A stretch of DNA of 53,727 bases from Oscillospiraceae bacterium (lineage in GTDB: Bacteria > Bacillota > Clostridia > Oscillospirales > Oscillospiraceae): contig JAFWQQ010000025.1 in NCBI GenBank assembly GCA_017545165.1, positions 1 to 53,727 of the forward strand, in the 5' to 3' direction. Below the pieces are notes generated by a model. That model had not been told where the DNA came from and made no database searches. It was given only the letters and a program-made list of their open reading frames with translations. Position numbers and translations under genes: made by a program. Below, piece by piece: positions 1-53,727 of the stretch (positions within the stretch are counted from its first letter, which is position 1; every line of letters begins with the position of its first letter).

Positions 1-90
1 GATCTCAGATGCGACACAGTGGGCTACGCCTTTCCGCATGTGGAGTGCAAGATCATCGACCCGGAGACCGGGGCAGAGGTTCCAGACGGT
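1..90 (+). pseudogene. Fragment of an acyl-CoA synthetase (AMP-binding) gene
   Basis: Frame 1 reads DTVGYAFPHVECKI followed by IDPETGAEVPDG. This is the conserved stretch late in the large N-terminal domain of class I adenylate-forming acyl-CoA ligases. The similarity stops abruptly at about base 90, where a TTCACTG heptanucleotide array begins. The frame stays open only to a TGA at 196-198 and has no further ligase motifs, so the C-terminal third is missing. The gene may continue upstream of the window. It is either a gene truncated by the repeat or an assembly join made through the repeat. The family call rests on about 28 residues. Confidence 0.6.
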
Positions 91-120
91 TCACTATTCA
101 CTGTTCACTGTTCACTGTTC
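90..120. repeat. TTCACTG heptanucleotide tandem array
   Basis: Four consecutive 7-bp units (TTCACTA, then TTCACTG three times) plus a partial unit. The same unit occurs near 23973-24000, and its complement (AGTGAAC) at 34971-34984. It marks the break point of the acyl-CoA ligase fragment. Confidence 0.85.
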
Positions 121-137
121 TTCGCTGCCCTCAGGGT

Positions 138-153
138 CGTTTCACGTGAAACA
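138..153. promoter_or_regulatory. parS: parS centromere site (ParB/Spo0J binding)
   Basis: CGTTTCACGTGAAACA matches the Bacillus subtilis parS consensus TGTTNCACGTGAAACA at every position except the first. The inner 14 bases are a perfect palindrome. It lies just past the 3' end of gpr and about 8 kb from dnaA, as expected for origin-proximal ParB loading sites. I saw no second copy in the window. parA/parB are not in the window. Confidence 0.88.
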
Positions 154-160
154 TTTCCTC

Positions 161-1009
161 TCACTCGTCCAGCAGAAGCTCCATCTCTTCCAGGCTGAGG
201 CCGGGGTGAAGGGCGAGGTTCAGACTCACACCGATGAGACGGGCGCAAAAGCGAACCAGACTGTCAATGGACCGAGGCGTGACGAACATGCCCCGGAGGG
301 CCGGGTCATCGGAGAGAGCAGCGGCGTCCAGAACCGTGGGGACGCCGATCGCCAACACGGGCAGGCCAAGAGACGCGCGGTTCAGAGCCTCTCGGGCGTT
401 GCCGACCCCGGAGCCCGGGGCGATGCCGGTATTGCAGATCTGCACGGACCGGCAGAGCATCTGCAGATCTGCGCCGGCCAGGGCGTCGATGGCCACGACC
501 AGCTCCGGTCTGGTCTCCCGGCAGAGGGCCCGGATCTGTCGTGCGCTCTCGACGCCGGAGGTACCCAGGACCCCGGGTCGGCAGAGAAGCGTGCTGCGGA
601 AGGAGGAAAAGGCCGCCGGATCCCGCTCCTTCAGATGCTCCGTAACCAGCAGGTGGCTCGCGCTGAGAGACCCGATGGCGTCCGGCGTGATGTCCGGATT
701 CCCAAGGGCAGCCAGCAGGATCCGGCCCGGCAGAACCCCCGCGCAGCGGCGGATCAGCAGGGAAAGGACCCTGGCCGCTTCGGCAAAGTGATCGCGGACA
801 TGCTCCGGAAGCTCCATGGTGATGTAAGTCCCCGCGGGTTTGCCCAAAGCACGCTCGCCCCGGGCGTCCAGGATCTCCACCGTCGTGACCGGGAATCCTT
901 CCAAGTTTTCCTCCCTCGCCCGAACGCCGGGCAGCTCTGTGACGGAGCTGGCGCCGCAGCGCTGGCGCCGCAGCTCGCTGGCAAGGTCGGTTCTTCCATT
1001 AATTACCAT
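161..1009 (-). CDS. gpr: GPR endopeptidase (spore germination protease)
   Basis: A 282-residue protein of the GPR family, which degrades small acid-soluble spore proteins early in germination. Family landmarks are LAALGNPDITPDAIG near residue 100, VVAIDALAG near 170 and NTGIAPGSGVGNAREAL followed by IGVPTVLDAA near 190-225. The acidic residues of NPDITPD and AIDAL match the aspartates implicated in this unusual acid-type protease. The length is below that of Bacillus GPR (about 370), as in many Clostridia. ATG at 1009 is preceded by GGAGGG at 1016-1021. A sigma-G-like promoter lies upstream. Its presence is the best evidence that the organism sporulates. Confidence 0.93.
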   Translation of the reverse strand: MVINGRTDLASELRRQRCGASSVTELPGVRAREENLEGFPVTTVEILDARGERALGKPAGTYITMELPEHVRDHFAEAARVLSLLIRRCAGVLPGRILLAALGNPDITPDAIGSLSASHLLVTEHLKERDPAAFSSFRSTLLCRPGVLGTSGVESARQIRALCRETRPELVVAIDALAGADLQMLCRSVQICNTGIAPGSGVGNAREALNRASLGLPVLAIGVPTVLDAAALSDDPALRGMFVTPRSIDSLVRFCARLIGVSLNLALHPGLSLEEMELLLDE

Positions 1010-1041
1010 TTTATTCCCTCCGGACGTTTTTGACTTCTATA

Positions 1042-1071
1042 TATTGTGGTCGGGAAGAAGTTTTTCTATGC
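1042..1071 (-). promoter_or_regulatory. Sigma-G/F-like promoter of gpr
   Basis: On the minus strand, GCATA (1067-1071) and CACAATA (1042-1048) are separated by 18 bp. This fits the forespore sigma-G pattern (GHATR, about 18 bp, CATNNTA). It lies about 35 bp upstream of the gpr start, and gpr is a classic forespore gene. The call is motif-based. Confidence 0.55.
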
Positions 1072-1115
1072 GAAACACCAAGACAAAAAAAGGAGAAAGA
1101 AATGTGAAAAAATGC

Positions 1116-1144
1116 TTGCATTTCAAGAACTTCTCTGTTATAAT
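1116..1144 (+). promoter_or_regulatory. Housekeeping promoter of rpsT
   Basis: TTGCAT (1116-1121), a 17-bp spacer and a perfect TATAAT (1139-1144), 58 bp upstream of rpsT and divergent from the gpr promoter. Confidence 0.85.
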
Positions 1145-1201
1145 CACAAAACGCGAGTTAAGTTTTAACTCAATTTTGTAGGAGGAGGTGGCGATCAAAG
1201 C

Positions 1202-1465
1202 ATGGCCAACATCAAATCTTCTGCCAAGAGAGACGAGAAGTCCAAGCTGCTCCGTGCCAAGAACCGTGCGGACAAGACCGAGCTCAAGACCATGATCAAA
1301 AAGTTTGACGCAGCCGTTGCCGAGGGCAACCGCGACACAGCCGTCAGTGCCTATAAAGTTGCTGTTAAGACTGTTGACCGCGCAGCCGGTAAGGGCCTGC
1401 TGCACAAGAACAATGCAGCGCACAAAAAGTCCGCTATGGCTACGAAGCTCAACGAGATGGAGTAA
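1202..1465 (+). CDS. rpsT: 30S ribosomal protein S20
   Basis: An 87-residue, strongly basic protein starting MANIKSSAKRDEKSKL and ending in the S20-type helix with NNAAHKKSAMATKL. S20 binds the 5' domain of 16S rRNA and helps assemble the small subunit. Length and composition are normal for the family. ATG at 1202 follows GGAGGAGGTG. It is monocistronic, with its own -35/-10 promoter and a strong terminator. It sits divergently from gpr, as in many Firmicutes where rpsT neighbours gpr. Confidence 0.97.
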   Translation: MANIKSSAKRDEKSKLLRAKNRADKTELKTMIKKFDAAVAEGNRDTAVSAYKVAVKTVDRAAGKGLLHKNNAAHKKSAMATKLNEME

Positions 1466-1481
1466 GCTCCATTTTGCAGCA

Positions 1482-1528
1482 AAAGGGACGTGGGAAACGC
1501 AAGTTTCTGCGTCCCTTTGGCATTTTTT
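1482..1528 (+). terminator. Intrinsic terminator of rpsT
   Basis: AAAGGGACG (1482-1490) pairs with CGTCCCTTT (1510-1518). An inner GAAAC/GTTTC stem closes a GCAA tetraloop. A run of six T follows at 1523-1528. Confidence 0.88.
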
Positions 1529-1725
1529 GGGGCAATTTCCCGGTTTCGGCGCTCTGTGTCCAACACGGCCCCGTTGATTCACCGGCCACTCTCATCAAGA
1601 TCCTCTGACGGAGAAGCAGCGGCCCTTCCCCTCCCTTGTGCCGGGCGCGGCATCGCTCGCATGCACAAAGCCCTGTCAGGAACCGTGCAATGACGTCAGA
1701 AAGCCGCTTTTCTCCCTGTCAAGCC

Positions 1726-1754
1726 TTGACGGAGAAAGGCGGAACGCTTATAAT
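1726..1754 (+). promoter_or_regulatory. Promoter of the lipid kinase gene
   Basis: TTGACG (1726-1731), a 17-bp spacer and TATAAT (1749-1754), 32 bp upstream of the chosen ATG. Confidence 0.85.
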
Positions 1755-1785
1755 GGAACGCAAGTCTTTTCAGGAGGACAGGCTC

Positions 1786-2676
1786 ATGCCCCGAAAACTG
1801 TTGCTGATCGTGAATCCCGCCGCAGGCCGCGGCGCCTACCGAAAAGAATTTGCCGACGCTCTGAAGCTCCTGTATGAGGGCGGCGTCATCCCCACAGTAT
1901 GTTTCACCGCCGGGCGGGGAGACGCGACGGAGCTGACGAAGACCCTTGGCCCGGAGTTTGATCTGCTGGCCTGCGTGGGCGGCGACGGCACCCTCAGCGA
2001 GGTGATGTCCGGGCTCATGCGGCTGCAGGATCCTCCTCCGCTGGGTTATCTTCCCATGGGCACTTCCAACGATGTGGCGTCGACTCTGGATCTCCCCAAA
2101 AACAACCCTGTCGCCGCTTCCCGGAGGATCCTGGAGGGCACGCCCCATCCCTACGACGTGGGCGGCTTTGGCGAGAAGGACTATTTTGCCTATATCGCAG
2201 CATTCGGAGCCTTCACCGAGGTGAGCTACGCCACGCCTCAGAATCAGAAAAAGCTGCTGGGCCATCTGGCCTACGTGCTGCAGGGCGCGGCGCTGCTGCC
2301 AAAGATCGAGGTCTACCCCACCCGGGTGGAATACGACGACGGCGTGGTGGAGGCGAACCTGGTCTACGGCAGCATGTCCAACTCCACCTCCGTGGCGGGC
2401 ATCGTTCGCCTGCCGGAGGAGATGGTCTCCCTGGGAGACGGCCTTTCGGAGCTGGTGCTGGTGAAGGACCCGGGAAGCCTGGCTGCGCTCAGCGAGCTGG
2501 CAGACAGCGTGCTCTCCCGCCGCTTCGACAGCGACAAGCTGCTGATCCTGCACACCAAAAAAGCCCGCTTCTCCTTTGAAAAGCCTGTGCCCTGGACCCG
2601 GGACGGGGAAGACGGCGGCTCCCATCAGCAGCTTGAGCTTTGCAACCATGCCGCGCCGATCCGCCTGATCTTTTGA
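1786..2676 (+). CDS. Diacylglycerol/lipid kinase family protein
   Basis: A 296-residue member of the DagK/YegS lipid-kinase family (DAGK catalytic domain), which phosphorylates a lipid such as diacylglycerol with ATP. NPAAGRG near residue 11 and the diagnostic GGDGTLSEVM near 66 form the nucleotide-binding core. LGYLPMGTSNDVASTL near 85 is the next conserved block. The ATG at 1786 is chosen over upstream in-frame ATGs because AGGAGG lies at 1772-1777 and the promoter overlaps the longer reading. It stands alone between rpsT and asnS. A role in recycling diacylglycerol from envelope polymer synthesis is family-based inference. Confidence 0.88.
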   Translation: MPRKLLLIVNPAAGRGAYRKEFADALKLLYEGGVIPTVCFTAGRGDATELTKTLGPEFDLLACVGGDGTLSEVMSGLMRLQDPPPLGYLPMGTSNDVASTLDLPKNNPVAASRRILEGTPHPYDVGGFGEKDYFAYIAAFGAFTEVSYATPQNQKKLLGHLAYVLQGAALLPKIEVYPTRVEYDDGVVEANLVYGSMSNSTSVAGIVRLPEEMVSLGDGLSELVLVKDPGSLAALSELADSVLSRRFDSDKLLILHTKKARFSFEKPVPWTRDGEDGGSHQQLELCNHAAPIRLIF

Positions 2677-2705
2677 TTGAAAACACCCTCAGATCCGGGT
2701 ATAAT
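2677..2705 (+). promoter_or_regulatory. Promoter of asnS
   Basis: TTGAAA (2677-2682), a 17-bp spacer and TATAAT (2700-2705), 48 bp upstream of the asnS ATG. The -35 box begins one base after the stop of the preceding gene. Confidence 0.85.
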
Positions 2706-2752
2706 AGATTAAATGCCGTATCCGTCGGATACGAAGAGAGGAAGTCTGAATC

Positions 2753-4150
<1,398 letters not shown>

Positions 4151-4225
4151 TTTTCCCCGGGATCCCAAGAATTTGAGACGGGAAACAAACCCAAGCGGAC
4201 CCGGCAGGAATCGCATGGGGAGATT

Positions 4226-4304
4226 GGGAAGAGGGGAGATTTCGCCCCTCTTCCCGTTCCATCTATGCGAAAATGGAAACTTTTTCGGAAGTTTCCATTT
4301 TCGC
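4226..4304 (+). terminator. Tandem hairpins downstream of asnS
   Basis: Two inverted repeats in series. GGGAAGAGGG (from 4226) pairs with CCCTCTTCCC ending at 4255. A perfect 14-bp stem joins GCGAAAATGGAAAC (4267-4280) to 4291-4304. Neither is followed by a clear U-tract, so termination is likely but not certain. Confidence 0.5.
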
Positions 4305-4388
4305 CTTTCAAGCAGATGAACTACTGTTGAGAGCTTGAAAGGCTGCCCGAAGGCCGCCTTTTTCCGAATTTATTAAGGAACACTGCAC

Positions 4389-5948
4389 ATGAAAGCTGCA
4401 AAAATCATCCTTTTGATCGTTCTGATCCTGTTGATCCTGGTCTTTGTGCTGCTGGCCTGGAGGCTCTACGGCCCCGGCGCCCCGGCCGCTGCGACGCCAT
4501 CCCCCGCTCCCAGTCCCTCGCCTACACCGGAGCCGCCCGTTGTGGGCACGTTCTCGATCCCCTCCTCACGGGACGGGGATGACGTCCAGGCGCTGCTGGA
4601 GCAGGCCTATGCCGCCTCCTGGGGCTACCTCTCCACCGGTCCCCTGGAGGCGGACGGGCAGCAGGCCCGGCTCCCCCTGCGCCTGCATCTGCTGGACGCG
4701 GACGCGCTGGCGGGCTCCGGCCTCCGGGAGGAGCTGCTGGAGCGGCTGCAGGAGCGCGTCGATCAGACGGGACGGCGTGAGGAGATCTTCGGCGAGGACG
4801 GCGCCTATCGGCCGGAGCTGCTGCAGAGCATTTATCAGGAGCTGCTGCAGGACAGACTGCTTCGTCTGGAGGACTTCTGCGGCTATCTGGATATGGAGCT
4901 GCGCTACGTCTACTCGGAGACGGGCTGGACCCTGCAGAACGAGGAGGCGCTCTATCCCCTCCGGCCGGACGCGGAGGAGCTCTATTCCGCCGCCACCGCG
5001 GAGCTGCCTCTGCTGAAGAGGCACTACTCCCTCCCGGAGGAGGCCCTGAAGGGGTATCTGCCCAATGCCAGCGGCTTCCTTCTGACGGAGGATCCCGCCG
5101 AGGTCCTGGCCCTGCTGGAAAAACCGGAGGCCAAGGACCTGATCGGGGATCAGAGTCTGCTCTGGAACCCGGAGCTGCCCTTCGTTCCCGGCACGAAGAT
5201 CCGCTGCTATCTGGACGAGAGTCTGCTGTGCATCGTCTGGCAGGAGCCGGAAAACGGCTGTCTGGGGACTTTCTCGGAGGTCTTTATTGCCGACGGCTCC
5301 CAGCTGCGGCGCAAGATCTCCAGCGACGAGCCCTGGAGCCTGTGGTTCAAGCGCACCACGGAATTTGCCATGGAAGCCAACGCCGTGCTGGCTTTCGGAG
5401 GGGACTTTTATTATCACGACCGCAACTGCGGCGTCTCTGTCTACCAGCGGCAGATGGTCCGCTTTCGGCCGGACAACGCCGACACCTGCTTCATCACGGC
5501 CGATGGGGACATGCTCTTTCTCTACCGCGGCCCCGGCTTCAGCCAGGAGGAGATGGAGCAGTATCTGATCGACAACGACGTGGTGTTTTCCCTGGCCTTC
5601 GGCCCTGTGATGATCGACGAGGGCGTGGATGTAACGCCGGAAAACTATCCCTGGGGCGAGACCAAGGAATACTTCGCCCGCAGCGCCCTGGGCATGCTGG
5701 GGCGTCACCACTATCTGACCATGAACCTCAACTGCCTCTCCTCCATTCCCGAGCTGGACCATCTGCCAACGCTGCGGGACGCCGCCGACGCCATGGTCAA
5801 GCGGGGCTGCTGGAAGGCCTATACCCTGGACGGCGGAAGGACCGCCACCACCGTCTTCAACTACAGGCTGATCAATCCCGTGCAGTACGGCAAGGAGATC
5901 CCCATCAGCGATATCATCTACTTTGCCACCGCCGTGCCGATGGAGTAG
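4389..5948 (+). CDS. Membrane-anchored phosphodiester glycosidase (NAGPA/DUF2233-like) protein
   Basis: 519 residues. An N-terminal membrane anchor (about 5-23, IILLIVLILLILVFVLL) is followed by a short Ala/Pro/Ser/Thr linker, so most of the protein should be extracytoplasmic. The middle (about 60-320) is not recognised. The C-terminal part resembles the NAGPA phosphodiester-glycosidase fold: VLAFGGDFYYHDRN near 336, a VVFSLAFGPVMIDEG block near 398, and AYTLDGGRTATTVFN at 477-491, matching the family's LDGGgSt motif. The usual DGGGSST is DGGRTATT here, so activity is uncertain. A relative with a better-conserved motif lies at 49530-51125. AAGGAAC precedes the ATG. No clear promoter is visible. 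Confidence 0.65.
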   Translation: MKAAKIILLIVLILLILVFVLLAWRLYGPGAPAAATPSPAPSPSPTPEPPVVGTFSIPSSRDGDDVQALLEQAYAASWGYLSTGPLEADGQQARLPLRLHLLDADALAGSGLREELLERLQERVDQTGRREEIFGEDGAYRPELLQSIYQELLQDRLLRLEDFCGYLDMELRYVYSETGWTLQNEEALYPLRPDAEELYSAATAELPLLKRHYSLPEEALKGYLPNASGFLLTEDPAEVLALLEKPEAKDLIGDQSLLWNPELPFVPGTKIRCYLDESLLCIVWQEPENGCLGTFSEVFIADGSQLRRKISSDEPWSLWFKRTTEFAMEANAVLAFGGDFYYHDRNCGVSVYQRQMVRFRPDNADTCFITADGDMLFLYRGPGFSQEEMEQYLIDNDVVFSLAFGPVMIDEGVDVTPENYPWGETKEYFARSALGMLGRHHYLTMNLNCLSSIPELDHLPTLRDAADAMVKRGCWKAYTLDGGRTATTVFNYRLINPVQYGKEIPISDIIYFATAVPME

Positions 5949-5964
5949 TTTGCAGTTTTGAGAC

Positions 5965-6004
5965 AGAAGCATACGGGGGAACGAGGGTTCCCCGTATGCT
6001 TCTA
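5965..6004 (+). terminator. Hairpin after the phosphodiester glycosidase gene
   Basis: AGAAGCATACGGGG pairs with CCCCGTATGCTTCT around a GAG loop. It is one-base imperfect with a weak U-tract. A second hairpin (6022-6057) follows at once. Confidence 0.65.
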
Positions 6005-6015
6005 TCAGTTTCAAA

Positions 6016-6057
6016 GAAAAAAGCTGAAGGCCGTCGGTTGTCCGGCGTCCTTCAGCT
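6016..6057 (-). terminator. Terminator of the AraC-family gene
   Basis: Stem AGCTGAAGG (6022-6030) with CCTTCAGCT (6049-6057). On the minus strand it is followed by six U. The plus-strand side is also T-rich, so it may work in both directions. Confidence 0.8.
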
Positions 6058-6069
6058 ATTTTCTTTCCT

Positions 6070-6981
6070 TTACGCTTCCTTTTTTCGGATCGGCAGCCAC
6101 AGCTCGGCGTAGCGGGTGTTTTTTACGGAAGAATCCTCGTCGTCCGTGAACCAATGGTAAATGCAGAGCTCCGGTGCCTCCGCCAGCTCATAGTCCGTGG
6201 CGGGCAGCAGCTCCCCCACCATCCGCCTGCGCAGCGTCTCGAACACCATGGTGGGGTACTCGCAGCGCTCCGTCTCGCAGATAAGATAGAGCTGCTCCGG
6301 GATGGGGATACGCTCAAAACGCTTGGCGTCCTCTCCGATAGATTCGGCCAGATTTTCCGTTTTGGCCTTGTTCAGCTTGGCGGCGATATAAAAGTCGTAG
6401 CCCTCGTCGTCAAAATGGGTCATCACGTTATAGAAGGTTTCGCAGTCCCGGGCCAGACCCCTGAGCAAATACTGGTTGGTGCGGGTGCTCATGTAGAAAT
6501 CGCACTCCTGATCCTCCCGTTCCGCGGGGGTGCCGGAAAAATGCCGCTTGAAGCCGGTCAAAACCATTGCGGGCTTTTTGTCGATCTTGTACTCCATCGT
6601 CGTTCCTCCTGTGAAATCGTCTTTCTGCACGTTCAGACGGGAAAAGGACCGAAGCATCGCCCCGCCGCCGCGCGCCTGCGACGGTTTGAAGCCGTGGAAT
6701 TTCTGGAAGGCGCGGGCAAAGCTGTCCGGGCTTTCATAGCCGCAGAGCAGCGCCGCGTCGATCACCCGGCATTTTCCGGCAGTCAGCTCCGCCCCCGCCA
6801 GCGTCAGACGCCGGGCGCGGATATACTCGCCCAGGGTGCAGCCGAAGAGGATGCTGAAGCTCCGCTGGAAATGATAGCTGGAGCAAAAGCTCTGTGCGGC
6901 AATGGTCTCGTAGGAAAGCTCCTCCGTCAGATGCTCTTCGATATAATCCAGCGCCCGCTGCATACCTTCCGTCCAGTCCAT
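6070..6981 (-). CDS. AraC-family regulator with GyrI-like effector domain
   Basis: 303 residues. The N-terminal half (about 5-105) is a double helix-turn-helix AraC/XylS DNA-binding domain: ALDYIEEHLTEELSYETIA, SSYHFQRSFSILFG and ALLCGYESPDSFARAFQKFHG. The C-terminal half (about 125-300) resembles the GyrI-like/SRPBCC small-molecule-binding domain often fused to AraC domains in Rob/SoxS-type and multidrug-responsive regulators. The ATG at 6981 is preceded by GGGAGGGAG; the longer upstream reading has no support. It lies alone downstream of psuG with a terminator on each side. The ligand and target genes cannot be read from the sequence. Confidence 0.88.
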   Translation of the reverse strand: MDWTEGMQRALDYIEEHLTEELSYETIAAQSFCSSYHFQRSFSILFGCTLGEYIRARRLTLAGAELTAGKCRVIDAALLCGYESPDSFARAFQKFHGFKPSQARGGGAMLRSFSRLNVQKDDFTGGTTMEYKIDKKPAMVLTGFKRHFSGTPAEREDQECDFYMSTRTNQYLLRGLARDCETFYNVMTHFDDEGYDFYIAAKLNKAKTENLAESIGEDAKRFERIPIPEQLYLICETERCEYPTMVFETLRRRMVGELLPATDYELAEAPELCIYHWFTDDEDSSVKNTRYAELWLPIRKKEA

Positions 6982-7054
6982 TTTACTCCCTCCCGTCTGT
7001 CTGTAGAATAGCAGAAGATTTCCGCAGATTTCCGACATTTTGTGCGCAATTTGG

Positions 7055-7095
7055 AAAAAACGAGGGAAAACCAAAGAGATTTTCCCTCGTTTTTT
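7055..7095 (-). terminator. Terminator of psuG
   Basis: A perfect 16-bp inverted repeat: AAAAAACGAGGGAAAA (7055-7070) with TTTTCCCTCGTTTTTT (7080-7095). T-runs lie on both sides. Confidence 0.87.
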
Positions 7096-7096
7096 T

Positions 7097-7121
7097 GCGG
7101 GCGACCAAAGGTCGCCCCTAC
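7097..7121 (-). repeat. GTAGGGG hairpin repeat overlapping the psuG stop codon
   Basis: A 25-bp hairpin motif (GGGCGACC-TTT-GGTCGCCC with GTA before and GC after, minus strand) identical to 39162-39186. Related GTAGGGG units occur in 29338-29800. The TAG stop of psuG is part of the motif. Confidence 0.85.
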
Positions 7122-8029
7122 CGCGCCAGCTCCGCAGCGGTGCGGGCGGCCAGGCGGGCGTTATTGAGCACCAGCTGGATATTGCTCTCCAGGCTCTCGC
7201 CGCCGGTGAGCTCCACCACCTTGGCCAGAAGGAAGGGCGTGGTCTCCTTGCCGTGGACGCCCTGCTCTTTGGCCTCCGCCAGCGCCTGCTCGATGGCCGC
7301 GTCGATGACGGCCTTGTCCATGGCGTATTCCTCGGGGATGGGGTTGGTGACCAGCATGCCGCCCTTGTAGCCCAGGCCCCGCTGGGCGCGGAAGATGGAC
7401 GCAAGCTCCGCAGGGGAGTCCACCCGGTAATCCACGGAGAAGCCGGATTTGCGGGTGTAGAAGGCGGGCAGCTCTTCGGTGCCGTAGCCCAGCACGGGCA
7501 CGCCCTTGGTCTCCAGATACTCCAGGGTCAGGCCCAGGTCCAGGATGCTCTTGGCCCCGGCGCAGACCACCATCACCGGGGTCTGGGCCAGCTCCTCCAG
7601 GTCGGCGGAGATGTCCATGGTGGTCTCCGCGCCCCGGTGGACGCCGCCGATGCCGCCGGTGGCGAAGATGCCGATGCCGGCCATATGGGCGATGATCATG
7701 GTGGTCGCCACGGTGGTGGCCCCGTCGGCCTTCCGGGCCACCAGGGCGGGCAGATCCCGGCGGCTGGCCTTGGCCACGCCCCGACCGGTCCTGCCCAGGT
7801 ATTCAATCTCCTCCCGGCTGAGACCCGCCTTCAGGCGGCCGCCGATGATGGCGATGGTGGCGGGGACGGTGCCGTTCTCGCGAATGGTCTGCTCCACCAG
7901 CAGGGCGGTCTCCACATTTTTGGGATAGGGCATGCCGTGAGAGATGATGGTGCTCTCCAGCGCCACCACGGGCTTGCCCTCGGCCAGGGCCTGCCGCACT
8001 TCCGGCGCTATATCAAGATAGGGATTCAT
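7118..8029 (-). CDS. psuG: Pseudouridine-5'-phosphate glycosidase
   Basis: 303 residues. PsuG reversibly cleaves pseudouridine 5'-phosphate to uracil and ribose 5-phosphate, the second step of pseudouridine breakdown. Family signatures include VVALESTIISHGMPYP near residue 20, PATIAIIGGRLKAGLS near 55, TVATTMIIAHMAGI near 105, FATGGIGGVHRGAETTMDIS near 120, and LLVTNPIPEEYAMD-type residues near 250. The start is ATG 8029 (MNPYLDIAPEV), with GGAGG eight bases upstream. No PsuK-type kinase is adjacent. The stop codon lies inside a dispersed repeat, so the natural C-terminus may have been altered. Divergent from dnaA. Confidence 0.95.
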   Translation of the reverse strand: MNPYLDIAPEVRQALAEGKPVVALESTIISHGMPYPKNVETALLVEQTIRENGTVPATIAIIGGRLKAGLSREEIEYLGRTGRGVAKASRRDLPALVARKADGATTVATTMIIAHMAGIGIFATGGIGGVHRGAETTMDISADLEELAQTPVMVVCAGAKSILDLGLTLEYLETKGVPVLGYGTEELPAFYTRKSGFSVDYRVDSPAELASIFRAQRGLGYKGGMLVTNPIPEEYAMDKAVIDAAIEQALAEAKEQGVHGKETTPFLLAKVVELTGGESLESNIQLVLNNARLAARTAAELAR

Positions 8030-8060
8030 AAAAAACCTCCAACACTTATTTTGAAAGATT

Positions 8061-8089
8061 ATTTTATGAGAGAAGCGGGTAAAAGTCAA
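8061..8089 (-). promoter_or_regulatory. Promoter of psuG
   Basis: On the minus strand, TTGACT (8084-8089), a 17-bp spacer and TAAAAT (8061-8066), 32 bp upstream of the psuG start. Confidence 0.8.
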
Positions 8090-8144
8090 GAGAGGTCTTT
8101 TTCGCCGACTCTGCTTTTCCTACATTATATATATTTAATTCTTC

Positions 8145-8173
8145 TTGCAAATTGTTGAAAATTTTGCTATAAT
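8145..8173 (+). promoter_or_regulatory. Promoter of dnaA
   Basis: TTGCAA (8145-8150), a 17-bp spacer and TATAAT (8168-8173), about 50 bp upstream of the dnaA ATG. I see no TTTTCCACA DnaA boxes here; they cluster downstream of dnaA. Confidence 0.82.
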
Positions 8174-8224
8174 GATATGGTTAGTAAGTCTGTGTTTTTT
8201 CAACATTTTGCAGAGGTGAAAGCC

Positions 8225-9544
8225 ATGAATTCCCTTGACGATATTTGGAAAGTCGTTCTGGAACAGCTGTCCCAAAAACTGACGCCCACCACCATCAAAG
8301 CCTGGTTTGCGGACTGCCGGCCCGTGGAAATCGAAAATTCCCGCCTGGTGATCTGCACCAAGTCCGACTTCAAGCGGGACATCATCAAAGACCGCTACAG
8401 CGAGATCGTGCAGGAGATCCTCTCCGATCTCTTTTCCTCCAAATTTGAGCTGCTGGTGCTGACGGAGGAGGAGCTGCCGGATTACGTATCCCCCAGGAGC
8501 GGAAACAGCGAACTGCCGGAGATGGAGGGCTATACCTTTGACCGCTTCATCGTGGGCAAGTCCAACGAATTCGCCCACGCCGCCGCCCTGGCCGTAGCCC
8601 AGAAGCCCGGGGAAAACTACAATCCCCTGTTTATCTACGGCAACTCCGGCCTGGGCAAGACCCACCTGCTGCTGGCCATCGGGCAGTATATCCACGCCAG
8701 CAACCCCGCTGCCAAGATCGCCTACGTGAAGGGGGACGAGTTCACCATCCAGATGGTCAAGGCCATCAAGGAGGGCACCGTGGACGACTTCCACACCCGC
8801 TACCGGGGCGTGGATCTGCTGCTGGTGGACGATATTCAGTTCATCGCCGGCAAGCGTGCCACCCAGGACGAGTTTTTCCACACCTTCAACAACATTTACG
8901 AGGCCGGGCACCAGATCGTCATCACCTCCGACCGGCCGCCGCTGGAGATGTCCCTGCTGGACGAGCGGCTGCGCACCCGCTTTGAGGGCGGCCTGATGGC
9001 GGACATTCAGCCTCCCGATCTGGAGACGCGCATGGCCATTGCCCGCAACAAGGCGGCCCAGCTGGGGCTGATCCTGACGGACGAGGTGGTCAGCTTCATC
9101 GCCAAGGAAATCACCGCCAACGTCCGGCAGCTGGAGGGCGTCATCAAGCGCCTCACAGCCTACACGGAGCTGCTGGGGGACACGCCCACCATTGAGACCG
9201 CCAAAAAGGCCATCGAGGACGTGATCCGGGACGGGGATTTCATTCCCACGCCGGAAAAGATCATCCGGGAAACCGCCAAATACTACAACATCCGGGAGGA
9301 GGAGCTCACCGGCCAAAGCCGCTCCAAGAATACTGTCATGGCCCGGCAGGTTTCCATGCACCTGATGCGCACCCTGACCAATCTGCCCCTCACCGCCATC
9401 GGCGAGCACCACGGCGGCCGCAACCACGCCACCGTGCTCTCGTCCATCCGCAAGGTGGAGGAGCTGCTGAAATCCGATCCCAATATGGCCGGCGTCATCC
9501 GGGACATCACCTCCAATATCACCACCAACACCGGCTCTCTGTAA
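8225..9544 (+). CDS. dnaA: Chromosomal replication initiator protein DnaA
   Basis: 439 residues, an AAA+ ATPase that binds DnaA boxes and melts the origin. Domain I is at about 1-85 (DDIWKVVLEQLSQKLTPTTI). Domain II is a very short linker. Domain III has Walker A GNSGLGKTHLL near 140 and Walker B LLLVDDIQFIAGK near 200. The domain IV signature GEHHGGRNHATVLSS is near the C-terminus. The start is ATG 8225 after GAGGTGAAAG; an in-frame upstream codon at 8177 lies next to the -10 box and is rejected. It heads the dnaA-dnaN-yaaA-recF-remB-gyrB-gyrA block, with oriC directly downstream. Confidence 0.97.
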   Translation: MNSLDDIWKVVLEQLSQKLTPTTIKAWFADCRPVEIENSRLVICTKSDFKRDIIKDRYSEIVQEILSDLFSSKFELLVLTEEELPDYVSPRSGNSELPEMEGYTFDRFIVGKSNEFAHAAALAVAQKPGENYNPLFIYGNSGLGKTHLLLAIGQYIHASNPAAKIAYVKGDEFTIQMVKAIKEGTVDDFHTRYRGVDLLLVDDIQFIAGKRATQDEFFHTFNNIYEAGHQIVITSDRPPLEMSLLDERLRTRFEGGLMADIQPPDLETRMAIARNKAAQLGLILTDEVVSFIAKEITANVRQLEGVIKRLTAYTELLGDTPTIETAKKAIEDVIRDGDFIPTPEKIIRETAKYYNIREEELTGQSRSKNTVMARQVSMHLMRTLTNLPLTAIGEHHGGRNHATVLSSIRKVEELLKSDPNMAGVIRDITSNITTNTGSL

Positions 9545-9745
9545 AGTTTGTTTTCCACATTTTTGCTGTGGAAAGTGAACAAAAAGATTGTGGAAAAAAC
9601 AGTCCCCTGTTTTTCTGTGGAAAGCGCGGTTTTCCTCCACATTTTTTTCCACAGCGGAAAGCCTTGCAGCGCCCGGCTTTTTCCGGCTTTTCCACAGAAC
9701 GGGCCCCTAATAACAAATAAATAAATCTATTTAGACTTATTCCTG
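9545..9745. other. oriC: Replication origin oriC (DnaA-box cluster and AT-rich tract)
   Basis: The dnaA-dnaN spacer holds exact TTTTCCACA boxes at 9551-9559, 9645-9653 and 9688-9696 (+) and 9589-9597 (-). CTTTCCACA variants lie at 9567-9575 and 9616-9624 (-), and a weaker TCCTCCACA is at 9633-9641. A strongly AT-rich tract (about 9704-9742, CTAATAACAAATAAATAAAT then TATTTAG) follows the last box and is the likely unwinding element. This is the standard Firmicutes layout. No protein-coding frame is credible here. Confidence 0.9.
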
Positions 9746-9775
9746 ACAGAAAGAGATTTTTGAGGAGGAACGACC

Positions 9776-10888
9776 ATGAAATTCACCTGCGAGAAAGGAC
9801 TGCTGCAGGCAGCCTGCGCCACCGCCTCCCGCGCCACCGCCTCCAAGAGCCCCATCCCCGCCCTGGAGGGCCTGCTGATCGAGGGCAGAGGGGACGTAAA
9901 AATCACCGGCTATGACCTGAAGGAGGGCATCTATACCAATATTCAGGCCGATGTGAGCCAGGGCGGCTCTATCGTGGTGGGCGCCCGCTTCTTCGGCGAG
10001 ATGATCCGCCGCATGCCCGATGGGATCGTGACCTTGTCCACGGACAGCAACAACAGCGTCAAGGTCAAGTGCGGCAAGAGCGAGTTCAATTTCATGGGCA
10101 TCAGCGCCGAGGACTATCCGGAAATGCCGGTGCTGGATCCCATCAACACCATTTCCCTGCCCCAGAAGATCCTGCGCAGCATGATCAACCAGACCATCTT
10201 CGCCGTGGCGGACACCGACGTGCGCCCCATCTACACCGGCACTCTCTTTGAGGTGGAGGGGAATCAGCTGACTCTGGTCTCCGTGGACGGTTATCGGCTG
10301 GCCAAGCGCTGCGAGAAGCTGGAGAGCGCCAGAATGGAGAACTGCAGCTTCGTGGTGCCCGGCTCCGCTCTGTCGGATATCGAGCGCATCTGCGGCGATA
10401 CCGAGGATCCGGTGGAGATTTCCGTAGGCGCCAAGCACATCTCCTTCCTTATCGGGGAGACCGTGGTCATCTCCCGGCGGCTGGAAGGGGAATTCCTCAA
10501 CTATAAGCGCTCCATTCCGGAGATGTTCCGAACCATCGTCACCGTGGACCGGGGCGAGATCATGTCCGTCATCGACCGGGTGGCCCTCATCATCAGCGAG
10601 AAAAACAGCAGCCCCGTGCGCATGACCTTCGGGGACGGCAGCATCGACTGCCTGTGCATGACCCCCTTCGGCAAGGCGGAGGACCTCTGCACCTGCGAGG
10701 GCAGCGGCAACGGGCTGGAGATCGGCTTCAACGACCGCTATCTGATGGACGCCCTGAAGGCCGCCGGCGCCGACGAGCTGCAGATTTGCCTGAACACCGC
10801 CTCCTCCCCCTCCGTGATCCGGGCCTCCGACGGCAGCGACGGCTTCACCTATATGATCCTGCCCGTGAGATTGAGAGCGGGAGAATGA
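9776..10888 (+). CDS. dnaN: DNA polymerase III beta subunit (sliding clamp)
   Basis: 370 residues in three clamp domains; it forms the ring that tethers DNA polymerase to DNA. Family features include KSPIPALEGLLIEGRGD near residue 22, the DYPEMPVLD stretch near 115, LVSVDGYRLAKR near 165 and the C-terminal YMILPVRL, the usual end of the clamp. ATG 9776 follows GAGGAGG. The final codons GAA-TGA merge with the first unit of a GAATGAAG tandem array. The element that follows separates dnaN from yaaA by about 200 bp, longer than usual. Confidence 0.97.
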   Translation: MKFTCEKGLLQAACATASRATASKSPIPALEGLLIEGRGDVKITGYDLKEGIYTNIQADVSQGGSIVVGARFFGEMIRRMPDGIVTLSTDSNNSVKVKCGKSEFNFMGISAEDYPEMPVLDPINTISLPQKILRSMINQTIFAVADTDVRPIYTGTLFEVEGNQLTLVSVDGYRLAKRCEKLESARMENCSFVVPGSALSDIERICGDTEDPVEISVGAKHISFLIGETVVISRRLEGEFLNYKRSIPEMFRTIVTVDRGEIMSVIDRVALIISEKNSSPVRMTFGDGSIDCLCMTPFGKAEDLCTCEGSGNGLEIGFNDRYLMDALKAAGADELQICLNTASSPSVIRASDGSDGFTYMILPVRLRAGE

Positions 10889-11085
10889 AGGAATGAAGGA
10901 ATGAAGGAATGAAGAAATGAAGGAATGAAGAAATGAAGGAATGAAGAAATGAAGGGTCCTTCGGACCAATTGTGGTGTGCCGCTGCGCGGCACGGATTAT
11001 AATTCATCGCCGAAGGCGATACCAATATTTCTTCATTAGGCGAAGCCGAGCTTCATTTCTTCATTAGCGAAGCGTCTTCATTATT
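10881..11085 (+). repeat. Structured GAATGAAG-type intergenic element (copy 1)
   Basis: About nine GAATGAAG/AAATGAAG octamers (10883-10955) are followed by hairpin GTGCCGC-TGC-GCGGCAC, a GGATTATAATTCA linker and hairpin TCGCC-GAA-GGCGA. Next come TACCAATATTT and a 3' arm of CTTCATT-type repeats complementary to the 5' array. The whole can fold as one long stem with internal hairpins. It begins in the dnaN stop codon and ends just before the yaaA ribosome-binding site. Confidence 0.85.
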
Positions 11086-11100
11086 TTGAAAGGTATTTTT

Positions 11101-11313
11101 ATGGAAAAGATCACTATCCAAACCGAATATATCAAGCTGGACGCGCTTTTGAAGTACGCGTCTCTGGTAGGCACCGGGGGCGAGGCGAAGATGGCCGTCG
11201 CCGAGGGCCTGGTGAAGGTCAACGGCGAGGTGTGCACCATGCGGGGCAAGAAGATCCGTCCCGGGGACACGGTGAGCTTCGACCGCTTCGAGCTTCTGGT
11301 GGAGCAGGCATGA
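11101..11313 (+). CDS. yaaA: S4-domain RNA-binding protein YaaA (RlbA)
   Basis: A 70-residue single S4 RNA-binding domain: [18 protein letters not shown], then [20 protein letters not shown]. It belongs to the small YaaA family always found between dnaN and recF in Firmicutes; a ribosome or RNA-related role is assumed from the domain. ATG 11101 is preferred to the TTG at 11086, since GAAAGG lies between them. Its stop overlaps the recF start (ATGA at 11310-11313), suggesting translational coupling. Confidence 0.93.
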
Positions 11314-12413
11314 GAGTCAACAGGATCGCCCTGAACGGCTTTCGCAATTACGAGTGGGAGACGGCGGACTTTGCCCCCGGCACCAACGTGATCTGCGGGG
11401 CCAACGCCCAGGGAAAGACCAATCTGCTGGAGGCCGTATACATGCTCTCCTGCGGGCGCAGCTTCCGCACCCGCTATGACAGGGAGCTTCTCGGCTTCGG
11501 CTACAGCGAGGGACAGATCCTGGCGGAGATCTTCAGCCACGACCGGGACCAGACCGTGGACATCCGGCTGCGCGCCGGTCAGGCCAAGCGCATCACGGTC
11601 AACGGCGTGAAAAAAACCGCCGGGGAGCTGGCGGGCGCGGTGAACGTGGTGCTCTTCTGCCCGGACGATCTGAACCTCATCAAGGAGGGCGCGGCGGTGC
11701 GCCGGCGGCTGATGGACAACGCCATCTCCCAGATCCGCCCCCGCTACGCGGAGATTTTGACGGAGTTCAACCGGCTCTATGAGCACAAGACCCGGATCCT
11801 GCGGGACTGGCGGGAAAAGCCCAGTCTGCTGGACACCCTGGACGAGTTTTCCGACGGCATGGCCCGCTCTTCGGCCCAGCTGATCCGCTATCGGGCGGCT
11901 TACGCGGCCAGGCTCAACCAGGCGGCGCCGCCTATTCACCGGGAATTCTCCGGCAAGGGGGAGGAGCTGGCCATCGCCTATCAGACGGTGAGCACCGTGA
12001 AGGACCCCTGCGCCTCCGCCAGGGAGATCTATTACGACATCTGCGAGCACCAAGAGGCCCACCGCCAGGCGGAGCTGGACAGCGCCCAGTGCCTCACCGG
12101 CGCCCACAAGGACGATCTGGACATTCAGATCAATGGCCGCAGCGCCCGGAGCTTCGCCTCCCAGGGCCAGACCAGGACGGCGGCCCTGTCCATGAAGCTG
12201 GCTGAGCGGGAGATCCTCCACGCGGAGAGCGGGGAGATGCCCATCCTGCTGCTGGACGACGTGCTCTCCGAGCTGGATCAGAAGCGGCAGGAATTCGTCC
12301 TCAACCGCATCGGCGGCGGCCAGACCCTGATCACCTGCTGTGAGGACGCGGAAATCTCCCAGCGTACCGGCGGCCGGGTGCTGCTGGTGGAAAAGGGGCG
12401 GATCCGCGGATGA
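11310..12413 (+). CDS. recF: DNA replication and repair protein RecF
   Basis: 367 residues. An SMC-like ABC ATPase that loads RecA on gapped DNA in the RecFOR pathway. It starts [16 protein letters not shown], has Walker [18 protein letters not shown] near residue 31, and the ABC signature [16 protein letters not shown] near 283. The Walker B/D-loop segment is [16 protein letters not shown] near 312. ATG 11310 overlaps the yaaA stop and its own stop overlaps remB by ATGA, so the three genes are tightly coupled. The longer in-frame reading from 11232 lies inside yaaA and is rejected. Confidence 0.97.
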
Positions 12414-12679
12414 AATACCTGCATCTCGGCAAGGGCACTCTGGTGCGGGACGATGAAGTCCTGGGCATTTTCGACCTGGATATCACCTCCCAGAGCCACC
12501 TGACGCGAAAATTCCTCTCCATGGCGGACAAGGCGGGCAAGGTCGTCAACGCCGCCGAGGATATCCCCAAGTCCTTTGTGCTGTGCGAAGCCAAAGGCCG
12601 GACCCGGGTCTATCTGAGCCAGATGGCCAGCGCCACGCTGCTGAAGCGCGCCGAGGAGCGGACCCAGGTCACAGAGTAA
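12410..12679 (+). CDS. remB: DUF370/RemA-family matrix regulator RemB (YaaB)
   Basis: An 89-residue DUF370 protein, starting [19 protein letters not shown] with SFVLCEAKGRTRVYLSQM near residue 60. It corresponds to yaaB/remB, which follows recF in Bacillus. RemA/RemB proteins there are DNA-binding regulators of extracellular-matrix genes; that role is carried over by family. The start overlaps the recF stop (12410-12413). Compared with short RemB proteins it has an Arg/Glu-rich tail (KRAEERTQVTE). Confidence 0.88.
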   Translation: MKYLHLGKGTLVRDDEVLGIFDLDITSQSHLTRKFLSMADKAGKVVNAAEDIPKSFVLCEAKGRTRVYLSQMASATLLKRAEERTQVTE

Positions 12680-12955
12680 GAGAATCGTTCCGTCCTCCCG
12701 TCAAAGGGAGGAGTTCAGAGGGGGAACGCCTCTGATTTTCGCCTCGCAAGGCGAAAACAAAATAAAAATCTGTTTTTGACGGGGCTTTGCCTCGGCAAAA
12801 ACTCCCTGAGCCGAGCATGGCGACGCGCGGGAAACGTGCGACGATCCAAGCTCTGCTGCGAGGCCTCGCGCCGACCAACCGAAGGGCGATCAGCGCGAGT
12901 ATCCCTTCCTTGTTTCGCCCGTCAGGGCTGAACAAGGAACAGTTTTGGAGGAACT
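12680..12955 (+). other. remB-gyrB intergenic region with hairpins
   Basis: 276 bp without a credible gene. It contains hairpin TTTTCGCCT-CGCA-AGGCGAAAA (12736-12757) with A/T-rich flanks, a plausible terminator or attenuator. An imperfect hairpin near 12687-12727 pairs GTTCC with GGAAC and CCTCCC with GGGAGG. No convincing -35/-10 for gyrB was found. The gyrB ribosome-binding site is GGAGG shortly before 12956. Confidence 0.6.
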
Positions 12956-14887
12956 ATGGCAGACATTACGGAAAAAGTAACCCAGGAATACGACGCCTCT
13001 CAGATCCAGGTGCTGGAGGGGCTGGAAGCGGTGCGCAAGCGGCCGGGCATGTATATCGGCTCCACCTCTTCCTCGGGCCTGCATCACCTGGTCTATGAGA
13101 TCGTGGACAACTCCATCGACGAGGCCCTGGCGGGCTTCTGCACCCATATCGAGGTGAGCATCGAGGAGGGGGACGTGATCCGCGTCAGCGACAACGGCCG
13201 CGGCATCCCCGTGGACACCCAGGAGCAGACCGGAAAGTCCGCCCTGGAGGTGGTCTTCACCGTGCTCCACGCCGGCGGCAAGTTCGGCGGCGGGGGCTAC
13301 AAGGTCTCCGGCGGCCTCCACGGCGTGGGCGCCAGCGTGGTCAACGCCCTCTCCGAGTGGCTGGAGGTCCAGGTCCACAAGGACGGGAAGATCCACCAGA
13401 TGCGCTTCAGCCGGGGAGACATCACCCAGCCCATCACCGTGGTGGGCGAGACCGAGCGCACCGGCACCGTGGTCCGCTTCAAGCCGGATCCGGAGATGTT
13501 CGACGACACGGAATACGACTATGACATCCTGCACACCCGCATGCGGGAGCAGGCCTTCCTCAACGGCGGCCTCACCATAACCCTGGCCGACCAACGCCCG
13601 GGCCGGGAGCAGAGCGAGACCATGTGCTACGAGGGCGGCATCCGGGAGTTCGTGCGCTACCTGAACAAGCACAAGAACCCTATCCACGACGAGGTCATCT
13701 ACCTCTCCGGCGCCAAGGGGGACGCTGTAGCGGAGATTGCCCTGCAGTACAATGACGGCTTCAACGAGACCCTGGTCTCCTTCGCCAACGACATCCACAC
13801 CCCCGAGGGCGGCATGCACGAGACCGGCTTCAAGACCGCGCTGACCCGGGTCATCAACACCTACGGCCAGAAGAACAACATCATCAAGGGGGACGACAAG
13901 GTCTCCGGCGAGGACGTGCGGGAGGGCATCTCCGCCGTCATCTCCGTGAAGCTGCCCGAGGCCCAGTTCGAGGGCCAGACCAAGCAGAAGCTGGGCAACG
14001 CCTACATCCGCACCCTGGTGGACGGCATCGTCAACGACCAGCTGGCGGTGTACTTCGAGGAACACCCCCAGGCGGCCAAGGCCATCCTGGAGAAGGCCAT
14101 GATGGCCAACCGGGCACGGGAAGCCGCGCGGAAGGCCCGGGAATCCGTCCGGCGCAAGACCGGGCTGGAGAGCGGCCAGATGCCAGACAAGCTGCAGGAC
14201 TGCAACGAGCGGGACCCCTCGCTGTGCGAGATCTACATCGTGGAGGGCGACTCCGCCGCCGGCTCCGCCATCCAGGGACGGGACAGCCGCTTCCAGGCCA
14301 TCCTGGCCATGTGGGGCAAGATGCTGAACGTGGAGAAGGCCCGGGCTGACAAGATCTACGGCAACGACAAGCTCTATCCCCTGATCGTGGCCCTGGGGGC
14401 CGGCATCGGGGACGAGTTCAATATGGAAAAGCTCCGCTATCACAAGATCATCATCATGGCCGATGCTGACGTGGACGGCAGCCACATCCGGACCCTGCTG
14501 CTGACCTTCTTCTTCCGCTATATGCGGCCCCTCATCGAAAACGGCTATGTCTACTCCGCCGTGCCGCCCCTCTACAAGCTGCAGCGGGGCAAACAGCAGC
14601 GGGTGGCCTATTCCGACGAGCAGCGGGATGCGATCAGCGCCGAAATGCGGGGCGACAACCCCAACGTGAAGATCGACATCTCCCGCTTCAAAGGCCTGGG
14701 CGAGATGGACCCCCACGAGCTGTGGGAGACCACCATGGACCCGGAAAAGCGCTCCCTGCGCCGCATCACCCTGAACGACGCCATCCTGGCCGACCAGGTC
14801 TTCACCGTGCTCATGGGCGAAGAGGTGGAGCCGAGACGGGACTGGATCGAGCAGAACGCAAAATACGTGGTGAATTTGGATATTTAA
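12956..14887 (+). CDS. gyrB: DNA gyrase subunit B
   Basis: 643 residues. ATPase subunit of gyrase (GHKL plus transducer plus TOPRIM domains). It has [17 protein letters not shown] near residue 18, [13 protein letters not shown] near 48, DNGRGIPVD near 80 and [15 protein letters not shown] near 118. The TOPRIM block has [11 protein letters not shown] near 427 and [16 protein letters not shown] near 503. The ending is ARYVVNLDI-like, with no large C-terminal insert. Pairing with gyrA 145 bp downstream, and the GyrA box in that partner, distinguishes it from ParE. ATG 12956 follows GGAGGAAC. A repeat element separates it from gyrA. Confidence 0.97.
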
Positions 14888-15018
14888 TGAATACTGAAAA
14901 CTGAAGAATGAATACAGAAGAATTATTGTATCACGCCGAAGGCGTGATGAATGAAAATTCGTCGCCGAAGGCGACACCATAATTATTCATTATTCATTAT
15001 TCATTTTTCATTCTTCAT
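14884..15018 (+). repeat. Structured intergenic element (copy 2) between gyrB and gyrA
   Basis: It starts at the gyrB stop with degenerate GAATGAATAC/GAAGAATGAA units. Hairpins ATCACGCC-GAA-GGCGTGAT and GTCGCC-GAA-GGCGAC follow, then ACCATAATTATT and three TTATTCA heptamers with TTCATTCTTCATT. It ends six bases before GGAGG of gyrA. The core ACACCATAATT matches copies 4 and 5 closely. Confidence 0.85.
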
Positions 15019-15032
15019 TTCCGGAGGATATT

Positions 15033-17534
15033 ATGGCACATAAACGAGACTACAAACCCGAGGATATCGCCTTCCCCAACCAGGTGATCACCGAGTCGGA
15101 GCTGGTGCAGGAGATGCAGACCAGCTATATCGACTACGCCATGTCCGTCATCGTGGGCCGGGCCCTGCCCGACGTGCGGGACGGGCTGAAGCCGGTGCAC
15201 CGGCGCATTCTCTATACCATGTACGAGGGCAACCTGACCTCGGACAAGCCCTTCAAGAAGTCCGCCACCTGCGTGGGCGACGTACTGGGTCACTACCATC
15301 CCCACGGCGACGCCTCCGTGTACGACGCCATGGTGCGTCTGGCCCAGGACTTCTCCATGCGCTATATGCTGGTGGACGGCCACGGCAACTTCGGCTCCGT
15401 GGACGGGGATCCCCCCGCCGCCTACCGCTATACCGAGGCCAGACTCTCCAAGATCTCCAACGAGATGCTGCGGGATATCGACAAGGAGACCGTGGACTGG
15501 GACCCCAACTTCGACGAGAGCCGGAAGGAGCCCCGGGTGCTCCCCTCCCGCTTCCCGAACCTGCTGGTCAACGGCTCCAGCGGCATCGCCGTGGGCATGG
15601 CCACCAATATCCCGCCCCACAACCTGCGGGAGGTCATCAACGCCTGCGTCTGCGTGCTGGACGATCCCGAGGCCACGCTCTATGACCTGATGCAGCACAT
15701 CACCGGGCCGGATTTCCCCACCCGGGGCATCATCATGGGCCGCAGCGGCATCCGCCAGGCCTACGCCACCGGCCGGGGCAAGGTGGTGGTCCGGGCCCGG
15801 ACCGAGTTTGAGGAGCACGGCCAGGGCCGCACCCGCATCATCGTGACGGAGCTGCCCTATCAGGTCAACAAGCGCCAGCTCATCAAGAACATCGCCGACC
15901 AGGTGCGGGAGAAGCGCCTGGAGGGCATCTCCGACCTGCGGGACGAGACGGACCGCAACGGCATGCGCATGGTCATCGAGCTGAAGCGGGACGCCAATCC
16001 CCAGGTGGTGCTGAACCGGCTTTTCGCCCAGACCCAGCTCCAGACCAGCTTTTCCATCAACATGCTGGCCCTGGTGAACAACCAGAGCCAGCCCAAGATC
16101 CTGTCCCTGCGGCATATCCTGGACGAGTATCTCACGTTCCAGGAGGAGGTCATCGTCCGCCGCACCCGCTACGACCTGCGCAAGGCCGAGGAGCGGGCCC
16201 ACCTGCTGGAGGGCCTGCTGATCGCCCAGGACAATATCGACGAGGTCATCCGTATCATCCGCAGCAGCTACGACGACGCCAAGCAGAACCTGATGGAGCG
16301 CTTCAAGCTGTCCGATGTGCAGGCCCAGGCCATCTGCGACATGCGCCTCATCGCCCTGCAGGGCCTGAACCGGGAGAAGCTGGAGCAGGAGTACAAGGAT
16401 CTGGAGGTCAAGATCGCCTATTACAAGGAGCTGCTGGCGGATCCGGAGAAGATCAAGGCCGTCCTCAAGGACGAGCTTTTGCAGCTGCGGGACAAGTACG
16501 GCGACGAGCGCCGCACCGAGATCCAGGACGTGGAGGATGAGATCGACATGGAGGATCTCATCGAGGAGGAGGAGTGCGTCTTCACCCTGACCCACGGCGG
16601 CTATATCAAGCGTCTGCCGGTCAGCGAGTACCGGACCCAGGGCCGGGGCGGCAAGGGCATCCGGGCCATGGCCACCAAGGAGGAGGACTATGTGGACACG
16701 GTGTTCACCGCCTCCACCCACGACCATATCCTCTTCTTCACCAGCAAGGGCAAGGTCTTTATCAAGAAAGGCTACAATATTCCCGAGGCGGGACGGAACG
16801 CAAGGGGCGCCAATATCATCAATATCATACAGATCGACGCCGGCGAGAAGGTCAGCGCCATGATCCGGGGCCGCGGCCTGGAGGAGGAGAACTATCTCTT
16901 CTTCGTCACCCGCAAGGGCACCGTCAAGCGCATGAGCCAGGGAGCCCTGCGCAACATCCGCTCCAACGGCATCCGGGCCCTGAACCTGGACGAGGGGGAC
17001 GAGCTCATCACCGTGCTGCAGACCATGGGGGACGAGAACATCCTCATCGCCACCCACGACGGCATGTCCGTCTGCTTCGACGAAAACGACGTGCGCCCCA
17101 TGGGCCGCACCGCCGTTGGCGTCCGGGGCATCCGCCTGCGCCCCGGCGACTATGTGGTGGGCGCCGGCAGCACCTACGGCGGCGAGGCCCTGCTCTCCAT
17201 CACGGAGAAGGGCTACGGCAAGCGCACCGCCGTGGAGGAGTACAGCGTCCACGGCCGGGGCGGTCTGGGCATCCGCAACTACAACGTCACCGAGCGCACC
17301 GGCCCCGTGGCCGACGTGAAGATGGTCAATCCCGGCGAGGATCTTCTGGTCATCTCTGACGACGGCACCATCATTCGCATGGCGGTGGACAACATCTCCC
17401 TGCTGGGCCGGGCCACCCAGGGCGTGCGGGTCATGCGCCTGATGGAGGGCAGCCGGGTCATCTCCATCGAGAAGACCGGACGCGTGGTGGAAGAGGCCGC
17501 CGAGACCGAGACCGAGGGCGGCGAAGAAGAATAA
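15033..17534 (+). CDS. gyrA: DNA gyrase subunit A
   Basis: 833 residues. DNA cleavage/rejoining subunit of gyrase. It has [20 protein letters not shown] near residue 29, [18 protein letters not shown] near 80 (the quinolone-determining region) and [13 protein letters not shown] near 130 with the catalytic tyrosine. The C-terminal beta-pinwheel carries the GyrA box QGRGGKG near 536, required for supercoiling and absent from ParC. It ends in an acidic tail (TETEGGEEE). ATG 15033 follows GGAGG. It is probably cotranscribed with gyrB and the short downstream membrane gene. Confidence 0.97.
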
Positions 17535-17564
17535 ACCGAGCAAAGACGAAAAGGAGGAGCGCAT

Positions 17565-17918
17565 ATGGAAGGCCTTGTAGTATTGATCCTGGTATTTTGG
17601 GTCCTGCCGGCCATTCTTAAGAAGGCCAAGGGCAAGCAGCAGAGCCAGCAGAAGAGCGGGCAAAACGCCCGGGCCGCCGCCCAGCGGCGGACGCCGACCG
17701 TGGAGCTGCACAGGCCCGCGCCGTCGATGAATCGCGCGGCCCACCGGCAGTTTACCGTGCCGGACGCTCCCTGCATCGTCTGCGAGAACACCGGGGAGGA
17801 CCACTTTCAGCGGGATAAGGCCCGCCGGATCGCCCAGCTGGACGAGTGGCTGAAAAACGGCCTCATCGACCGCAAGGAGTACCTGGTGCTGAAGGACCGC
17901 TACCAGCGGGGGATCTAA
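17565..17918 (+). CDS. Small membrane protein with C-terminal SHOCT-like motif
   Basis: 117 residues, function unknown. It has one N-terminal membrane segment (about 3-18, GLVVLILVFWVLPAI), a basic Gln/Ala/Arg-rich linker (20-45) and a short segment with a CIVC pair near residue 69. The C-terminal helical motif (about 85-117) reads RIAQLDEWLKNGLIDRKEYL. This is SHOCT-like (short C-terminal domain linking helices in many bacterial membrane proteins). ATG 17565 has AAAAGGAGGAGC upstream and lies 30 bp after gyrA, so cotranscription is likely. The SHOCT assignment is by pattern only. Confidence 0.72.
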   Translation: MEGLVVLILVFWVLPAILKKAKGKQQSQQKSGQNARAAAQRRTPTVELHRPAPSMNRAAHRQFTVPDAPCIVCENTGEDHFQRDKARRIAQLDEWLKNGLIDRKEYLVLKDRYQRGI

Positions 17919-18318
17919 AGGAATGAAGGAATGAAGGAATGAAGGAATGAAGGAATGAAGGAATGAAAACCCCTTCCGGCCTCGCCGCAAGCGGCTCAGC
18001 AGCTGTCCGCCTTGCGGTACCCGAAAAATGCTGCGGGCGTACGCTCTTCCTTGCATTTTTCGACCGCTGCGGAAATTCCGGGCTCGCTTCATCTGCCACC
18101 GGCAGCGCGAGCCCGCAATTCCCCCAAAGGGGGAGGCAAGACGCGGCCTTGTTTCCCGAGAGGGAGGCAAGAGGCGGCCTTGCTTCCCCCTTAGGGGGAA
18201 GTCCCCAGTGCGCACACTGGGGAATAGGGGGAATTTCAATCCGTCGCGCAGCGACACCACAATTTCTTCATTTCTTCACTAGCGAAGCGTCTTCATTTCT
18301 TCATTCGCAAAGCGAGCT
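17917..18318 (+). repeat. Composite intergenic repeat region (copy 3) between convergent genes
   Basis: About 400 bp without a gene. It begins at the stop of the SHOCT-like gene with six GGAATGAA octamers (17920-17966) and a GCCGCAAGCGGC hairpin. Then come GGGGGAGGCAAGACGCGGCC-type units and a CCCCAGTG-CGCA-CACTGGGG hairpin (18203-18222). It ends with GTCGCG-CA-GCGAC, ACCACAATTTC and CTTCATT-type repeats reaching the gltX stop. It looks like a type-B element with another repeat family inserted. Confidence 0.75.
18203..18222. repeat. CCCCAGTG hairpin repeat
   Basis: Eight-base stem CCCCAGTG/CACTGGGG with loop CGCA. Identical copies lie at 29504-29523 and 29680-29699, and an inverted, slightly diverged copy at 21159-21177. 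Confidence 0.85.
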
Positions 18319-19803
18319 TCATTTCTTCAGCTTTTCCAGACCGATGCGCAGGCGGCGGAGCGTCTCGTCCCGGCCCAGGATGCGGCAGATCTCCACCGCG
18401 CCGCCGGGGGTCACGGCCTTGCCGGCGGCGGCGATGCGCACCGGCCACATGACCTTGGCGTTCTTCACGGCCAGCTCCTCGGCCAGCTTGACCATGCAGT
18501 CCAGGATGTGCTCGTCGTCCCAGCTCTCCAGAGCCTCGAAGCGGGGGATCACCAGAGCCAGGATCTCCCGGGCGCTCTCCTCGTCAGACTTGGACTTTTT
18601 GTGCACGAAAAGCTCCGTGCCGTATTCCGGCAGCTCGTCGAAGAAGTCCAGCTTTTCCGGGATCTCCGTCAGCACCTCGGTGCGCTGCTGCAGGAGTCCT
18701 GCGACGGCGGCGGCGTCGATGGCCGGGTTTTTCACGGCCCGGCGGATCCAGGGCTCGGCCACCCGGGCAAAGGCCTCGGCGCTCATGCGGCGGATATACT
18801 CGGCGTTGAAGTAGCGCAGCTTCTCGATATCGAAGATGGCGGGGGACTTGGAGATGCCGGACATCTCAAAGGCCTCCTTCAGCTCCTCCAGGGAGAAGAT
18901 CTCCTGCTCCGCCTGCTCGCCCTTGGGGCTCCAGCCCAGCAGGGCCACATAGTTCAGCACCGCGTCCGTCAGGAAGCCCTGGGCGATCAGATCCTCATAG
19001 GAGGGGTCGCCGTGGCGCTTGGACATCTTGTTGTGGGCGTCCCGCATGACGGGGGAGCAGTGGACATACTTGGGGATGTCCCAGCCGAAGCCCTGATACA
19101 GCAGATTGTACTTGGGCGCGGAGGCCAGGTACTCGCTGCCCCGGACCACGTGGGTGATGCCCATGAGGTGGTCGTCCACCACGTTTGCGAAGTTGTAGGT
19201 GGGCAGGCCGTCCCGCTTCATCAGCACCTGGTCGTCCAGGCTGCTGTTGTCCACGGTGATGTCGCCGTAGATCTCGTCATGGAAGGTGGTGCTGCCCTCC
19301 TCGGGGATCTTCTGACGGATGACGAAGGGCTCGCCCGCCTGAGCTCTGCGATCGGCCTCGTCCTTCGAGAGGCTGCGGCAGGGATCGGCGGCCCGGTTAA
19401 AGTCTCCGGCGTCCTCCTCGCTCTCGGTCTTCTCGCAGAAGCAGCGGTAGGCGTGGCCCCGCTCCACCAGCAGCTCCGCGTACTTTCCGTAGAAGGGGCG
19501 GCGCTGGGTCTGCACATAGGGGCCCACGGGGCCGCCCACATCCGGGCCCTCGTCGTGGTCCAGGTGGCACTCGGCCATGGTCTTGTAGATCACGTCCACC
19601 GCGCCCTCCACCAGACGGCCCTGGTCGGTGTCCTCAATGCGCAGCAGGAACTTGCCGCCGTAATGCCGGGCGATCAGCCAGGTGTAGAGGGCTGTGCGAA
19701 GATTGCCCACGTGCATGTAGCCGGTGGGCGAGGGGGCAAAGCGGGTGCGCACCTCGTTTTTGGGAATGCGCGCCTCCATCTCATCAAACCAGGTCATATC
19801 CAT
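18319..19803 (-). CDS. gltX: Glutamyl-tRNA synthetase
   Basis: 494 residues, class I aminoacyl-tRNA synthetase that charges tRNA-Glu (and possibly tRNA-Gln in the transamidation route). The HIGH-type motif is FAPSPTGYMHVGNLRTALY near residue 22. The KMSKS-type motif is KMSKRHGDPSYEDLI near 258. A helical anticodon-binding domain follows. Three nearby ATGs are in frame; 19803 is chosen because GGAAGGAG (19811-19818) gives a 7-base spacing, while 19809 is too close and 19797 a little far. It is transcribed from a near-consensus promoter at 19948-19976, divergent from trpS. Confidence 0.95.
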   Translation of the reverse strand: MDMTWFDEMEARIPKNEVRTRFAPSPTGYMHVGNLRTALYTWLIARHYGGKFLLRIEDTDQGRLVEGAVDVIYKTMAECHLDHDEGPDVGGPVGPYVQTQRRPFYGKYAELLVERGHAYRCFCEKTESEEDAGDFNRAADPCRSLSKDEADRRAQAGEPFVIRQKIPEEGSTTFHDEIYGDITVDNSSLDDQVLMKRDGLPTYNFANVVDDHLMGITHVVRGSEYLASAPKYNLLYQGFGWDIPKYVHCSPVMRDAHNKMSKRHGDPSYEDLIAQGFLTDAVLNYVALLGWSPKGEQAEQEIFSLEELKEAFEMSGISKSPAIFDIEKLRYFNAEYIRRMSAEAFARVAEPWIRRAVKNPAIDAAAVAGLLQQRTEVLTEIPEKLDFFDELPEYGTELFVHKKSKSDEESAREILALVIPRFEALESWDDEHILDCMVKLAEELAVKNAKVMWPVRIAAAGKAVTPGGAVEICRILGRDETLRRLRIGLEKLKK

Positions 19804-19814
19804 ATCCATTCTCC

Positions 19815-19890
19815 TTCCATATAGCCTTCCCCCCTCGGGGGAAGGTGGCATCCGCCGTCCCACGCTAGGCGGATGACGGATGAGGGGGAC
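19815..19890 (-). repeat. Hairpin repeat in the gltX leader
   Basis: Inverted repeats CCTTCCCCCC/GGGGGGAAGG and CATCCGCC/GGCGGATG surround the gltX 5' leader. The layout (charge-tract hairpin, CATCCG.., GGATGACGG) is shared with 32320-32400. It could be a dispersed repeat or a structured leader. Confidence 0.55.
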
Positions 19891-19947
19891 CATTTCGCGT
19901 TCGCCTTGTGAAAACAAAACACGCAAAACTGCCCGCAGGGCCCAACT

Positions 19948-19976
19948 ATCATATTTTACATTTTCCCTGTTGTCAA
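19948..19976 (-). promoter_or_regulatory. Promoter of gltX
   Basis: On the minus strand, TTGACA (19971-19976), 17 bp and TATGAT (19948-19953). The -35 box overlaps the -35 box of the trpS promoter on the opposite strand. Confidence 0.85.
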
Positions 19977-19998
19977 GACGCTTTTCTTTTGATAAAAT
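19970..19998 (+). promoter_or_regulatory. Promoter of trpS
   Basis: TTGTCA (19970-19975), 17 bp and TAAAAT (19993-19998), 38 bp upstream of trpS. Back-to-back with the gltX promoter. Confidence 0.8.
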
Positions 19999-20036
19999 AC
20001 AAATTCAGCAACAGTAATCTGGAAGGAAGTGTTCTT

Positions 20037-21056
20037 ATGGAAAATACCGCTGCGAAAAAAGTCATGCTTTCGGGCATCAAGCCCACCGGGGATCTGACCC
20101 TGGGCTCCTATCTGGGGGCGATCAAGAATTGGGCGGAGCGCGCCGAGCAGTACGACTGCTACTATTTCATGGCGGATCTCCACGCCCTCACCACCCGCAA
20201 CGACCCGGCCCTGCTGCGCCGCCGCACCCTGGAGCAGCTGGCCCAGTACGTGGCCTGCGGCCTGGATCCGGAGAAGAACACCCTCTTTCTCCAGAGCCAT
20301 GTGCCCGCCCATGCCGAGCTCGGCTGGGTGCTGAACTGCTACACCATGTTCGGCGAGCTCAGCCGCATGACCCAGTTTAAGGACAAGAGCGCCAAGAACG
20401 CCGACAATATCAACGGCGGCCTCTTCACCTACCCCGCCCTGATGGCGGCGGACATCCTGCTGTATCAGCCGGACTATGTCCCCGTGGGGGAGGACCAGAA
20501 GCAGCATGTGGAGCTGACGAGGGACGTGGCCCAGCGCTTCAACAATCTCTACGGCGAGACCTTCAAGATCCCCGAGCCCTTCATCCCCAAGGTGGGCGCC
20601 CGGGTCATGGACCTGCAGAACCCCACCAGCAAGATGTCCAAGTCTGACGAGGTGGGCACCGGCCGGGTCCTGGTCATGGAAGCCCCGGAGGACATCATGC
20701 GCAAGTTCAAGCGGGCGATTACCGATTGCGACACGGAGCACTGCGTCCGCTACGATCCGGAGAAGAAGCCGGGCGTTGCGAACCTGATGAGCATCTACGC
20801 CGCCGTCACCGGCAAGAGCTTCGACGAGATCGAGCGGGAGTTCGACGGCCTGGGCTACGGCGCCTTCAAGCCCGCCGTGGGCGAGGCTGTGGTGGAGACC
20901 CTGCGTCCCATCCGGGAGGAGGCCCAGAAGATCATGAAGGACAAGGCCTATCTGGAGGGCCTGTGCAAAGCCGGCGCCGAGAAGGCCTCCTATATCGCGG
21001 GCAAGACCCTGCGCAAGGTCTACAAGAAGGTTGGGCTTGTCCCGGCCGTGCGGTAA
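20037..21056 (+). CDS. trpS: Tryptophanyl-tRNA synthetase
   Basis: 339 residues, the normal bacterial TrpRS length. A class I synthetase that charges tRNA-Trp. The HIGH-equivalent is in SGIKPTGDLTLGSYLGAIKN near residue 12. DYVPVGEDQKQHVELTRDVA near 148 forms part of the adenylate site, and the KMSKS loop is SKMSKSDE near 200. ATG 20037 has GGAAGGAAG upstream; an in-frame codon at 19908 lies upstream of the promoter and is rejected. I see no T-box leader: the transcript start predicted from the promoter leaves only about 30 nt. Confidence 0.96.
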   Translation: MENTAAKKVMLSGIKPTGDLTLGSYLGAIKNWAERAEQYDCYYFMADLHALTTRNDPALLRRRTLEQLAQYVACGLDPEKNTLFLQSHVPAHAELGWVLNCYTMFGELSRMTQFKDKSAKNADNINGGLFTYPALMAADILLYQPDYVPVGEDQKQHVELTRDVAQRFNNLYGETFKIPEPFIPKVGARVMDLQNPTSKMSKSDEVGTGRVLVMEAPEDIMRKFKRAITDCDTEHCVRYDPEKKPGVANLMSIYAAVTGKSFDEIEREFDGLGYGAFKPAVGEAVVETLRPIREEAQKIMKDKAYLEGLCKAGAEKASYIAGKTLRKVYKKVGLVPAVR

Positions 21057-21158
21057 AAAGAAAAATGAAGGCCGGTTAACGGCTTGGAAGAAGTTCCCCT
21101 GAGATGGGGGAGCGGGCTTGTCTGCGCAATGACGGACCGGAGGAAACAGGCCCTCAGT

Positions 21159-21177
21159 CCCGGTGTGCGCACTGGGG
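21159..21177. repeat. CCCCAGTG hairpin repeat (inverted, diverged copy)
   Basis: CCCGGTG-TGCG-CACTGGGG, the complement of the hairpin at 18203-18222 with one mismatch. It sits in the trpS-TagO gap (21057-21230), which otherwise shows no gene. Confidence 0.7.
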
Positions 21178-21230
21178 CAGCCCCTACACAGGGGGGCTTA
21201 TAAGGAAGAAAAAGTATTGGAGTAGTTGCG

Positions 21231-22340
21231 ATGTTTTCGAACATGGCTTTGTGGCTGCAACTGATATTGGCGTCTCTGCTGGCTTTCCTGGTCAGCTACT
21301 TCATGACGCCCTATGTAAAGCGTTTCGCCGAGCTGGTCGGAGCAGTGGACCAGCCCAGCGCGCGGCGGATCAACACGGTCCCCATCCCCCGGATGGGCGG
21401 CCTGGCGATCTTTCTGGGCTTTGTGCTGACGGCGCTGCTCTTTGCGCCGCTGAACACGCAGGTCACCGGCATCATGCTGGGCGCGGCCATCATTGCCATG
21501 ATGGGAGAGGTTGACGACATTGTCTCGCTGAATCCCTGGATCAAGCTGGCCGGGCAGATCGTGGCCGCCGTGGTGGTGATCCGCTGCGGCGTGGTCTTCA
21601 GCGCCATTTCCAACCTCAACCCCCTCTCGGAGGTCACGACCATTGAGATCGGCTGGCTCTCCCTGCCGCTGACCGTGCTGTGGATCGTGGCCTGCACCAA
21701 CGCCGTGAACCTGATCGACGGGCTGGACGGCCTGGCGGTGGGCGTGTCCGCCATCAGCTCCCTGACCATGCTGGTGGTGTCCCTCTTCGTGTCGGAGCCG
21801 GTGGTCTCCCTGCTGCTGGCGATCCTCACCGGCGCCTGCCTGGGCTTCATGCCCTATAATCTGAACCCCGCCAAGATCTTTATGGGGGACGTGGGCTCCC
21901 AGCTGCTGGGCTTCGTGCTGAGCACCGTGTCCATCCTGGGCCTGTTCAAGATGCACACCATCATCACCTTCCTGGTGCCGCTGCTGGCCCTGGCCCTGCC
22001 TTTGGCTGACACCACCTTTGCCTTCTTCCGCCGCATCCTGCGGGGGCAGAGCCCCTTTCACCCGGACCGGGGCCACCTCCATCACCGGCTCCTGGCCCTG
22101 GGCCTGAGCCAGAAGCAGGCCGTTGCCGTGATGTACGGCATCTCCGCCATCCTGGGCCTCAGCGCCGTGCTGATGACGGGGGACAGTCCGCTGCTGCGCA
22201 TCGGCTGTCTGGTGCTGGCCTTCGGCATCTCCATCACCGTCTGGCTCTATGTGTTCCGCAAGAATCCCAAGCTGCGCCTGGGCCGCCGGGAAAACGGGGA
22301 GGCCGCGGAGGCGGCCGACGAGGGCGGCAAGCAGCTCTGA
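21231..22340 (+). CDS. Undecaprenyl-phosphate sugar-1-phosphate transferase (TagO/WecA/MraY family)
   Basis: 369 residues, polytopic membrane enzyme with about 10-11 helices. The family transfers an N-acetylhexosamine-1-phosphate from UDP-sugar to undecaprenyl phosphate, starting teichoic-acid or other envelope glycan synthesis. It has PRMGGLAIFLGF near residue 54, GEVDDIVSLNPWIKL near 97, NAVNLIDGLDGLAVG near 160 and FMGDVGSQLLGF near 220. HPDRGHLHHRLL near 281 contains the HxHH motif of TagO/WecA enzymes rather than MraY. A charged C-terminal tail (ENGEAAEAADEGG) follows. GGAG lies 12 bases before the ATG. The exact sugar is not determinable. Confidence 0.92.
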   Translation: MFSNMALWLQLILASLLAFLVSYFMTPYVKRFAELVGAVDQPSARRINTVPIPRMGGLAIFLGFVLTALLFAPLNTQVTGIMLGAAIIAMMGEVDDIVSLNPWIKLAGQIVAAVVVIRCGVVFSAISNLNPLSEVTTIEIGWLSLPLTVLWIVACTNAVNLIDGLDGLAVGVSAISSLTMLVVSLFVSEPVVSLLLAILTGACLGFMPYNLNPAKIFMGDVGSQLLGFVLSTVSILGLFKMHTIITFLVPLLALALPLADTTFAFFRRILRGQSPFHPDRGHLHHRLLALGLSQKQAVAVMYGISAILGLSAVLMTGDSPLLRIGCLVLAFGISITVWLYVFRKNPKLRLGRRENGEAAEAADEGGKQL

Positions 22341-22366
22341 AACAGCGGCTCCGCCTCCATCTCGAC

Positions 22367-22405
22367 AGGGAAAACCGCAGAGGCTTTGCCGCTGCGGTTT
22401 TCCCT
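22367..22405. terminator. Bidirectional terminator
   Basis: A 14-bp stem: AGGGAAAACCGCAG (22367-22380) and 22392-22405. It lies between the convergent TagO-like gene and the small-protein operon. Confidence 0.75.
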
Positions 22406-22408
22406 ATG

Positions 22409-22693
22409 TCAGAAAAACAGCATGGCGCCCAGCGTGACCAGCCAGTCCTTGTCGCCGCTCTCCCGATAGAGCAGGTAGAGGATCAGCAGCAGGAGCAGGT
22501 CCTCGGTCTCCAGCTCCCCCAGGGAGGCGGAGAGCAGCCGCTGGAGCTGCCGGGGGAGCAGCCCCGCCCCTGGGGGCGGGGGAGGAGGGCCCGGTTCCCG
22601 ATGAGGCGGCTCCGGCACCCGGCGGGGCGGCTCCGGCAGGCCCTCGGGGATCCGCCGGACCCGGCCCGTGTTCCCTTCATAGCGTTTCACCAT
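22409..22693 (-). CDS. Small protein with hydrophobic C-terminus, unknown function
   Basis: 94 residues, not recognised as a named family. The N-terminus is basic (MVKRYEGNTGRVRRI). Residues 15-45 form a proline/arginine-rich region (EPPRRVPEPPHREPGPPPPPP). The C-terminus (about 65-94) is leucine-rich and hydrophobic (DLLLLLILYLLYRESGDKDW), probably membrane-associated. It overlaps the 3' end of the upstream gene by 17 bp, which suggests translational coupling. It is the last of three small minus-strand genes ending at a bidirectional terminator. ATG 22693 is chosen because the ORF upstream of it lies within the preceding gene. Confidence 0.6.
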   Translation of the reverse strand: MVKRYEGNTGRVRRIPEGLPEPPRRVPEPPHREPGPPPPPPGAGLLPRQLQRLLSASLGELETEDLLLLLILYLLYRESGDKDWLVTLGAMLFF

Positions 22694-23015
22694 TCCCCAG
22701 CTCCCCCATGGCCAGACGTGCCGCACGGGCCAGGCGCGCAAGGCGCATGGCCCGGTCCAGCTTGCTCCGGCGTTTTTCTGACAGATAGGGCTTCATGGCC
22801 TCCAGCAGGGCCCGCTTCTCCGCGTCGCCGCCCTGCTGACCCAGCAGCGCCCCCAGTTTGCCCAGCAGGGCGCTGTCCGCCTCGCCAGCCGCCCCGGAGG
22901 GGGAGGCCGGGGCGGCGCCTCCCTCGCCCATGAGCGACTGGGCCAGGCCCTGGATCCTCGCCATCTGCTCCGGGTCGCTGAGAATGCTGTTGAGCCGATC
23001 CTCCAGCTCGCTCAC
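22677..23015 (-). CDS. Small helical protein, unknown function
   Basis: 112 residues, not assigned to a known family. The N-terminus (VSELEDRLNSILSDPEQMAR) is a short amphipathic helix. A low-complexity Gly/Ala stretch follows, then a basic helical C-terminus (MKPYLSEKRRSKLDRAMRLA). GTG at 23015 is preferred over GTG 23024 because GGAGG at 23025-23029 abuts the latter. It is the middle gene of the three-gene small-protein cluster, separated from the first by about 30 bp. High-GC third positions support a real gene. Confidence 0.62.
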   Translation of the reverse strand: MSELEDRLNSILSDPEQMARIQGLAQSLMGEGGAAPASPSGAAGEADSALLGKLGALLGQQGGDAEKRALLEAMKPYLSEKRRSKLDRAMRLARLARAARLAMGELGNGETL

Positions 23016-23045
23016 GGCGCTCACCTCCAGACAAGAACGATCCCC

Positions 23046-23285
23046 CTACTTCTGCATCACCCTGCGCAGGTTTTCCGCCAGCCTCTGCCCCTCGTCGCTG
23101 CGCAGGACCCCCTGCAGGATCTGCCGAAGGGCCTCGCTGTCCCCGCTGCGCAGGGCCTTTTCCACTGCTGCGCCGTCAATGCGCGCGCCCAGCCTCCGCC
23201 CGTCTGCGGAGTCCGCCAGGGCGCGCAGCTCCTCGGTTTTTCCCTTGTTCCGCAGCTCCTGGGCCAGTTTTTCCAGATCCTGCAT
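23046..23285 (-). CDS. Small charged helical protein, unknown function
   Basis: 79 residues, no family named with confidence. Predicted all-helical, charged: MQDLEKLAQELRNKGKTEEL at the start, and EALRQILQGVLRSDEGQRLA toward the end. The ATG at 23285 has a strong GGGGGAGG upstream and is preferred to the longer frame starting at 23354. It is the first gene of a co-oriented cluster with 22677-23015 and 22409-22693, divergent from the phosphoesterase gene. Together they look like a small conserved operon of unknown role. Confidence 0.62.
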   Translation of the reverse strand: MQDLEKLAQELRNKGKTEELRALADSADGRRLGARIDGAAVEKALRSGDSEALRQILQGVLRSDEGQRLAENLRRVMQK

Positions 23286-23368
23286 CGGCCTCCCCCCTCT
23301 CCTTCGTCCCATCTTATGCAGCTGGGAGGAGAAACTTGACAAATCCGATCTCATAAAGGAGCTTTCTC

Positions 23369-23836
23369 ATGAACGTCGCCGTTTTTTCCGACACCCATTC
23401 CAACACCGGCCGCATGCTGGCGGAGCTCCGCCGCTGCCCCCCGGATATGATCCTCCACCTGGGCGATCATGACAGAGACGCCCGGATCCTCCGCCGGGAG
23501 TTTCCGGCCATCCCGGTTTACGTCGTCTGCGGCAACTGCGATTACGGCTCCCAGGAGCCGGAGGAGGCGGTGGTCTCCCTGGGACCGGTGGACGCCTTCC
23601 TTACCCACGGCCACCTCTACAATGTGCGCTGGGGCGTGGATTCTCTGGTCTACGCCGCCCAGGAGCAGGAATGTCAGCTGGCCCTCTACGGTCACACCCA
23701 CATTGCCGACTCTCAGGAGATCGGCGGGGTGAAGGTGGTGAACCCCGGCACCGCCGGAGTAGGACGGGAGCTGACCTACGCCTGGATCACGATTTTCGAC
23801 AACGGAGGCATCGCGGTAGAAATCAGAGAGCTTTGA
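23369..23836 (+). CDS. YfcE/MJ0936-type metallophosphoesterase
   Basis: 155 residues, calcineurin-like phosphoesterase of the small YfcE family, which uses two metal ions to hydrolyse phosphodiesters. All metal-ligand motifs are present: FSDTHSN at 6-12, LHLGDHDRD near 30 (D-x-H form), VCGNCDYG near 53, THGHLYN near 79 and YGHTHIAD near 107, then NPGTAGVGR near 125. The substrate is not predictable from sequence. AAGGAG precedes ATG 23369. Its stop codon lies inside the stem of its own terminator. Confidence 0.92.
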   Translation: MNVAVFSDTHSNTGRMLAELRRCPPDMILHLGDHDRDARILRREFPAIPVYVVCGNCDYGSQEPEEAVVSLGPVDAFLTHGHLYNVRWGVDSLVYAAQEQECQLALYGHTHIADSQEIGGVKVVNPGTAGVGRELTYAWITIFDNGGIAVEIREL

Positions 23837-23864
23837 AACCAAGGTTTCAAAGCTCTCTGATTTT
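23824..23864 (+). terminator. Terminator of the phosphoesterase gene
   Basis: A perfect 17-bp stem (23824-23840 with 23843-23859) and a two-base loop, then ATTTTTCG. The TGA stop is within the left arm. Confidence 0.85.
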
Positions 23865-23872
23865 TCGTGGAT

Positions 23873-24000
23873 AGTTCGTAGTTCGTAGTTCGCAGTTCGC
23901 AGTTCGTAGAACACCGTTCTGAGTTAGGAGTGTGGAGGATGATTGAAAACCGTACTGGTTTTCGGCAAACTCTGTTCACTGTTCACTGTTATCTGTTCAC
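23873..24000. repeat. Two heptanucleotide arrays (AGTTCGT and TGTTCAC)
   Basis: Five AGTTCGT/AGTTCGC units at 23873-23907, and four TGTTCAC-type units (one degenerate, TGTTATC) at 23973-24000. Between them is about 65 bp with a short AAAACCGTACTGGTTTT hairpin (23946-23962). Located between convergent genes. Confidence 0.8.
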
Positions 24001-24015
24001 TTTTTCCGCGTCGCC

Positions 24016-24636
24016 TTAGAGCCTGGACAGGGTGGCTCGGGCGGTGTAGCGGCGGGGGACCCGGGAGACATAGGGGCTGTCCTTCACGAAAAAGCGCCAG
24101 AGCCGATCCCGGTATTCCACCGCGTAGTCCACGTTCACCCGGGGGGAGACGCAGATCTCTCCGGGGGAGAAGTCCCGGTATTCCGCCAGAAACAGCTCCT
24201 CGCCGCACAGGTCCAGCCCGTACTGCGCCAGGCCGATGTCCAGGGCCTGGCAGAGCCTGCCCGGTCCGCTGCAGAGCAGCAGGGGATCGGCCGTGCCCCG
24301 CCGCGCCGCCATCAACTCCAGGCCCTCCACCGGCTCCAGGGCCCGGATCAGCACCGCCTGGGGCGAGCCCTCCGGGGCGGTGACCACGTTGAAGCAGCGG
24401 TGCATCCCGTAAATCGAGAACACGTAGGCGTGCCCCGGCGGCCCGAACATGGCCTCGGTCCGGGCGGTGCGCCGGCCGCCGAAGGAATGGGCTGCATCGT
24501 CCTCCGGGCCGCAGTAGGCCTCCGCCTCCACGATCATCCCGGCGGCCAGGCCCTCCGGCGTCCGATGGCAGAGGAGCTTACCCAAAAGAAGCGGCGCCGC
24601 TTCCGCGGCGCTTTTCTCCAAAAAGTTTCTATTCAT
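24016..24636 (-). CDS. 3-methyladenine DNA glycosylase (Aag/MPG family)
   Basis: 206 residues, Aag family; excises alkylated or deaminated purines for base-excision repair. It has LLGKLLCHRTPEGLAAGMIV near residue 17, the catalytic-base region EAEAYCGPEDDAAHSFGG near 37 (with TEAMFGPPGHAYVFSIYGMH following) and VLIRALEPVEG near 95. SGPGRLCQALDI near 122 is the characteristic SGPGKL-type loop. Length is typical. Its ATG overlaps the end of the upstream acetyltransferase gene by 8 bp, so the two are coupled. Confidence 0.93.
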   Translation of the reverse strand: MNRNFLEKSAAEAAPLLLGKLLCHRTPEGLAAGMIVEAEAYCGPEDDAAHSFGGRRTARTEAMFGPPGHAYVFSIYGMHRCFNVVTAPEGSPQAVLIRALEPVEGLELMAARRGTADPLLLCSGPGRLCQALDIGLAQYGLDLCGEELFLAEYRDFSPGEICVSPRVNVDYAVEYRDRLWRFFVKDSPYVSRVPRRYTARATLSRL

Positions 24637-25171
24637 CCGAAACGGCCTCTCCGGGAGCTTTGGGCGCGGGAAGCCTGAAGTGCAGCAGGGTGTAGGCCTC
24701 GCCGTTGCGGTCGTCGATGCAGGTCTCCGAGCCTGTGGGACAGAAGCCCCGGGAGAGGATCAGCCGGTGGGAGCGCTCGTTCTGCTCCCGGCAGTAGGCC
24801 CGGAATTCCCGGGCGCCCAGGGAAAAGGCCCTTTGGGTCAGCGCGTCCAGGATCTGGCCGCCGTAGCCCCGGCCCACATAGTCCGGCCCCAGGGCCACCC
24901 CGCTCTCCTCCCAGACTCCGGGCTCCAGCTCCTGCATGCCCGCAAAGCCGACGGCCTTGCCGCTGCCCTTTTCGTACACGAAGAGGGCGTACTCGTGCTG
25001 CTGCTCATAGGCCAGGGTCCGGCGCATCCGGTCCCGGGCGGCCTCCTCGCTCTCGGTGACGCTCCAGAGCATGTAGCGGGCGCTCTCGGCGTGGCGCCAG
25101 AGATTCCGATAGATATCCGGCCAGTCCTCGAAGACGGCCTTTTTCAGGATCAGGTCCTTGGTTTCCAGCAT
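24629..25171 (-). CDS. GNAT-family N-acetyltransferase
   Basis: 180 residues, RimJ/RimL-like GNAT domain that moves an acetyl group from acetyl-CoA to an amine. It starts with LETKDLILKKAVFEDWPDIY, which is typical. The acetyl-CoA-binding motif is GPDYVGRGYGGQILDALTQ near residue 105, followed by YCREQNERSHRLILSRGF. ATG 25171 (MLETKDL) follows GAGGTG, and a promoter lies just upstream. The acceptor cannot be predicted; the link to aag is only operonic. Confidence 0.9.
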   Translation of the reverse strand: MLETKDLILKKAVFEDWPDIYRNLWRHAESARYMLWSVTESEEAARDRMRRTLAYEQQHEYALFVYEKGSGKAVGFAGMQELEPGVWEESGVALGPDYVGRGYGGQILDALTQRAFSLGAREFRAYCREQNERSHRLILSRGFCPTGSETCIDDRNGEAYTLLHFRLPAPKAPGEAVSDE

Positions 25172-25190
25172 GCTGCAACACCTCGCAGAC

Positions 25191-25219
25191 AGTGTATCAT
25201 CCCCGTGGGCCCATTGCAA
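25191..25219 (-). promoter_or_regulatory. Promoter of the GNAT-aag operon
   Basis: On the minus strand, TTGCAA (25214-25219), 17 bp and TACACT (25191-25196), 20 bp upstream of the GNAT start. Confidence 0.7.
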
Positions 25220-25228
25220 GAAGAACCT

Positions 25229-25276
25229 CGATAAAACAACAACAGCCTGCCGAAGCAGGCTGTTGTTGTTTTATCG
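25229..25276 (-). terminator. Terminator of the M3 peptidase gene
   Basis: A perfect 22-bp stem (25229-25250 with 25255-25276) closed by a CGAA loop. The A/T-rich stem base gives U-rich flanks on both strands. Confidence 0.85.
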
Positions 25277-25285
25277 AATCGAGGA

Positions 25286-27361
25286 TCAGGCGGCGTTGGC
25301 GTAGGCTTCGCCTCCCAGCAGGATCTCCCGCATGGTCGCGGCCACCTTTTCCAGACGGCCGGGATCGAAGGGGCTCTCCAGTCCGGCGTTCAGGGCGCTG
25401 TCCAGCATATACTCGGATTCCCTGGGCAGCATCTCCAGGAACTTTTCCAGCCCGGCGCCGGGGGTTTCCTCTTCCAGCTGGAAGATCTGCATGGCGATGT
25501 CGTGAGATACGGGATAGGTGATCACGTAGAAGGGCTGCTCGTAGAAATGGGGGATGTCGATCCAGAGCTTGCTGTACAGATCCTCAAAGCCATCCTCACA
25601 GAAGCCGTAGTCCTGGGCGACCTGCAGGAAGACCTGGTTTGCATACTCCACGGTGAGCTGCTCGGGATCGGTGCTGTACATGATGTGCTCAAACTCGGCG
25701 AAGGCGCCCTGCTGCACGTACATGGAAATGGTATCCAGCATCTGGATCTGGCACAGGTTCGTCAGCTCCTCTTCGGTGAGGACCTCGTCAAGCCGGGTGA
25801 GCATCAGCAGCTCCATGGACTGGGAGAAGCATTCTGCCAGGTCGATGGTCTCCAAGGCCTCGTAGTTGATGAAGCCGTCCAGATAGTGGCCGAACTCGTG
25901 GGAGAAGGTGGTGATGTCGTTCAGATTGCCCTTGGCGTCCATGAACAGGAAGGGAACGTCATAGGCCTCCAGATAGGTCTTGAAGGACATTTCGGACTTC
26001 AGGGGGCTGTACTCCAGATCGCAGAGGTGATACTCGTGCATGAACTCATAGGTATCGGTCACATCGTCGCCCATGCCGCTTACGCCGTAGCGCAGGATCT
26101 CAGCCAGACGCGCGGCGTCGATGGGGCTGTTTTCCACGGAGTAGTAGAGGTCCGTTTCCATCACGTCCTTGTAGAGGGGGACGATGCAGGTCTTGATCCC
26201 TTCCAGATATTCGGCGGCCAGCTCCGGGGTGTAGTCCCGCTCAAAGGTGTGGTCGAAGGCCAGCTCCTCATAGCTGTCGTAGCCCGCGAGGGCGGCCTGC
26301 TCCTGGCGTACCTTGATCAGGTCGAGATATACCTGGGCCAGCTGGGGGTTGTACTGGTCGTAATAGGAGAAGAGAAGGATGAGATACGTGAAGCCCTCGG
26401 CCTCTTCCATGGCGGTGTTGTATTCCACCTCAGAGCCGTCGGACAGGGTGACGATGGGGTTGGCCACCAGATCCCGGTAGTCGGCCACCAGGTTCGCCTC
26501 CTCCTGGAGCAGGGCCACCATCTCGTCGCTGTAGAAGGAGGTGGAGTCGTCCGCATACTCCTCGGCGAAGCCGGGCCAGAAGTACTTCTCTTCCAGCTCC
26601 TGGGCCATGTCGGACATGCCGCAGCGGAAGTACAGCTTCTCGATCTTCTGGCTCACATCGGCGCTGAGCTCGTCCAGATAGGCATACTCGTCGGCGTAGA
26701 AATCGTCGGTCTTGTCCTGGCAGGAGCGGATAAAGGCGATGGAATACATGGTGTCGAAGGCGCAGTATTCGGCGTCGCAGGCGTCCAGCAGAGCCTCAAC
26801 GACCTCGTAGGGCTCGCCGGCGTCCAGGGCTTCGCCCACAGCCTCGATGGCGGCGTCCAGGCCGTCCAGGCTAGGGCGCTCGTAGGGCATTTCCTCAAAG
26901 GGGACCAGCTCCCAGATGCCGTCGCGCTCGGTCAGAGGCGGGATTTCCTCCTCAGGCTCGGTCTCGGGTTCGGGCTCGGTCTCGGGTTCGGGCTCGGTCT
27001 CGGGCTCCGGTTCGGGCTCGGGCTCCGGTTCGGGCTCGGTCTCGGTTTCGGGCTCGGTCTCGGTTTCGCTCTCCGACGTATAGAGGATGATCGGAAGCTC
27101 ATCCGGGTCTGAGGTGTACTCGACCAGGGGGGGCTCTTCGGGATCCTCAGCCACCGGCTCAGGCAGAGCCTGGGTGTCTTCTCCGGCCTCCGCGTTTCTG
27201 GCTTCGGCTGCGGCAACGACCTTTTCCTGGGCGGCCAGGACGGCCTCGCCGAGCATCTGCTGCGTTTGGGCAGTGACACTCTCGACCAGGGAGCAGCCTC
27301 CCAGCATACCCACGCACATCAGCAGGGCGAGGAGAAGGGAAATGGTTCGTTTGATCTTCAT
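25286..27361 (-). CDS. M3-family (oligoendopeptidase F-like) metallopeptidase lipoprotein
   Basis: 691 residues. A lipoprotein signal peptide ends in LGGC with Cys23, so the enzyme is probably tethered outside the cell. An acidic Glu/Thr/Pro linker (about 95-145, repeated ETEPEPE units) extends it from the membrane. The peptidase domain has HEFGHYLD at 488-495, with the third zinc ligand Glu517, 29 residues after the first His as in thimet-type M3 enzymes. HFYEQPFYVITYPVS near 605 is the substrate-binding loop. It likely trims extracellular oligopeptides. ATG 27361 follows GGAGGTC. It is monocistronic with its own terminator. Confidence 0.9.
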   Translation of the reverse strand: MKIKRTISLLLALLMCVGMLGGCSLVESVTAQTQQMLGEAVLAAQEKVVAAAEARNAEAGEDTQALPEPVAEDPEEPPLVEYTSDPDELPIILYTSESETETEPETETEPEPEPEPEPEPETEPEPETEPEPETEPEEEIPPLTERDGIWELVPFEEMPYERPSLDGLDAAIEAVGEALDAGEPYEVVEALLDACDAEYCAFDTMYSIAFIRSCQDKTDDFYADEYAYLDELSADVSQKIEKLYFRCGMSDMAQELEEKYFWPGFAEEYADDSTSFYSDEMVALLQEEANLVADYRDLVANPIVTLSDGSEVEYNTAMEEAEGFTYLILLFSYYDQYNPQLAQVYLDLIKVRQEQAALAGYDSYEELAFDHTFERDYTPELAAEYLEGIKTCIVPLYKDVMETDLYYSVENSPIDAARLAEILRYGVSGMGDDVTDTYEFMHEYHLCDLEYSPLKSEMSFKTYLEAYDVPFLFMDAKGNLNDITTFSHEFGHYLDGFINYEALETIDLAECFSQSMELLMLTRLDEVLTEEELTNLCQIQMLDTISMYVQQGAFAEFEHIMYSTDPEQLTVEYANQVFLQVAQDYGFCEDGFEDLYSKLWIDIPHFYEQPFYVITYPVSHDIAMQIFQLEEETPGAGLEKFLEMLPRESEYMLDSALNAGLESPFDPGRLEKVAATMREILLGGEAYANAA
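26936..27070 (-). repeat. Low-complexity Glu-Thr/Glu-Pro coding repeats
   Basis: Tandem 6-bp GAGACC/GAGCCC-type codon pairs encode ETEPEPE-like units in the M3 peptidase linker. Such arrays can change length by slippage without shifting frame. Confidence 0.75.
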
Positions 27362-27394
27362 GGCATGACCTCCGTTTTTGTGTTTTTCTATATT

Positions 27395-27423
27395 AGTATA
27401 CCATATCGGGTCCGAACTGAAAA
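27395..27423 (-). promoter_or_regulatory. Possible promoter of the M3 peptidase gene
   Basis: On the minus strand, TATACT (27395-27400) with TTTTCA (27418-27423) 17 bp upstream. The -10 is good and the -35 weak. Confidence 0.5.
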
Positions 27424-27427
27424 GGGC

Positions 27428-27456
27428 TTGCCAAGAGAAAAAAGATTTTTTATAAT
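27428..27456 (+). promoter_or_regulatory. Promoter of the CBS-pyrophosphatase gene
   Basis: TTGCCA (27428-27433), 17 bp and TATAAT (27451-27456). This leaves a 5' leader of about 130 nt before the GTG start. Confidence 0.8.
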
Positions 27457-27592
27457 ACTCTTCGAAAAGCAGCTCGGCGGAACGCCGTCCGAGCAACCAT
27501 GGGCTTCTTTTCCGGAAGAAACAGCCCTCTGGGGTCCAGGACGAAGAAGAGAAGCAAATGTTCCGGAGAATGTGAGAAAAGGAGGATCGCCC

Positions 27593-29203
27593 GTGAACGA
27601 GATCTATGTCACCGGACATCGGAATCCGGACACCGACTCCATTGTGGCCTCTCTGGCCTATGCCAACCTGCGCCATGCCCTGGGAGACCGCAACTACAAG
27701 GCCGTGCGCATCGGCTCGGTAAACGATGAGACCCAGAAGCTCCTGGAGCGCTTTGACATGGAGGCCCCGCCTCTCATCAAGAGCATGCGCACCCAGGTGC
27801 GGGATCTGGACTTTGACCATCCCCCCGCTTTCAGCGGCTCGGTGCCCATCGACCTGGCCCTGCGCACCATGCGGGAGGGGGAGCTGACCGCCCTGCCCAT
27901 CGTGGACGAGGAGGGGAAGCTCCTGGGCATGCTCTCCACCGGAGACATCGCCGAATATGACATGAAGTCCATGGTGGAAAACCGCATCAGTGACATTCCG
28001 CTCTTTAACCTGCTGAGCGTGCTGGAGGGCACTCTGGTGAACGAGTACGCCACCTCCGTCAGCACCGTCTCCGGCCAGGTCTTCATTGCCCTGCCCCAGA
28101 ATTTCGAGGACCCGGCCCTCACCAGTCCGGACAGCATTTTGATCTGCGGCAACCAGCCCGAGGTCATCGACCGGGCCATCGAGAGCGGCGTGGGCTGCCT
28201 CATCATCTGCCGCTCGGACATCCGGCCCCAGTGGGCCGAGACCCGGGCCAACACCTGCATCATTTCCACGCCCCTCACCGCCCGGCGGGTGTCCCGCTTC
28301 ATCTTTCAGGCCATTTCCGTGGAGCGGATCTGCACGAAAGAGAGCATCATCGCCTTCCATCTGGACGACTATCTGGACGACGTGCGGGAGACCATGCTGA
28401 AAAGCCGCTACCGGGCCTATCCCATTCTGGATGGGGAAGAGCGGGTGGTGGGCACCCTGGCCCGCTTCCACCTGCTGCGCCCCCGGCGGAAGCAGGTGGT
28501 GCTGGTGGACCACAATGAGGCCGCCCAGTCCGTGCCGGGCCTGGAGCAGGTGGAGATCCTGGAGATCATCGACCACCACCGCCTGGCGGATATCCAGACC
28601 GGCCAGCCCATCCGCATGCGCAATGAGCCCGTGGGCAGCACCAACACAATCCTCACCGCCATGTATCAGGAAAACGGCGTGGTGCCCAGCCCCAAGATGG
28701 CGGGGCTCATGGCCGGGGCCATCCTGTCGGACACGGTCATGTTCAAGTCCCCCACCTGCACCAAGCGGGACGTCACCATGGCCCAGCGGCTGAGCCATAT
28801 CGCCAATGTGGATCTGGAGGAGCTGGGCAAATCCCTCTTCTCCTTCGGCGGGGCGGACAAGAGCGCCGAGGAGCTCTTCCGCGCGGACTACAAAGAATTC
28901 CACATCTCCGGGCAGAACCTGGCCGTCAGCCAGATCACCTGTGCCGACGCACAGCAGCTGCTGGACCGGCGGGAGGAGTTTTTGAACTGCATGCGCGAGC
29001 TGCGGGAGAAGCAGGACTTCGATTTGGTGATGCTGATGATCACAGACGTGCTGCGAGAGGGGACCTGGCTGCTCTACATCGGCAGCGACGAAACCGTTCA
29101 GCAGGCCTTCTCCGCCACGCCCAAAAACAACCAGGTCTTTCTCCCCGGGGTCATGTCCCGGAAGAAGCAGATCATCCCCATGCTCACCGCCCTCTGGGGC
29201 TGA
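27593..29203 (+). CDS. Family II (Mn-dependent) inorganic pyrophosphatase with CBS and DRTGG domains
   Basis: 536 residues. DHH-family pyrophosphatase: GHRNPDTDSIVASLAYA at 8-24, LVDHNEAAQSV near 303, EIIDHHRLADIQTG near 325, and the C-terminal DHHA2 domain ending with PGVMSRKKQIIPML. Inserted are two CBS sequences (about 68-125 and 245-295) around a DRTGG domain, the arrangement in clostridial pyrophosphatases regulated by adenine nucleotides. Length matches that subfamily (about 545). The start is GTG 27593: GGAGG at 27581-27585 fits and no ATG precedes the GHRNPDTDS motif. Divergent from the M3 peptidase gene. Confidence 0.93.
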   Translation: MNEIYVTGHRNPDTDSIVASLAYANLRHALGDRNYKAVRIGSVNDETQKLLERFDMEAPPLIKSMRTQVRDLDFDHPPAFSGSVPIDLALRTMREGELTALPIVDEEGKLLGMLSTGDIAEYDMKSMVENRISDIPLFNLLSVLEGTLVNEYATSVSTVSGQVFIALPQNFEDPALTSPDSILICGNQPEVIDRAIESGVGCLIICRSDIRPQWAETRANTCIISTPLTARRVSRFIFQAISVERICTKESIIAFHLDDYLDDVRETMLKSRYRAYPILDGEERVVGTLARFHLLRPRRKQVVLVDHNEAAQSVPGLEQVEILEIIDHHRLADIQTGQPIRMRNEPVGSTNTILTAMYQENGVVPSPKMAGLMAGAILSDTVMFKSPTCTKRDVTMAQRLSHIANVDLEELGKSLFSFGGADKSAEELFRADYKEFHISGQNLAVSQITCADAQQLLDRREEFLNCMRELREKQDFDLVMLMITDVLREGTWLLYIGSDETVQQAFSATPKNNQVFLPGVMSRKKQIIPMLTALWG

Positions 29204-29207
29204 GAGC

Positions 29208-29240
29208 AATTCGGAATTCGGAGTTCGGAATTCGGAATTG
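29208..29240. repeat. AATTCGG heptanucleotide array
   Basis: Four AATTCGG/AGTTCGG units (29208-29235) directly after the pyrophosphatase stop codon, ending AATTGG. Self-complementary because of the GAATTC cores. Confidence 0.85.
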
Positions 29241-29267
29241 GAAAAGACAGAACGACAGGAAAGAACG

Positions 29268-29298
29268 CGAGGACGCAGCAAAAACCGCTGCGTCCTCG
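29268..29298 (+). terminator. Hairpin downstream of the pyrophosphatase gene
   Basis: A 12-bp perfect stem CGAGGACGCAGC (29268-29279) with GCTGCGTCCTCG (29287-29298), followed by TTCGT. A likely terminator, with a weak U-tract. Confidence 0.6.
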
Positions 29299-29503
29299 TT
29301 CGTGCCCACGTTCGTCTCGCGCCCGCCGTCTCACGCACGTAGGGGTCGACGTCCTCGGCGCCTGCCGTCTCGCGAAAACGCCCCGTCCACGCCGTAGGGG
29401 AGGGGCTTGCCCCTCCCGCGTCCCGCGCCGACGTCCCGTTCTGCGCCGTAGGGGCGTCCCTTGCGGCCGCCCGCCTCAGCCTTCCCCGCGCACGGGGGAG
29501 CTG

Positions 29504-29523
29504 CCCCAGTGCGCACACTGGGG
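29504..29523. repeat. CCCCAGTG hairpin repeat
   Basis: Identical to 18203-18222. Confidence 0.85.
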
Positions 29524-29679
29524 CGGATGAGGTCCCCGCGCCGGCCCCTGCGCGAGGACGCTCCGTTCCGCGCTGAGGCTTCGTTACCCGCCGTAGGGGC
29601 CGACGCCCGGCCCGCGTATTCCTCCCTCTGTCACGGCGCTTGCGTGAGACGCGCGTTGGCTCCCTCATCGAGGGAGCAG

Positions 29680-29699
29680 CCCCAGTGCGCACACTGGGG
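29680..29699. repeat. CCCCAGTG hairpin repeat
   Basis: Identical to 18203-18222; flanked by CTCCCTCATCGAGGGAG and CTGAGGGAG. Confidence 0.85.
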
Positions 29700-29919
29700 C
29701 TGAGGGAGTCTGACCCGCGCACCTCCTTCAAAGAGGGAGGCATAACGCACCGCCGTCCCATCTCCCGCCGTAGGGGCGGCCTTGGTCGCCCGCCGTCCCG
29801 CGCCCGCCGCTGTCTTGTTCCGCGGCGGGCTTTGCACGTCCCGGGGGAAAATGGTCGGACAGCATAGGAAAAGATGTCGGAGCCCCAGGATTTTTGTCAA
29901 GTTTTCGGGCAGTTTTCCC

Positions 29920-29948
29920 TTGAAAGAGCATGCCGATTTTGGTATGAT
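29920..29948 (+). promoter_or_regulatory. Promoter of the V-ATPase operon
   Basis: TTGAAA (29920-29925), 17 bp and TATGAT (29943-29948), about 60 bp upstream of the first operon gene. Confidence 0.82.
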
Positions 29949-30011
29949 GTTATGCGGCAGTTTATATTTGATTCTTTGCTGTTGAGCTTAGTATGAGAAG
30001 GGGGTGTGCCA

Positions 30012-30326
30012 ATGTCATTGGAAGCGATCACGAGCGTGACGACTGCGGAGCAGGAGGCCAAAAACGCCGTCGCCGCCGCCCAGGCCCAGGCCAGGCAGCT
30101 GCTGGCTGACGCCCAGGCGGCCGGGGAAGCCTCGCTGGAGGCGGCCCGCGAAAAGGCGGAGAGCGAGCTGGAGGTCCTGCGCGCCCGGGCCCAGGAGAAG
30201 AGCAAGGCGGATACCGAGGCTCTGAACCGTCGGCTGGAGGAGGAGCGGAATGCTCTTCGCCGGAAAGCGGGCGCCAAGCTGGACGCAGCGGCAGCGCTCA
30301 TTGTGGAAAGGATAGTGAAGGACTGA
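30012..30326 (+). CDS. ntpH: V-type ATP synthase subunit G/H (peripheral stalk)
   Basis: 104 residues, almost entirely alpha-helical and Ala/Glu/Lys/Arg-rich (TTAEQEAKNAVAAAQAQARQ), as in the AhaH/NtpF-type stalk subunit that pairs with subunit E. Position as first gene before subunit I supports the call. ATG 30012 sits 7 bases after a GGGGG tract; an in-frame GTG at 30006 is possible. It ends one base before the subunit I start. Confidence 0.8.
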   Translation: MSLEAITSVTTAEQEAKNAVAAAQAQARQLLADAQAAGEASLEAAREKAESELEVLRARAQEKSKADTEALNRRLEEERNALRRKAGAKLDAAAALIVERIVKD

Positions 30327-30327
30327 C

Positions 30328-32316
30328 ATGGCCATTGTAAAAATGAAACGCCTGCGGCTGATGCTGGTCCGTTCCCAGAAGGAGGAGCTGCTGCGGGAGC
30401 TGACGCGGCTGGGCTGCGTCCAGGTGACGGCGCTGGAGGAGGAGCTGCAGGAGCAGGAATCCCAGGGCCTGGTGCACCGGGAGTCCAGCGAGCTGACGGC
30501 CCTGAAGACCCGCCATGCCGCCCTGGAGCGCTCCCTGGAGCTGCTCAGGCGCTACGCCCCGGAAAAGAAGCCCCTGCTCAGCGCCAAGCCCGAGCTGGAG
30601 AGTGAAGCGCTGCTGGAGACAGACGGGCTGGAGGAGGCTCTGGCCCTGGCCGCCCAACTGGACGCCCGGGAGGATCGCATCCGCAGGATCGGCGCCGAGG
30701 AGAGCCGCCAGCGCAGCCTCATCGAGAGCCTGATGCCCTGGGTGAGCCTGGATCTGCCCCTGGAGACGGAGGGCACCGAGCGCTGCGCCGTTGTCCTGGG
30801 CTCCCTCAGCCTCCGCATCCCCCTGGACCAGGTGGAGAAGAAACTGGCGGAGACCGCCGAGGAGGCGGAGCTCTTCCCCGTGAGCCTGGACGGGAGTCAG
30901 CAGTATCTGCTGCTTCTGGTCTCGAAGGACCAGCTTGCCGCCGCCCAGGAGTGTCTGCGGGGCTTCGGCTTCAGCGCCGCGTCGCTCAGCGGCTGCACCG
31001 GCACCGCCAGAGACGGCGTTTCCGCAGCGGAAACGAGTCTCCTGGCGCTGGGGAAGGAGAAGGCGGCCCTGGTCAAAGAGATCGCCGCGGAGGGGCCCAG
31101 GCGGGAAAAGCTGCAGCTGGCAGCCGACCGCCTCGCCACCCGCATCGCCATGGCCGAGACGGAGGAGAAGCTCTACGGAACCGGCTCCGCCGTGGTGCTG
31201 GAGGGCTGGATCCCCGCCGAGAAGGAAGAGGAGCTTTCAAAGCTTCTGGAGCGCTTTACCTGCGCCTGGGAAACCAGCGAGCCCACAGAGGACGAGTACC
31301 CCCAGGTGCCCGTCAAGCTGAAAAACAACAAATTCAGCAATGCCCTGAACATGGTCACCGACATGTACAGCCTGCCGGCCTACGGTTCGGTGGACGCAAA
31401 CCCCGTCATGGCGCCGTTTTTCATCCTGTTCTACGGCCTGATGATGGCGGACATGGGCTACGGTATCATCATGATCGCCGCGGCCCTGGTGGCCATGAAG
31501 AAGATCAGACCCCGGGGCGGCACCCTGGCTTTCTGCCAGCTGCTGCTGTACGCCGGCGTCAGCACCTTTGTGATGGGCGCCCTCACCGGCAGCCTCTTCG
31601 GGAACGCGCCGGAGGTCATAGCCGGCATGTTCGGATCCCAGTGGAAGGGCCTGCCCGCCCTGTTCAGTCCCGTGAAGGACAGCACCCTGGTGCTCTACGG
31701 CGCCATGGCCCTGGGCGTGATCCATCTGAACGTGGGCATGATCGTCTCCTTCCTGGAGAAGAAGCGCGCCGGCAATCTGATGGACGGCGTCTTTGAGGAA
31801 GGCCCCCTGTGGGTGATCCTGCTGGGCGGCGTGCTGCTGGCTCTGGATATGCTGGGTCTTGTAAAGTCTCAGGCCCTGCACTACGCGGGTCTGGCCATCC
31901 TGATCCTGGGCGGCGTGATGCTGCTCTACGGGGCGGGACGGCATGCCAAGGGCTTCGGCAAGGTGACGGCGGCCTTCGGCGTCATCTACAGCACCCTCAC
32001 CGGCTGGTTCGGCGATATTCTGAGTTATTCGCGTATCATGGCCCTGATGCTGGCCGGCGGCGTGGTGGCCCAGGTGTTCAACACCATCGCGGCCATGCCC
32101 TCCGAAAACGGGGTCACGGTGTTCTCCGGCATCATCTTCCTGCTGATCTTCCTGGTGGGCCACGCCTTGAACTTCGGCCTGAACCTGCTGGGCTGCTTCG
32201 TGCACGACCTGAGACTGCAGTGCCTGGAGTTCTTCGGCAAGTTCTATCAGGACGGCGGCAAGCGCTTTGAGCCCCTGGAGATCCACAGCAAATACGCGGT
32301 GCCCAAGGAGGAGTGA
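30328..32316 (+). CDS. ntpI: V-type ATP synthase subunit I
   Basis: 662 residues. The membrane stator subunit (a-subunit equivalent) that forms the ion half-channels with the K ring. The N-terminal cytoplasmic half (1-330) is coiled-coil (EELLRELTRLGCVQVTALEE). The C-terminal half has seven or eight membrane helices: PAYGSVDANPVMAPFFILFY near 350 and MMADMGYGIIMI near 372. SYSRIMALMLAGGVVAQVFN near 567 has the essential arginine. HALNFGLNLLGCFVHDLRLQ near 612 is the conserved last helix, and the protein ends QDGGKRFEPLEI. A 211-bp repeat-containing gap separates it from subunit K. Confidence 0.95.
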   Translation: MAIVKMKRLRLMLVRSQKEELLRELTRLGCVQVTALEEELQEQESQGLVHRESSELTALKTRHAALERSLELLRRYAPEKKPLLSAKPELESEALLETDGLEEALALAAQLDAREDRIRRIGAEESRQRSLIESLMPWVSLDLPLETEGTERCAVVLGSLSLRIPLDQVEKKLAETAEEAELFPVSLDGSQQYLLLLVSKDQLAAAQECLRGFGFSAASLSGCTGTARDGVSAAETSLLALGKEKAALVKEIAAEGPRREKLQLAADRLATRIAMAETEEKLYGTGSAVVLEGWIPAEKEEELSKLLERFTCAWETSEPTEDEYPQVPVKLKNNKFSNALNMVTDMYSLPAYGSVDANPVMAPFFILFYGLMMADMGYGIIMIAAALVAMKKIRPRGGTLAFCQLLLYAGVSTFVMGALTGSLFGNAPEVIAGMFGSQWKGLPALFSPVKDSTLVLYGAMALGVIHLNVGMIVSFLEKKRAGNLMDGVFEEGPLWVILLGGVLLALDMLGLVKSQALHYAGLAILILGGVMLLYGAGRHAKGFGKVTAAFGVIYSTLTGWFGDILSYSRIMALMLAGGVVAQVFNTIAAMPSENGVTVFSGIIFLLIFLVGHALNFGLNLLGCFVHDLRLQCLEFFGKFYQDGGKRFEPLEIHSKYAVPKEE

Positions 32317-32324
32317 ACAAGACC

Positions 32325-33016
<692 letters not shown>

Positions 33017-33035
33017 GCACAGATAGGAGCAAGGT

Positions 33036-33623
33036 ATGAAAGGCACTGAAAAAATCATCGCGCACATCCGGGCCGACGCCAAGGCGCAGGTCGACGCGAT
33101 CCTTGCTCAGGCCGAGCAGCAGTGCGCGGGCATCCGGGGCGATTACGACAAGAAGGCCGCCGCGCTCTATGCCGAGCGGCTGCGTGCCGGCGTGAAGGAG
33201 ACCCAGGACCAGGTGGACGGCGTGGAGCGCATCGCCCGCATGGAGGGCCGCAAGGCCATGCTGGCTGAGAAGCAGAGCCTGGTGGCGGACAGCTTCCGGA
33301 GAGCGCTGGAGAAGATCGTAAACCTCCCGGAGGACAAGTATCTGCTCTTCCTGGCGAAGCTGGCGGCTCAGGCCTCCGTCTCCGGCGATGAGGAGATCAT
33401 CCTCAACCCCAGGGACCGCCAGCGCCTCGGCGAGAAGCTGGTGAAGGCTGTCAACGCCCTGGTGCCCCAGGGAAAGCTGACGCTCTCCCCGGAGACCCGG
33501 GACATCGCCGGCGGCCTGTTCCTGCGCCGCGGCAGCATTGAAGCCAACTGCAGCGCGGAGCTGCTGGTGGAGCTGAGCCAGAGCGAGCTTTCCGCCAAGG
33601 TCGCTGAGACCCTGTTTCAGTGA
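33036..33623 (+). CDS. ntpE: V-type ATP synthase subunit E (peripheral stalk)
   Basis: 195 residues. The N-terminal long helix is Ala/Gln/Lys-rich (IIAHIRADAKAQVDAILAQA), and the C-terminal globular domain ends GGLFLRRGSIEANCSAELLV. The GG-x-x-x-x-x-G-x-I-x-x-N motif is typical of AtpE/NtpE, which pairs with the H subunit as the peripheral stalk. ATAGGAGCAAG precedes ATG 33036, 20 bp after subunit K. Confidence 0.92.
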   Translation: MKGTEKIIAHIRADAKAQVDAILAQAEQQCAGIRGDYDKKAAALYAERLRAGVKETQDQVDGVERIARMEGRKAMLAEKQSLVADSFRRALEKIVNLPEDKYLLFLAKLAAQASVSGDEEIILNPRDRQRLGEKLVKAVNALVPQGKLTLSPETRDIAGGLFLRRGSIEANCSAELLVELSQSELSAKVAETLFQ

Positions 33624-33646
33624 TCCCCGGATCGGGAGGGAGAACA

Positions 33647-34639
33647 TTGGCTAAGAAAAAAGAAGCGTATCTGAGCTTGTCCGCCATGCTGCGCGCCCGG
33701 GAGCCCAAGCTGCTGAATGCGGAGCGGGCCGGGCGGATGCTGGAGGCGTCCTCCTTCGAGGAGGCTGCCAAGCTCCTGACCGACTGCGGCTATCCGGATC
33801 TTTCCCAAGCCACGGCCGGCCAGATCGAACAGACCCTGACCCAGCGGCGCGTCCAGGCCCTGGACGAACTGGAAAAGCTGTGCCCCGAGCGGGCGATCGT
33901 GGACTTCTTCCGCATCAAGTACGACGCCCACAACGCCAAGGTCCTGCTGAAGGCGGAGGCCATGGGCACGGACGCCTCGTCGCTCTTCAGCGGCGCCGGC
34001 CGCATCGCGCCGGAGAAGCTGCAGGAGGCCTGGCAGGAGGAGCGCCTGAGCGAGCTGCCCAAGCGTTTCGGCGAGGCGCTGCTGGAGGCCAGGAATACCC
34101 TGGCCCGCACCGCCAATCCCCAGCTTTCGGACTTCGTGCTGGACCGCGCCATGTTTGAGGAGATGCTGGACGCCGCCAGAATTGCGGACTGTCCCTTCCT
34201 CACGGGCTACGCCAGACTGCTCATCGACAGCTGCAACCTGAAGAGCCTGGTGCGCACCGCGCGCATGCACAAGGACGCGGACTTCCTGGGGGAGGTGCTG
34301 CTGCCCGGCGGCGGCGTGGATCGGGATCGGCTGCTGGCGGCCGGTGAGGGCGAGGGCTTTGCCGCTCTCTTTGCCCACAGCCCCCTGGAAAAGGCGGCGG
34401 CCCTGGGCGCCGAGGCGCTGGAGGGCGGCAGCATGACCGCCTTCGAGCGCGCCTGTGACGACGGGGTGAACGCCTATCTGCGTGCGGCCAAGCTGGTGAG
34501 CTACGGCCCCGAGACCGTGGCGGCCTATCTTGCCGCTGTGGAAGGCGAGATCACCGCCGTGCGCATGATCCTCACGGGCAGGCTTTCCGGCATCGCGCCG
34601 GAGGCCATCCGGGAAAGGCTGCGTGATCTGTATGCTTAA
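33647..34639 (+). CDS. ntpC: V-type ATP synthase subunit C (ring-to-stalk adaptor)
   Basis: 330 residues, V-type C/d subunit that caps the K ring and receives the central stalk. It is all-helical with IVDFFRIKYDAHNAKVLLKA near residue 84 and RLLIDSCNLKSLVRTARMHK near 193. The start is TTG 33647 (LAKKKEAYLSL), with GGGAGGGAG optimally placed; the upstream GTG at 33620 overlaps the subunit E stop and lacks a ribosome-binding site. A TTG start for a core gene is unusual but recurs in subunit D. The 3' end overlaps subunit F by 8 bp. Confidence 0.9.
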   Translation: MAKKKEAYLSLSAMLRAREPKLLNAERAGRMLEASSFEEAAKLLTDCGYPDLSQATAGQIEQTLTQRRVQALDELEKLCPERAIVDFFRIKYDAHNAKVLLKAEAMGTDASSLFSGAGRIAPEKLQEAWQEERLSELPKRFGEALLEARNTLARTANPQLSDFVLDRAMFEEMLDAARIADCPFLTGYARLLIDSCNLKSLVRTARMHKDADFLGEVLLPGGGVDRDRLLAAGEGEGFAALFAHSPLEKAAALGAEALEGGSMTAFERACDDGVNAYLRAAKLVSYGPETVAAYLAAVEGEITAVRMILTGRLSGIAPEAIRERLRDLYA

Positions 34640-34952
34640 GATTGCAGTGATTGGAGGACGGGAGACCGTCATGGGCTTCAAGGCCCTGGGGCTGGAGACC
34701 TGGCCCGCCGCCTCGGCGGAGGAGGCCGGCCGGATCCTCAGGAGCCTCACCCGAGAGCACGACGACTACGCCATCATTTATATCGAGGAAAACTTCGCGG
34801 CCCAGCTGAGCCACGAGATCGACCGCTTCAAGGACAGTCCCACCCCGGCCATCATCCTGATCCCGGGACGGGAGGGCCCCCTGGGCCTGGGGCAGAACGC
34901 CCTGCGCTCCGCGGTGGAGCGGGCCGTCGGCACCAATATCCTGGGAGACTGA
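34632..34952 (+). CDS. ntpF: V-type ATP synthase subunit F (central stalk)
   Basis: 106 residues. It starts MLKIAVIGGRETVMGFKALG, the Rossmann-like motif of V/A-ATPase F subunits, then YAIIYIEENFAAQL near 48 and PAIILIPGREGPLG near 72. With D it forms the central rotor stalk. The ATG overlaps the subunit C stop; the upstream in-frame GTG 34623 is an alternative start adding three residues. It is followed by a repeat element, not directly by subunit A. Confidence 0.9.
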   Translation: MLKIAVIGGRETVMGFKALGLETWPAASAEEAGRILRSLTREHDDYAIIYIEENFAAQLSHEIDRFKDSPTPAIILIPGREGPLGLGQNALRSAVERAVGTNILGD

Positions 34953-34965
34953 GAAAAGTGAAAAG

Positions 34966-35080
34966 ATAATAGTGAACAGTGAACAGTTGCGGTGTGCCGC
35001 TTCGCGGCACGGATTGCAATCTGTTTCCCGAAGGGAAACTCCATAATTATTCATTATTCATTATTCATTATTCATTTTCT
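34966..35080 (+). repeat. Structured intergenic element (copy 4) between ntpF and ntpA
   Basis: Two AGTGAAC heptamers (34971-34984), hairpin GTGCCGC-TTC-GCGGCAC, the linker GGATTGCAATCTG and hairpin GTTTCCC-GAA-GGGAAAC. Then CTCCATAATTAT and four TTATTCA heptamers (35047-35074). The second hairpin differs from the GTCGCC-GAA-GGCGAC of copies 2 and 5 at paired positions. Confidence 0.87.
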
Positions 35081-35115
35081 TCTCCCAAACATATCAACGA
35101 GAGGAAGTTTGAACC

Positions 35116-36885
35116 ATGAGCGGAACTATTACCAAAGTATCCGGCCCGCTGGTGGTGGCCGAGGGCCTGGCGGACGCCAACGTCTCCGACGTGGTGCGCG
35201 TGGGCTCTCAGCGCCTGATCGGCGAGATCCTGAATATGACCGGCGACACTGCCTCCATCCAGGTCTATGAGGAGACCTCCGGCCTGGGACCCGGCGCCGC
35301 GGTGGAGACCACGGGCATGCCCCTGTCCGTGGAGCTGGGCCCCGGCATGCTGGACAATATCTATGACGGCATTCAGCGCCCCCTGCCCGAGATGCGCGCC
35401 CTCACCGGGGACTGCATCACCCGCGGCACCGACGTGAAGGCCCTGAACCGCCAGAAGAAGTGGGACTTTGTGCCCGTGGCCAAGGTGGGCGACAAGCTGG
35501 CGCCCGGCGACGTGCTCGGCACCGTCCAGGAGACCACGGCCATCCTCCACAAGATCATGGTGCCCTACGGCGTCAAGGGCGAGGTCACCTTCCTGGCCGG
35601 CGGCCTGCACACCGTGGACGAGGTTGTCGCCGCCATCCGGGACGAGAAGGGCAAGACCCATGAGCTGACCATGATCCAGCGCTGGCCCGTGCGTATCGCC
35701 CGGCCCTACACCCGCAAGTATGTGCCCAGCCGCCCCATGAACAGCGGACAGCGCATCATCGACACCCTGTTCCCCATTGCCAAGGGCGGCACCGCCGCCG
35801 TCCCCGGCCCCTTCGGCTCCGGCAAGACCGTGGTGCAGCACCAGCTGGCCAAGTGGTCTGACGTGGACATCGTCATCTACATCGGCTGCGGCGAGCGCGG
35901 CAACGAGATGACGGACGTGCTGATGGAGTTCCCCGAGCTGAAGGACCCCCGCAACGGCGAGCCTCTGATGAAGCGCACCGTGCTGATCGCCAACACCTCC
36001 GACATGCCGGTGGCGGCCCGCGAGGCCTCCATCTACACCGGCATCACCATCGCCGAGTACTTCCGGGACATGGGCTACGACGTGGCCGTCCTGGCCGACT
36101 CCACCTCCCGCTGGGCCGAGGCCCTGCGCGAGATGTCCGGCCGTCTGGAAGAGATGCCCGGCGAAGAGGGCTACCCCGCCTACCTGGCCTCCCGTCTGGC
36201 TCAGTTCTATGAACGGGCCGGCGTGGTGGAGTGCCTGGGCTCCGACGACCGCCAGGGCTCCGTCACCGCCATCGGCGCCGTGTCCCCTCCGGGCGGCGAT
36301 ATTTCCGAGCCCGTGGCCCAGGCCACCATGCGCATCGTCAAGGTCTTCTGGGCCCTGGACTCCAGCCTGGCCTACGCCCGTCACTTCCCGGCCATCAACT
36401 GGCTGACCTCCTACTCCCTGTATCTGGACACCCTGACTCCCTGGTACACCAAGCAGTTCGGCGAGGGCTACATGCGCAACCGCGCCAAGGCCATGCAGAT
36501 CCTGCAGGAGGAGAACGAGCTGCAGGAGATCGTCCGTCTGGTGGGCCAGGACGCCCTGAGCCCCGCGGACCGTCTCACCATGGAGACCGCCAAGAGCATC
36601 CGCGAGGACTTCCTGCAGCAGAACGCCTTCGTGGATGAGGACGCCTATTCCTCCTACCTGAAGCAGTATAAGCTGATGGACCTGGTGCTGCGCTTCGACA
36701 CCCTGTGCCGGGACGCGCTGCAGAAGGGCGCCGATATGGAAAAGCTCTTCACCATTCCCTCCCGGGAGCGGGTGGGCCGCGCCAAGATGGCCGACGCCAA
36801 GGTCTTCGAGACCGAGTTTGCCGAGATCGAGGCGCAGATGAAGCGCGAGATCGAAGAAGTCATTGCCGGAGGTGAGGACGAATGA
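35116..36885 (+). CDS. ntpA: V-type ATP synthase subunit A (catalytic)
   Basis: 589 residues, the ATP-hydrolysing/synthesising subunit. Walker A is [17 protein letters not shown] near residue 234. [16 protein letters not shown] near 258 follows, and Walker B with the [20 protein letters not shown] region is near 330-350. The non-homologous insertion typical of A subunits (about 110-190) is present. ATG 35116 follows GAGAGGAAG. Directly coupled to subunit B, whose ATG overlaps its TGA. Confidence 0.97.
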
Positions 36886-38258
36886 TCAAAGAGTATAAAA
36901 CCATCCGCGAGATCGCGAGCCCTCTGATGATCGTGGAGCACGTGGAAGGCGTCACCTACGACGAGCTGGGCGAGATCGAGCTGCCCAGCGGCCAGAAGCG
37001 CCGCTGCAAGGTGCTGGAGGTGGAGGGCGACCGGGCTGTGGTACAGCTCTTCGAGTCCGCCCAGGGCATCAACCTGGCGGAATCCAAGGTCCGCTTCCTG
37101 GGTCACCCCCAGCAGCTGGCCGTTTCCGAGGACATGCTGGGCCGCGTCTTCAACGGTATGGGCGAGCCCATCGACGGCGGCCCTGCCATCCTGGCCGACG
37201 CCCACAAGGACATCAACGGCCTGCCCATGAACCCCGCCGCCCGGGCCTATCCCGCCGAGTTCATCCAGACCGGCGTGAGCACCATCGACGGCCTGAACAC
37301 CCTGGTCCGCGGCCAGAAGCTGCCCATCTTCTCCGGCTCCGGTCTGCCTCATGCCGCCCTGGCCGCCCAGATCGCCCGTCAGGCCAGAGTCCTGGGGGAC
37401 AACGAGACCTTCGCCGTGGTCTTCGCCGCCATCGGCATCACCTTCGAGGAGTCCGAGTTCTTCATCAACGACTTCCGCCGCACCGGCGCCATCGACCGCA
37501 CCGTGGTCTTCTCCAACCTGGCCAACGACCCCGCCGTGGAGCGTATCGCCACCCCCCGCGTGGCCCTCACCGCCGCCGAGTACCTGGCCTTTGAGAAGGA
37601 CATGCAGGTCCTGGTCATCCTGACCGATATCACCAACTACGCCGAGGCCCTGCGTGAGGTTTCCGCCGCCAAGAAGGAGGTCCCGGGCCGCCGCGGCTAC
37701 CCCGGCTACCTGTACACGGACCTGGCCACCCTGTATGAACGAGCCGGCCGCCGGCAGGGCAAGAAGGGCTCCATCACCATGATCCCCATTCTGACCATGC
37801 CCGAGGACGACAAGACCCACCCCATCCCCGACCTGACCGGCTACATCACCGAGGGCCAGATCATCCTGAGCCGGGACCTGCACCGCAAGGGCATCGTCCC
37901 GCCGGTGGACGTGCTGCCCTCCCTGAGCCGTCTGAAGGACAAGGGCATCGGCGTGGGCAAGACCCGCGAGGACCACGCCGGCACCATGAACCAGCTCTTC
38001 GCCGCCTACTCCCGCGGCAAGGACGCCAAGGAGCTGATGACCATCCTGGGCGAGGCCGCCTTGAGCGAGGACGACAAGCTCTTTGCCAAGTTCGCCGATG
38101 AGTTCGAGCGCCGCTACGTCAGCCAGGGCAACAGCACCAACCGCTCCATCCAGGAGACCCTGGATCTGGGCTGGGAGCTGCTGAAGATCCTGCCCCGCCG
38201 CGAGCTCAAGCGCATCAAGCCCGAGATGATCGAGAAGTATCTGCCCAAAGAGGAATGA
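36882..38258 (+). CDS. ntpB: V-type ATP synthase subunit B (non-catalytic)
   Basis: 458 residues, regulatory nucleotide-site subunit alternating with A. It begins [20 protein letters not shown] and has [20 protein letters not shown] near 143, where A subunits have a P-loop; this confirms [19 protein letters not shown] near 273 follows. ATG 36882 overlaps the subunit A stop. Its last codons GAG-GAA-TGA run straight into the GAATGAAG-type array of element copy 5, so the stop is part of the repeat. Confidence 0.97.
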
Positions 38259-38402
38259 AGAAATGAAAGAATGAAGGAATGAAGAAATTGAGGAGTGCCG
38301 CGAAGCGGCACCGGATTGAAATCCGTCGCCGAAGGCGACACCATAATTTCTTCATGAGCGAAGCGTCTTCATTCCTTCACTAGCGAAGCGTCTTCATTTC
38401 AC
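38250..38402 (+). repeat. Structured intergenic element (copy 5) between ntpB and ntpD
   Basis: GAATGAAG/AAATGAAA octamers from the ntpB stop (to about 38285), hairpin GTGCCGC-GAA-GCGGCAC, the linker CGGATTGAAATCC and hairpin GTCGCC-GAA-GGCGAC. Then ACCATAATTTCTTCAT and two AGCGAAGCGTCTTCATT units. It ends 20 bp before the ntpD start. Confidence 0.87.
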
Positions 38403-38421
38403 GGACGAAGGAAGTGATTTT

Positions 38422-39075
38422 TTGGCAACTACCGCGATAACCCCGACAAGGATGGTGCTGAACCGCCTGAAGGGGCGCCTGAAAACGGCCCGGCGGGGCC
38501 ATAAGCTCCTGAAGGACAAGCGGGATGAGCTGATGCGTCAGTTCATGGATGTGGTCCGGCGCAACAAGGAGCTGCGCACCAAGGTGGAGCAGGGGCTCAC
38601 CGCAGCCTTTGCCTCCCAGCAGGCGGCGAGCTCCGTCATGTCCCCGGAGATGATGGAGCAGGCCCTGCTCTACCCCCGGCAGAGCGTGGAGCTGGACCTG
38701 ACCTTTAAGAACATCATGAGCGTCAACGTTCCCCGCTACAAATTCCAGACCAAAAACAACGATCCCTCGGAGATCTACCCCTACGGCTTTGCCCAGACCT
38801 CGGGTGAGCTGGACGGCGCGCTGGAGAAGCTGGCGCAGGTCTTCCAGGATATGCTGGAGCTGGCCGAGGTGGAGAAGACCATGCAGCTGCTGGCCGAGGA
38901 AATCGAGAAGACCCGGCGGCGCGTCAACGCCCTGGAGTACGTGATGATCCCCGAACTGGAGGGCAACATCAAGTATATCTCCATGAAGCTGGAGGAGAAC
39001 GAGAACGCCACCAAGGTCCGTCTCCTCAAGGTCAAGGAAATGGTCCTGCAGGACGCGCACCACTATAAACAGTAA
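38422..39075 (+). CDS. ntpD: V-type ATP synthase subunit D (central stalk)
   Basis: 217 residues, a long antiparallel coiled coil forming the rotor axle. It has ATTAITPTRMVLNRLKGRLK at the start and RGHKLLKDKRDELMRQFMDV near 27. The C-terminal helix contains RRRVNALEYVMIPELEGNIK near 173, the family hallmark. The start is TTG 38422 with GAAGGAAGTG upstream; there is no nearby ATG in frame. Last gene of the operon, followed by a terminator. Confidence 0.93.
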   Translation: MATTAITPTRMVLNRLKGRLKTARRGHKLLKDKRDELMRQFMDVVRRNKELRTKVEQGLTAAFASQQAASSVMSPEMMEQALLYPRQSVELDLTFKNIMSVNVPRYKFQTKNNDPSEIYPYGFAQTSGELDGALEKLAQVFQDMLELAEVEKTMQLLAEEIEKTRRRVNALEYVMIPELEGNIKYISMKLEENENATKVRLLKVKEMVLQDAHHYKQ

Positions 39076-39080
39076 AACGA

Positions 39081-39117
39081 AAACGGGAAGAGGAACCGAG
39101 GGTTCTCTTCCCGTTTT
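39081..39117 (+). terminator. Terminator of the V-ATPase operon
   Basis: AAACGGGAAGAG(G)AACC (39081-39097) with GGTTCTCTTCCCGTTT (39101-39116), one bulge, then T-rich sequence. Confidence 0.82.
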
Positions 39118-39166
39118 TCGTAGTTCGTAGTTCATAGATCGTAGATCGTAGATCGTAGATCGTAGG
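39118..39166. repeat. GTAGTTC and GATCGTA heptanucleotide arrays
   Basis: GTAGTTC units (from 39120) merge into four GATCGTA units ending in CGTAGGGG, the edge of the next repeat family. Confidence 0.85.
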
Positions 39167-39186
39167 GGCGACCTTTGGTCGCCCGC
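39162..39186 (+). repeat. GTAGGGG hairpin repeat, second exact copy
   Basis: 25 bp identical to 7097-7121 (opposite strand): GTA then GGGGCGACC-TTT-GGTCGCCC then GC. Confidence 0.87.
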
Positions 39187-39530
39187 GGACCCGCGCCGAC
39201 ATCGGTTCCCGCCGTAGGGGAGGGGCTTGTCCCCTCCCGCGGACCCGCGCCGACGTCGGTTCCCACCGTAGGAGAGGGGCTTGTCCCCTCCCGCGGACCC
39301 GTGCCGACGTCGGTTCCCACCGTAGGAGAGGGGCTTGTCCCCTCCCGCGGACCCGCGCCGACATCGGTTCCCGCCGTAGGGGAGGGGCTTGTCCCCTCCC
39401 GCGGACCCGCGCCGACGTCGGTTCCCGCCGTAGGGGAGGGGCTTGTCCCCTCCCGCGGACCCGCGCCGACATCGGTTCCCGCCGTAGGGGAGGGGCTTGT
39501 GTCCCCTCCCGCGGACCCGCGCCGACGTTC
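39185..39530 (+). repeat. 54-bp tandem repeat array (six copies plus partial)
   Basis: Six near-identical 54-bp units begin at 39185, 39239, 39293, 39347, 39401 and 39455 (the last with a 2-bp insertion), then a partial unit. Each holds GCGGACCCGC, GCCGACRTCGG and a stem such as GGGAGGGG-CTTGT-CCCCTCCC. Units differ by a few substitutions (ACATCGG/ACGTCGG, CCGCCG/CCACCG). It fills the gap between V-ATPase and MBOAT genes. 54 is divisible by 3, so every frame shows a spurious 18-residue peptide repeat. Confidence 0.92.
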
Positions 39531-39554
39531 CGTCCCGCGCCGCAGGGTCGCCTA

Positions 39555-40946
39555 TCAAAACCGGAAATAGATGAAGGGGTTGTAGCGGGTGCTGAACAGC
39601 ATGGTCAGGCTCAGCAGCAGGATCACCAGGCAGCCCGCCATGCGCAGCAGCTCTGGTCCCAGACCCTCCGCCCGGCGCAGCCGCCGGGTCAGGGGCATGG
39701 CGCAGGCGAGGCCCAGAGGCAGCACCAGCACCCCCTTCACCAGGGACAGGTCGTCCGCCAGCATGGCCGCCCAGTCGGTGGGGCTCAGCAGGAACATCCG
39801 GCGCAGCACGTCGGAGAGCACGGAGAAATCGGTGAGGTTGAAGAGCACCCAGCCCAGCATGACGACCCAGAAGCACAGCGCCCAGCGCAGGAGCTTGGGC
39901 AGCTTTTCCAGCAGCCTGCCCAGAAACAGCTTCTCCGCCGCCAGCAGCAGCCCGTAATAGAGGCCCCAGAGCACGAAGTTCCAGCTGGCCCCGTGCCAGA
40001 GCCCGGTCAGCCCCCAGACGATCATCAGGTTGAGGATCCAGCGCGGCCGGGAGACCCGGTTGCCGCCCAGGGGGATGTACACATAGTCCCGAAACCAGGT
40101 GGACAGAGAGATGTGCCAGCGCCGCCAGAAATCGGTGATGGACAGCGCCGTGTAGGGATAGTTGAAGTTCTCCGGAAAGTCGAAGCCGAAGATCCTCCCC
40201 AGGCCGATGGCCATGTCCGAATAGCCGGAGAAATCGAAGTAGATCTGCAGCGTATAGGCCAGCGCGGCCAGCCACAGGGCCCCCGCGCCGTAGACGGCGG
40301 GGTCGCCGGCGTAGATCGTCTCCGCCAGGCGGGCGGCGCTGTTGGCCAGCAGCACCTTCTTGCCCAGACCCAGCACGAAGCGCTCCAGCCCCCGGCAGAA
40401 CCGCTCCAGACTCTCCCGTCGATCCTGCAGGGCGTTTTCGATGCTCTGATAGCGCACGATGGGGCCGGCGATGAGCTGGGGGAAGAAGCTGACGTAGAGC
40501 AGGAGAGAGGCGAAATTGCGCTGCACCCGCACCTCTCCCCGATACAGGTCGATGACGTAGGAGAGGATCTGGAAGGTGTAAAAGCTGATGCCGAGGGGAA
40601 GGACGACAGCGGGCGCCGAAAGCTCCCGCCCCAGCAGCAGGCCCAGATTCTCCGCGGCGAAGCCCAGATATTTGAAGAAAAACAGATTCCCCAGCAGCAG
40701 GGTCACCGTGAGCAGGAAGGCGGGCTTCCGCAGACGGCCGCCCCGCTCCATGCACAGCCCGCCCAGCCAGGCGACCAGTGCGGCAGCCAGCATCACGGGC
40801 ACATAGCGGGGCTCGCCCCAGGAATAGAACAGCAGGGACGCGGCCAGCAGGACCCCATTGCGCCAGCGGCGGGCGGGACAGATATAATAGAGCAGCGCCG
40901 TGCAGGGGAGGAAGAAAAACAGAAAGCTCAGACTGCTGAATACCAT
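39555..40946 (-). CDS. MBOAT-family O-acyltransferase (AlgI/DltB-like)
   Basis: 463 residues, about 11 membrane helices. MBOAT proteins move acyl groups across the membrane to sugars or polymers. It has ISFYTFQILSYVIDLYRGE near residue 120, FFPQLIAGPIVRY near 154, FDFSGYSDMAIGLGRIFGFD near 237 and DFWRRWHISLSTWFRDYVYI near 272. The presumed catalytic histidine is H318 in GLWHGASW. AlgI-type members acetylate exopolysaccharide with a partner AlgJ/AlgX-like protein, and the gene directly upstream encodes such a DHHW protein. The start ATG lies one base after the upstream stop. The acceptor polymer is unknown. Confidence 0.94.
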   Translation of the reverse strand: MVFSSLSFLFFFLPCTALLYYICPARRWRNGVLLAASLLFYSWGEPRYVPVMLAAALVAWLGGLCMERGGRLRKPAFLLTVTLLLGNLFFFKYLGFAAENLGLLLGRELSAPAVVLPLGISFYTFQILSYVIDLYRGEVRVQRNFASLLLYVSFFPQLIAGPIVRYQSIENALQDRRESLERFCRGLERFVLGLGKKVLLANSAARLAETIYAGDPAVYGAGALWLAALAYTLQIYFDFSGYSDMAIGLGRIFGFDFPENFNYPYTALSITDFWRRWHISLSTWFRDYVYIPLGGNRVSRPRWILNLMIVWGLTGLWHGASWNFVLWGLYYGLLLAAEKLFLGRLLEKLPKLLRWALCFWVVMLGWVLFNLTDFSVLSDVLRRMFLLSPTDWAAMLADDLSLVKGVLVLPLGLACAMPLTRRLRRAEGLGPELLRMAGCLVILLLSLTMLFSTRYNPFIYFRF

Positions 40947-40947
40947 C

Positions 40948-42111
40948 TCAGTCCTCCAGAATGTAGTCGCCGCAGAAGACCACCTGACTGGCCAGGATCA
41001 GCACCTGGTCCACCTCGTGCTCCCGGCAGAAGGCGCCCAGGTGGAAGGCCTCGCCCTGCTCCCGCTCGTAGTTCCGCAGATCGGCGCAGTAGCAGCGGTG
41101 GTAGTGGGAGGCGATGAGCTTGAGCACCGCGTTGTCATAGGAGTCGCCGATGATGAGCAGGTTCGGCCGATCCTCCCGTCCGGTGTCGAAGGCCACAAGG
41201 CCGTCGTCCAGGCCGTAGAAGGTCCCGTAGCTCAGCGGGAGCTCCGCCTCCCCGGCGAAAAAGGCGTCCTCATGTCCGTAGACCGTCCCCAGGGGCGGAT
41301 AGGCAAAGCGATAGGCCGTAAAAGGCTCCCGCATCTCGGTGAGTCCGGCCTGGGTGGCCTTGCTGCCGCAGAGCTCCCCCTCCAGGCTCCGCTCCTCCAG
41401 GGGCGTCAGGGGCGGCTCCGGGCAGCGCAGGAGGTCCAGGATCTCCCGATAGCCCCGGTAGGAGCCAATGTGGTTCCAGTGGTGGTCGGTCTTGAAGAAC
41501 TGGCTGCAGAACTGGTCATAGTCCTTTAGCTCAAAGCGGGCGCAGCGCTCCGGCGGCAGCTCCAGCAGGGAACAGAGGAGCTCATAGAAGGGCGTCCTCT
41601 CCCCGGTGCGAAAGTTGATCACCGCGTCGGACTCCACAAAATAGAAGAAGAACTCCAGCTGGGGATTCTCGGCCATGACCCGGTTGAAGCCGGCGGCGGT
41701 GGCCTGGATCTGGGGCATCAGCGGCTCCGGGTCAAAGGGGTCCCAGAGGGCCCGGTCCCCGTGGATCAGCACCCCGTTGATGCGGTAGAAGAGCTCCGGG
41801 TGCCGCGGCGTCTCCCTGCGCAGCACGGCCAGCAGCAGGGAGGAGTTCAGGTCGTTGTACTTCTCCTTCAGCATGATCGCCCCGGGCACCTGGTCGGACA
41901 GGGCGGACTCCAGACTGTCCTGGAAGCTGCCGTCCAGAAAACCCGCCGCGGTCAGCGGCGCCAGCTGCTCTGCCGGGCGGTTTTCATAGAAGTTGATCTC
42001 CATCGGGCGCAGCAGCGTCTTGCCCAGCCCCAGCAGGAGGACCAGCAGGATCCCCAGCACAAAGGCCAGACGGCAGAGGGGCAGCAGAGCGGTGTTTTGC
42101 TTTGTTTGCAT
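40948..42111 (-). CDS. DHHW-family (AlgJ/AlgX-like) acetylation partner protein
   Basis: 387 residues. One N-terminal membrane anchor (about 12-30) and an extracytoplasmic SGNH-type domain. The motifs are TDHHWNHIGSYRGY (DHHW at 209-212) and IIGDSYDNAVL with the probable nucleophile Ser in GDSY at 322-325. DHHW proteins work with MBOAT acyltransferases to acetylate envelope or secreted polysaccharides, and the MBOAT gene follows with a 1-bp gap. ATG 42111 follows GGAGGAACACG; a longer frame to 42162 reads through the -10 box and is rejected. Confidence 0.88.
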   Translation of the reverse strand: MQTKQNTALLPLCRLAFVLGILLVLLLGLGKTLLRPMEINFYENRPAEQLAPLTAAGFLDGSFQDSLESALSDQVPGAIMLKEKYNDLNSSLLLAVLRRETPRHPELFYRINGVLIHGDRALWDPFDPEPLMPQIQATAAGFNRVMAENPQLEFFFYFVESDAVINFRTGERTPFYELLCSLLELPPERCARFELKDYDQFCSQFFKTDHHWNHIGSYRGYREILDLLRCPEPPLTPLEERSLEGELCGSKATQAGLTEMREPFTAYRFAYPPLGTVYGHEDAFFAGEAELPLSYGTFYGLDDGLVAFDTGREDRPNLLIIGDSYDNAVLKLIASHYHRCYCADLRNYEREQGEAFHLGAFCREHEVDQVLILASQVVFCGDYILED

Positions 42112-42160
42112 CGTGTTCCTCCGAAGAGCCTCCCTCTCGGGAAGCGCCGATTCTGCGCCC

Positions 42161-42189
42161 ATTATAGCATAGGCGCCGCCGCTTGTCCA
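42161..42189 (-). promoter_or_regulatory. Promoter of the DHHW-MBOAT operon
   Basis: On the minus strand, TGGACA (42184-42189), 17 bp and TATAAT (42161-42166), 50 bp upstream of ATG 42111. Confidence 0.75.
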
Positions 42190-42254
42190 TAAAATGCGCC
42201 TTCTTCCGCCGCGCCGGCGACACGCCCGCCAAGGGACGTTTCTGACAAGCTGAA

Positions 42255-42301
42255 AAGGAAAACGGGAAGAAAACCGCTTGGGTTTTCTTCCCGTTTTCCT
42301 T
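42255..42301. terminator. Long hairpin in the DHHW-Na/Pi gap
   Basis: A perfect 21-bp stem (42255-42275 with 42281-42301), loop GCTTG. It is an AT-rich outer and GC-rich inner helix of the type seen in the window's other terminators. No gene ends just upstream on the plus strand; its role on the minus strand is unclear. Confidence 0.6.
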
Positions 42302-42304
42302 GTG

Positions 42305-42467
42305 ATACTAAAACCTAATAAGAAGAAGACAAAGATTTGCGAGATGGATTTGTGTCAGGCGAGGCGCTTTTCGCAGCGAATAATGGAGATATATTTGCAA
42401 GGAAAGCAACGAAGCATGGCGCAAATCCAGCCGCAAAGATTGTCTGATTTCTATTAGGTTTTAGTAT
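42305..42467. mobile_element. 163-bp MITE-like element with 16-bp terminal inverted repeats
   Basis: ATACTAAAACCTAATA (42305-42320) is repeated inverted and perfect at 42452-42467. Inside, GACAAAGATTTGCG..GGATTTG (from 42328) is imperfectly complementary to CAAATCC..CGCAAAGATTGTC (to about 42444), so the ends can pair over roughly 45 bp. There is no ORF. No clear target duplication is visible. It sits in the 42163-42517 gap near the 3' end of the Na/Pi gene. Confidence 0.72.
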
Positions 42468-42517
42468 GACGCGTCAGGAGACGCTTTGCAGCTTCCCGCG
42501 GTCTGCGGTCGCCTCGG

Positions 42518-44389
42518 TCATGACTGCGTCGAGGCTGCCGGAGGGAGGACGGTCTGCTCCGACGAGGACTCGGCGGGCCGGGCTGCCCGCTCCGCCTCCT
42601 CCAAAAGCTGGAAATACATACCGTGGGCGTGCTCGTAGGCCTCGTTGAACTCCACGTCATTGCCCTTGTGGAGACTCTCAAAGTACAGATGCTCATGGTC
42701 GGCCAGCTCCGGATGCAGACGCACCACGGTCGCCACGCCCACATTGGAGCACACTGCCGCAATGCGGCGAAACTCCACGCCCAGGTTGGAAAAGCTGCTG
42801 TCGGCGTACATGTTGCACTGGCCCAGACTCAGGCGGCGCAGGTGGTTGCGCCGGAGGGCGGTGTTCAGCTCATTGACGATCTGCACCAGCGGCTCGATCT
42901 TGCGGGCCGCGTCCTCGCTGCGGATGCGGAAGGCCTTCTCGGTAAGCCCCAGGATCTCCCGCAGCGCGTTCTCGACCACGTGGATCTCCTCCTCGGCGGC
43001 CCGGGAGAAGCGGATCCCGCCCTGCTCCATGCCGGCGGCGATATCCGCGATGCCCACGGCGTGGTCGCCCAGACGCTCGAATTCGGAGGTGACCTTGTAG
43101 TACTGATTGAGGATGGCGATGTGCTGCGTCTGCTGCAGGTGAGGCAGAAGCTCCACCGTATAGCGGCTGCAGCAGTCGGTCAGATGGTCGATGTTCTGTT
43201 CCTCCTCCAGGATCTCCTGATGAAGGCGCTCGTCGTAGTGCTCGAGCAGGCGGAAGGCCTTTTCAATGTTGGCGCGGGAGGCGCGGAGCATGGCCAGCAG
43301 CAGAAGGTAGCAGCTGCGCAGGGCCAGGGCCGGGGTGTTGAGGAAGCTGGGGTTCAGGCCCTCCAGCTCGTCCCGGTACTTTTCCTCCATCGCTGGCTTC
43401 GGCGCGTCCTTCACGATCCGGCGGCTCAGCTTTTCATAGACCGGCAGCATCGGGAACAGGCAGATGGAGCAGGTGAGATTGAAGATGGTGTTGGTGTTGG
43501 CGATCATGCCGGAATTCACGGTGCGGTCCCACAGATCATTCAGCAGGCCCAGGCGGTGCACCACGGTGACGCCGAGCAGCACCAGCACCGTCTCGCTGAG
43601 ATTGAAGAGGATGTTCACCATGCCCACGCGCCGGGACTCCGCGTTGGAGCCGATGGAGCAGACGATGGCGGTGGTGACGCAGTCGCCCAGGTAAATGCCG
43701 ACGATCACCGCGTAAATGGACTTGAAGGCCAGCATGCCGGAGGCGGAGAAGGCCTGCAGGATGCCCACCGTGACCGAGGAGCTCTGCAGCATGAAGGCCA
43801 CGCCCGCGCCGGTCAGATAGCCCAGGAAGGGATTTTCGCCCAGGCCGGCGAAGAGACTCTCGATGGCGCCGGACTGAGAGAGATTGTGCACGGCGCCGGT
43901 CATGTTCAGCAGGCCGGAAAACAGGATGCCGAAGCCGATGGCGATATTGCCGATGGACTTGGCGTTCTTCACAAAGTGGCCCATGATCAGGATGATGCCG
44001 AGGATCAGGGCGATGGGCGCCAGGGTGGAGGGCTGGAAGAAGCGAAGCCAGGCGGCGCCGGAGGAGTCGATATCCAGCAGGCGGATGATCTGGCCAGTGA
44101 CCGTGGTGCCCACGTTGGCGCCCACGATGATGCCCAGGGACTGGCGCAGGGTCAGGATGCCCGCGCCCACCAGGCCCGCAGTGATGACGATCATGGCCGT
44201 GGAGGACTGGATCAGGGCCGTGACGAAGATGCCCAGGAGGAAGGCCTTGAAGGCGTTGTTCGTCACCTTCTCCATGGCGCGCTTCAGGGTGCCGGAGGAG
44301 TTTTCCTTCAGAGAATCCCCCATCAGCCGCATGCCGTACAGGAACATGGCAAGACCGCCGAGCAGGGAGATCACGTCAAATATATCCAT
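42518..44389 (-). CDS. Na/phosphate symporter family protein with PhoU-like domain
   Basis: 623 residues. The N-terminal part (about 1-310) is the Na/Pi cotransporter II fold, with two inverted QSS motifs: ALIQSSTAMIVITAG near 58 and MLQSSSVTVGILQAF near 196. Repeats GANVGTTVTG near 90 and YLGDCVTTAIVCSI near 226 match. The C-terminal half (about 345-560) is a helical PhoU-like domain (YYKVTSEFERLGDHAVGIAD near 430). The family imports phosphate with Na+. ATG 44389 follows GAGGTC. Monocistronic. Confidence 0.93.
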   Translation of the reverse strand: MDIFDVISLLGGLAMFLYGMRLMGDSLKENSSGTLKRAMEKVTNNAFKAFLLGIFVTALIQSSTAMIVITAGLVGAGILTLRQSLGIIVGANVGTTVTGQIIRLLDIDSSGAAWLRFFQPSTLAPIALILGIILIMGHFVKNAKSIGNIAIGFGILFSGLLNMTGAVHNLSQSGAIESLFAGLGENPFLGYLTGAGVAFMLQSSSVTVGILQAFSASGMLAFKSIYAVIVGIYLGDCVTTAIVCSIGSNAESRRVGMVNILFNLSETVLVLLGVTVVHRLGLLNDLWDRTVNSGMIANTNTIFNLTCSICLFPMLPVYEKLSRRIVKDAPKPAMEEKYRDELEGLNPSFLNTPALALRSCYLLLLAMLRASRANIEKAFRLLEHYDERLHQEILEEEQNIDHLTDCCSRYTVELLPHLQQTQHIAILNQYYKVTSEFERLGDHAVGIADIAAGMEQGGIRFSRAAEEEIHVVENALREILGLTEKAFRIRSEDAARKIEPLVQIVNELNTALRRNHLRRLSLGQCNMYADSSFSNLGVEFRRIAAVCSNVGVATVVRLHPELADHEHLYFESLHKGNDVEFNEAYEHAHGMYFQLLEEAERAARPAESSSEQTVLPPAASTQS

Positions 44390-44433
44390 AAAAAGACCTC
44401 AATTTCAAAGAAAGACTTGGTTTCTTCGACAGC

Positions 44434-44462
44434 AGTATATGGGCTGGGAGGGCTTCCGTCAA
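44434..44462 (-). promoter_or_regulatory. Promoter of the Na/Pi symporter gene
   Basis: On the minus strand, TTGACG (44457-44462), 17 bp and TATACT (44434-44439), 45 bp upstream of the start. Confidence 0.8.
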
Positions 44463-44651
44463 GTCCCGCAAAAAGACGAAAATCCCGGACGCTTTTCTGG
44501 ACCTTTCGCCGCTTTTTGTGCTTTTTGCACACATTTCGGACAAGAATGGACAGCGGCGGCGCTCCGGGGAAAGGCAGGGCCGTATCATTTCCAGTTTACC
44601 ATACAAGGGCCGCGGGGACAATGCCTAATTGTCATTTTCCCCCGAAACCAA

Positions 44652-44688
44652 ACAAAAAAACGCTGCCCGGCTCGTCCGGGCAGCGTTT
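44652..44688 (-). terminator. Terminator of the purine permease gene
   Basis: AAACGCTGCCCGG (44658-44670) with CCGGGCAGCGTTT (44676-44688). A run of A on the plus strand gives a U-tract on the minus strand. Confidence 0.87.
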
Positions 44689-44709
44689 GGCTTGGATGTG
44701 GTTTTCGGA

Positions 44710-46146
44710 TCAGAGGGCCAGGAAGAACTTCACCAGGAAGATCAGGCTCAGCACATAGGTCAGGATGGAGACCTCCCTGGCCTTGCCGGTGACCAGCTTG
44801 ATGACGGTGAAGCAGATCAGGGCCAGGCCGATGCCGTGGCCGATGGAGCCGGAGATGGGCATGGCCAGCAGCATGACCGCCACGGGCAGCATCTGGGTGA
44901 TGTCCTCGAAGTCGATCTTCTTCAGGTTCGCCAGCATCAGGATGCCCACGTAGATCAGGGCAGCGGAGGTGGCGGGGCCGGGGATGATGGCAGCGATGGG
45001 GGCGATGAACATGCACAGCAGGAACAGGATGCCGGTGGTAAGGGCGGTGAGGCCGGTGCGGCCGCCGGCTTCCACGCCGGAGGCGGACTCCACGAAAGTG
45101 GTGACGGTGGAGGTTCCGGTGACGGAGCCCACCACGGTGCCCACAGCGTCGGACAGCAGGGCTTCCTTCATCTGGGGCATCTCGCCCTTCTCGTTGAGCA
45201 TGTTGGCCCGGGAGGCGGTGCCCACCAGGGTGCCGATGGTATCGAACATGTCGATGATGCAGAAGGTGATGACCAGGGTGATGATGGTGAACCAGCCGAT
45301 GTTGGCCACGCCGGCGAAGTTCAGCTTGAAGAGGGTGGTCTGGGCCATGTCGGCGAAGGGAGGCACGAAGGAGGCGGTCTTCAGGCCCTCAAAGGGATTG
45401 GTGCCCAGGAAGATGGCCTGGCCGGCCCAGTGGAGCACGGAGGCGGCCAGCATGCCGTAGAGCACGGAGCCCTTGACCTTCTTGTGGTCCAGGGCCACGA
45501 TGATGAAGAGACCGAAGAACATGGTGACCACGGCCAGGACCATCTGAGGATAAACTTCAGCCATGGTTTCCTTGGCATAGGAAGCGGTCAGCGCGCCGAA
45601 GAAGTCCCGCATGGCGAAGAAGGGACCGCCCTTGGAGCCGTAGAGGCTGACGTTGGAGCCCAGGCCGATGTTCATCAGCATCAGGCCGATGGCCGGGCCG
45701 ATGCCCAGGCGAACGCCCAGAGGGATGGCCTCCACGATCTTCTCGCGGACATTGAAGATGGACAGGACGATGAAAACCAGGCCTTCGATGAAGATGATGA
45801 CCAGGGCGGTCTGGAAGGCCTCGGTGTAGGTCATCTCCGCGCCGTTCAGGGCGGCCAGGGAGACGATGCTGCCCACGACCACGGCAAAGAAACTGTTCAG
45901 ACCCATGCCGGGGGCCATGGCGAAGGGCTTGTTGGCCAGGAAGGCCATGCAGAGGGTGCCGATGGCGGAGGCGATGCAGGTGGCCAGGAAGACGCCGTTC
46001 CACAGCGGAGTGCCCACGGCAAAGCCGGTGAGCAGGTTGGGGTTCAGGGCGATGATGTAGGCCATGGTCATGAAGGTGGTCAGGCCTGCCACGATCTCCG
46101 TGCGGACGCTGGTGCCGTTTTCTTTCAGCTTAAAGATCTTTTCCAT
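44710..46146 (-). CDS. NCS2-family purine (hypoxanthine/guanine/adenine) permease
   Basis: 478 residues, about 12-14 membrane segments, AzgA/PbuG branch of the NCS2 transporters importing purine bases by ion symport. It starts EKIFKLKENGTSVRTEIVAG, with MAYIIALNPNLL near 28, NKPFAMAPGMGLNSFFA near 72, FDTIGTLVGTASRANML near 302 and TSTVTTFVESASGVEAGGRT near 347. These are all AzgA-type signatures. ATG 46146 follows GAGGAGG. The leader of about 75 nt is too short for a purine riboswitch plus expression platform, and I saw none. Confidence 0.94.
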   Translation of the reverse strand: MEKIFKLKENGTSVRTEIVAGLTTFMTMAYIIALNPNLLTGFAVGTPLWNGVFLATCIASAIGTLCMAFLANKPFAMAPGMGLNSFFAVVVGSIVSLAALNGAEMTYTEAFQTALVIIFIEGLVFIVLSIFNVREKIVEAIPLGVRLGIGPAIGLMLMNIGLGSNVSLYGSKGGPFFAMRDFFGALTASYAKETMAEVYPQMVLAVVTMFFGLFIIVALDHKKVKGSVLYGMLAASVLHWAGQAIFLGTNPFEGLKTASFVPPFADMAQTTLFKLNFAGVANIGWFTIITLVITFCIIDMFDTIGTLVGTASRANMLNEKGEMPQMKEALLSDAVGTVVGSVTGTSTVTTFVESASGVEAGGRTGLTALTTGILFLLCMFIAPIAAIIPGPATSAALIYVGILMLANLKKIDFEDITQMLPVAVMLLAMPISGSIGHGIGLALICFTVIKLVTGKAREVSILTYVLSLIFLVKFFLAL

Positions 46147-46220
46147 GTTTTCCTCCTCTTATTTCTCTTTTCGATTTTGGGAATCGAGCGCCTGGATGGG
46201 AATGGAAAAAACACGTTCCT

Positions 46221-46249
46221 ATTGTAGAAAAAGACGATGGGAAAATCAA
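46221..46249 (-). promoter_or_regulatory. Promoter of the purine permease gene
   Basis: On the minus strand, TTGATT (46244-46249), 17 bp and TACAAT (46221-46226). Confidence 0.75.
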
Positions 46250-46284
46250 TTATCAGAAGCGCCAAAAATCAAGGCAAAAAAGCT

Positions 46285-46313
46285 TTGACCCTTGGGGATT
46301 CTTGTGCTATCAT
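46285..46313 (+). promoter_or_regulatory. Promoter of the FUSC-HAD gene
   Basis: TTGACC (46285-46290), 17 bp and TATCAT (46308-46313), 54 bp upstream of ATG 46367; divergent from the permease promoter. Confidence 0.75.
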
Positions 46314-46366
46314 ACTGCAAACACGCGAGCGCCCGAAAGAGGCGGAACGGGAGAGAGGAGGAGATC

Positions 46367-47689
46367 ATGAGTCAACGAAAAGACCGGCTGCGGTGCCCTT
46401 CCGCCCTGGACCGGGTGCTGCCGCCCCTGGGGCAGCGCATCGTGAAGACTGCCGTCGCGGTGTTTCTCTGCCTGCTCTACTACTGGCTGCGGGGCTATCG
46501 GGGCCAGGACATGCCCACGGAGGCGGCCATCACCGCCATCATCTGCATGCAGCCCTATGTGCGGGACAGCCGGGACTATGCCGTCAGCCGCATGACCGGA
46601 ACCCTGATCGGGGCGGTCTGGGGCCTGCTGCTTCTGCTGCTTCTCCTGGCCTTCCCTGGGCCGGCCGCCCGGCTCTTCAGCGTCTATGGGCTCATGGCCC
46701 TGGGCGTGCTGGCCTCGCTCTACACGGCGGTGCTGCTGCGGCGGCCCGACGCCTCCTGCCAGGCGGCCATCGTGTTCTTGTGCCTCGTCATCACCTTCCC
46801 GGACATTGAAAACCCCATGGGTCAGTTGGGCGACCGGATCCTGGGGGTGCTGCTGGGCACGGTCGTCGCCATCGGCGTGAACTATTTCCGCCTGCCCAGG
46901 AGCAGGCGGCGGGACCGGGTCTTCTTCCTGCGGACCCGGGATCTGGCGCCGGACCGTTTCTCCCAGATCCCTGCGGCGGCCCTCTACCGGCTGAATACGC
47001 TTCTGCGGGACGGGGCGAAGATCTGCCTGATCTCCGAGCACGCGCCGGCCTTTTTTACCCTGCAGATGAACGAGACCAACTCTGCCGTGCCCCTGATCGT
47101 CATGGGCGGCGCCGCCATTTACGATGCGGAGGAAAACCGCTATCTCTATGCCGAGACCATCCGCCCCGTGGACTTTCGCCGGTTGCTGGACCATCTGGAG
47201 AGGAAAGGCCTGAGCTGCTTTCTCTATACCGTCCACGGACACAAGACCCGGATCTTCCATCAGGGCCAGATGCGGGAGGAGGAGCTGGTGATCTTCAAGC
47301 GCATGAAGCGCTCTCCCTACCGGGACTATCTGGAGGACCGCCAGGCGGACCCGGAGGAGATCGTCTACCTGAAGCTCATCGGCACCTCGCGGGAGGCGGA
47401 GCGCTGGCAGCAGCAGCTCCAGTCCTTCCTGCGCAGCCGCCATCTCCGCGGCGTCGTTCGGGCCGAGGCCGGGACCCGGGGGATCAGCAGTCTGTATATC
47501 TATTCCGACAAGGTCTCCGTGAAGCTGGCGCAGAGCCGGGTGATGGAGCTGCTGCGGGAAAAATACGGCGAGCTGCAGCCGGTGGAGGTCTATCTGGACC
47601 GGCCTTACGAGACCGAACACGACGCGCTGCACCTGCTGCACCGTCTGGAGAAGCTCTACGAGCCGGTCCGCCTCCCCTGGCGAAAATAG
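46367..47689 (+). CDS. FUSC/aromatic-acid-exporter-like membrane domain fused to a degenerate HAD domain
   Basis: 440 residues. The N-terminal part (about 20-178) has 5-6 membrane helices of the FUSC/ArAE type (TEAAITAIICMQPYVRDSRD near 51, RMTGTLIGAVWG near 75). The C-terminal half (about 184-400) follows the layout of a Cof-type HAD phosphatase: VPLIVMGGAAIYDAEENRYL near 241, KRSPYRDYLED near 314 and EEIVYLKLIG near 330. Where active HADs have DxDGT after the first strand, this protein has RVFFLRTRDLAPD (184-196), so the nucleophilic Asp is missing. The C-terminal domain is therefore probably a non-catalytic binding module. ATG 46367 follows GAGAGGAGG. Confidence 0.75.
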   Translation: MSQRKDRLRCPSALDRVLPPLGQRIVKTAVAVFLCLLYYWLRGYRGQDMPTEAAITAIICMQPYVRDSRDYAVSRMTGTLIGAVWGLLLLLLLLAFPGPAARLFSVYGLMALGVLASLYTAVLLRRPDASCQAAIVFLCLVITFPDIENPMGQLGDRILGVLLGTVVAIGVNYFRLPRSRRRDRVFFLRTRDLAPDRFSQIPAAALYRLNTLLRDGAKICLISEHAPAFFTLQMNETNSAVPLIVMGGAAIYDAEENRYLYAETIRPVDFRRLLDHLERKGLSCFLYTVHGHKTRIFHQGQMREEELVIFKRMKRSPYRDYLEDRQADPEEIVYLKLIGTSREAERWQQQLQSFLRSRHLRGVVRAEAGTRGISSLYIYSDKVSVKLAQSRVMELLREKYGELQPVEVYLDRPYETEHDALHLLHRLEKLYEPVRLPWRK

Positions 47690-47695
47690 AGAATA

Positions 47696-47751
47696 CCACA
47701 CAACAAACGAATCCCTGCTTCCGAAGAGGCAGGGATTCGTTTGTTGTGTGG
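47696..47751. terminator. Bidirectional terminator between convergent genes
   Basis: A perfect 23-bp stem (47696-47718 with 47729-47751) and 10-base loop. It serves the FUSC-HAD gene (+) and the coiled-coil operon (-). Confidence 0.85.
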
Positions 47752-47755
47752 TCGA

Positions 47756-49537
47756 TCAGAGATAGTACATCGCCTCGGCCAGGAGCCGGCCGTCTTCGGT
47801 CAGCGTCAGGATCAGGAGCAGGTGCAGGTCGTCCTCCACCGGGTCGAAGGAGCTGCTGTGGCCGGTGACGTAGGAGAGATAATTCAGATCCACGGCATAG
47901 CGCCCGTCGCCCAGATCCGTGATGCTGTTGACCCGGACGGAATCGAGCTCCGCTTTCCTGGCGGCGGAGTAACCCAGACCCTCAAAGGCGTCCTTCAGGC
48001 GGCCGGCCAGGAGACTGTCGGGCAGGACCAGGGGCTTGAGCTGCTGGTAGTAGTAATTGGCGGAATCGTGGATGTCCGCGGAGAAGAGGAGGAAGAGCTC
48101 GCAGAAGTCAGGCAGGAAGGCCTCGATCTGTTCGCGGATCTCCTCCGGGCAGCGGTCCAGGAACAGACTCTCGCTCAGATCCTCTGCGGGGATCTCCTGG
48201 CCCTTTTCGTTCAGGATCCGGAGCGCAGGCTCGCCGATAAAGGGCGGTGTCTCATAGCGGACCAGGCCAGGCAGGCTCTCCATGAACTCCGGGCAGGCGG
48301 AAAAGGTCTCGTATGGGAGACCCTCTTCCCGGATCCATTCGCTTCCCAGCAGCGTGGTGTCAAAGTAGACCTGATAGTCCGCCGGGACGGTGATGCTGGC
48401 AGTGGTGAAGTAGTTGGAGATGTCACAGCCGGAGAAGTCAAAGCGCTCCTCCACCGCCGTCCAGACCGGGAGGTCGGCGTCGGCCCCGGCAAGGGGCTCA
48501 AAAGCCACGCTTCCGATCAGCTGCCCATCCGCGGTCCAGATCCGGAAGGCGAGATGGTCTTCCCGGGTCTCCTCCGGGTCTTTCCCGAGAAGGGCGGTCG
48601 AAAGCAGCTCGGTCAGCAGGACGGTTTTCAGCTCTTCATTCTCACCCAGGCTCTCCGGAAGCGCAGCTTCCAGCGCCGCCGCTGGAAGCGCCTCCCGAAG
48701 GGCGTCCTGATAGAGCAGGGGAGCCTTGGCGGCGGCAAGCTGCGCTCTCAGCGTGTTAAGCTGGCCGTTCTTTCCGGCGATTTCTGCGTCGAGATCCCGA
48801 AGCTGGGCGTCCCGTTCCGCGTCCTCGGCGTCGAGATCCTCAATCTGCGCGTCCCTGGCGGTGATTTCCGTATTCAGCGTGTCGATCCGGGCGTCCTTCT
48901 CCGCGTTCTCGGCGGTGAGGGTCTCGATCTGCGTGTCCTTGGCTGCGCTGTAAACCGGGAGGTTCTCGCTGAGATCGGCGATCTGTGTGTCCTTGGCGGC
49001 GTTCTCGGCGGTGAGTGTGTCGATCTGGGCGTCCTTGGCCGCGTTGTCGGCGACAAGGCTTTCGATTTTGGCGTCCGCATCCGCCCTGTCGGCAGCAAGA
49101 CCCTCGATTTGAGCGTCCCTGTCGGCGTTCTCGGCGCTGAGACTATCGACCAGGGCGGCCTTTTCGGCGCTCTCGGCGCTGAGACCTTCGATCTGCGTGT
49201 CCTTCTCGGCGCTGTCGGCCCGGAGGGCGGCAAGCTGTGCGTCCAGCTCCCCGCTGTGGGCGCTTCGAGCGTCGAGCTGTGCGCCCTTCTCTGCGTTCTC
49301 GGCCATCAGGGTCTGGTTGCTTTCAAGGAGCTTGGCGCCCTCGTCCTGCAGCTTCTGGAGGACCAGGCGGGAGAAGGAACCGGAATAGAGGCCGAAGGAC
49401 AGGCCCACGACCAATAATACCGCCAAAAGCAGAACGAGGATGCTCCAGCCGGAATTTTTGGAGCGGGAACCCTTTTTGCGCCGGGGGGCAGCCGGTGCGG
49501 ACTCGACGGCGGAGAGATCAATTTCCTTTTCAATCAT
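47756..49537 (-). CDS. Membrane-anchored coiled-coil protein, unknown C-terminal domain
   Basis: 593 residues, function not recognised. A short cytoplasmic basic segment (RRKKGSRSKNSG near 19), one membrane helix (about 31-50) and a coiled coil (about 55-275) of 7/14-residue units such as AEKDTQIEGLSAES and AAKDAQIDTLTAEN. A unique alpha/beta C-terminal domain (about 280-593) has no motif I can name. Orientation by positive charge puts the coiled coil and C-terminus outside. Its ATG overlaps the stop of the upstream NAGPA gene by 8 bp, indicating coupling. It may form a coiled-coil complex with that protein, which shares the repeat unit. Confidence 0.7.
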   Translation of the reverse strand: MIEKEIDLSAVESAPAAPRRKKGSRSKNSGWSILVLLLAVLLVVGLSFGLYSGSFSRLVLQKLQDEGAKLLESNQTLMAENAEKGAQLDARSAHSGELDAQLAALRADSAEKDTQIEGLSAESAEKAALVDSLSAENADRDAQIEGLAADRADADAKIESLVADNAAKDAQIDTLTAENAAKDTQIADLSENLPVYSAAKDTQIETLTAENAEKDARIDTLNTEITARDAQIEDLDAEDAERDAQLRDLDAEIAGKNGQLNTLRAQLAAAKAPLLYQDALREALPAAALEAALPESLGENEELKTVLLTELLSTALLGKDPEETREDHLAFRIWTADGQLIGSVAFEPLAGADADLPVWTAVEERFDFSGCDISNYFTTASITVPADYQVYFDTTLLGSEWIREEGLPYETFSACPEFMESLPGLVRYETPPFIGEPALRILNEKGQEIPAEDLSESLFLDRCPEEIREQIEAFLPDFCELFLLFSADIHDSANYYYQQLKPLVLPDSLLAGRLKDAFEGLGYSAARKAELDSVRVNSITDLGDGRYAVDLNYLSYVTGHSSSFDPVEDDLHLLLILTLTEDGRLLAEAMYYL

Positions 49538-51125
49538 TGCTGTCCCTCCCCTCTTTCAAAACGACCCAGCTGGTGGGGATATACCGGACGTTGATGACAT
49601 TGGCCCGGTTGTTGATGTATTCGCCCTCATACCACATCATGGTGGAGGAGCCGCCGTCCATATTGCTGGCGTTCACCGCGCCGAAGCGCAGCATCAGCTC
49701 CGCCTCGTCCCGGAAGCTGCAGCCGATCCGGGAGGGCTGCCGTCCCTCCACCGCCAGCAGCAGGATCGCCCCGTCGGAGCGCTGGCCGATGGCGGTGCGG
49801 GGGTTCAGACCGCTGTACAGTCTGTCCTCCGGGCCAAGCTCACCGTCCTTGACCAGGATGGGGCCGGGACGGAAGCAGCAGCCGTCCCGGATATGCAGAG
49901 CCTGCGCCTCCTCGACGGTGGGGACGCCCACGTGGAGGACGTTCTCATCGTCGATGCCGGTGAAGTAGTAGCCCATGCCCTGACCGCCGCAGTAGAGCTC
50001 GCCGTGGGAGAAGATCGTGGTGTCGGGCAGGGAACCGTCGCCGCGGCCGCCGGGATCGGAAAAGCTGCCGCCGTTGATGCCGGCAACGCCGTCCTCTTTC
50101 TCAACAAAATGCTGCACATCGTAGCCGTAGGCGCCCAGCATTTTGGGCTCACAGCTCAGCACCACCCTGGAGGGATCCAGGACGATGAGCATATAGCCGG
50201 TGAACTTGCCCCGGATGGGCACCAGAATGAGGCCGTCTCCGTCCTCGTCCACATAGCCCCAGGCGTCCGGCTGGGGAGACTGGGGCTCGTCAGAGGAAGC
50301 TGCGGGTTCGAAAACGGGGTTCTCGGGAACCTGCGCGACGGCAGCGGCGATCTGCTCGCGCAGGGCGTCTGCTTCGCCGTCCATGCCGGCGCTGGCTTCG
50401 GTCTTGGCCTGGATTTCAGCGTCCTTCCGGGCGATTTCGCCGTTGAGGGCGTCGATCCGGGCGTCCTTGTCGGCAAGCTCGCCGTTGAGGGCGTCGATCC
50501 GGGCGTATTTGTCGATGCCCTCGGTGCTGAGGGCGTCGATCCGGGCGTCCTTTTCGGCAAGCTCGCCGTTGAGGGCGCTGAGCTGGGCGTCCTTGTCGGC
50601 GGCGTCGGCGCTGAGCGTCTCCAGCTGCGCGGCCTTGCCGGCGTTCTCGTCAGAGAGCTCCTGGAGTCTCGCGTCCTGATCGGTATCCTCGGTGCCGAGG
50701 GCGTCGATCCGGGCGTCTTTGTCGGCCAGGCCGGCGGTGAGCGCCTCGATCTGCGCATCCTTGTCGGCACGGTCGGCGCTGAGATCGATGATCCGGGCGT
50801 CCTTGTCCGCATTGTCGGCGGTGAGCGCCTCGATCTGCGCATCCTTGTCGGTGATTTCCTTTTCGACGGCGGCAAGCCGGGCGTCTTTTTCGCTCCCCTC
50901 GGCGGACAGGGCGAGGCGGAGCTCCTCCTGCTGCCGGTTCTCCTCCAGCTGGGTCTCGATGGCGGCGCGGACCTCACTGTCGGAAAAATAGCCGACGAGC
51001 CCCGCCGCGATCAGCAGCAGCATCAGGGAGGAGGCAATGAGGACCCAGACCCAGGTCCGGATTTTGGAACGCCGCTTGCGCCTGTGCTTGGCGGCAGCGG
51101 CCTTGGGAGACGGTTTCTGTGTCAT
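49530..51125 (-). CDS. Membrane-anchored coiled-coil phosphodiester glycosidase (NAGPA/DUF2233) protein
   Basis: 531 residues. Basic cytoplasmic N-terminus, membrane helix about 24-46, coiled coil about 55-262 built on 14-residue units (ADKDARIDALNGEL), then a NAGPA-type catalytic domain (about 300-522). Family motifs are well kept: AGINGGSFSDPGG near 348, GPILVKDGEL at 421-430, NPRTAIGQRSDGAILLLAVE at 441-460, and NASNMDGGSSTMMWYEG at 485-501. NAGPA-like enzymes hydrolyse phosphodiester-linked sugars; here an extracellular substrate such as an envelope polymer is inferred. ATG 51125 is 127 bp after its promoter. It leads a two-gene operon with 47756-49537. Confidence 0.87.
   Translation of the reverse strand: MTQKPSPKAAAAKHRRKRRSKIRTWVWVLIASSLMLLLIAAGLVGYFSDSEVRAAIETQLEENRQQEELRLALSAEGSEKDARLAAVEKEITDKDAQIEALTADNADKDARIIDLSADRADKDAQIEALTAGLADKDARIDALGTEDTDQDARLQELSDENAGKAAQLETLSADAADKDAQLSALNGELAEKDARIDALSTEGIDKYARIDALNGELADKDARIDALNGEIARKDAEIQAKTEASAGMDGEADALREQIAAAVAQVPENPVFEPAASSDEPQSPQPDAWGYVDEDGDGLILVPIRGKFTGYMLIVLDPSRVVLSCEPKMLGAYGYDVQHFVEKEDGVAGINGGSFSDPGGRGDGSLPDTTIFSHGELYCGGQGMGYYFTGIDDENVLHVGVPTVEEAQALHIRDGCCFRPGPILVKDGELGPEDRLYSGLNPRTAIGQRSDGAILLLAVEGRQPSRIGCSFRDEAELMLRFGAVNASNMDGGSSTMMWYEGEYINNRANVINVRYIPTSWVVLKEGRDSND
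49670..49671 (-). other. Region marker: C-terminal NAGPA motif of the coiled-coil glycosidase
   Basis: The MDGGSS-encoding segment lies at about 49645-49670 on the minus strand. It is noted only to let a reader locate the predicted active site within the gene above. Confidence 0.4.
50340..50960 (-). repeat. 42-bp coding repeats in the coiled-coil glycosidase gene
   Basis: Tandem 42-bp units encode 14-residue pairs of heptads (xxKDARIDALxxEx). Adjacent copies near 50440-50590 are almost identical at the DNA level. Related units occur in 48840-49250 of the neighbouring gene. Confidence 0.85.
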
Positions 51126-51202
51126 AACGGACGTCCTCTTTCTATGGAGAATCCCGGAGAGAAAAGCGCTCGAAACGCTTCCTCCGGGGCTTGGCGCGAG
51201 CT

Positions 51203-51242
51203 TCTTTCCCGATCTCCGGTCCTCAAGAGATCGGGAAAGAAA
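51203..51242 (-). promoter_or_regulatory. Leader hairpin of the coiled-coil operon
   Basis: A 14-bp perfect stem (TTCTTTCCCGATCT at 51203-51216 with 51229-51242) lies between promoter and start codon. There is no U-tract, so it is not a standard terminator. It may be a regulatory or stabilising 5'-UTR structure. Confidence 0.55.
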
Positions 51243-51251
51243 CCTGTTTCA

Positions 51252-51280
51252 GTATAGCAGGGCGGCGGAGAAAAGACAAC
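51252..51280 (-). promoter_or_regulatory. Promoter of the coiled-coil glycosidase operon
   Basis: On the minus strand, TTGTCT (51275-51280), 17 bp and TATACT (51252-51257). It gives a leader of about 120 nt. Confidence 0.75.
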
Positions 51281-51334
51281 GGCCTTTTTCCAAAACCCGC
51301 CGGAGGAAGCCCTTGAACGCTCCCCCGGAAAGCT

Positions 51335-52681
51335 TCAACCCAAAAGTCTCAGCGCCGTCATCAGCTGTTCGTCGGCGGAAGTGTCGCTGTTATACACGAT
51401 TAAATCCGGGACGACCCCGCCCGCCGCGCAGATATCTACGCCGATGGGGGTCAGATAGGTCTTGGTGGACAGGCGGATCGCGCTGCCGTCGGAAAGCGGG
51501 ATGGTCTCCTGGATGCGGGTGTTTCCGAAGGTCGGCTCGCCCATCACCGTGGCCCAGCCCCACTCCTTCAGCACCGCCGCGCAGAGCTCCGCCTCGCCAA
51601 AGGTGCCGGTGTTGATCAGCACGCAGGTGGGTATCTGCAGATTCATGGAGTCCGACTCCGCGACAGAGATCTCGCCCTCCCTGGCTTTCACGGAAAAGAG
51701 GCGTCCCGCGGGCAGCAGATAGTCCAGCAGGACGGCAGCCTCGGAGGGGAGCCCGCCAGCGTTGTTGCGCAGGTCGATGACCAGGCAGCCCGCTCCCTGG
51801 CGCAGCAGGGACTCGATGGCGTCCACCGCGGCCTGGCCGCTGCCGGCCTCGAAGTTGTGGATCTGGACATAGGCCGCGCCGGTTTTCTCCAGACGGCAAT
51901 TCACCGCCTCGGCGTTCCCGTTGGTGCAGTCCACCTCGATGCGGCCCTGTCCGTTCAACATATCCAGCACGAATTTGCCGTTCAGCTTGGAGCGGATCAG
52001 GGCGCGCGCATCCTCTGCGGAATAATCCGTAAGGCTGACCCCGTCCACCGCTCTGATGATCATGCCGGGCCTCAGGCCGGAAAGGGAGGCCGGGGAGCCC
52101 GGATCCACGGAGATCACCTGAAAGCCGCCGGCGGCAGCGTCCTTTACGATGGAAAAGCCGATGTCCGCATAGTCGTCGGAGACGGACAGCTGATAGGCCC
52201 GATACTCGTCGGCGGTCATGTAATAGCTCCAGGGATCGTTCAGACTGGCGACCATGGAGGCCGGGGCGGCGGCGGTCAGGCTGGCCTTGTCCACCGGGTC
52301 GAGGCTGCGCTCATCCAGCACCGTTTCGACTTCCAGCAGGAGCTCCAGCTCGGGATCCGGATTTCCGAAGAGCTCTCCCCACCGCCGGATGTCCCCTTCG
52401 GCGCGGCCGCCCGCACTTTGAGAGCCGCAGCCCGTCTGGCGGGCGACGAGCTGCCCGGCCCTGACGGGATCGCTTTCGCTCTCGGCCTCGAGGGAGCGGA
52501 TGCGCTGTGCCTGCTGCGCGTTTTCCTGCGCCAGAGAGCGGAGCTCTGCGCGGTAGGAATTGCCGGCGTTCAGGCCGAACACGACGCTGCCGATCAGGAG
52601 AAGCGCCAGGATCCCGGACAGGACGATCCAAACCGTGCCCTTGGATGTGACGCTCGTCGTGGAAGACGCGTTCTGTTTCAT
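51335..52681 (-). CDS. S41-family (C-terminal processing) peptidase homologue, catalytic residues missing
   Basis: 448 residues. Membrane helix about 16-37, short coiled coil 42-68, PDZ domain about 160-250 (FQVISVDPGSPASLSGLRPG) and S41 core (CLVIDLRNNAGGLPSEAAVL near 310). In active enzymes the Ser lies in NxGSASASE and the Lys in TFGKG. Here the matching sequences are NTGTFGEAE (Gly362 at the Ser position) and PTFGNTRIQ (Asn387 at the Lys position). Their 25-residue spacing is the same as between the Ser and Lys of D1-processing protease. It is probably a binding or scaffold protein. ATG 52681 has AAAGAAGGAC upstream. Own promoter; same strand as the coiled-coil operon downstream. Confidence 0.88.
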   Translation of the reverse strand: MKQNASSTTSVTSKGTVWIVLSGILALLLIGSVVFGLNAGNSYRAELRSLAQENAQQAQRIRSLEAESESDPVRAGQLVARQTGCGSQSAGGRAEGDIRRWGELFGNPDPELELLLEVETVLDERSLDPVDKASLTAAAPASMVASLNDPWSYYMTADEYRAYQLSVSDDYADIGFSIVKDAAAGGFQVISVDPGSPASLSGLRPGMIIRAVDGVSLTDYSAEDARALIRSKLNGKFVLDMLNGQGRIEVDCTNGNAEAVNCRLEKTGAAYVQIHNFEAGSGQAAVDAIESLLRQGAGCLVIDLRNNAGGLPSEAAVLLDYLLPAGRLFSVKAREGEISVAESDSMNLQIPTCVLINTGTFGEAELCAAVLKEWGWATVMGEPTFGNTRIQETIPLSDGSAIRLSTKTYLTPIGVDICAAGGVVPDLIVYNSDTSADEQLMTALRLLG

Positions 52682-52738
52682 GATAAAGTCCTTCTTTCTG
52701 TTTGAAATGGGATACGCTGCGGGGGAAATCTTTCTTCC

Positions 52739-52767
52739 GGTATAACAGGGACAAAGCCGCCTGGCAA
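52739..52767 (-). promoter_or_regulatory. Promoter of the S41-like gene
   Basis: On the minus strand, TTGCCA (52762-52767), 17 bp and TATACC (52739-52744), 58 bp upstream of the start. Confidence 0.65.
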
Positions 52768-52974
52768 CACGGCCTCGCCGTTTTTTCTCTCCAAAAAGCC
52801 TGTCTCAAAGCGCGCTGTGTGGATGCTGCGCCAAGGGAAACGACGCTTCAATCGGCGAGAGCTGTTTTTCCGGAAGATGCCGCAGGCGATGGGATCATCG
52901 TTACCCCAAGCGAAGGCGCTCGTTCTGAAAACGCTTCCAAGCCCTTCGTTCTGCACAAGGGAGAGGTCAGACTG

Positions 52975-53094
52975 TTAGCCCTCCGCCTCCACAAACACGA
53001 GCTGCACGCTGAAAAGAGCGGGACTGTCATAGACCGTGGAGAGGAGCGCTTCCCACTGGGAAGCTGTGCCTCCGTACTGGGGCTTTAGCGACAA
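52975..53094 (-). pseudogene. Possible short ORF or gene remnant (39 codons)
   Basis: From a TTG at 53094 the minus strand reads LSLKPQYGGTASQWEALLST and then VYDSPALFSVQLVFVEAEG before TAA. Third positions are GC-rich like real genes here, and the text looks like a protein C-terminus. There is no ribosome-binding site and a terminator lies just upstream, so it is more likely a decayed tail than an expressed gene. The rest of the 52682-53195 gap shows only the promoter and the terminator. Confidence 0.3.
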
Positions 53095-53096
53095 AC

Positions 53097-53136
53097 AAGG
53101 GACCGCTGCAAAACTCTCATTTTGCAGCGGTCCCTT
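53097..53136 (-). terminator. Terminator of the right-edge SH3 gene
   Basis: A perfect 17-bp stem (53097-53113 with 53120-53136) and short loop, A/T-rich at the base. Confidence 0.82.
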
Positions 53137-53195
53137 TATCAGGATCGGTGAGCTTCTGTCGCTCAGGGCCTTCCGGTGGTGATGCCCTCGGCGGA

Positions 53196-53727
53196 TTAGC
53201 CGGCAGCGGGAGGCGCGCCGTAGCTGATGTAGTCGTTATACACATAGCCCAGGATCCGTCCCTCATACCAGACCTTGGCCCAATCGCCCTCGATGGCGAG
53301 GACCCTGAGCTCCGTGCCCTTGCTCAGGCTCTCATAGATCTTGTACTGCGCGCCGGGGCCGACGCGGAGGTTGGCATTCTGCACGTTGGTATAGCCGATC
53401 TTACCGTTGTTCTTCTCTGCGTCGGTAGCAGTGGGATAGTACATCTCGCCGCTGTCGTCAGCAAAGGTGATCTGATCATTGTCCTCATTATTCCCGGTAG
53501 GCTGGGTCGTGCCGGTCTGGGTGAAGACGGCGATCAGAGCAGCCATCTCTTCCTCGCTGAAGCCGTAAGTTTTAACACACTCGGCGCCCCAGCGCTCGGC
53601 AACAGTGGCGGAAGCTTCCTGGAAAGCCTTGACTTCATCCTCGGTGAGGTAGGTGAAGGTCACACCTTCCTTGGTCCACTTCTCAATGACTTCCTGGTCG
53701 CCCTTGCGCTCCAGCTCACGCTGCTGG
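53196..53727 (-). CDS. Partial gene: possible TRAP substrate-binding C-terminus fused to a bacterial SH3 domain
   Basis: The last 176 residues of a protein whose 5' part is beyond the window; the frame is open to the edge (QQRELERKGDQEVIEKWTKE at the cut). The first 65 residues (GVTFTYLTEDEVKAFQEASA, then ERWGAECVKTYGFSEEE) resemble the C-terminal helices of DctP-type TRAP transporter binding proteins; that link is tentative. A low-complexity Thr/Asn/Asp linker follows, then an SH3b domain (TNVQNANLRVGPGAQYKIYE, VLAIEGDWAKVWYEGRILGY). SH3b domains usually bind cell wall. No start codon is assigned because the true one is outside. Confidence 0.6.
   Translation of the reverse strand, partial: QQRELERKGDQEVIEKWTKEGVTFTYLTEDEVKAFQEASATVAERWGAECVKTYGFSEEEMAALIAVFTQTGTTQPTGNNEDNDQITFADDSGEMYYPTATDAEKNNGKIGYTNVQNANLRVGPGAQYKIYESLSKGTELRVLAIEGDWAKVWYEGRILGYVYNDYISYGAPPAAG

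Follow-up and report, generated by a model that had tools for sequence, protein, structure and literature searches.

Intergenic cloverleaf repeats with short-tandem-repeat arms in a genus of Oscillospiraceae and their link to PF05635 genes

Introduction

REPs and REPINs are intergenic elements of many copies in which two hairpins form an inverted pair; they are linked to RAYT, and a conserved GTAG-type head precedes the REP hairpin. In cyanobacteria, heptamer repeats (STRR) as well as small dispersed repeats form period-7 arrays between genes, and for these we know of neither inverted arms nor a core nor a tie to PF05635. The intervening sequences (IVSs) of 23S rRNA include short forms that lack an open reading frame (ORF), as in the Salmonella type. 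The account of IVSs in PMC4990558 describes inverted terminal repeats that form a stem, a PF05635 ORF in the long forms and a patchy distribution, and it calls their origin and function unclear, with an old hypothesis holding that the ORF aids mobility. Avd proteins of DGRs are in turn described as resembling PF05635 in both sequence and structure (PMC10053308).

The window analysed here is the whole of contig JAFWQQ010000025.1 (53,727 nt) from the Oscillospiraceae bacterium assembly GCA_017545165.1. An earlier note on its sequence described five structured elements, placed inside essential operons, that resembled nothing its author could name exactly. We find that the elements can be tied to something named because similar period-7/8 arms, and in six loci half-cores of the element, flank genes for the 23S rRNA-intervening sequence protein (PF05635).

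Results

All five sequences are present where the earlier note had placed them (Table 1), and the gene names agree with NCBIfam; the ORF at 17565-17915 has no NCBIfam match. Four of the five, rather than all, share one plan, in which tandem arms of period 7-8 bp surround a core of three hairpins. These four match covariance model R1 by construction, since they are among the 12 copies from which it was built. The sequence at 17917-18318 (copy 3) departs from the plan, as its hairpin 1 is replaced by a ~260-nt insert of another repeat type, and R1 misses it at a cutoff of E<=0.01. Long cores resembling that of copy 3 occur at L008, L010 and, in genome G054, at the dnaN-yaaA gap, L193, L102 and a fourth site found by BLAST. 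The window also holds five solo heptamer arrays; the unit of the array at 29208 is the arm unit of the PF05635 genes in L313, L316 and L333. The dnaN stop codon, TGA, falls within the first repeat of copy 1.

Table 1. Cloverleaf copies and solo heptamer arrays in the window; cores are the matches of model R1
Feature	Class or unit	Position	Strand	Core	Setting and parts
Copy 1	8-mer class	10882..11084	+	10948-11037	dnaN-yaaA gap; 5' arm (GAATGAAG)n 10883-10955; hairpin GGTCCTTCGGACC; 3' arm with TTCATTAGCGAAGCGTC units
Copy 2	7-mer class	14888..15020	+	14907-14992	gyrB-gyrA gap; 5' arm TGAATAC TGAAAAC TGAAGAA; 3' arm (ATTATTC)n
Copy 3	long-core variant	17917..18329	+		(AAGGAATG)n arm; hairpin 2 TCGCGCAGCGA; 3' arm
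Copy 4	7-mer class	34953..35076	+	34971-35056	ntpF-ntpA gap; GTGAACA units; (ATTATTC)n arm
Copy 5	8-mer class	38253..38398	+	38270-38356	ntpB-ntpD gap
Solo array	GTTCACT	89..120	.		coreless
Solo array	TAGTTCG	23872..23909	.		
Solo array	CTGTTCA	23972..24004	.		94% complementary to 5' arm of copy 4
Solo array	AATTCGG	29208..29243	.		directly past a stop codon
Solo array	TCGTAGA	39118..39165	.		

The consensus of the 12 copies folds as a cloverleaf, with terminal inverted repeats that form a long stem. The tandem arms and hairpins listed in the earlier note are there, and two further parts had escaped it, namely a middle hairpin (GGAT-n4-ATCC) and an outer stem of the core (AATTRTGGT/ACCATAATT). 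Each of the four window cores (10948, 14907, 34971 and 38270) is more stable than all of 200 shuffles, with z from -4.9 to -6.3, and the minimum-energy fold of the last three is the outer stem around three hairpins; that of core 10948 differs and uses the extra GGTCCTTCGGACC hairpin sequence. Two-sided changes are seen in 7 of 28 pairs across the 12 copies, the loop is of 3 nt in 110 of 115 hairpins, and 93 of these 110 loops are of the GNA or TNC type. The pattern CGCCGAAGGCGAYACCAHAAT occurs more often than by chance, with 12 exact matches in the genome vs none for a reversed-pattern control. Rfam gave no match, either for the window at the gathering threshold or for four loci at E up to 1.

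As the earlier note had expected, there are further copies: R1 finds 34 places in the 2.4 Mb of the window's own genome (G000) and has matches in 21 of the 61 genus genomes, G000 included, with copy numbers that range from 0 to dozens per genome. Nor did the comparison of orthologous gaps it had proposed, at the two gaps surveyed widely, show the elements as conserved fixed parts of their operons. The dnaN-yaaA gap measures <=30 nt in 25 of 44 relatives and the gyrB-gyrA gap in 28 of 48, the latter being 13 nt in G006 and G048. A single gap can hold different copies in several species, two of five orthologous pairs tested are inverted, and a copy at L143 (site B) is chimeric when compared with G054; one pair, L158/L126, appeared inverted by eye and was rejected by score. 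The gap that holds copy 5 is identical over 166 bp in G054. Coreless hairpins and solo arrays that lack a gene also exist. The flanks are too diverged, and in them we saw neither a transposition event nor a target-site duplication, nor an empty site within a species. Carriage by phages (one core pattern against viral contigs, copy 5 against phages) or plasmids (copy 4) was set aside when these searches returned no match.

We examined the genomic setting in a set of 64 copies, which drops the weaker-strand duplicate of each place and L123 (in G054, with the sequence of copy 5), and leaves out the weak matches in L193 and L194 and the G000 places C8:48676, C60:6017 and C30:2491; orthologous copies are retained and the 64 are therefore not independent. 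By our gene calls all 64 are intergenic, none of them within a protein gene; the placement inside essential operons looks incidental, and the elements are not specific to such operons. Codirectional gaps make up 53 of 61 typed copy gaps vs 141 of 188 in the background (p 0.04). The claim that every copy faces the direction of its upstream gene holds in the window and fails more generally, given that orientation agrees with the flanking genes in 28 of the 53 codirectional gaps, which amounts to no preference. Likewise, the transcribed strand is no more stable in folding (mean +0.6 kcal/mol, p 0.29, n=53). Together, the lack of orientation preference and of strand bias argues against a cis RNA signal. 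What stands from the earlier description is a dispersed, structured intergenic family whose arms are built from short tandem repeats and which is not a plain REP.

PF05635 genes were found at 55 places in the genus, of which 50 had their flanks read by eye and 49 were scored (one flank was under 80 nt); G064:C15, G058:C78, G051:C47:27760, G011:C7 and G053:C140 stand outside these statistics. Arrays of period 7/8 adjoin 30/49 of these genes and 10/29 class-wide, vs 2/40 control genes (p 1e-8), while other periods (5, 6, 9-12) are found beside 0/49 and 2/29, respectively. Flanks that pair as inverted arms across the gene occur at 23/49 and 7/29, vs 1/40 in the control. The 40 control genes all come from RAYT loci and replaced a first control set of six genes, two of which had arrays. 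In sets chosen for such sites, arrays adjoin 21/190 genes of the relatives' gyr and ntp loci and 13/43 window genes, with paired flanks at 6/190 and 0/43. The remaining 19 of the 49 genes show no array at threshold, and several of these adjoin other hairpin clusters. A PF05635 gene at L329 in the window's own genome has 8-mer arms and an end, TTCATCAGCGAAGCGTCTTCATT, that differs by one base from the end of copies 1 and 5. PF05635 is present in 16/21 genomes with cloverleafs vs 13/40 others (p 0.0025; the genomes are related and kinship is uncorrected), and the five cloverleaf genomes with no PF05635 match are MAGs of 73-88% completeness.

At 6 of the 50 PF05635 loci read by eye the gene adjoins cloverleaf half-cores, and the other 44 have none. 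Five carry both halves, with the gene placed each time at the same point, the middle hairpin of the core: L314 in G044 (before a gene reading as glpK), L335 in G059 (the same site with other sequence), L339 and L308 in G075, and L312 in G072 (the gyrB-gyrA gap). The sixth, L310 in G074, has the right half-core only, and all five of these genomes have cloverleaf matches. With the gene taken out of L339, its joined halves form a cloverleaf enclosed by the arm stem; the stem of the arms also comes back in L308, L314, L335 and L312, around an interior unlike the consensus. The gyrB-gyrA gap of G075 is an intermediate, with both halves and 68 nt between them. An autonomous transposon with ordered heptamer ends was considered and rejected, as TGAATACTGAAAACTTAAG with <=2 mismatches matched 5 of 15 genomes and gave no clear end pair around a gene. 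One such match, L218, adjoins a PF05635 gene.

Discussion

In our view the cloverleafs are probably miniatures, without an ORF, of a mobile element that in its long form carries a PF05635 gene, and the best reading of them is as intergenic counterparts of 23S rRNA IVSs. The long form, which we take to be ancestral, would consist of an inverted period-7/8 arm and left half-core (AATTATGGT, a triloop hairpin and GATT), the gene for the PF05635 four-helix bundle, and a right half-core (AATC, a triloop hairpin and ACCATAATT) followed by the inverted arm; if the gene were deleted, the two halves would meet at the middle hairpin to yield a cloverleaf. Because there is no orientation or strand bias and the loops are mostly 3-nt GNA or TNC loops, we infer spread by copying or insertion at the DNA level, probably of a single-strand hairpin, which the PF05635 protein may help in trans. 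Copies would settle directly past stop codons, where short operon gaps may tolerate insertion, and the inverted arms and hairpins would then evolve in concert through template switching and gene conversion.

Other explanations, not all mutually exclusive, have to be weighed. Mobilisation by a RAYT (REP-associated tyrosine transposase), with the cloverleaf as a REPIN-like inverted hairpin pair, fits the inverted-pair architecture and the ssDNA-type hairpins, and RAYT is found in 19/21 cloverleaf genomes vs 14/40 others (p 3e-5, again among related genomes with kinship uncorrected), a stronger co-occurrence than that of PF05635. However, this co-occurrence comes without linkage: many of the RAYT loci that we read sit among GTAGGG-type REPs, several RAYT genes have REP-like segments in frame, G065 and G075 carry cloverleafs yet gave no RAYT match, and cloverleafs lie in 2 of 37 RAYT loci (L241 and L248; R1 at E<=0.01), close to the 1.4 expected in 101.5 kb from the G000 density of 34 per 2.4 Mb. 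We therefore rejected the RAYTs, which serve another repeat family, and consider this mobiliser unlikely. It is similarly improbable that there is no dedicated mobility and that ancient hairpin arrays owe their spread and turnover only to recombination, gene conversion and template switching in replication; chimeric and inverted copies, coreless and solo arrays, and the different copies held by one gap would all suit this process, but a range of 0 to dozens of copies per genome in one genus and short gaps at the surveyed sites in more than half of relatives mean that a route to new sites is needed. Quite unlikely too is that heptamer hairpins are preferred landing sites at which PF05635 genes merely insert; hairpins and arrays without a gene agree with it, but five loci have the gene at one fixed point of the core, flanked by a half-core to either side. 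An operon-internal RNA signal under selection (terminator, attenuator or RNase III processing site) is very improbable, since despite strong RNA folds, two-sided pair changes and the description of IVSs as RNase III substrates (PMC4990558), orientation is random, the transcribed strand is not more stable, gaps are short in over half of relatives at two sites, Rfam has no match and the region scanned shows nothing like a terminator at copies 4 and 5.

The new element here is the occurrence of period-7/8 arrays and half-cores beside PF05635 genes. If cloverleafs are miniatures of a PF05635 element, one genus offers a multi-copy intergenic counterpart of IVSs in gene-bearing, intermediate and gene-less forms, in which the mobility hypothesis and the old question of how IVSs spread could become testable for a small four-helix protein known from rRNA-gene insertions. 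An explanation is also offered for the intergenic period-7 arrays of many Clostridia, a description of which we did not find in the open-access literature searched. A broader and decidedly tentative idea is that PF05635 proteins are mobility factors of widespread Clostridia hairpin elements, with 23S rRNA IVSs as their rRNA-resident branch, that their kinship to Avd may let them recruit, in trans, a reverse transcriptase or a polymerase, and that period-7/8 arms are a signature of templated slippage during copying, which if true would account for intergenic heptamer arrays across the class.

Compared with known systems, the elements share period-7 arrays between genes with the cyanobacterial STRR but are built from other units. 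They are short, ORF-less and many-copied with inverted ends, as MITEs are, and have gene-bearing relatives with matching ends (L308, L312, L314, L335 and L339); unlike in MITEs, no transposase is known for the long form, and the flanks are too diverged to show a target-site duplication. With REPs and REPINs they share the intergenic, many-copied inverted hairpin pair, but differ in their AATTRTGGT head in place of GTAG, their tandem arms and their lack of RAYT linkage. They are like 23S rRNA IVSs (S23p/PF05635) in their stem-forming inverted ends, the PF05635 ORF of their long forms and their patchy occurrence; unlike IVSs, which lie in 23S rRNA at helix 9, 25 or 45, they are intergenic, number up to dozens per genome and combine arms of tandem 7-8 bp units with a three-hairpin core. 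The PF05635 protein of the long forms belongs to a family described as resembling the Avd proteins of DGRs (PMC10053308).

Plan and fold of the window elements

Five intergenic copies of one structured element had been proposed for the window. Read directly, the shared plan held for four, in the dnaN-yaaA, gyrB-gyrA, ntpF-ntpA and ntpB-ntpD gaps (copies 1, 2, 4 and 5), and not for copy 3, which has arms and hairpin 2 but a deviant core; the names given to the neighbouring genes were borne out. In the four copies, tandem 7- or 8-bp units lie outermost, with complementary units at the other end, and enclose in order AATTRTGGT (which varies), hairpin 1, GGATnnnnATCC, hairpin 2 and ACCATAATT, with an additional GGTCCTTCGGACC hairpin between the tandem units and AATTRTGGT in copy 1. 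These four fold much more stably than shuffled sequences do (z -4.9 to -6.3). The minimum-energy fold of copies 2, 4 and 5 is three hairpins within a stem, copy 1 folds otherwise, and the consensus fold of 12 copies is a cloverleaf. Long-core copies related to copy 3 also occur at other sites, and the window holds five solo heptamer arrays.

A real and mobile-looking repeat family

An exact search of this genome (G000) with a 21-base core pattern gave 12 matches, versus 0 for its reversed control. With a covariance model of 12 copies (E<=0.01), scoring 150 of 1168 first-look candidates yielded 59 matches, many places being matched on both strands because the element is almost identical to its own reverse complement; in this search, of a kind that the earlier note had suggested, the distinct places among the candidates scored number 34. 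Across the genus, 21 of 61 genomes matched at E<=1e-4 (1 to 71 matches each), and in an overlapping 40-genome set seven matched at E<=0.01, one of them from another family; both counts include G000. One exact pattern was found in 36 stretches of named genomes, all Clostridia-type as judged by record title (Ruminococcus, Oscillospiraceae, Clostridia MAGs, R. albus AR67), with 0 matches among viral contigs. Searches with copy 5 against phage records and with copy 4 against plasmid records gave no match.

Orthologous gaps were compared in 50 fetched relatives. The dnaN-yaaA gap is <=30 nt in 25 of the 44 in which it was readable and the gyrB-gyrA gap in 28 of 48, while arrays (by lag-7/8 score) fill seven and three, respectively. 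In relative G054, whose GyrB is 99% identical to that of G000, the ntpB-ntpD copy is the same, three sites carry long cores versus short ones in G000 (BLAST found a fourth such site), and one site is a chimera of an 8-mer 5' arm, a long core and a 7-mer 3' arm end common to G000. Among five orthologous pairs scored, two aligned better inverted (81.5 vs 48.5; 76 vs 55), two direct and one neither way. We conclude that the repeat family is real and looks mobile.

Other repeats occupy the same gaps, many other long dnaN-yaaA and gyrB-gyrA gaps containing different palindromic repeats. A CCCCTCAGTC..GACAGCTCCCC..GGGGAGC family recurs in the gyrB-gyrA gaps of G054, G050, G065, G041, G068 and others; as it ends in TATAAGGAAGGA or similar, it seems to carry its own ribosome-binding site. 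In the G048 ntpB-ntpD gap (L118), a ~200-bp palindromic element lies within a TAA stop codon, with the stop preserved, an apparent TA duplication and an empty site in G006. The G061 gyrB-gyrA gap (L261) holds a small GIY-YIG ORF flanked by copies of a GTCATCCTGAGCGAAGCGAAGGATCTT repeat, which may be a third family having its own gene-bearing form.

A gene-bearing form with PF05635

The gyrB-gyrA gap of relative G072 spans 599 bp and contains an ORF encoding a PF05635 23S rRNA-intervening sequence protein (104 bits; also TIGR02436, four helix bundle protein), with PDB relatives 2rld (E 1.9e-30) and 2gsc (E 8e-4), five chains each. To its left lie two TGAGGAATTAGGAA arm units, TTGTGGT, a hairpin and GATTGAAA, and to its right TTAATC, a hairpin, ACCTTAATT and the right arm; another left-end-like stretch precedes the ORF.

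A profile search places PF05635 in 29 of the 61 genus genomes and, across the class, in 53 of 148. From 55 genus places we read 50 and scored 49, along with 29 class-wide. Period-7/8 arrays lie on either side of the gene in 30/49 and 10/29, arrays of other periods beside it in 0/49 and 2/29, and flanks that pair across it in 23/49 and 7/29; the corresponding counts for 40 control genes from RAYT (REP-associated tyrosine transposase) loci were 2, 2 and 1 (Fisher p 1e-8 and 8e-7, kinship ignored). Cloverleaf half-cores were judged present at six of 50 loci, all in genomes with cloverleafs; since L314 and L335 are one site in two genomes, half-core sites number five. L329, in G000, has 8-mer arms and a 3' motif near-identical to that of copies 1 and 5, and half-cores are absent. 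In eight genomes (L298-L301, L303, L304, L306, L307) the gene is kept at one position, between what we take to be dgt and dnaG, with five arm units (TAGTTCG, TAGTTTT, TAGTTTC, CGCTTAG, TAGTGCG); this constancy of the gene amid varying arms indicates that arms evolve in concert.

A second architecture around the PF05635 family is a hairpin-cluster arrangement: genes without heptamer arms (L317, L320, L321, L330, L332, L334, L336, L343-L345) sit behind small-hairpin clusters spaced by recurring words (ATGATGT, GAATTG and ATTTCAT types).

Repeat features of the window and fetched PF05635 loci with half-cores (left or right half of the cloverleaf core, flanking the gene)
Feature	Location	Details
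Copy 3	17917-18318	~260-nt insert of different repeat type
Tandem repeat	39182-39526	54 bp x6, containing GTAGGGGAGGGGCTTGTCCCCTCCCG hairpins
Inverted repeat	42302-42470	31 nt, 84% complementary, spacing 107 nt
Repeat array	48791-50935	42-bp repeat, 17 register copies, region open for long ORFs
Half-cores both sides	L308, L312 (G072 gyrB-gyrA gap), L314, L335, L339	By eye
Half-core, right only	L310	By eye

RAYT as a rival trans factor

The association with cloverleaf genomes is tighter for RAYT than for PF05635: the RAYT profile (A3) is found in 19/21 cloverleaf genomes versus 14/40 others (p 3e-5), compared with 16/21 versus 13/40 for PF05635 (p 0.0025), kinship being ignored in both tests. 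However, many RAYT loci are surrounded by GTAGGG-type REPs, and cloverleafs occur in only 2 of 37, near the 1.4 expected from their density in G000. RAYT genes of the genus, at L174, L175, L177, L178, L179, L184 and others, contain in-frame RRGDPCGRP- and VGAAISRPP-type segments that seem to be REP-encoded, from copies of the genes' own GTAGGGGCGACC..GGTCGCCCG REP inserted within them.

DNA or RNA level

Placement was assessed for 64 copies from loci at hand (31 from G000, 33 from other genomes) relative to genes predicted with a codon-usage script, and no copy was placed within one. Of 61 typable gaps 53 are codirectional, and in 28 of these the element strand equals the gene strand, the strand of a 7-mer copy being the better-scoring one and sometimes ambiguous. 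Folds of the transcribed and the complementary strand differ by +0.6 kcal/mol on average (Wilcoxon p 0.29), which gives the transcribed strand no excess of stability. A scripted search of these copies found 115 hairpins, 110 with three-nucleotide loops (93 of them GNA or TNC) and 113 closed by a C-G pair, counts that come from related copies without a random-hairpin baseline. C-GNA-G is known as the motif of DNA minihairpins with exceptional stability (GCGAAGC). Strand agreement, strand stability and hairpin loops together favour a DNA-level function over a cis RNA function.

Comparison with known systems

On the best reading, the cloverleafs are miniature PF05635 elements that lack the ORF. 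Their structural link to those elements is well supported; how the elements spread, and the PF05635 protein's part in it, are matters that we infer. Searches of an open-access library turned up no description of the heptamer-armed intergenic form, of the cloverleaf miniature or of the PF05635 link. PMC10053308 connects PF05635 with the Avd proteins of diversity-generating retroelements. A close comparison is the 23S rRNA intervening sequence (IVS) of Coxiella, which PMC4990558 describes as a selfish element of 428 nt that lies in 23S helix 45, carries an S23p ORF, has inverted repeats at its termini and is removed by RNase III; the same source calls IVS origin and function unclear and a role of the ORF in mobility an old hypothesis. 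The window elements lie outside the location that defines an IVS, and are therefore IVS-like rather than IVSs.
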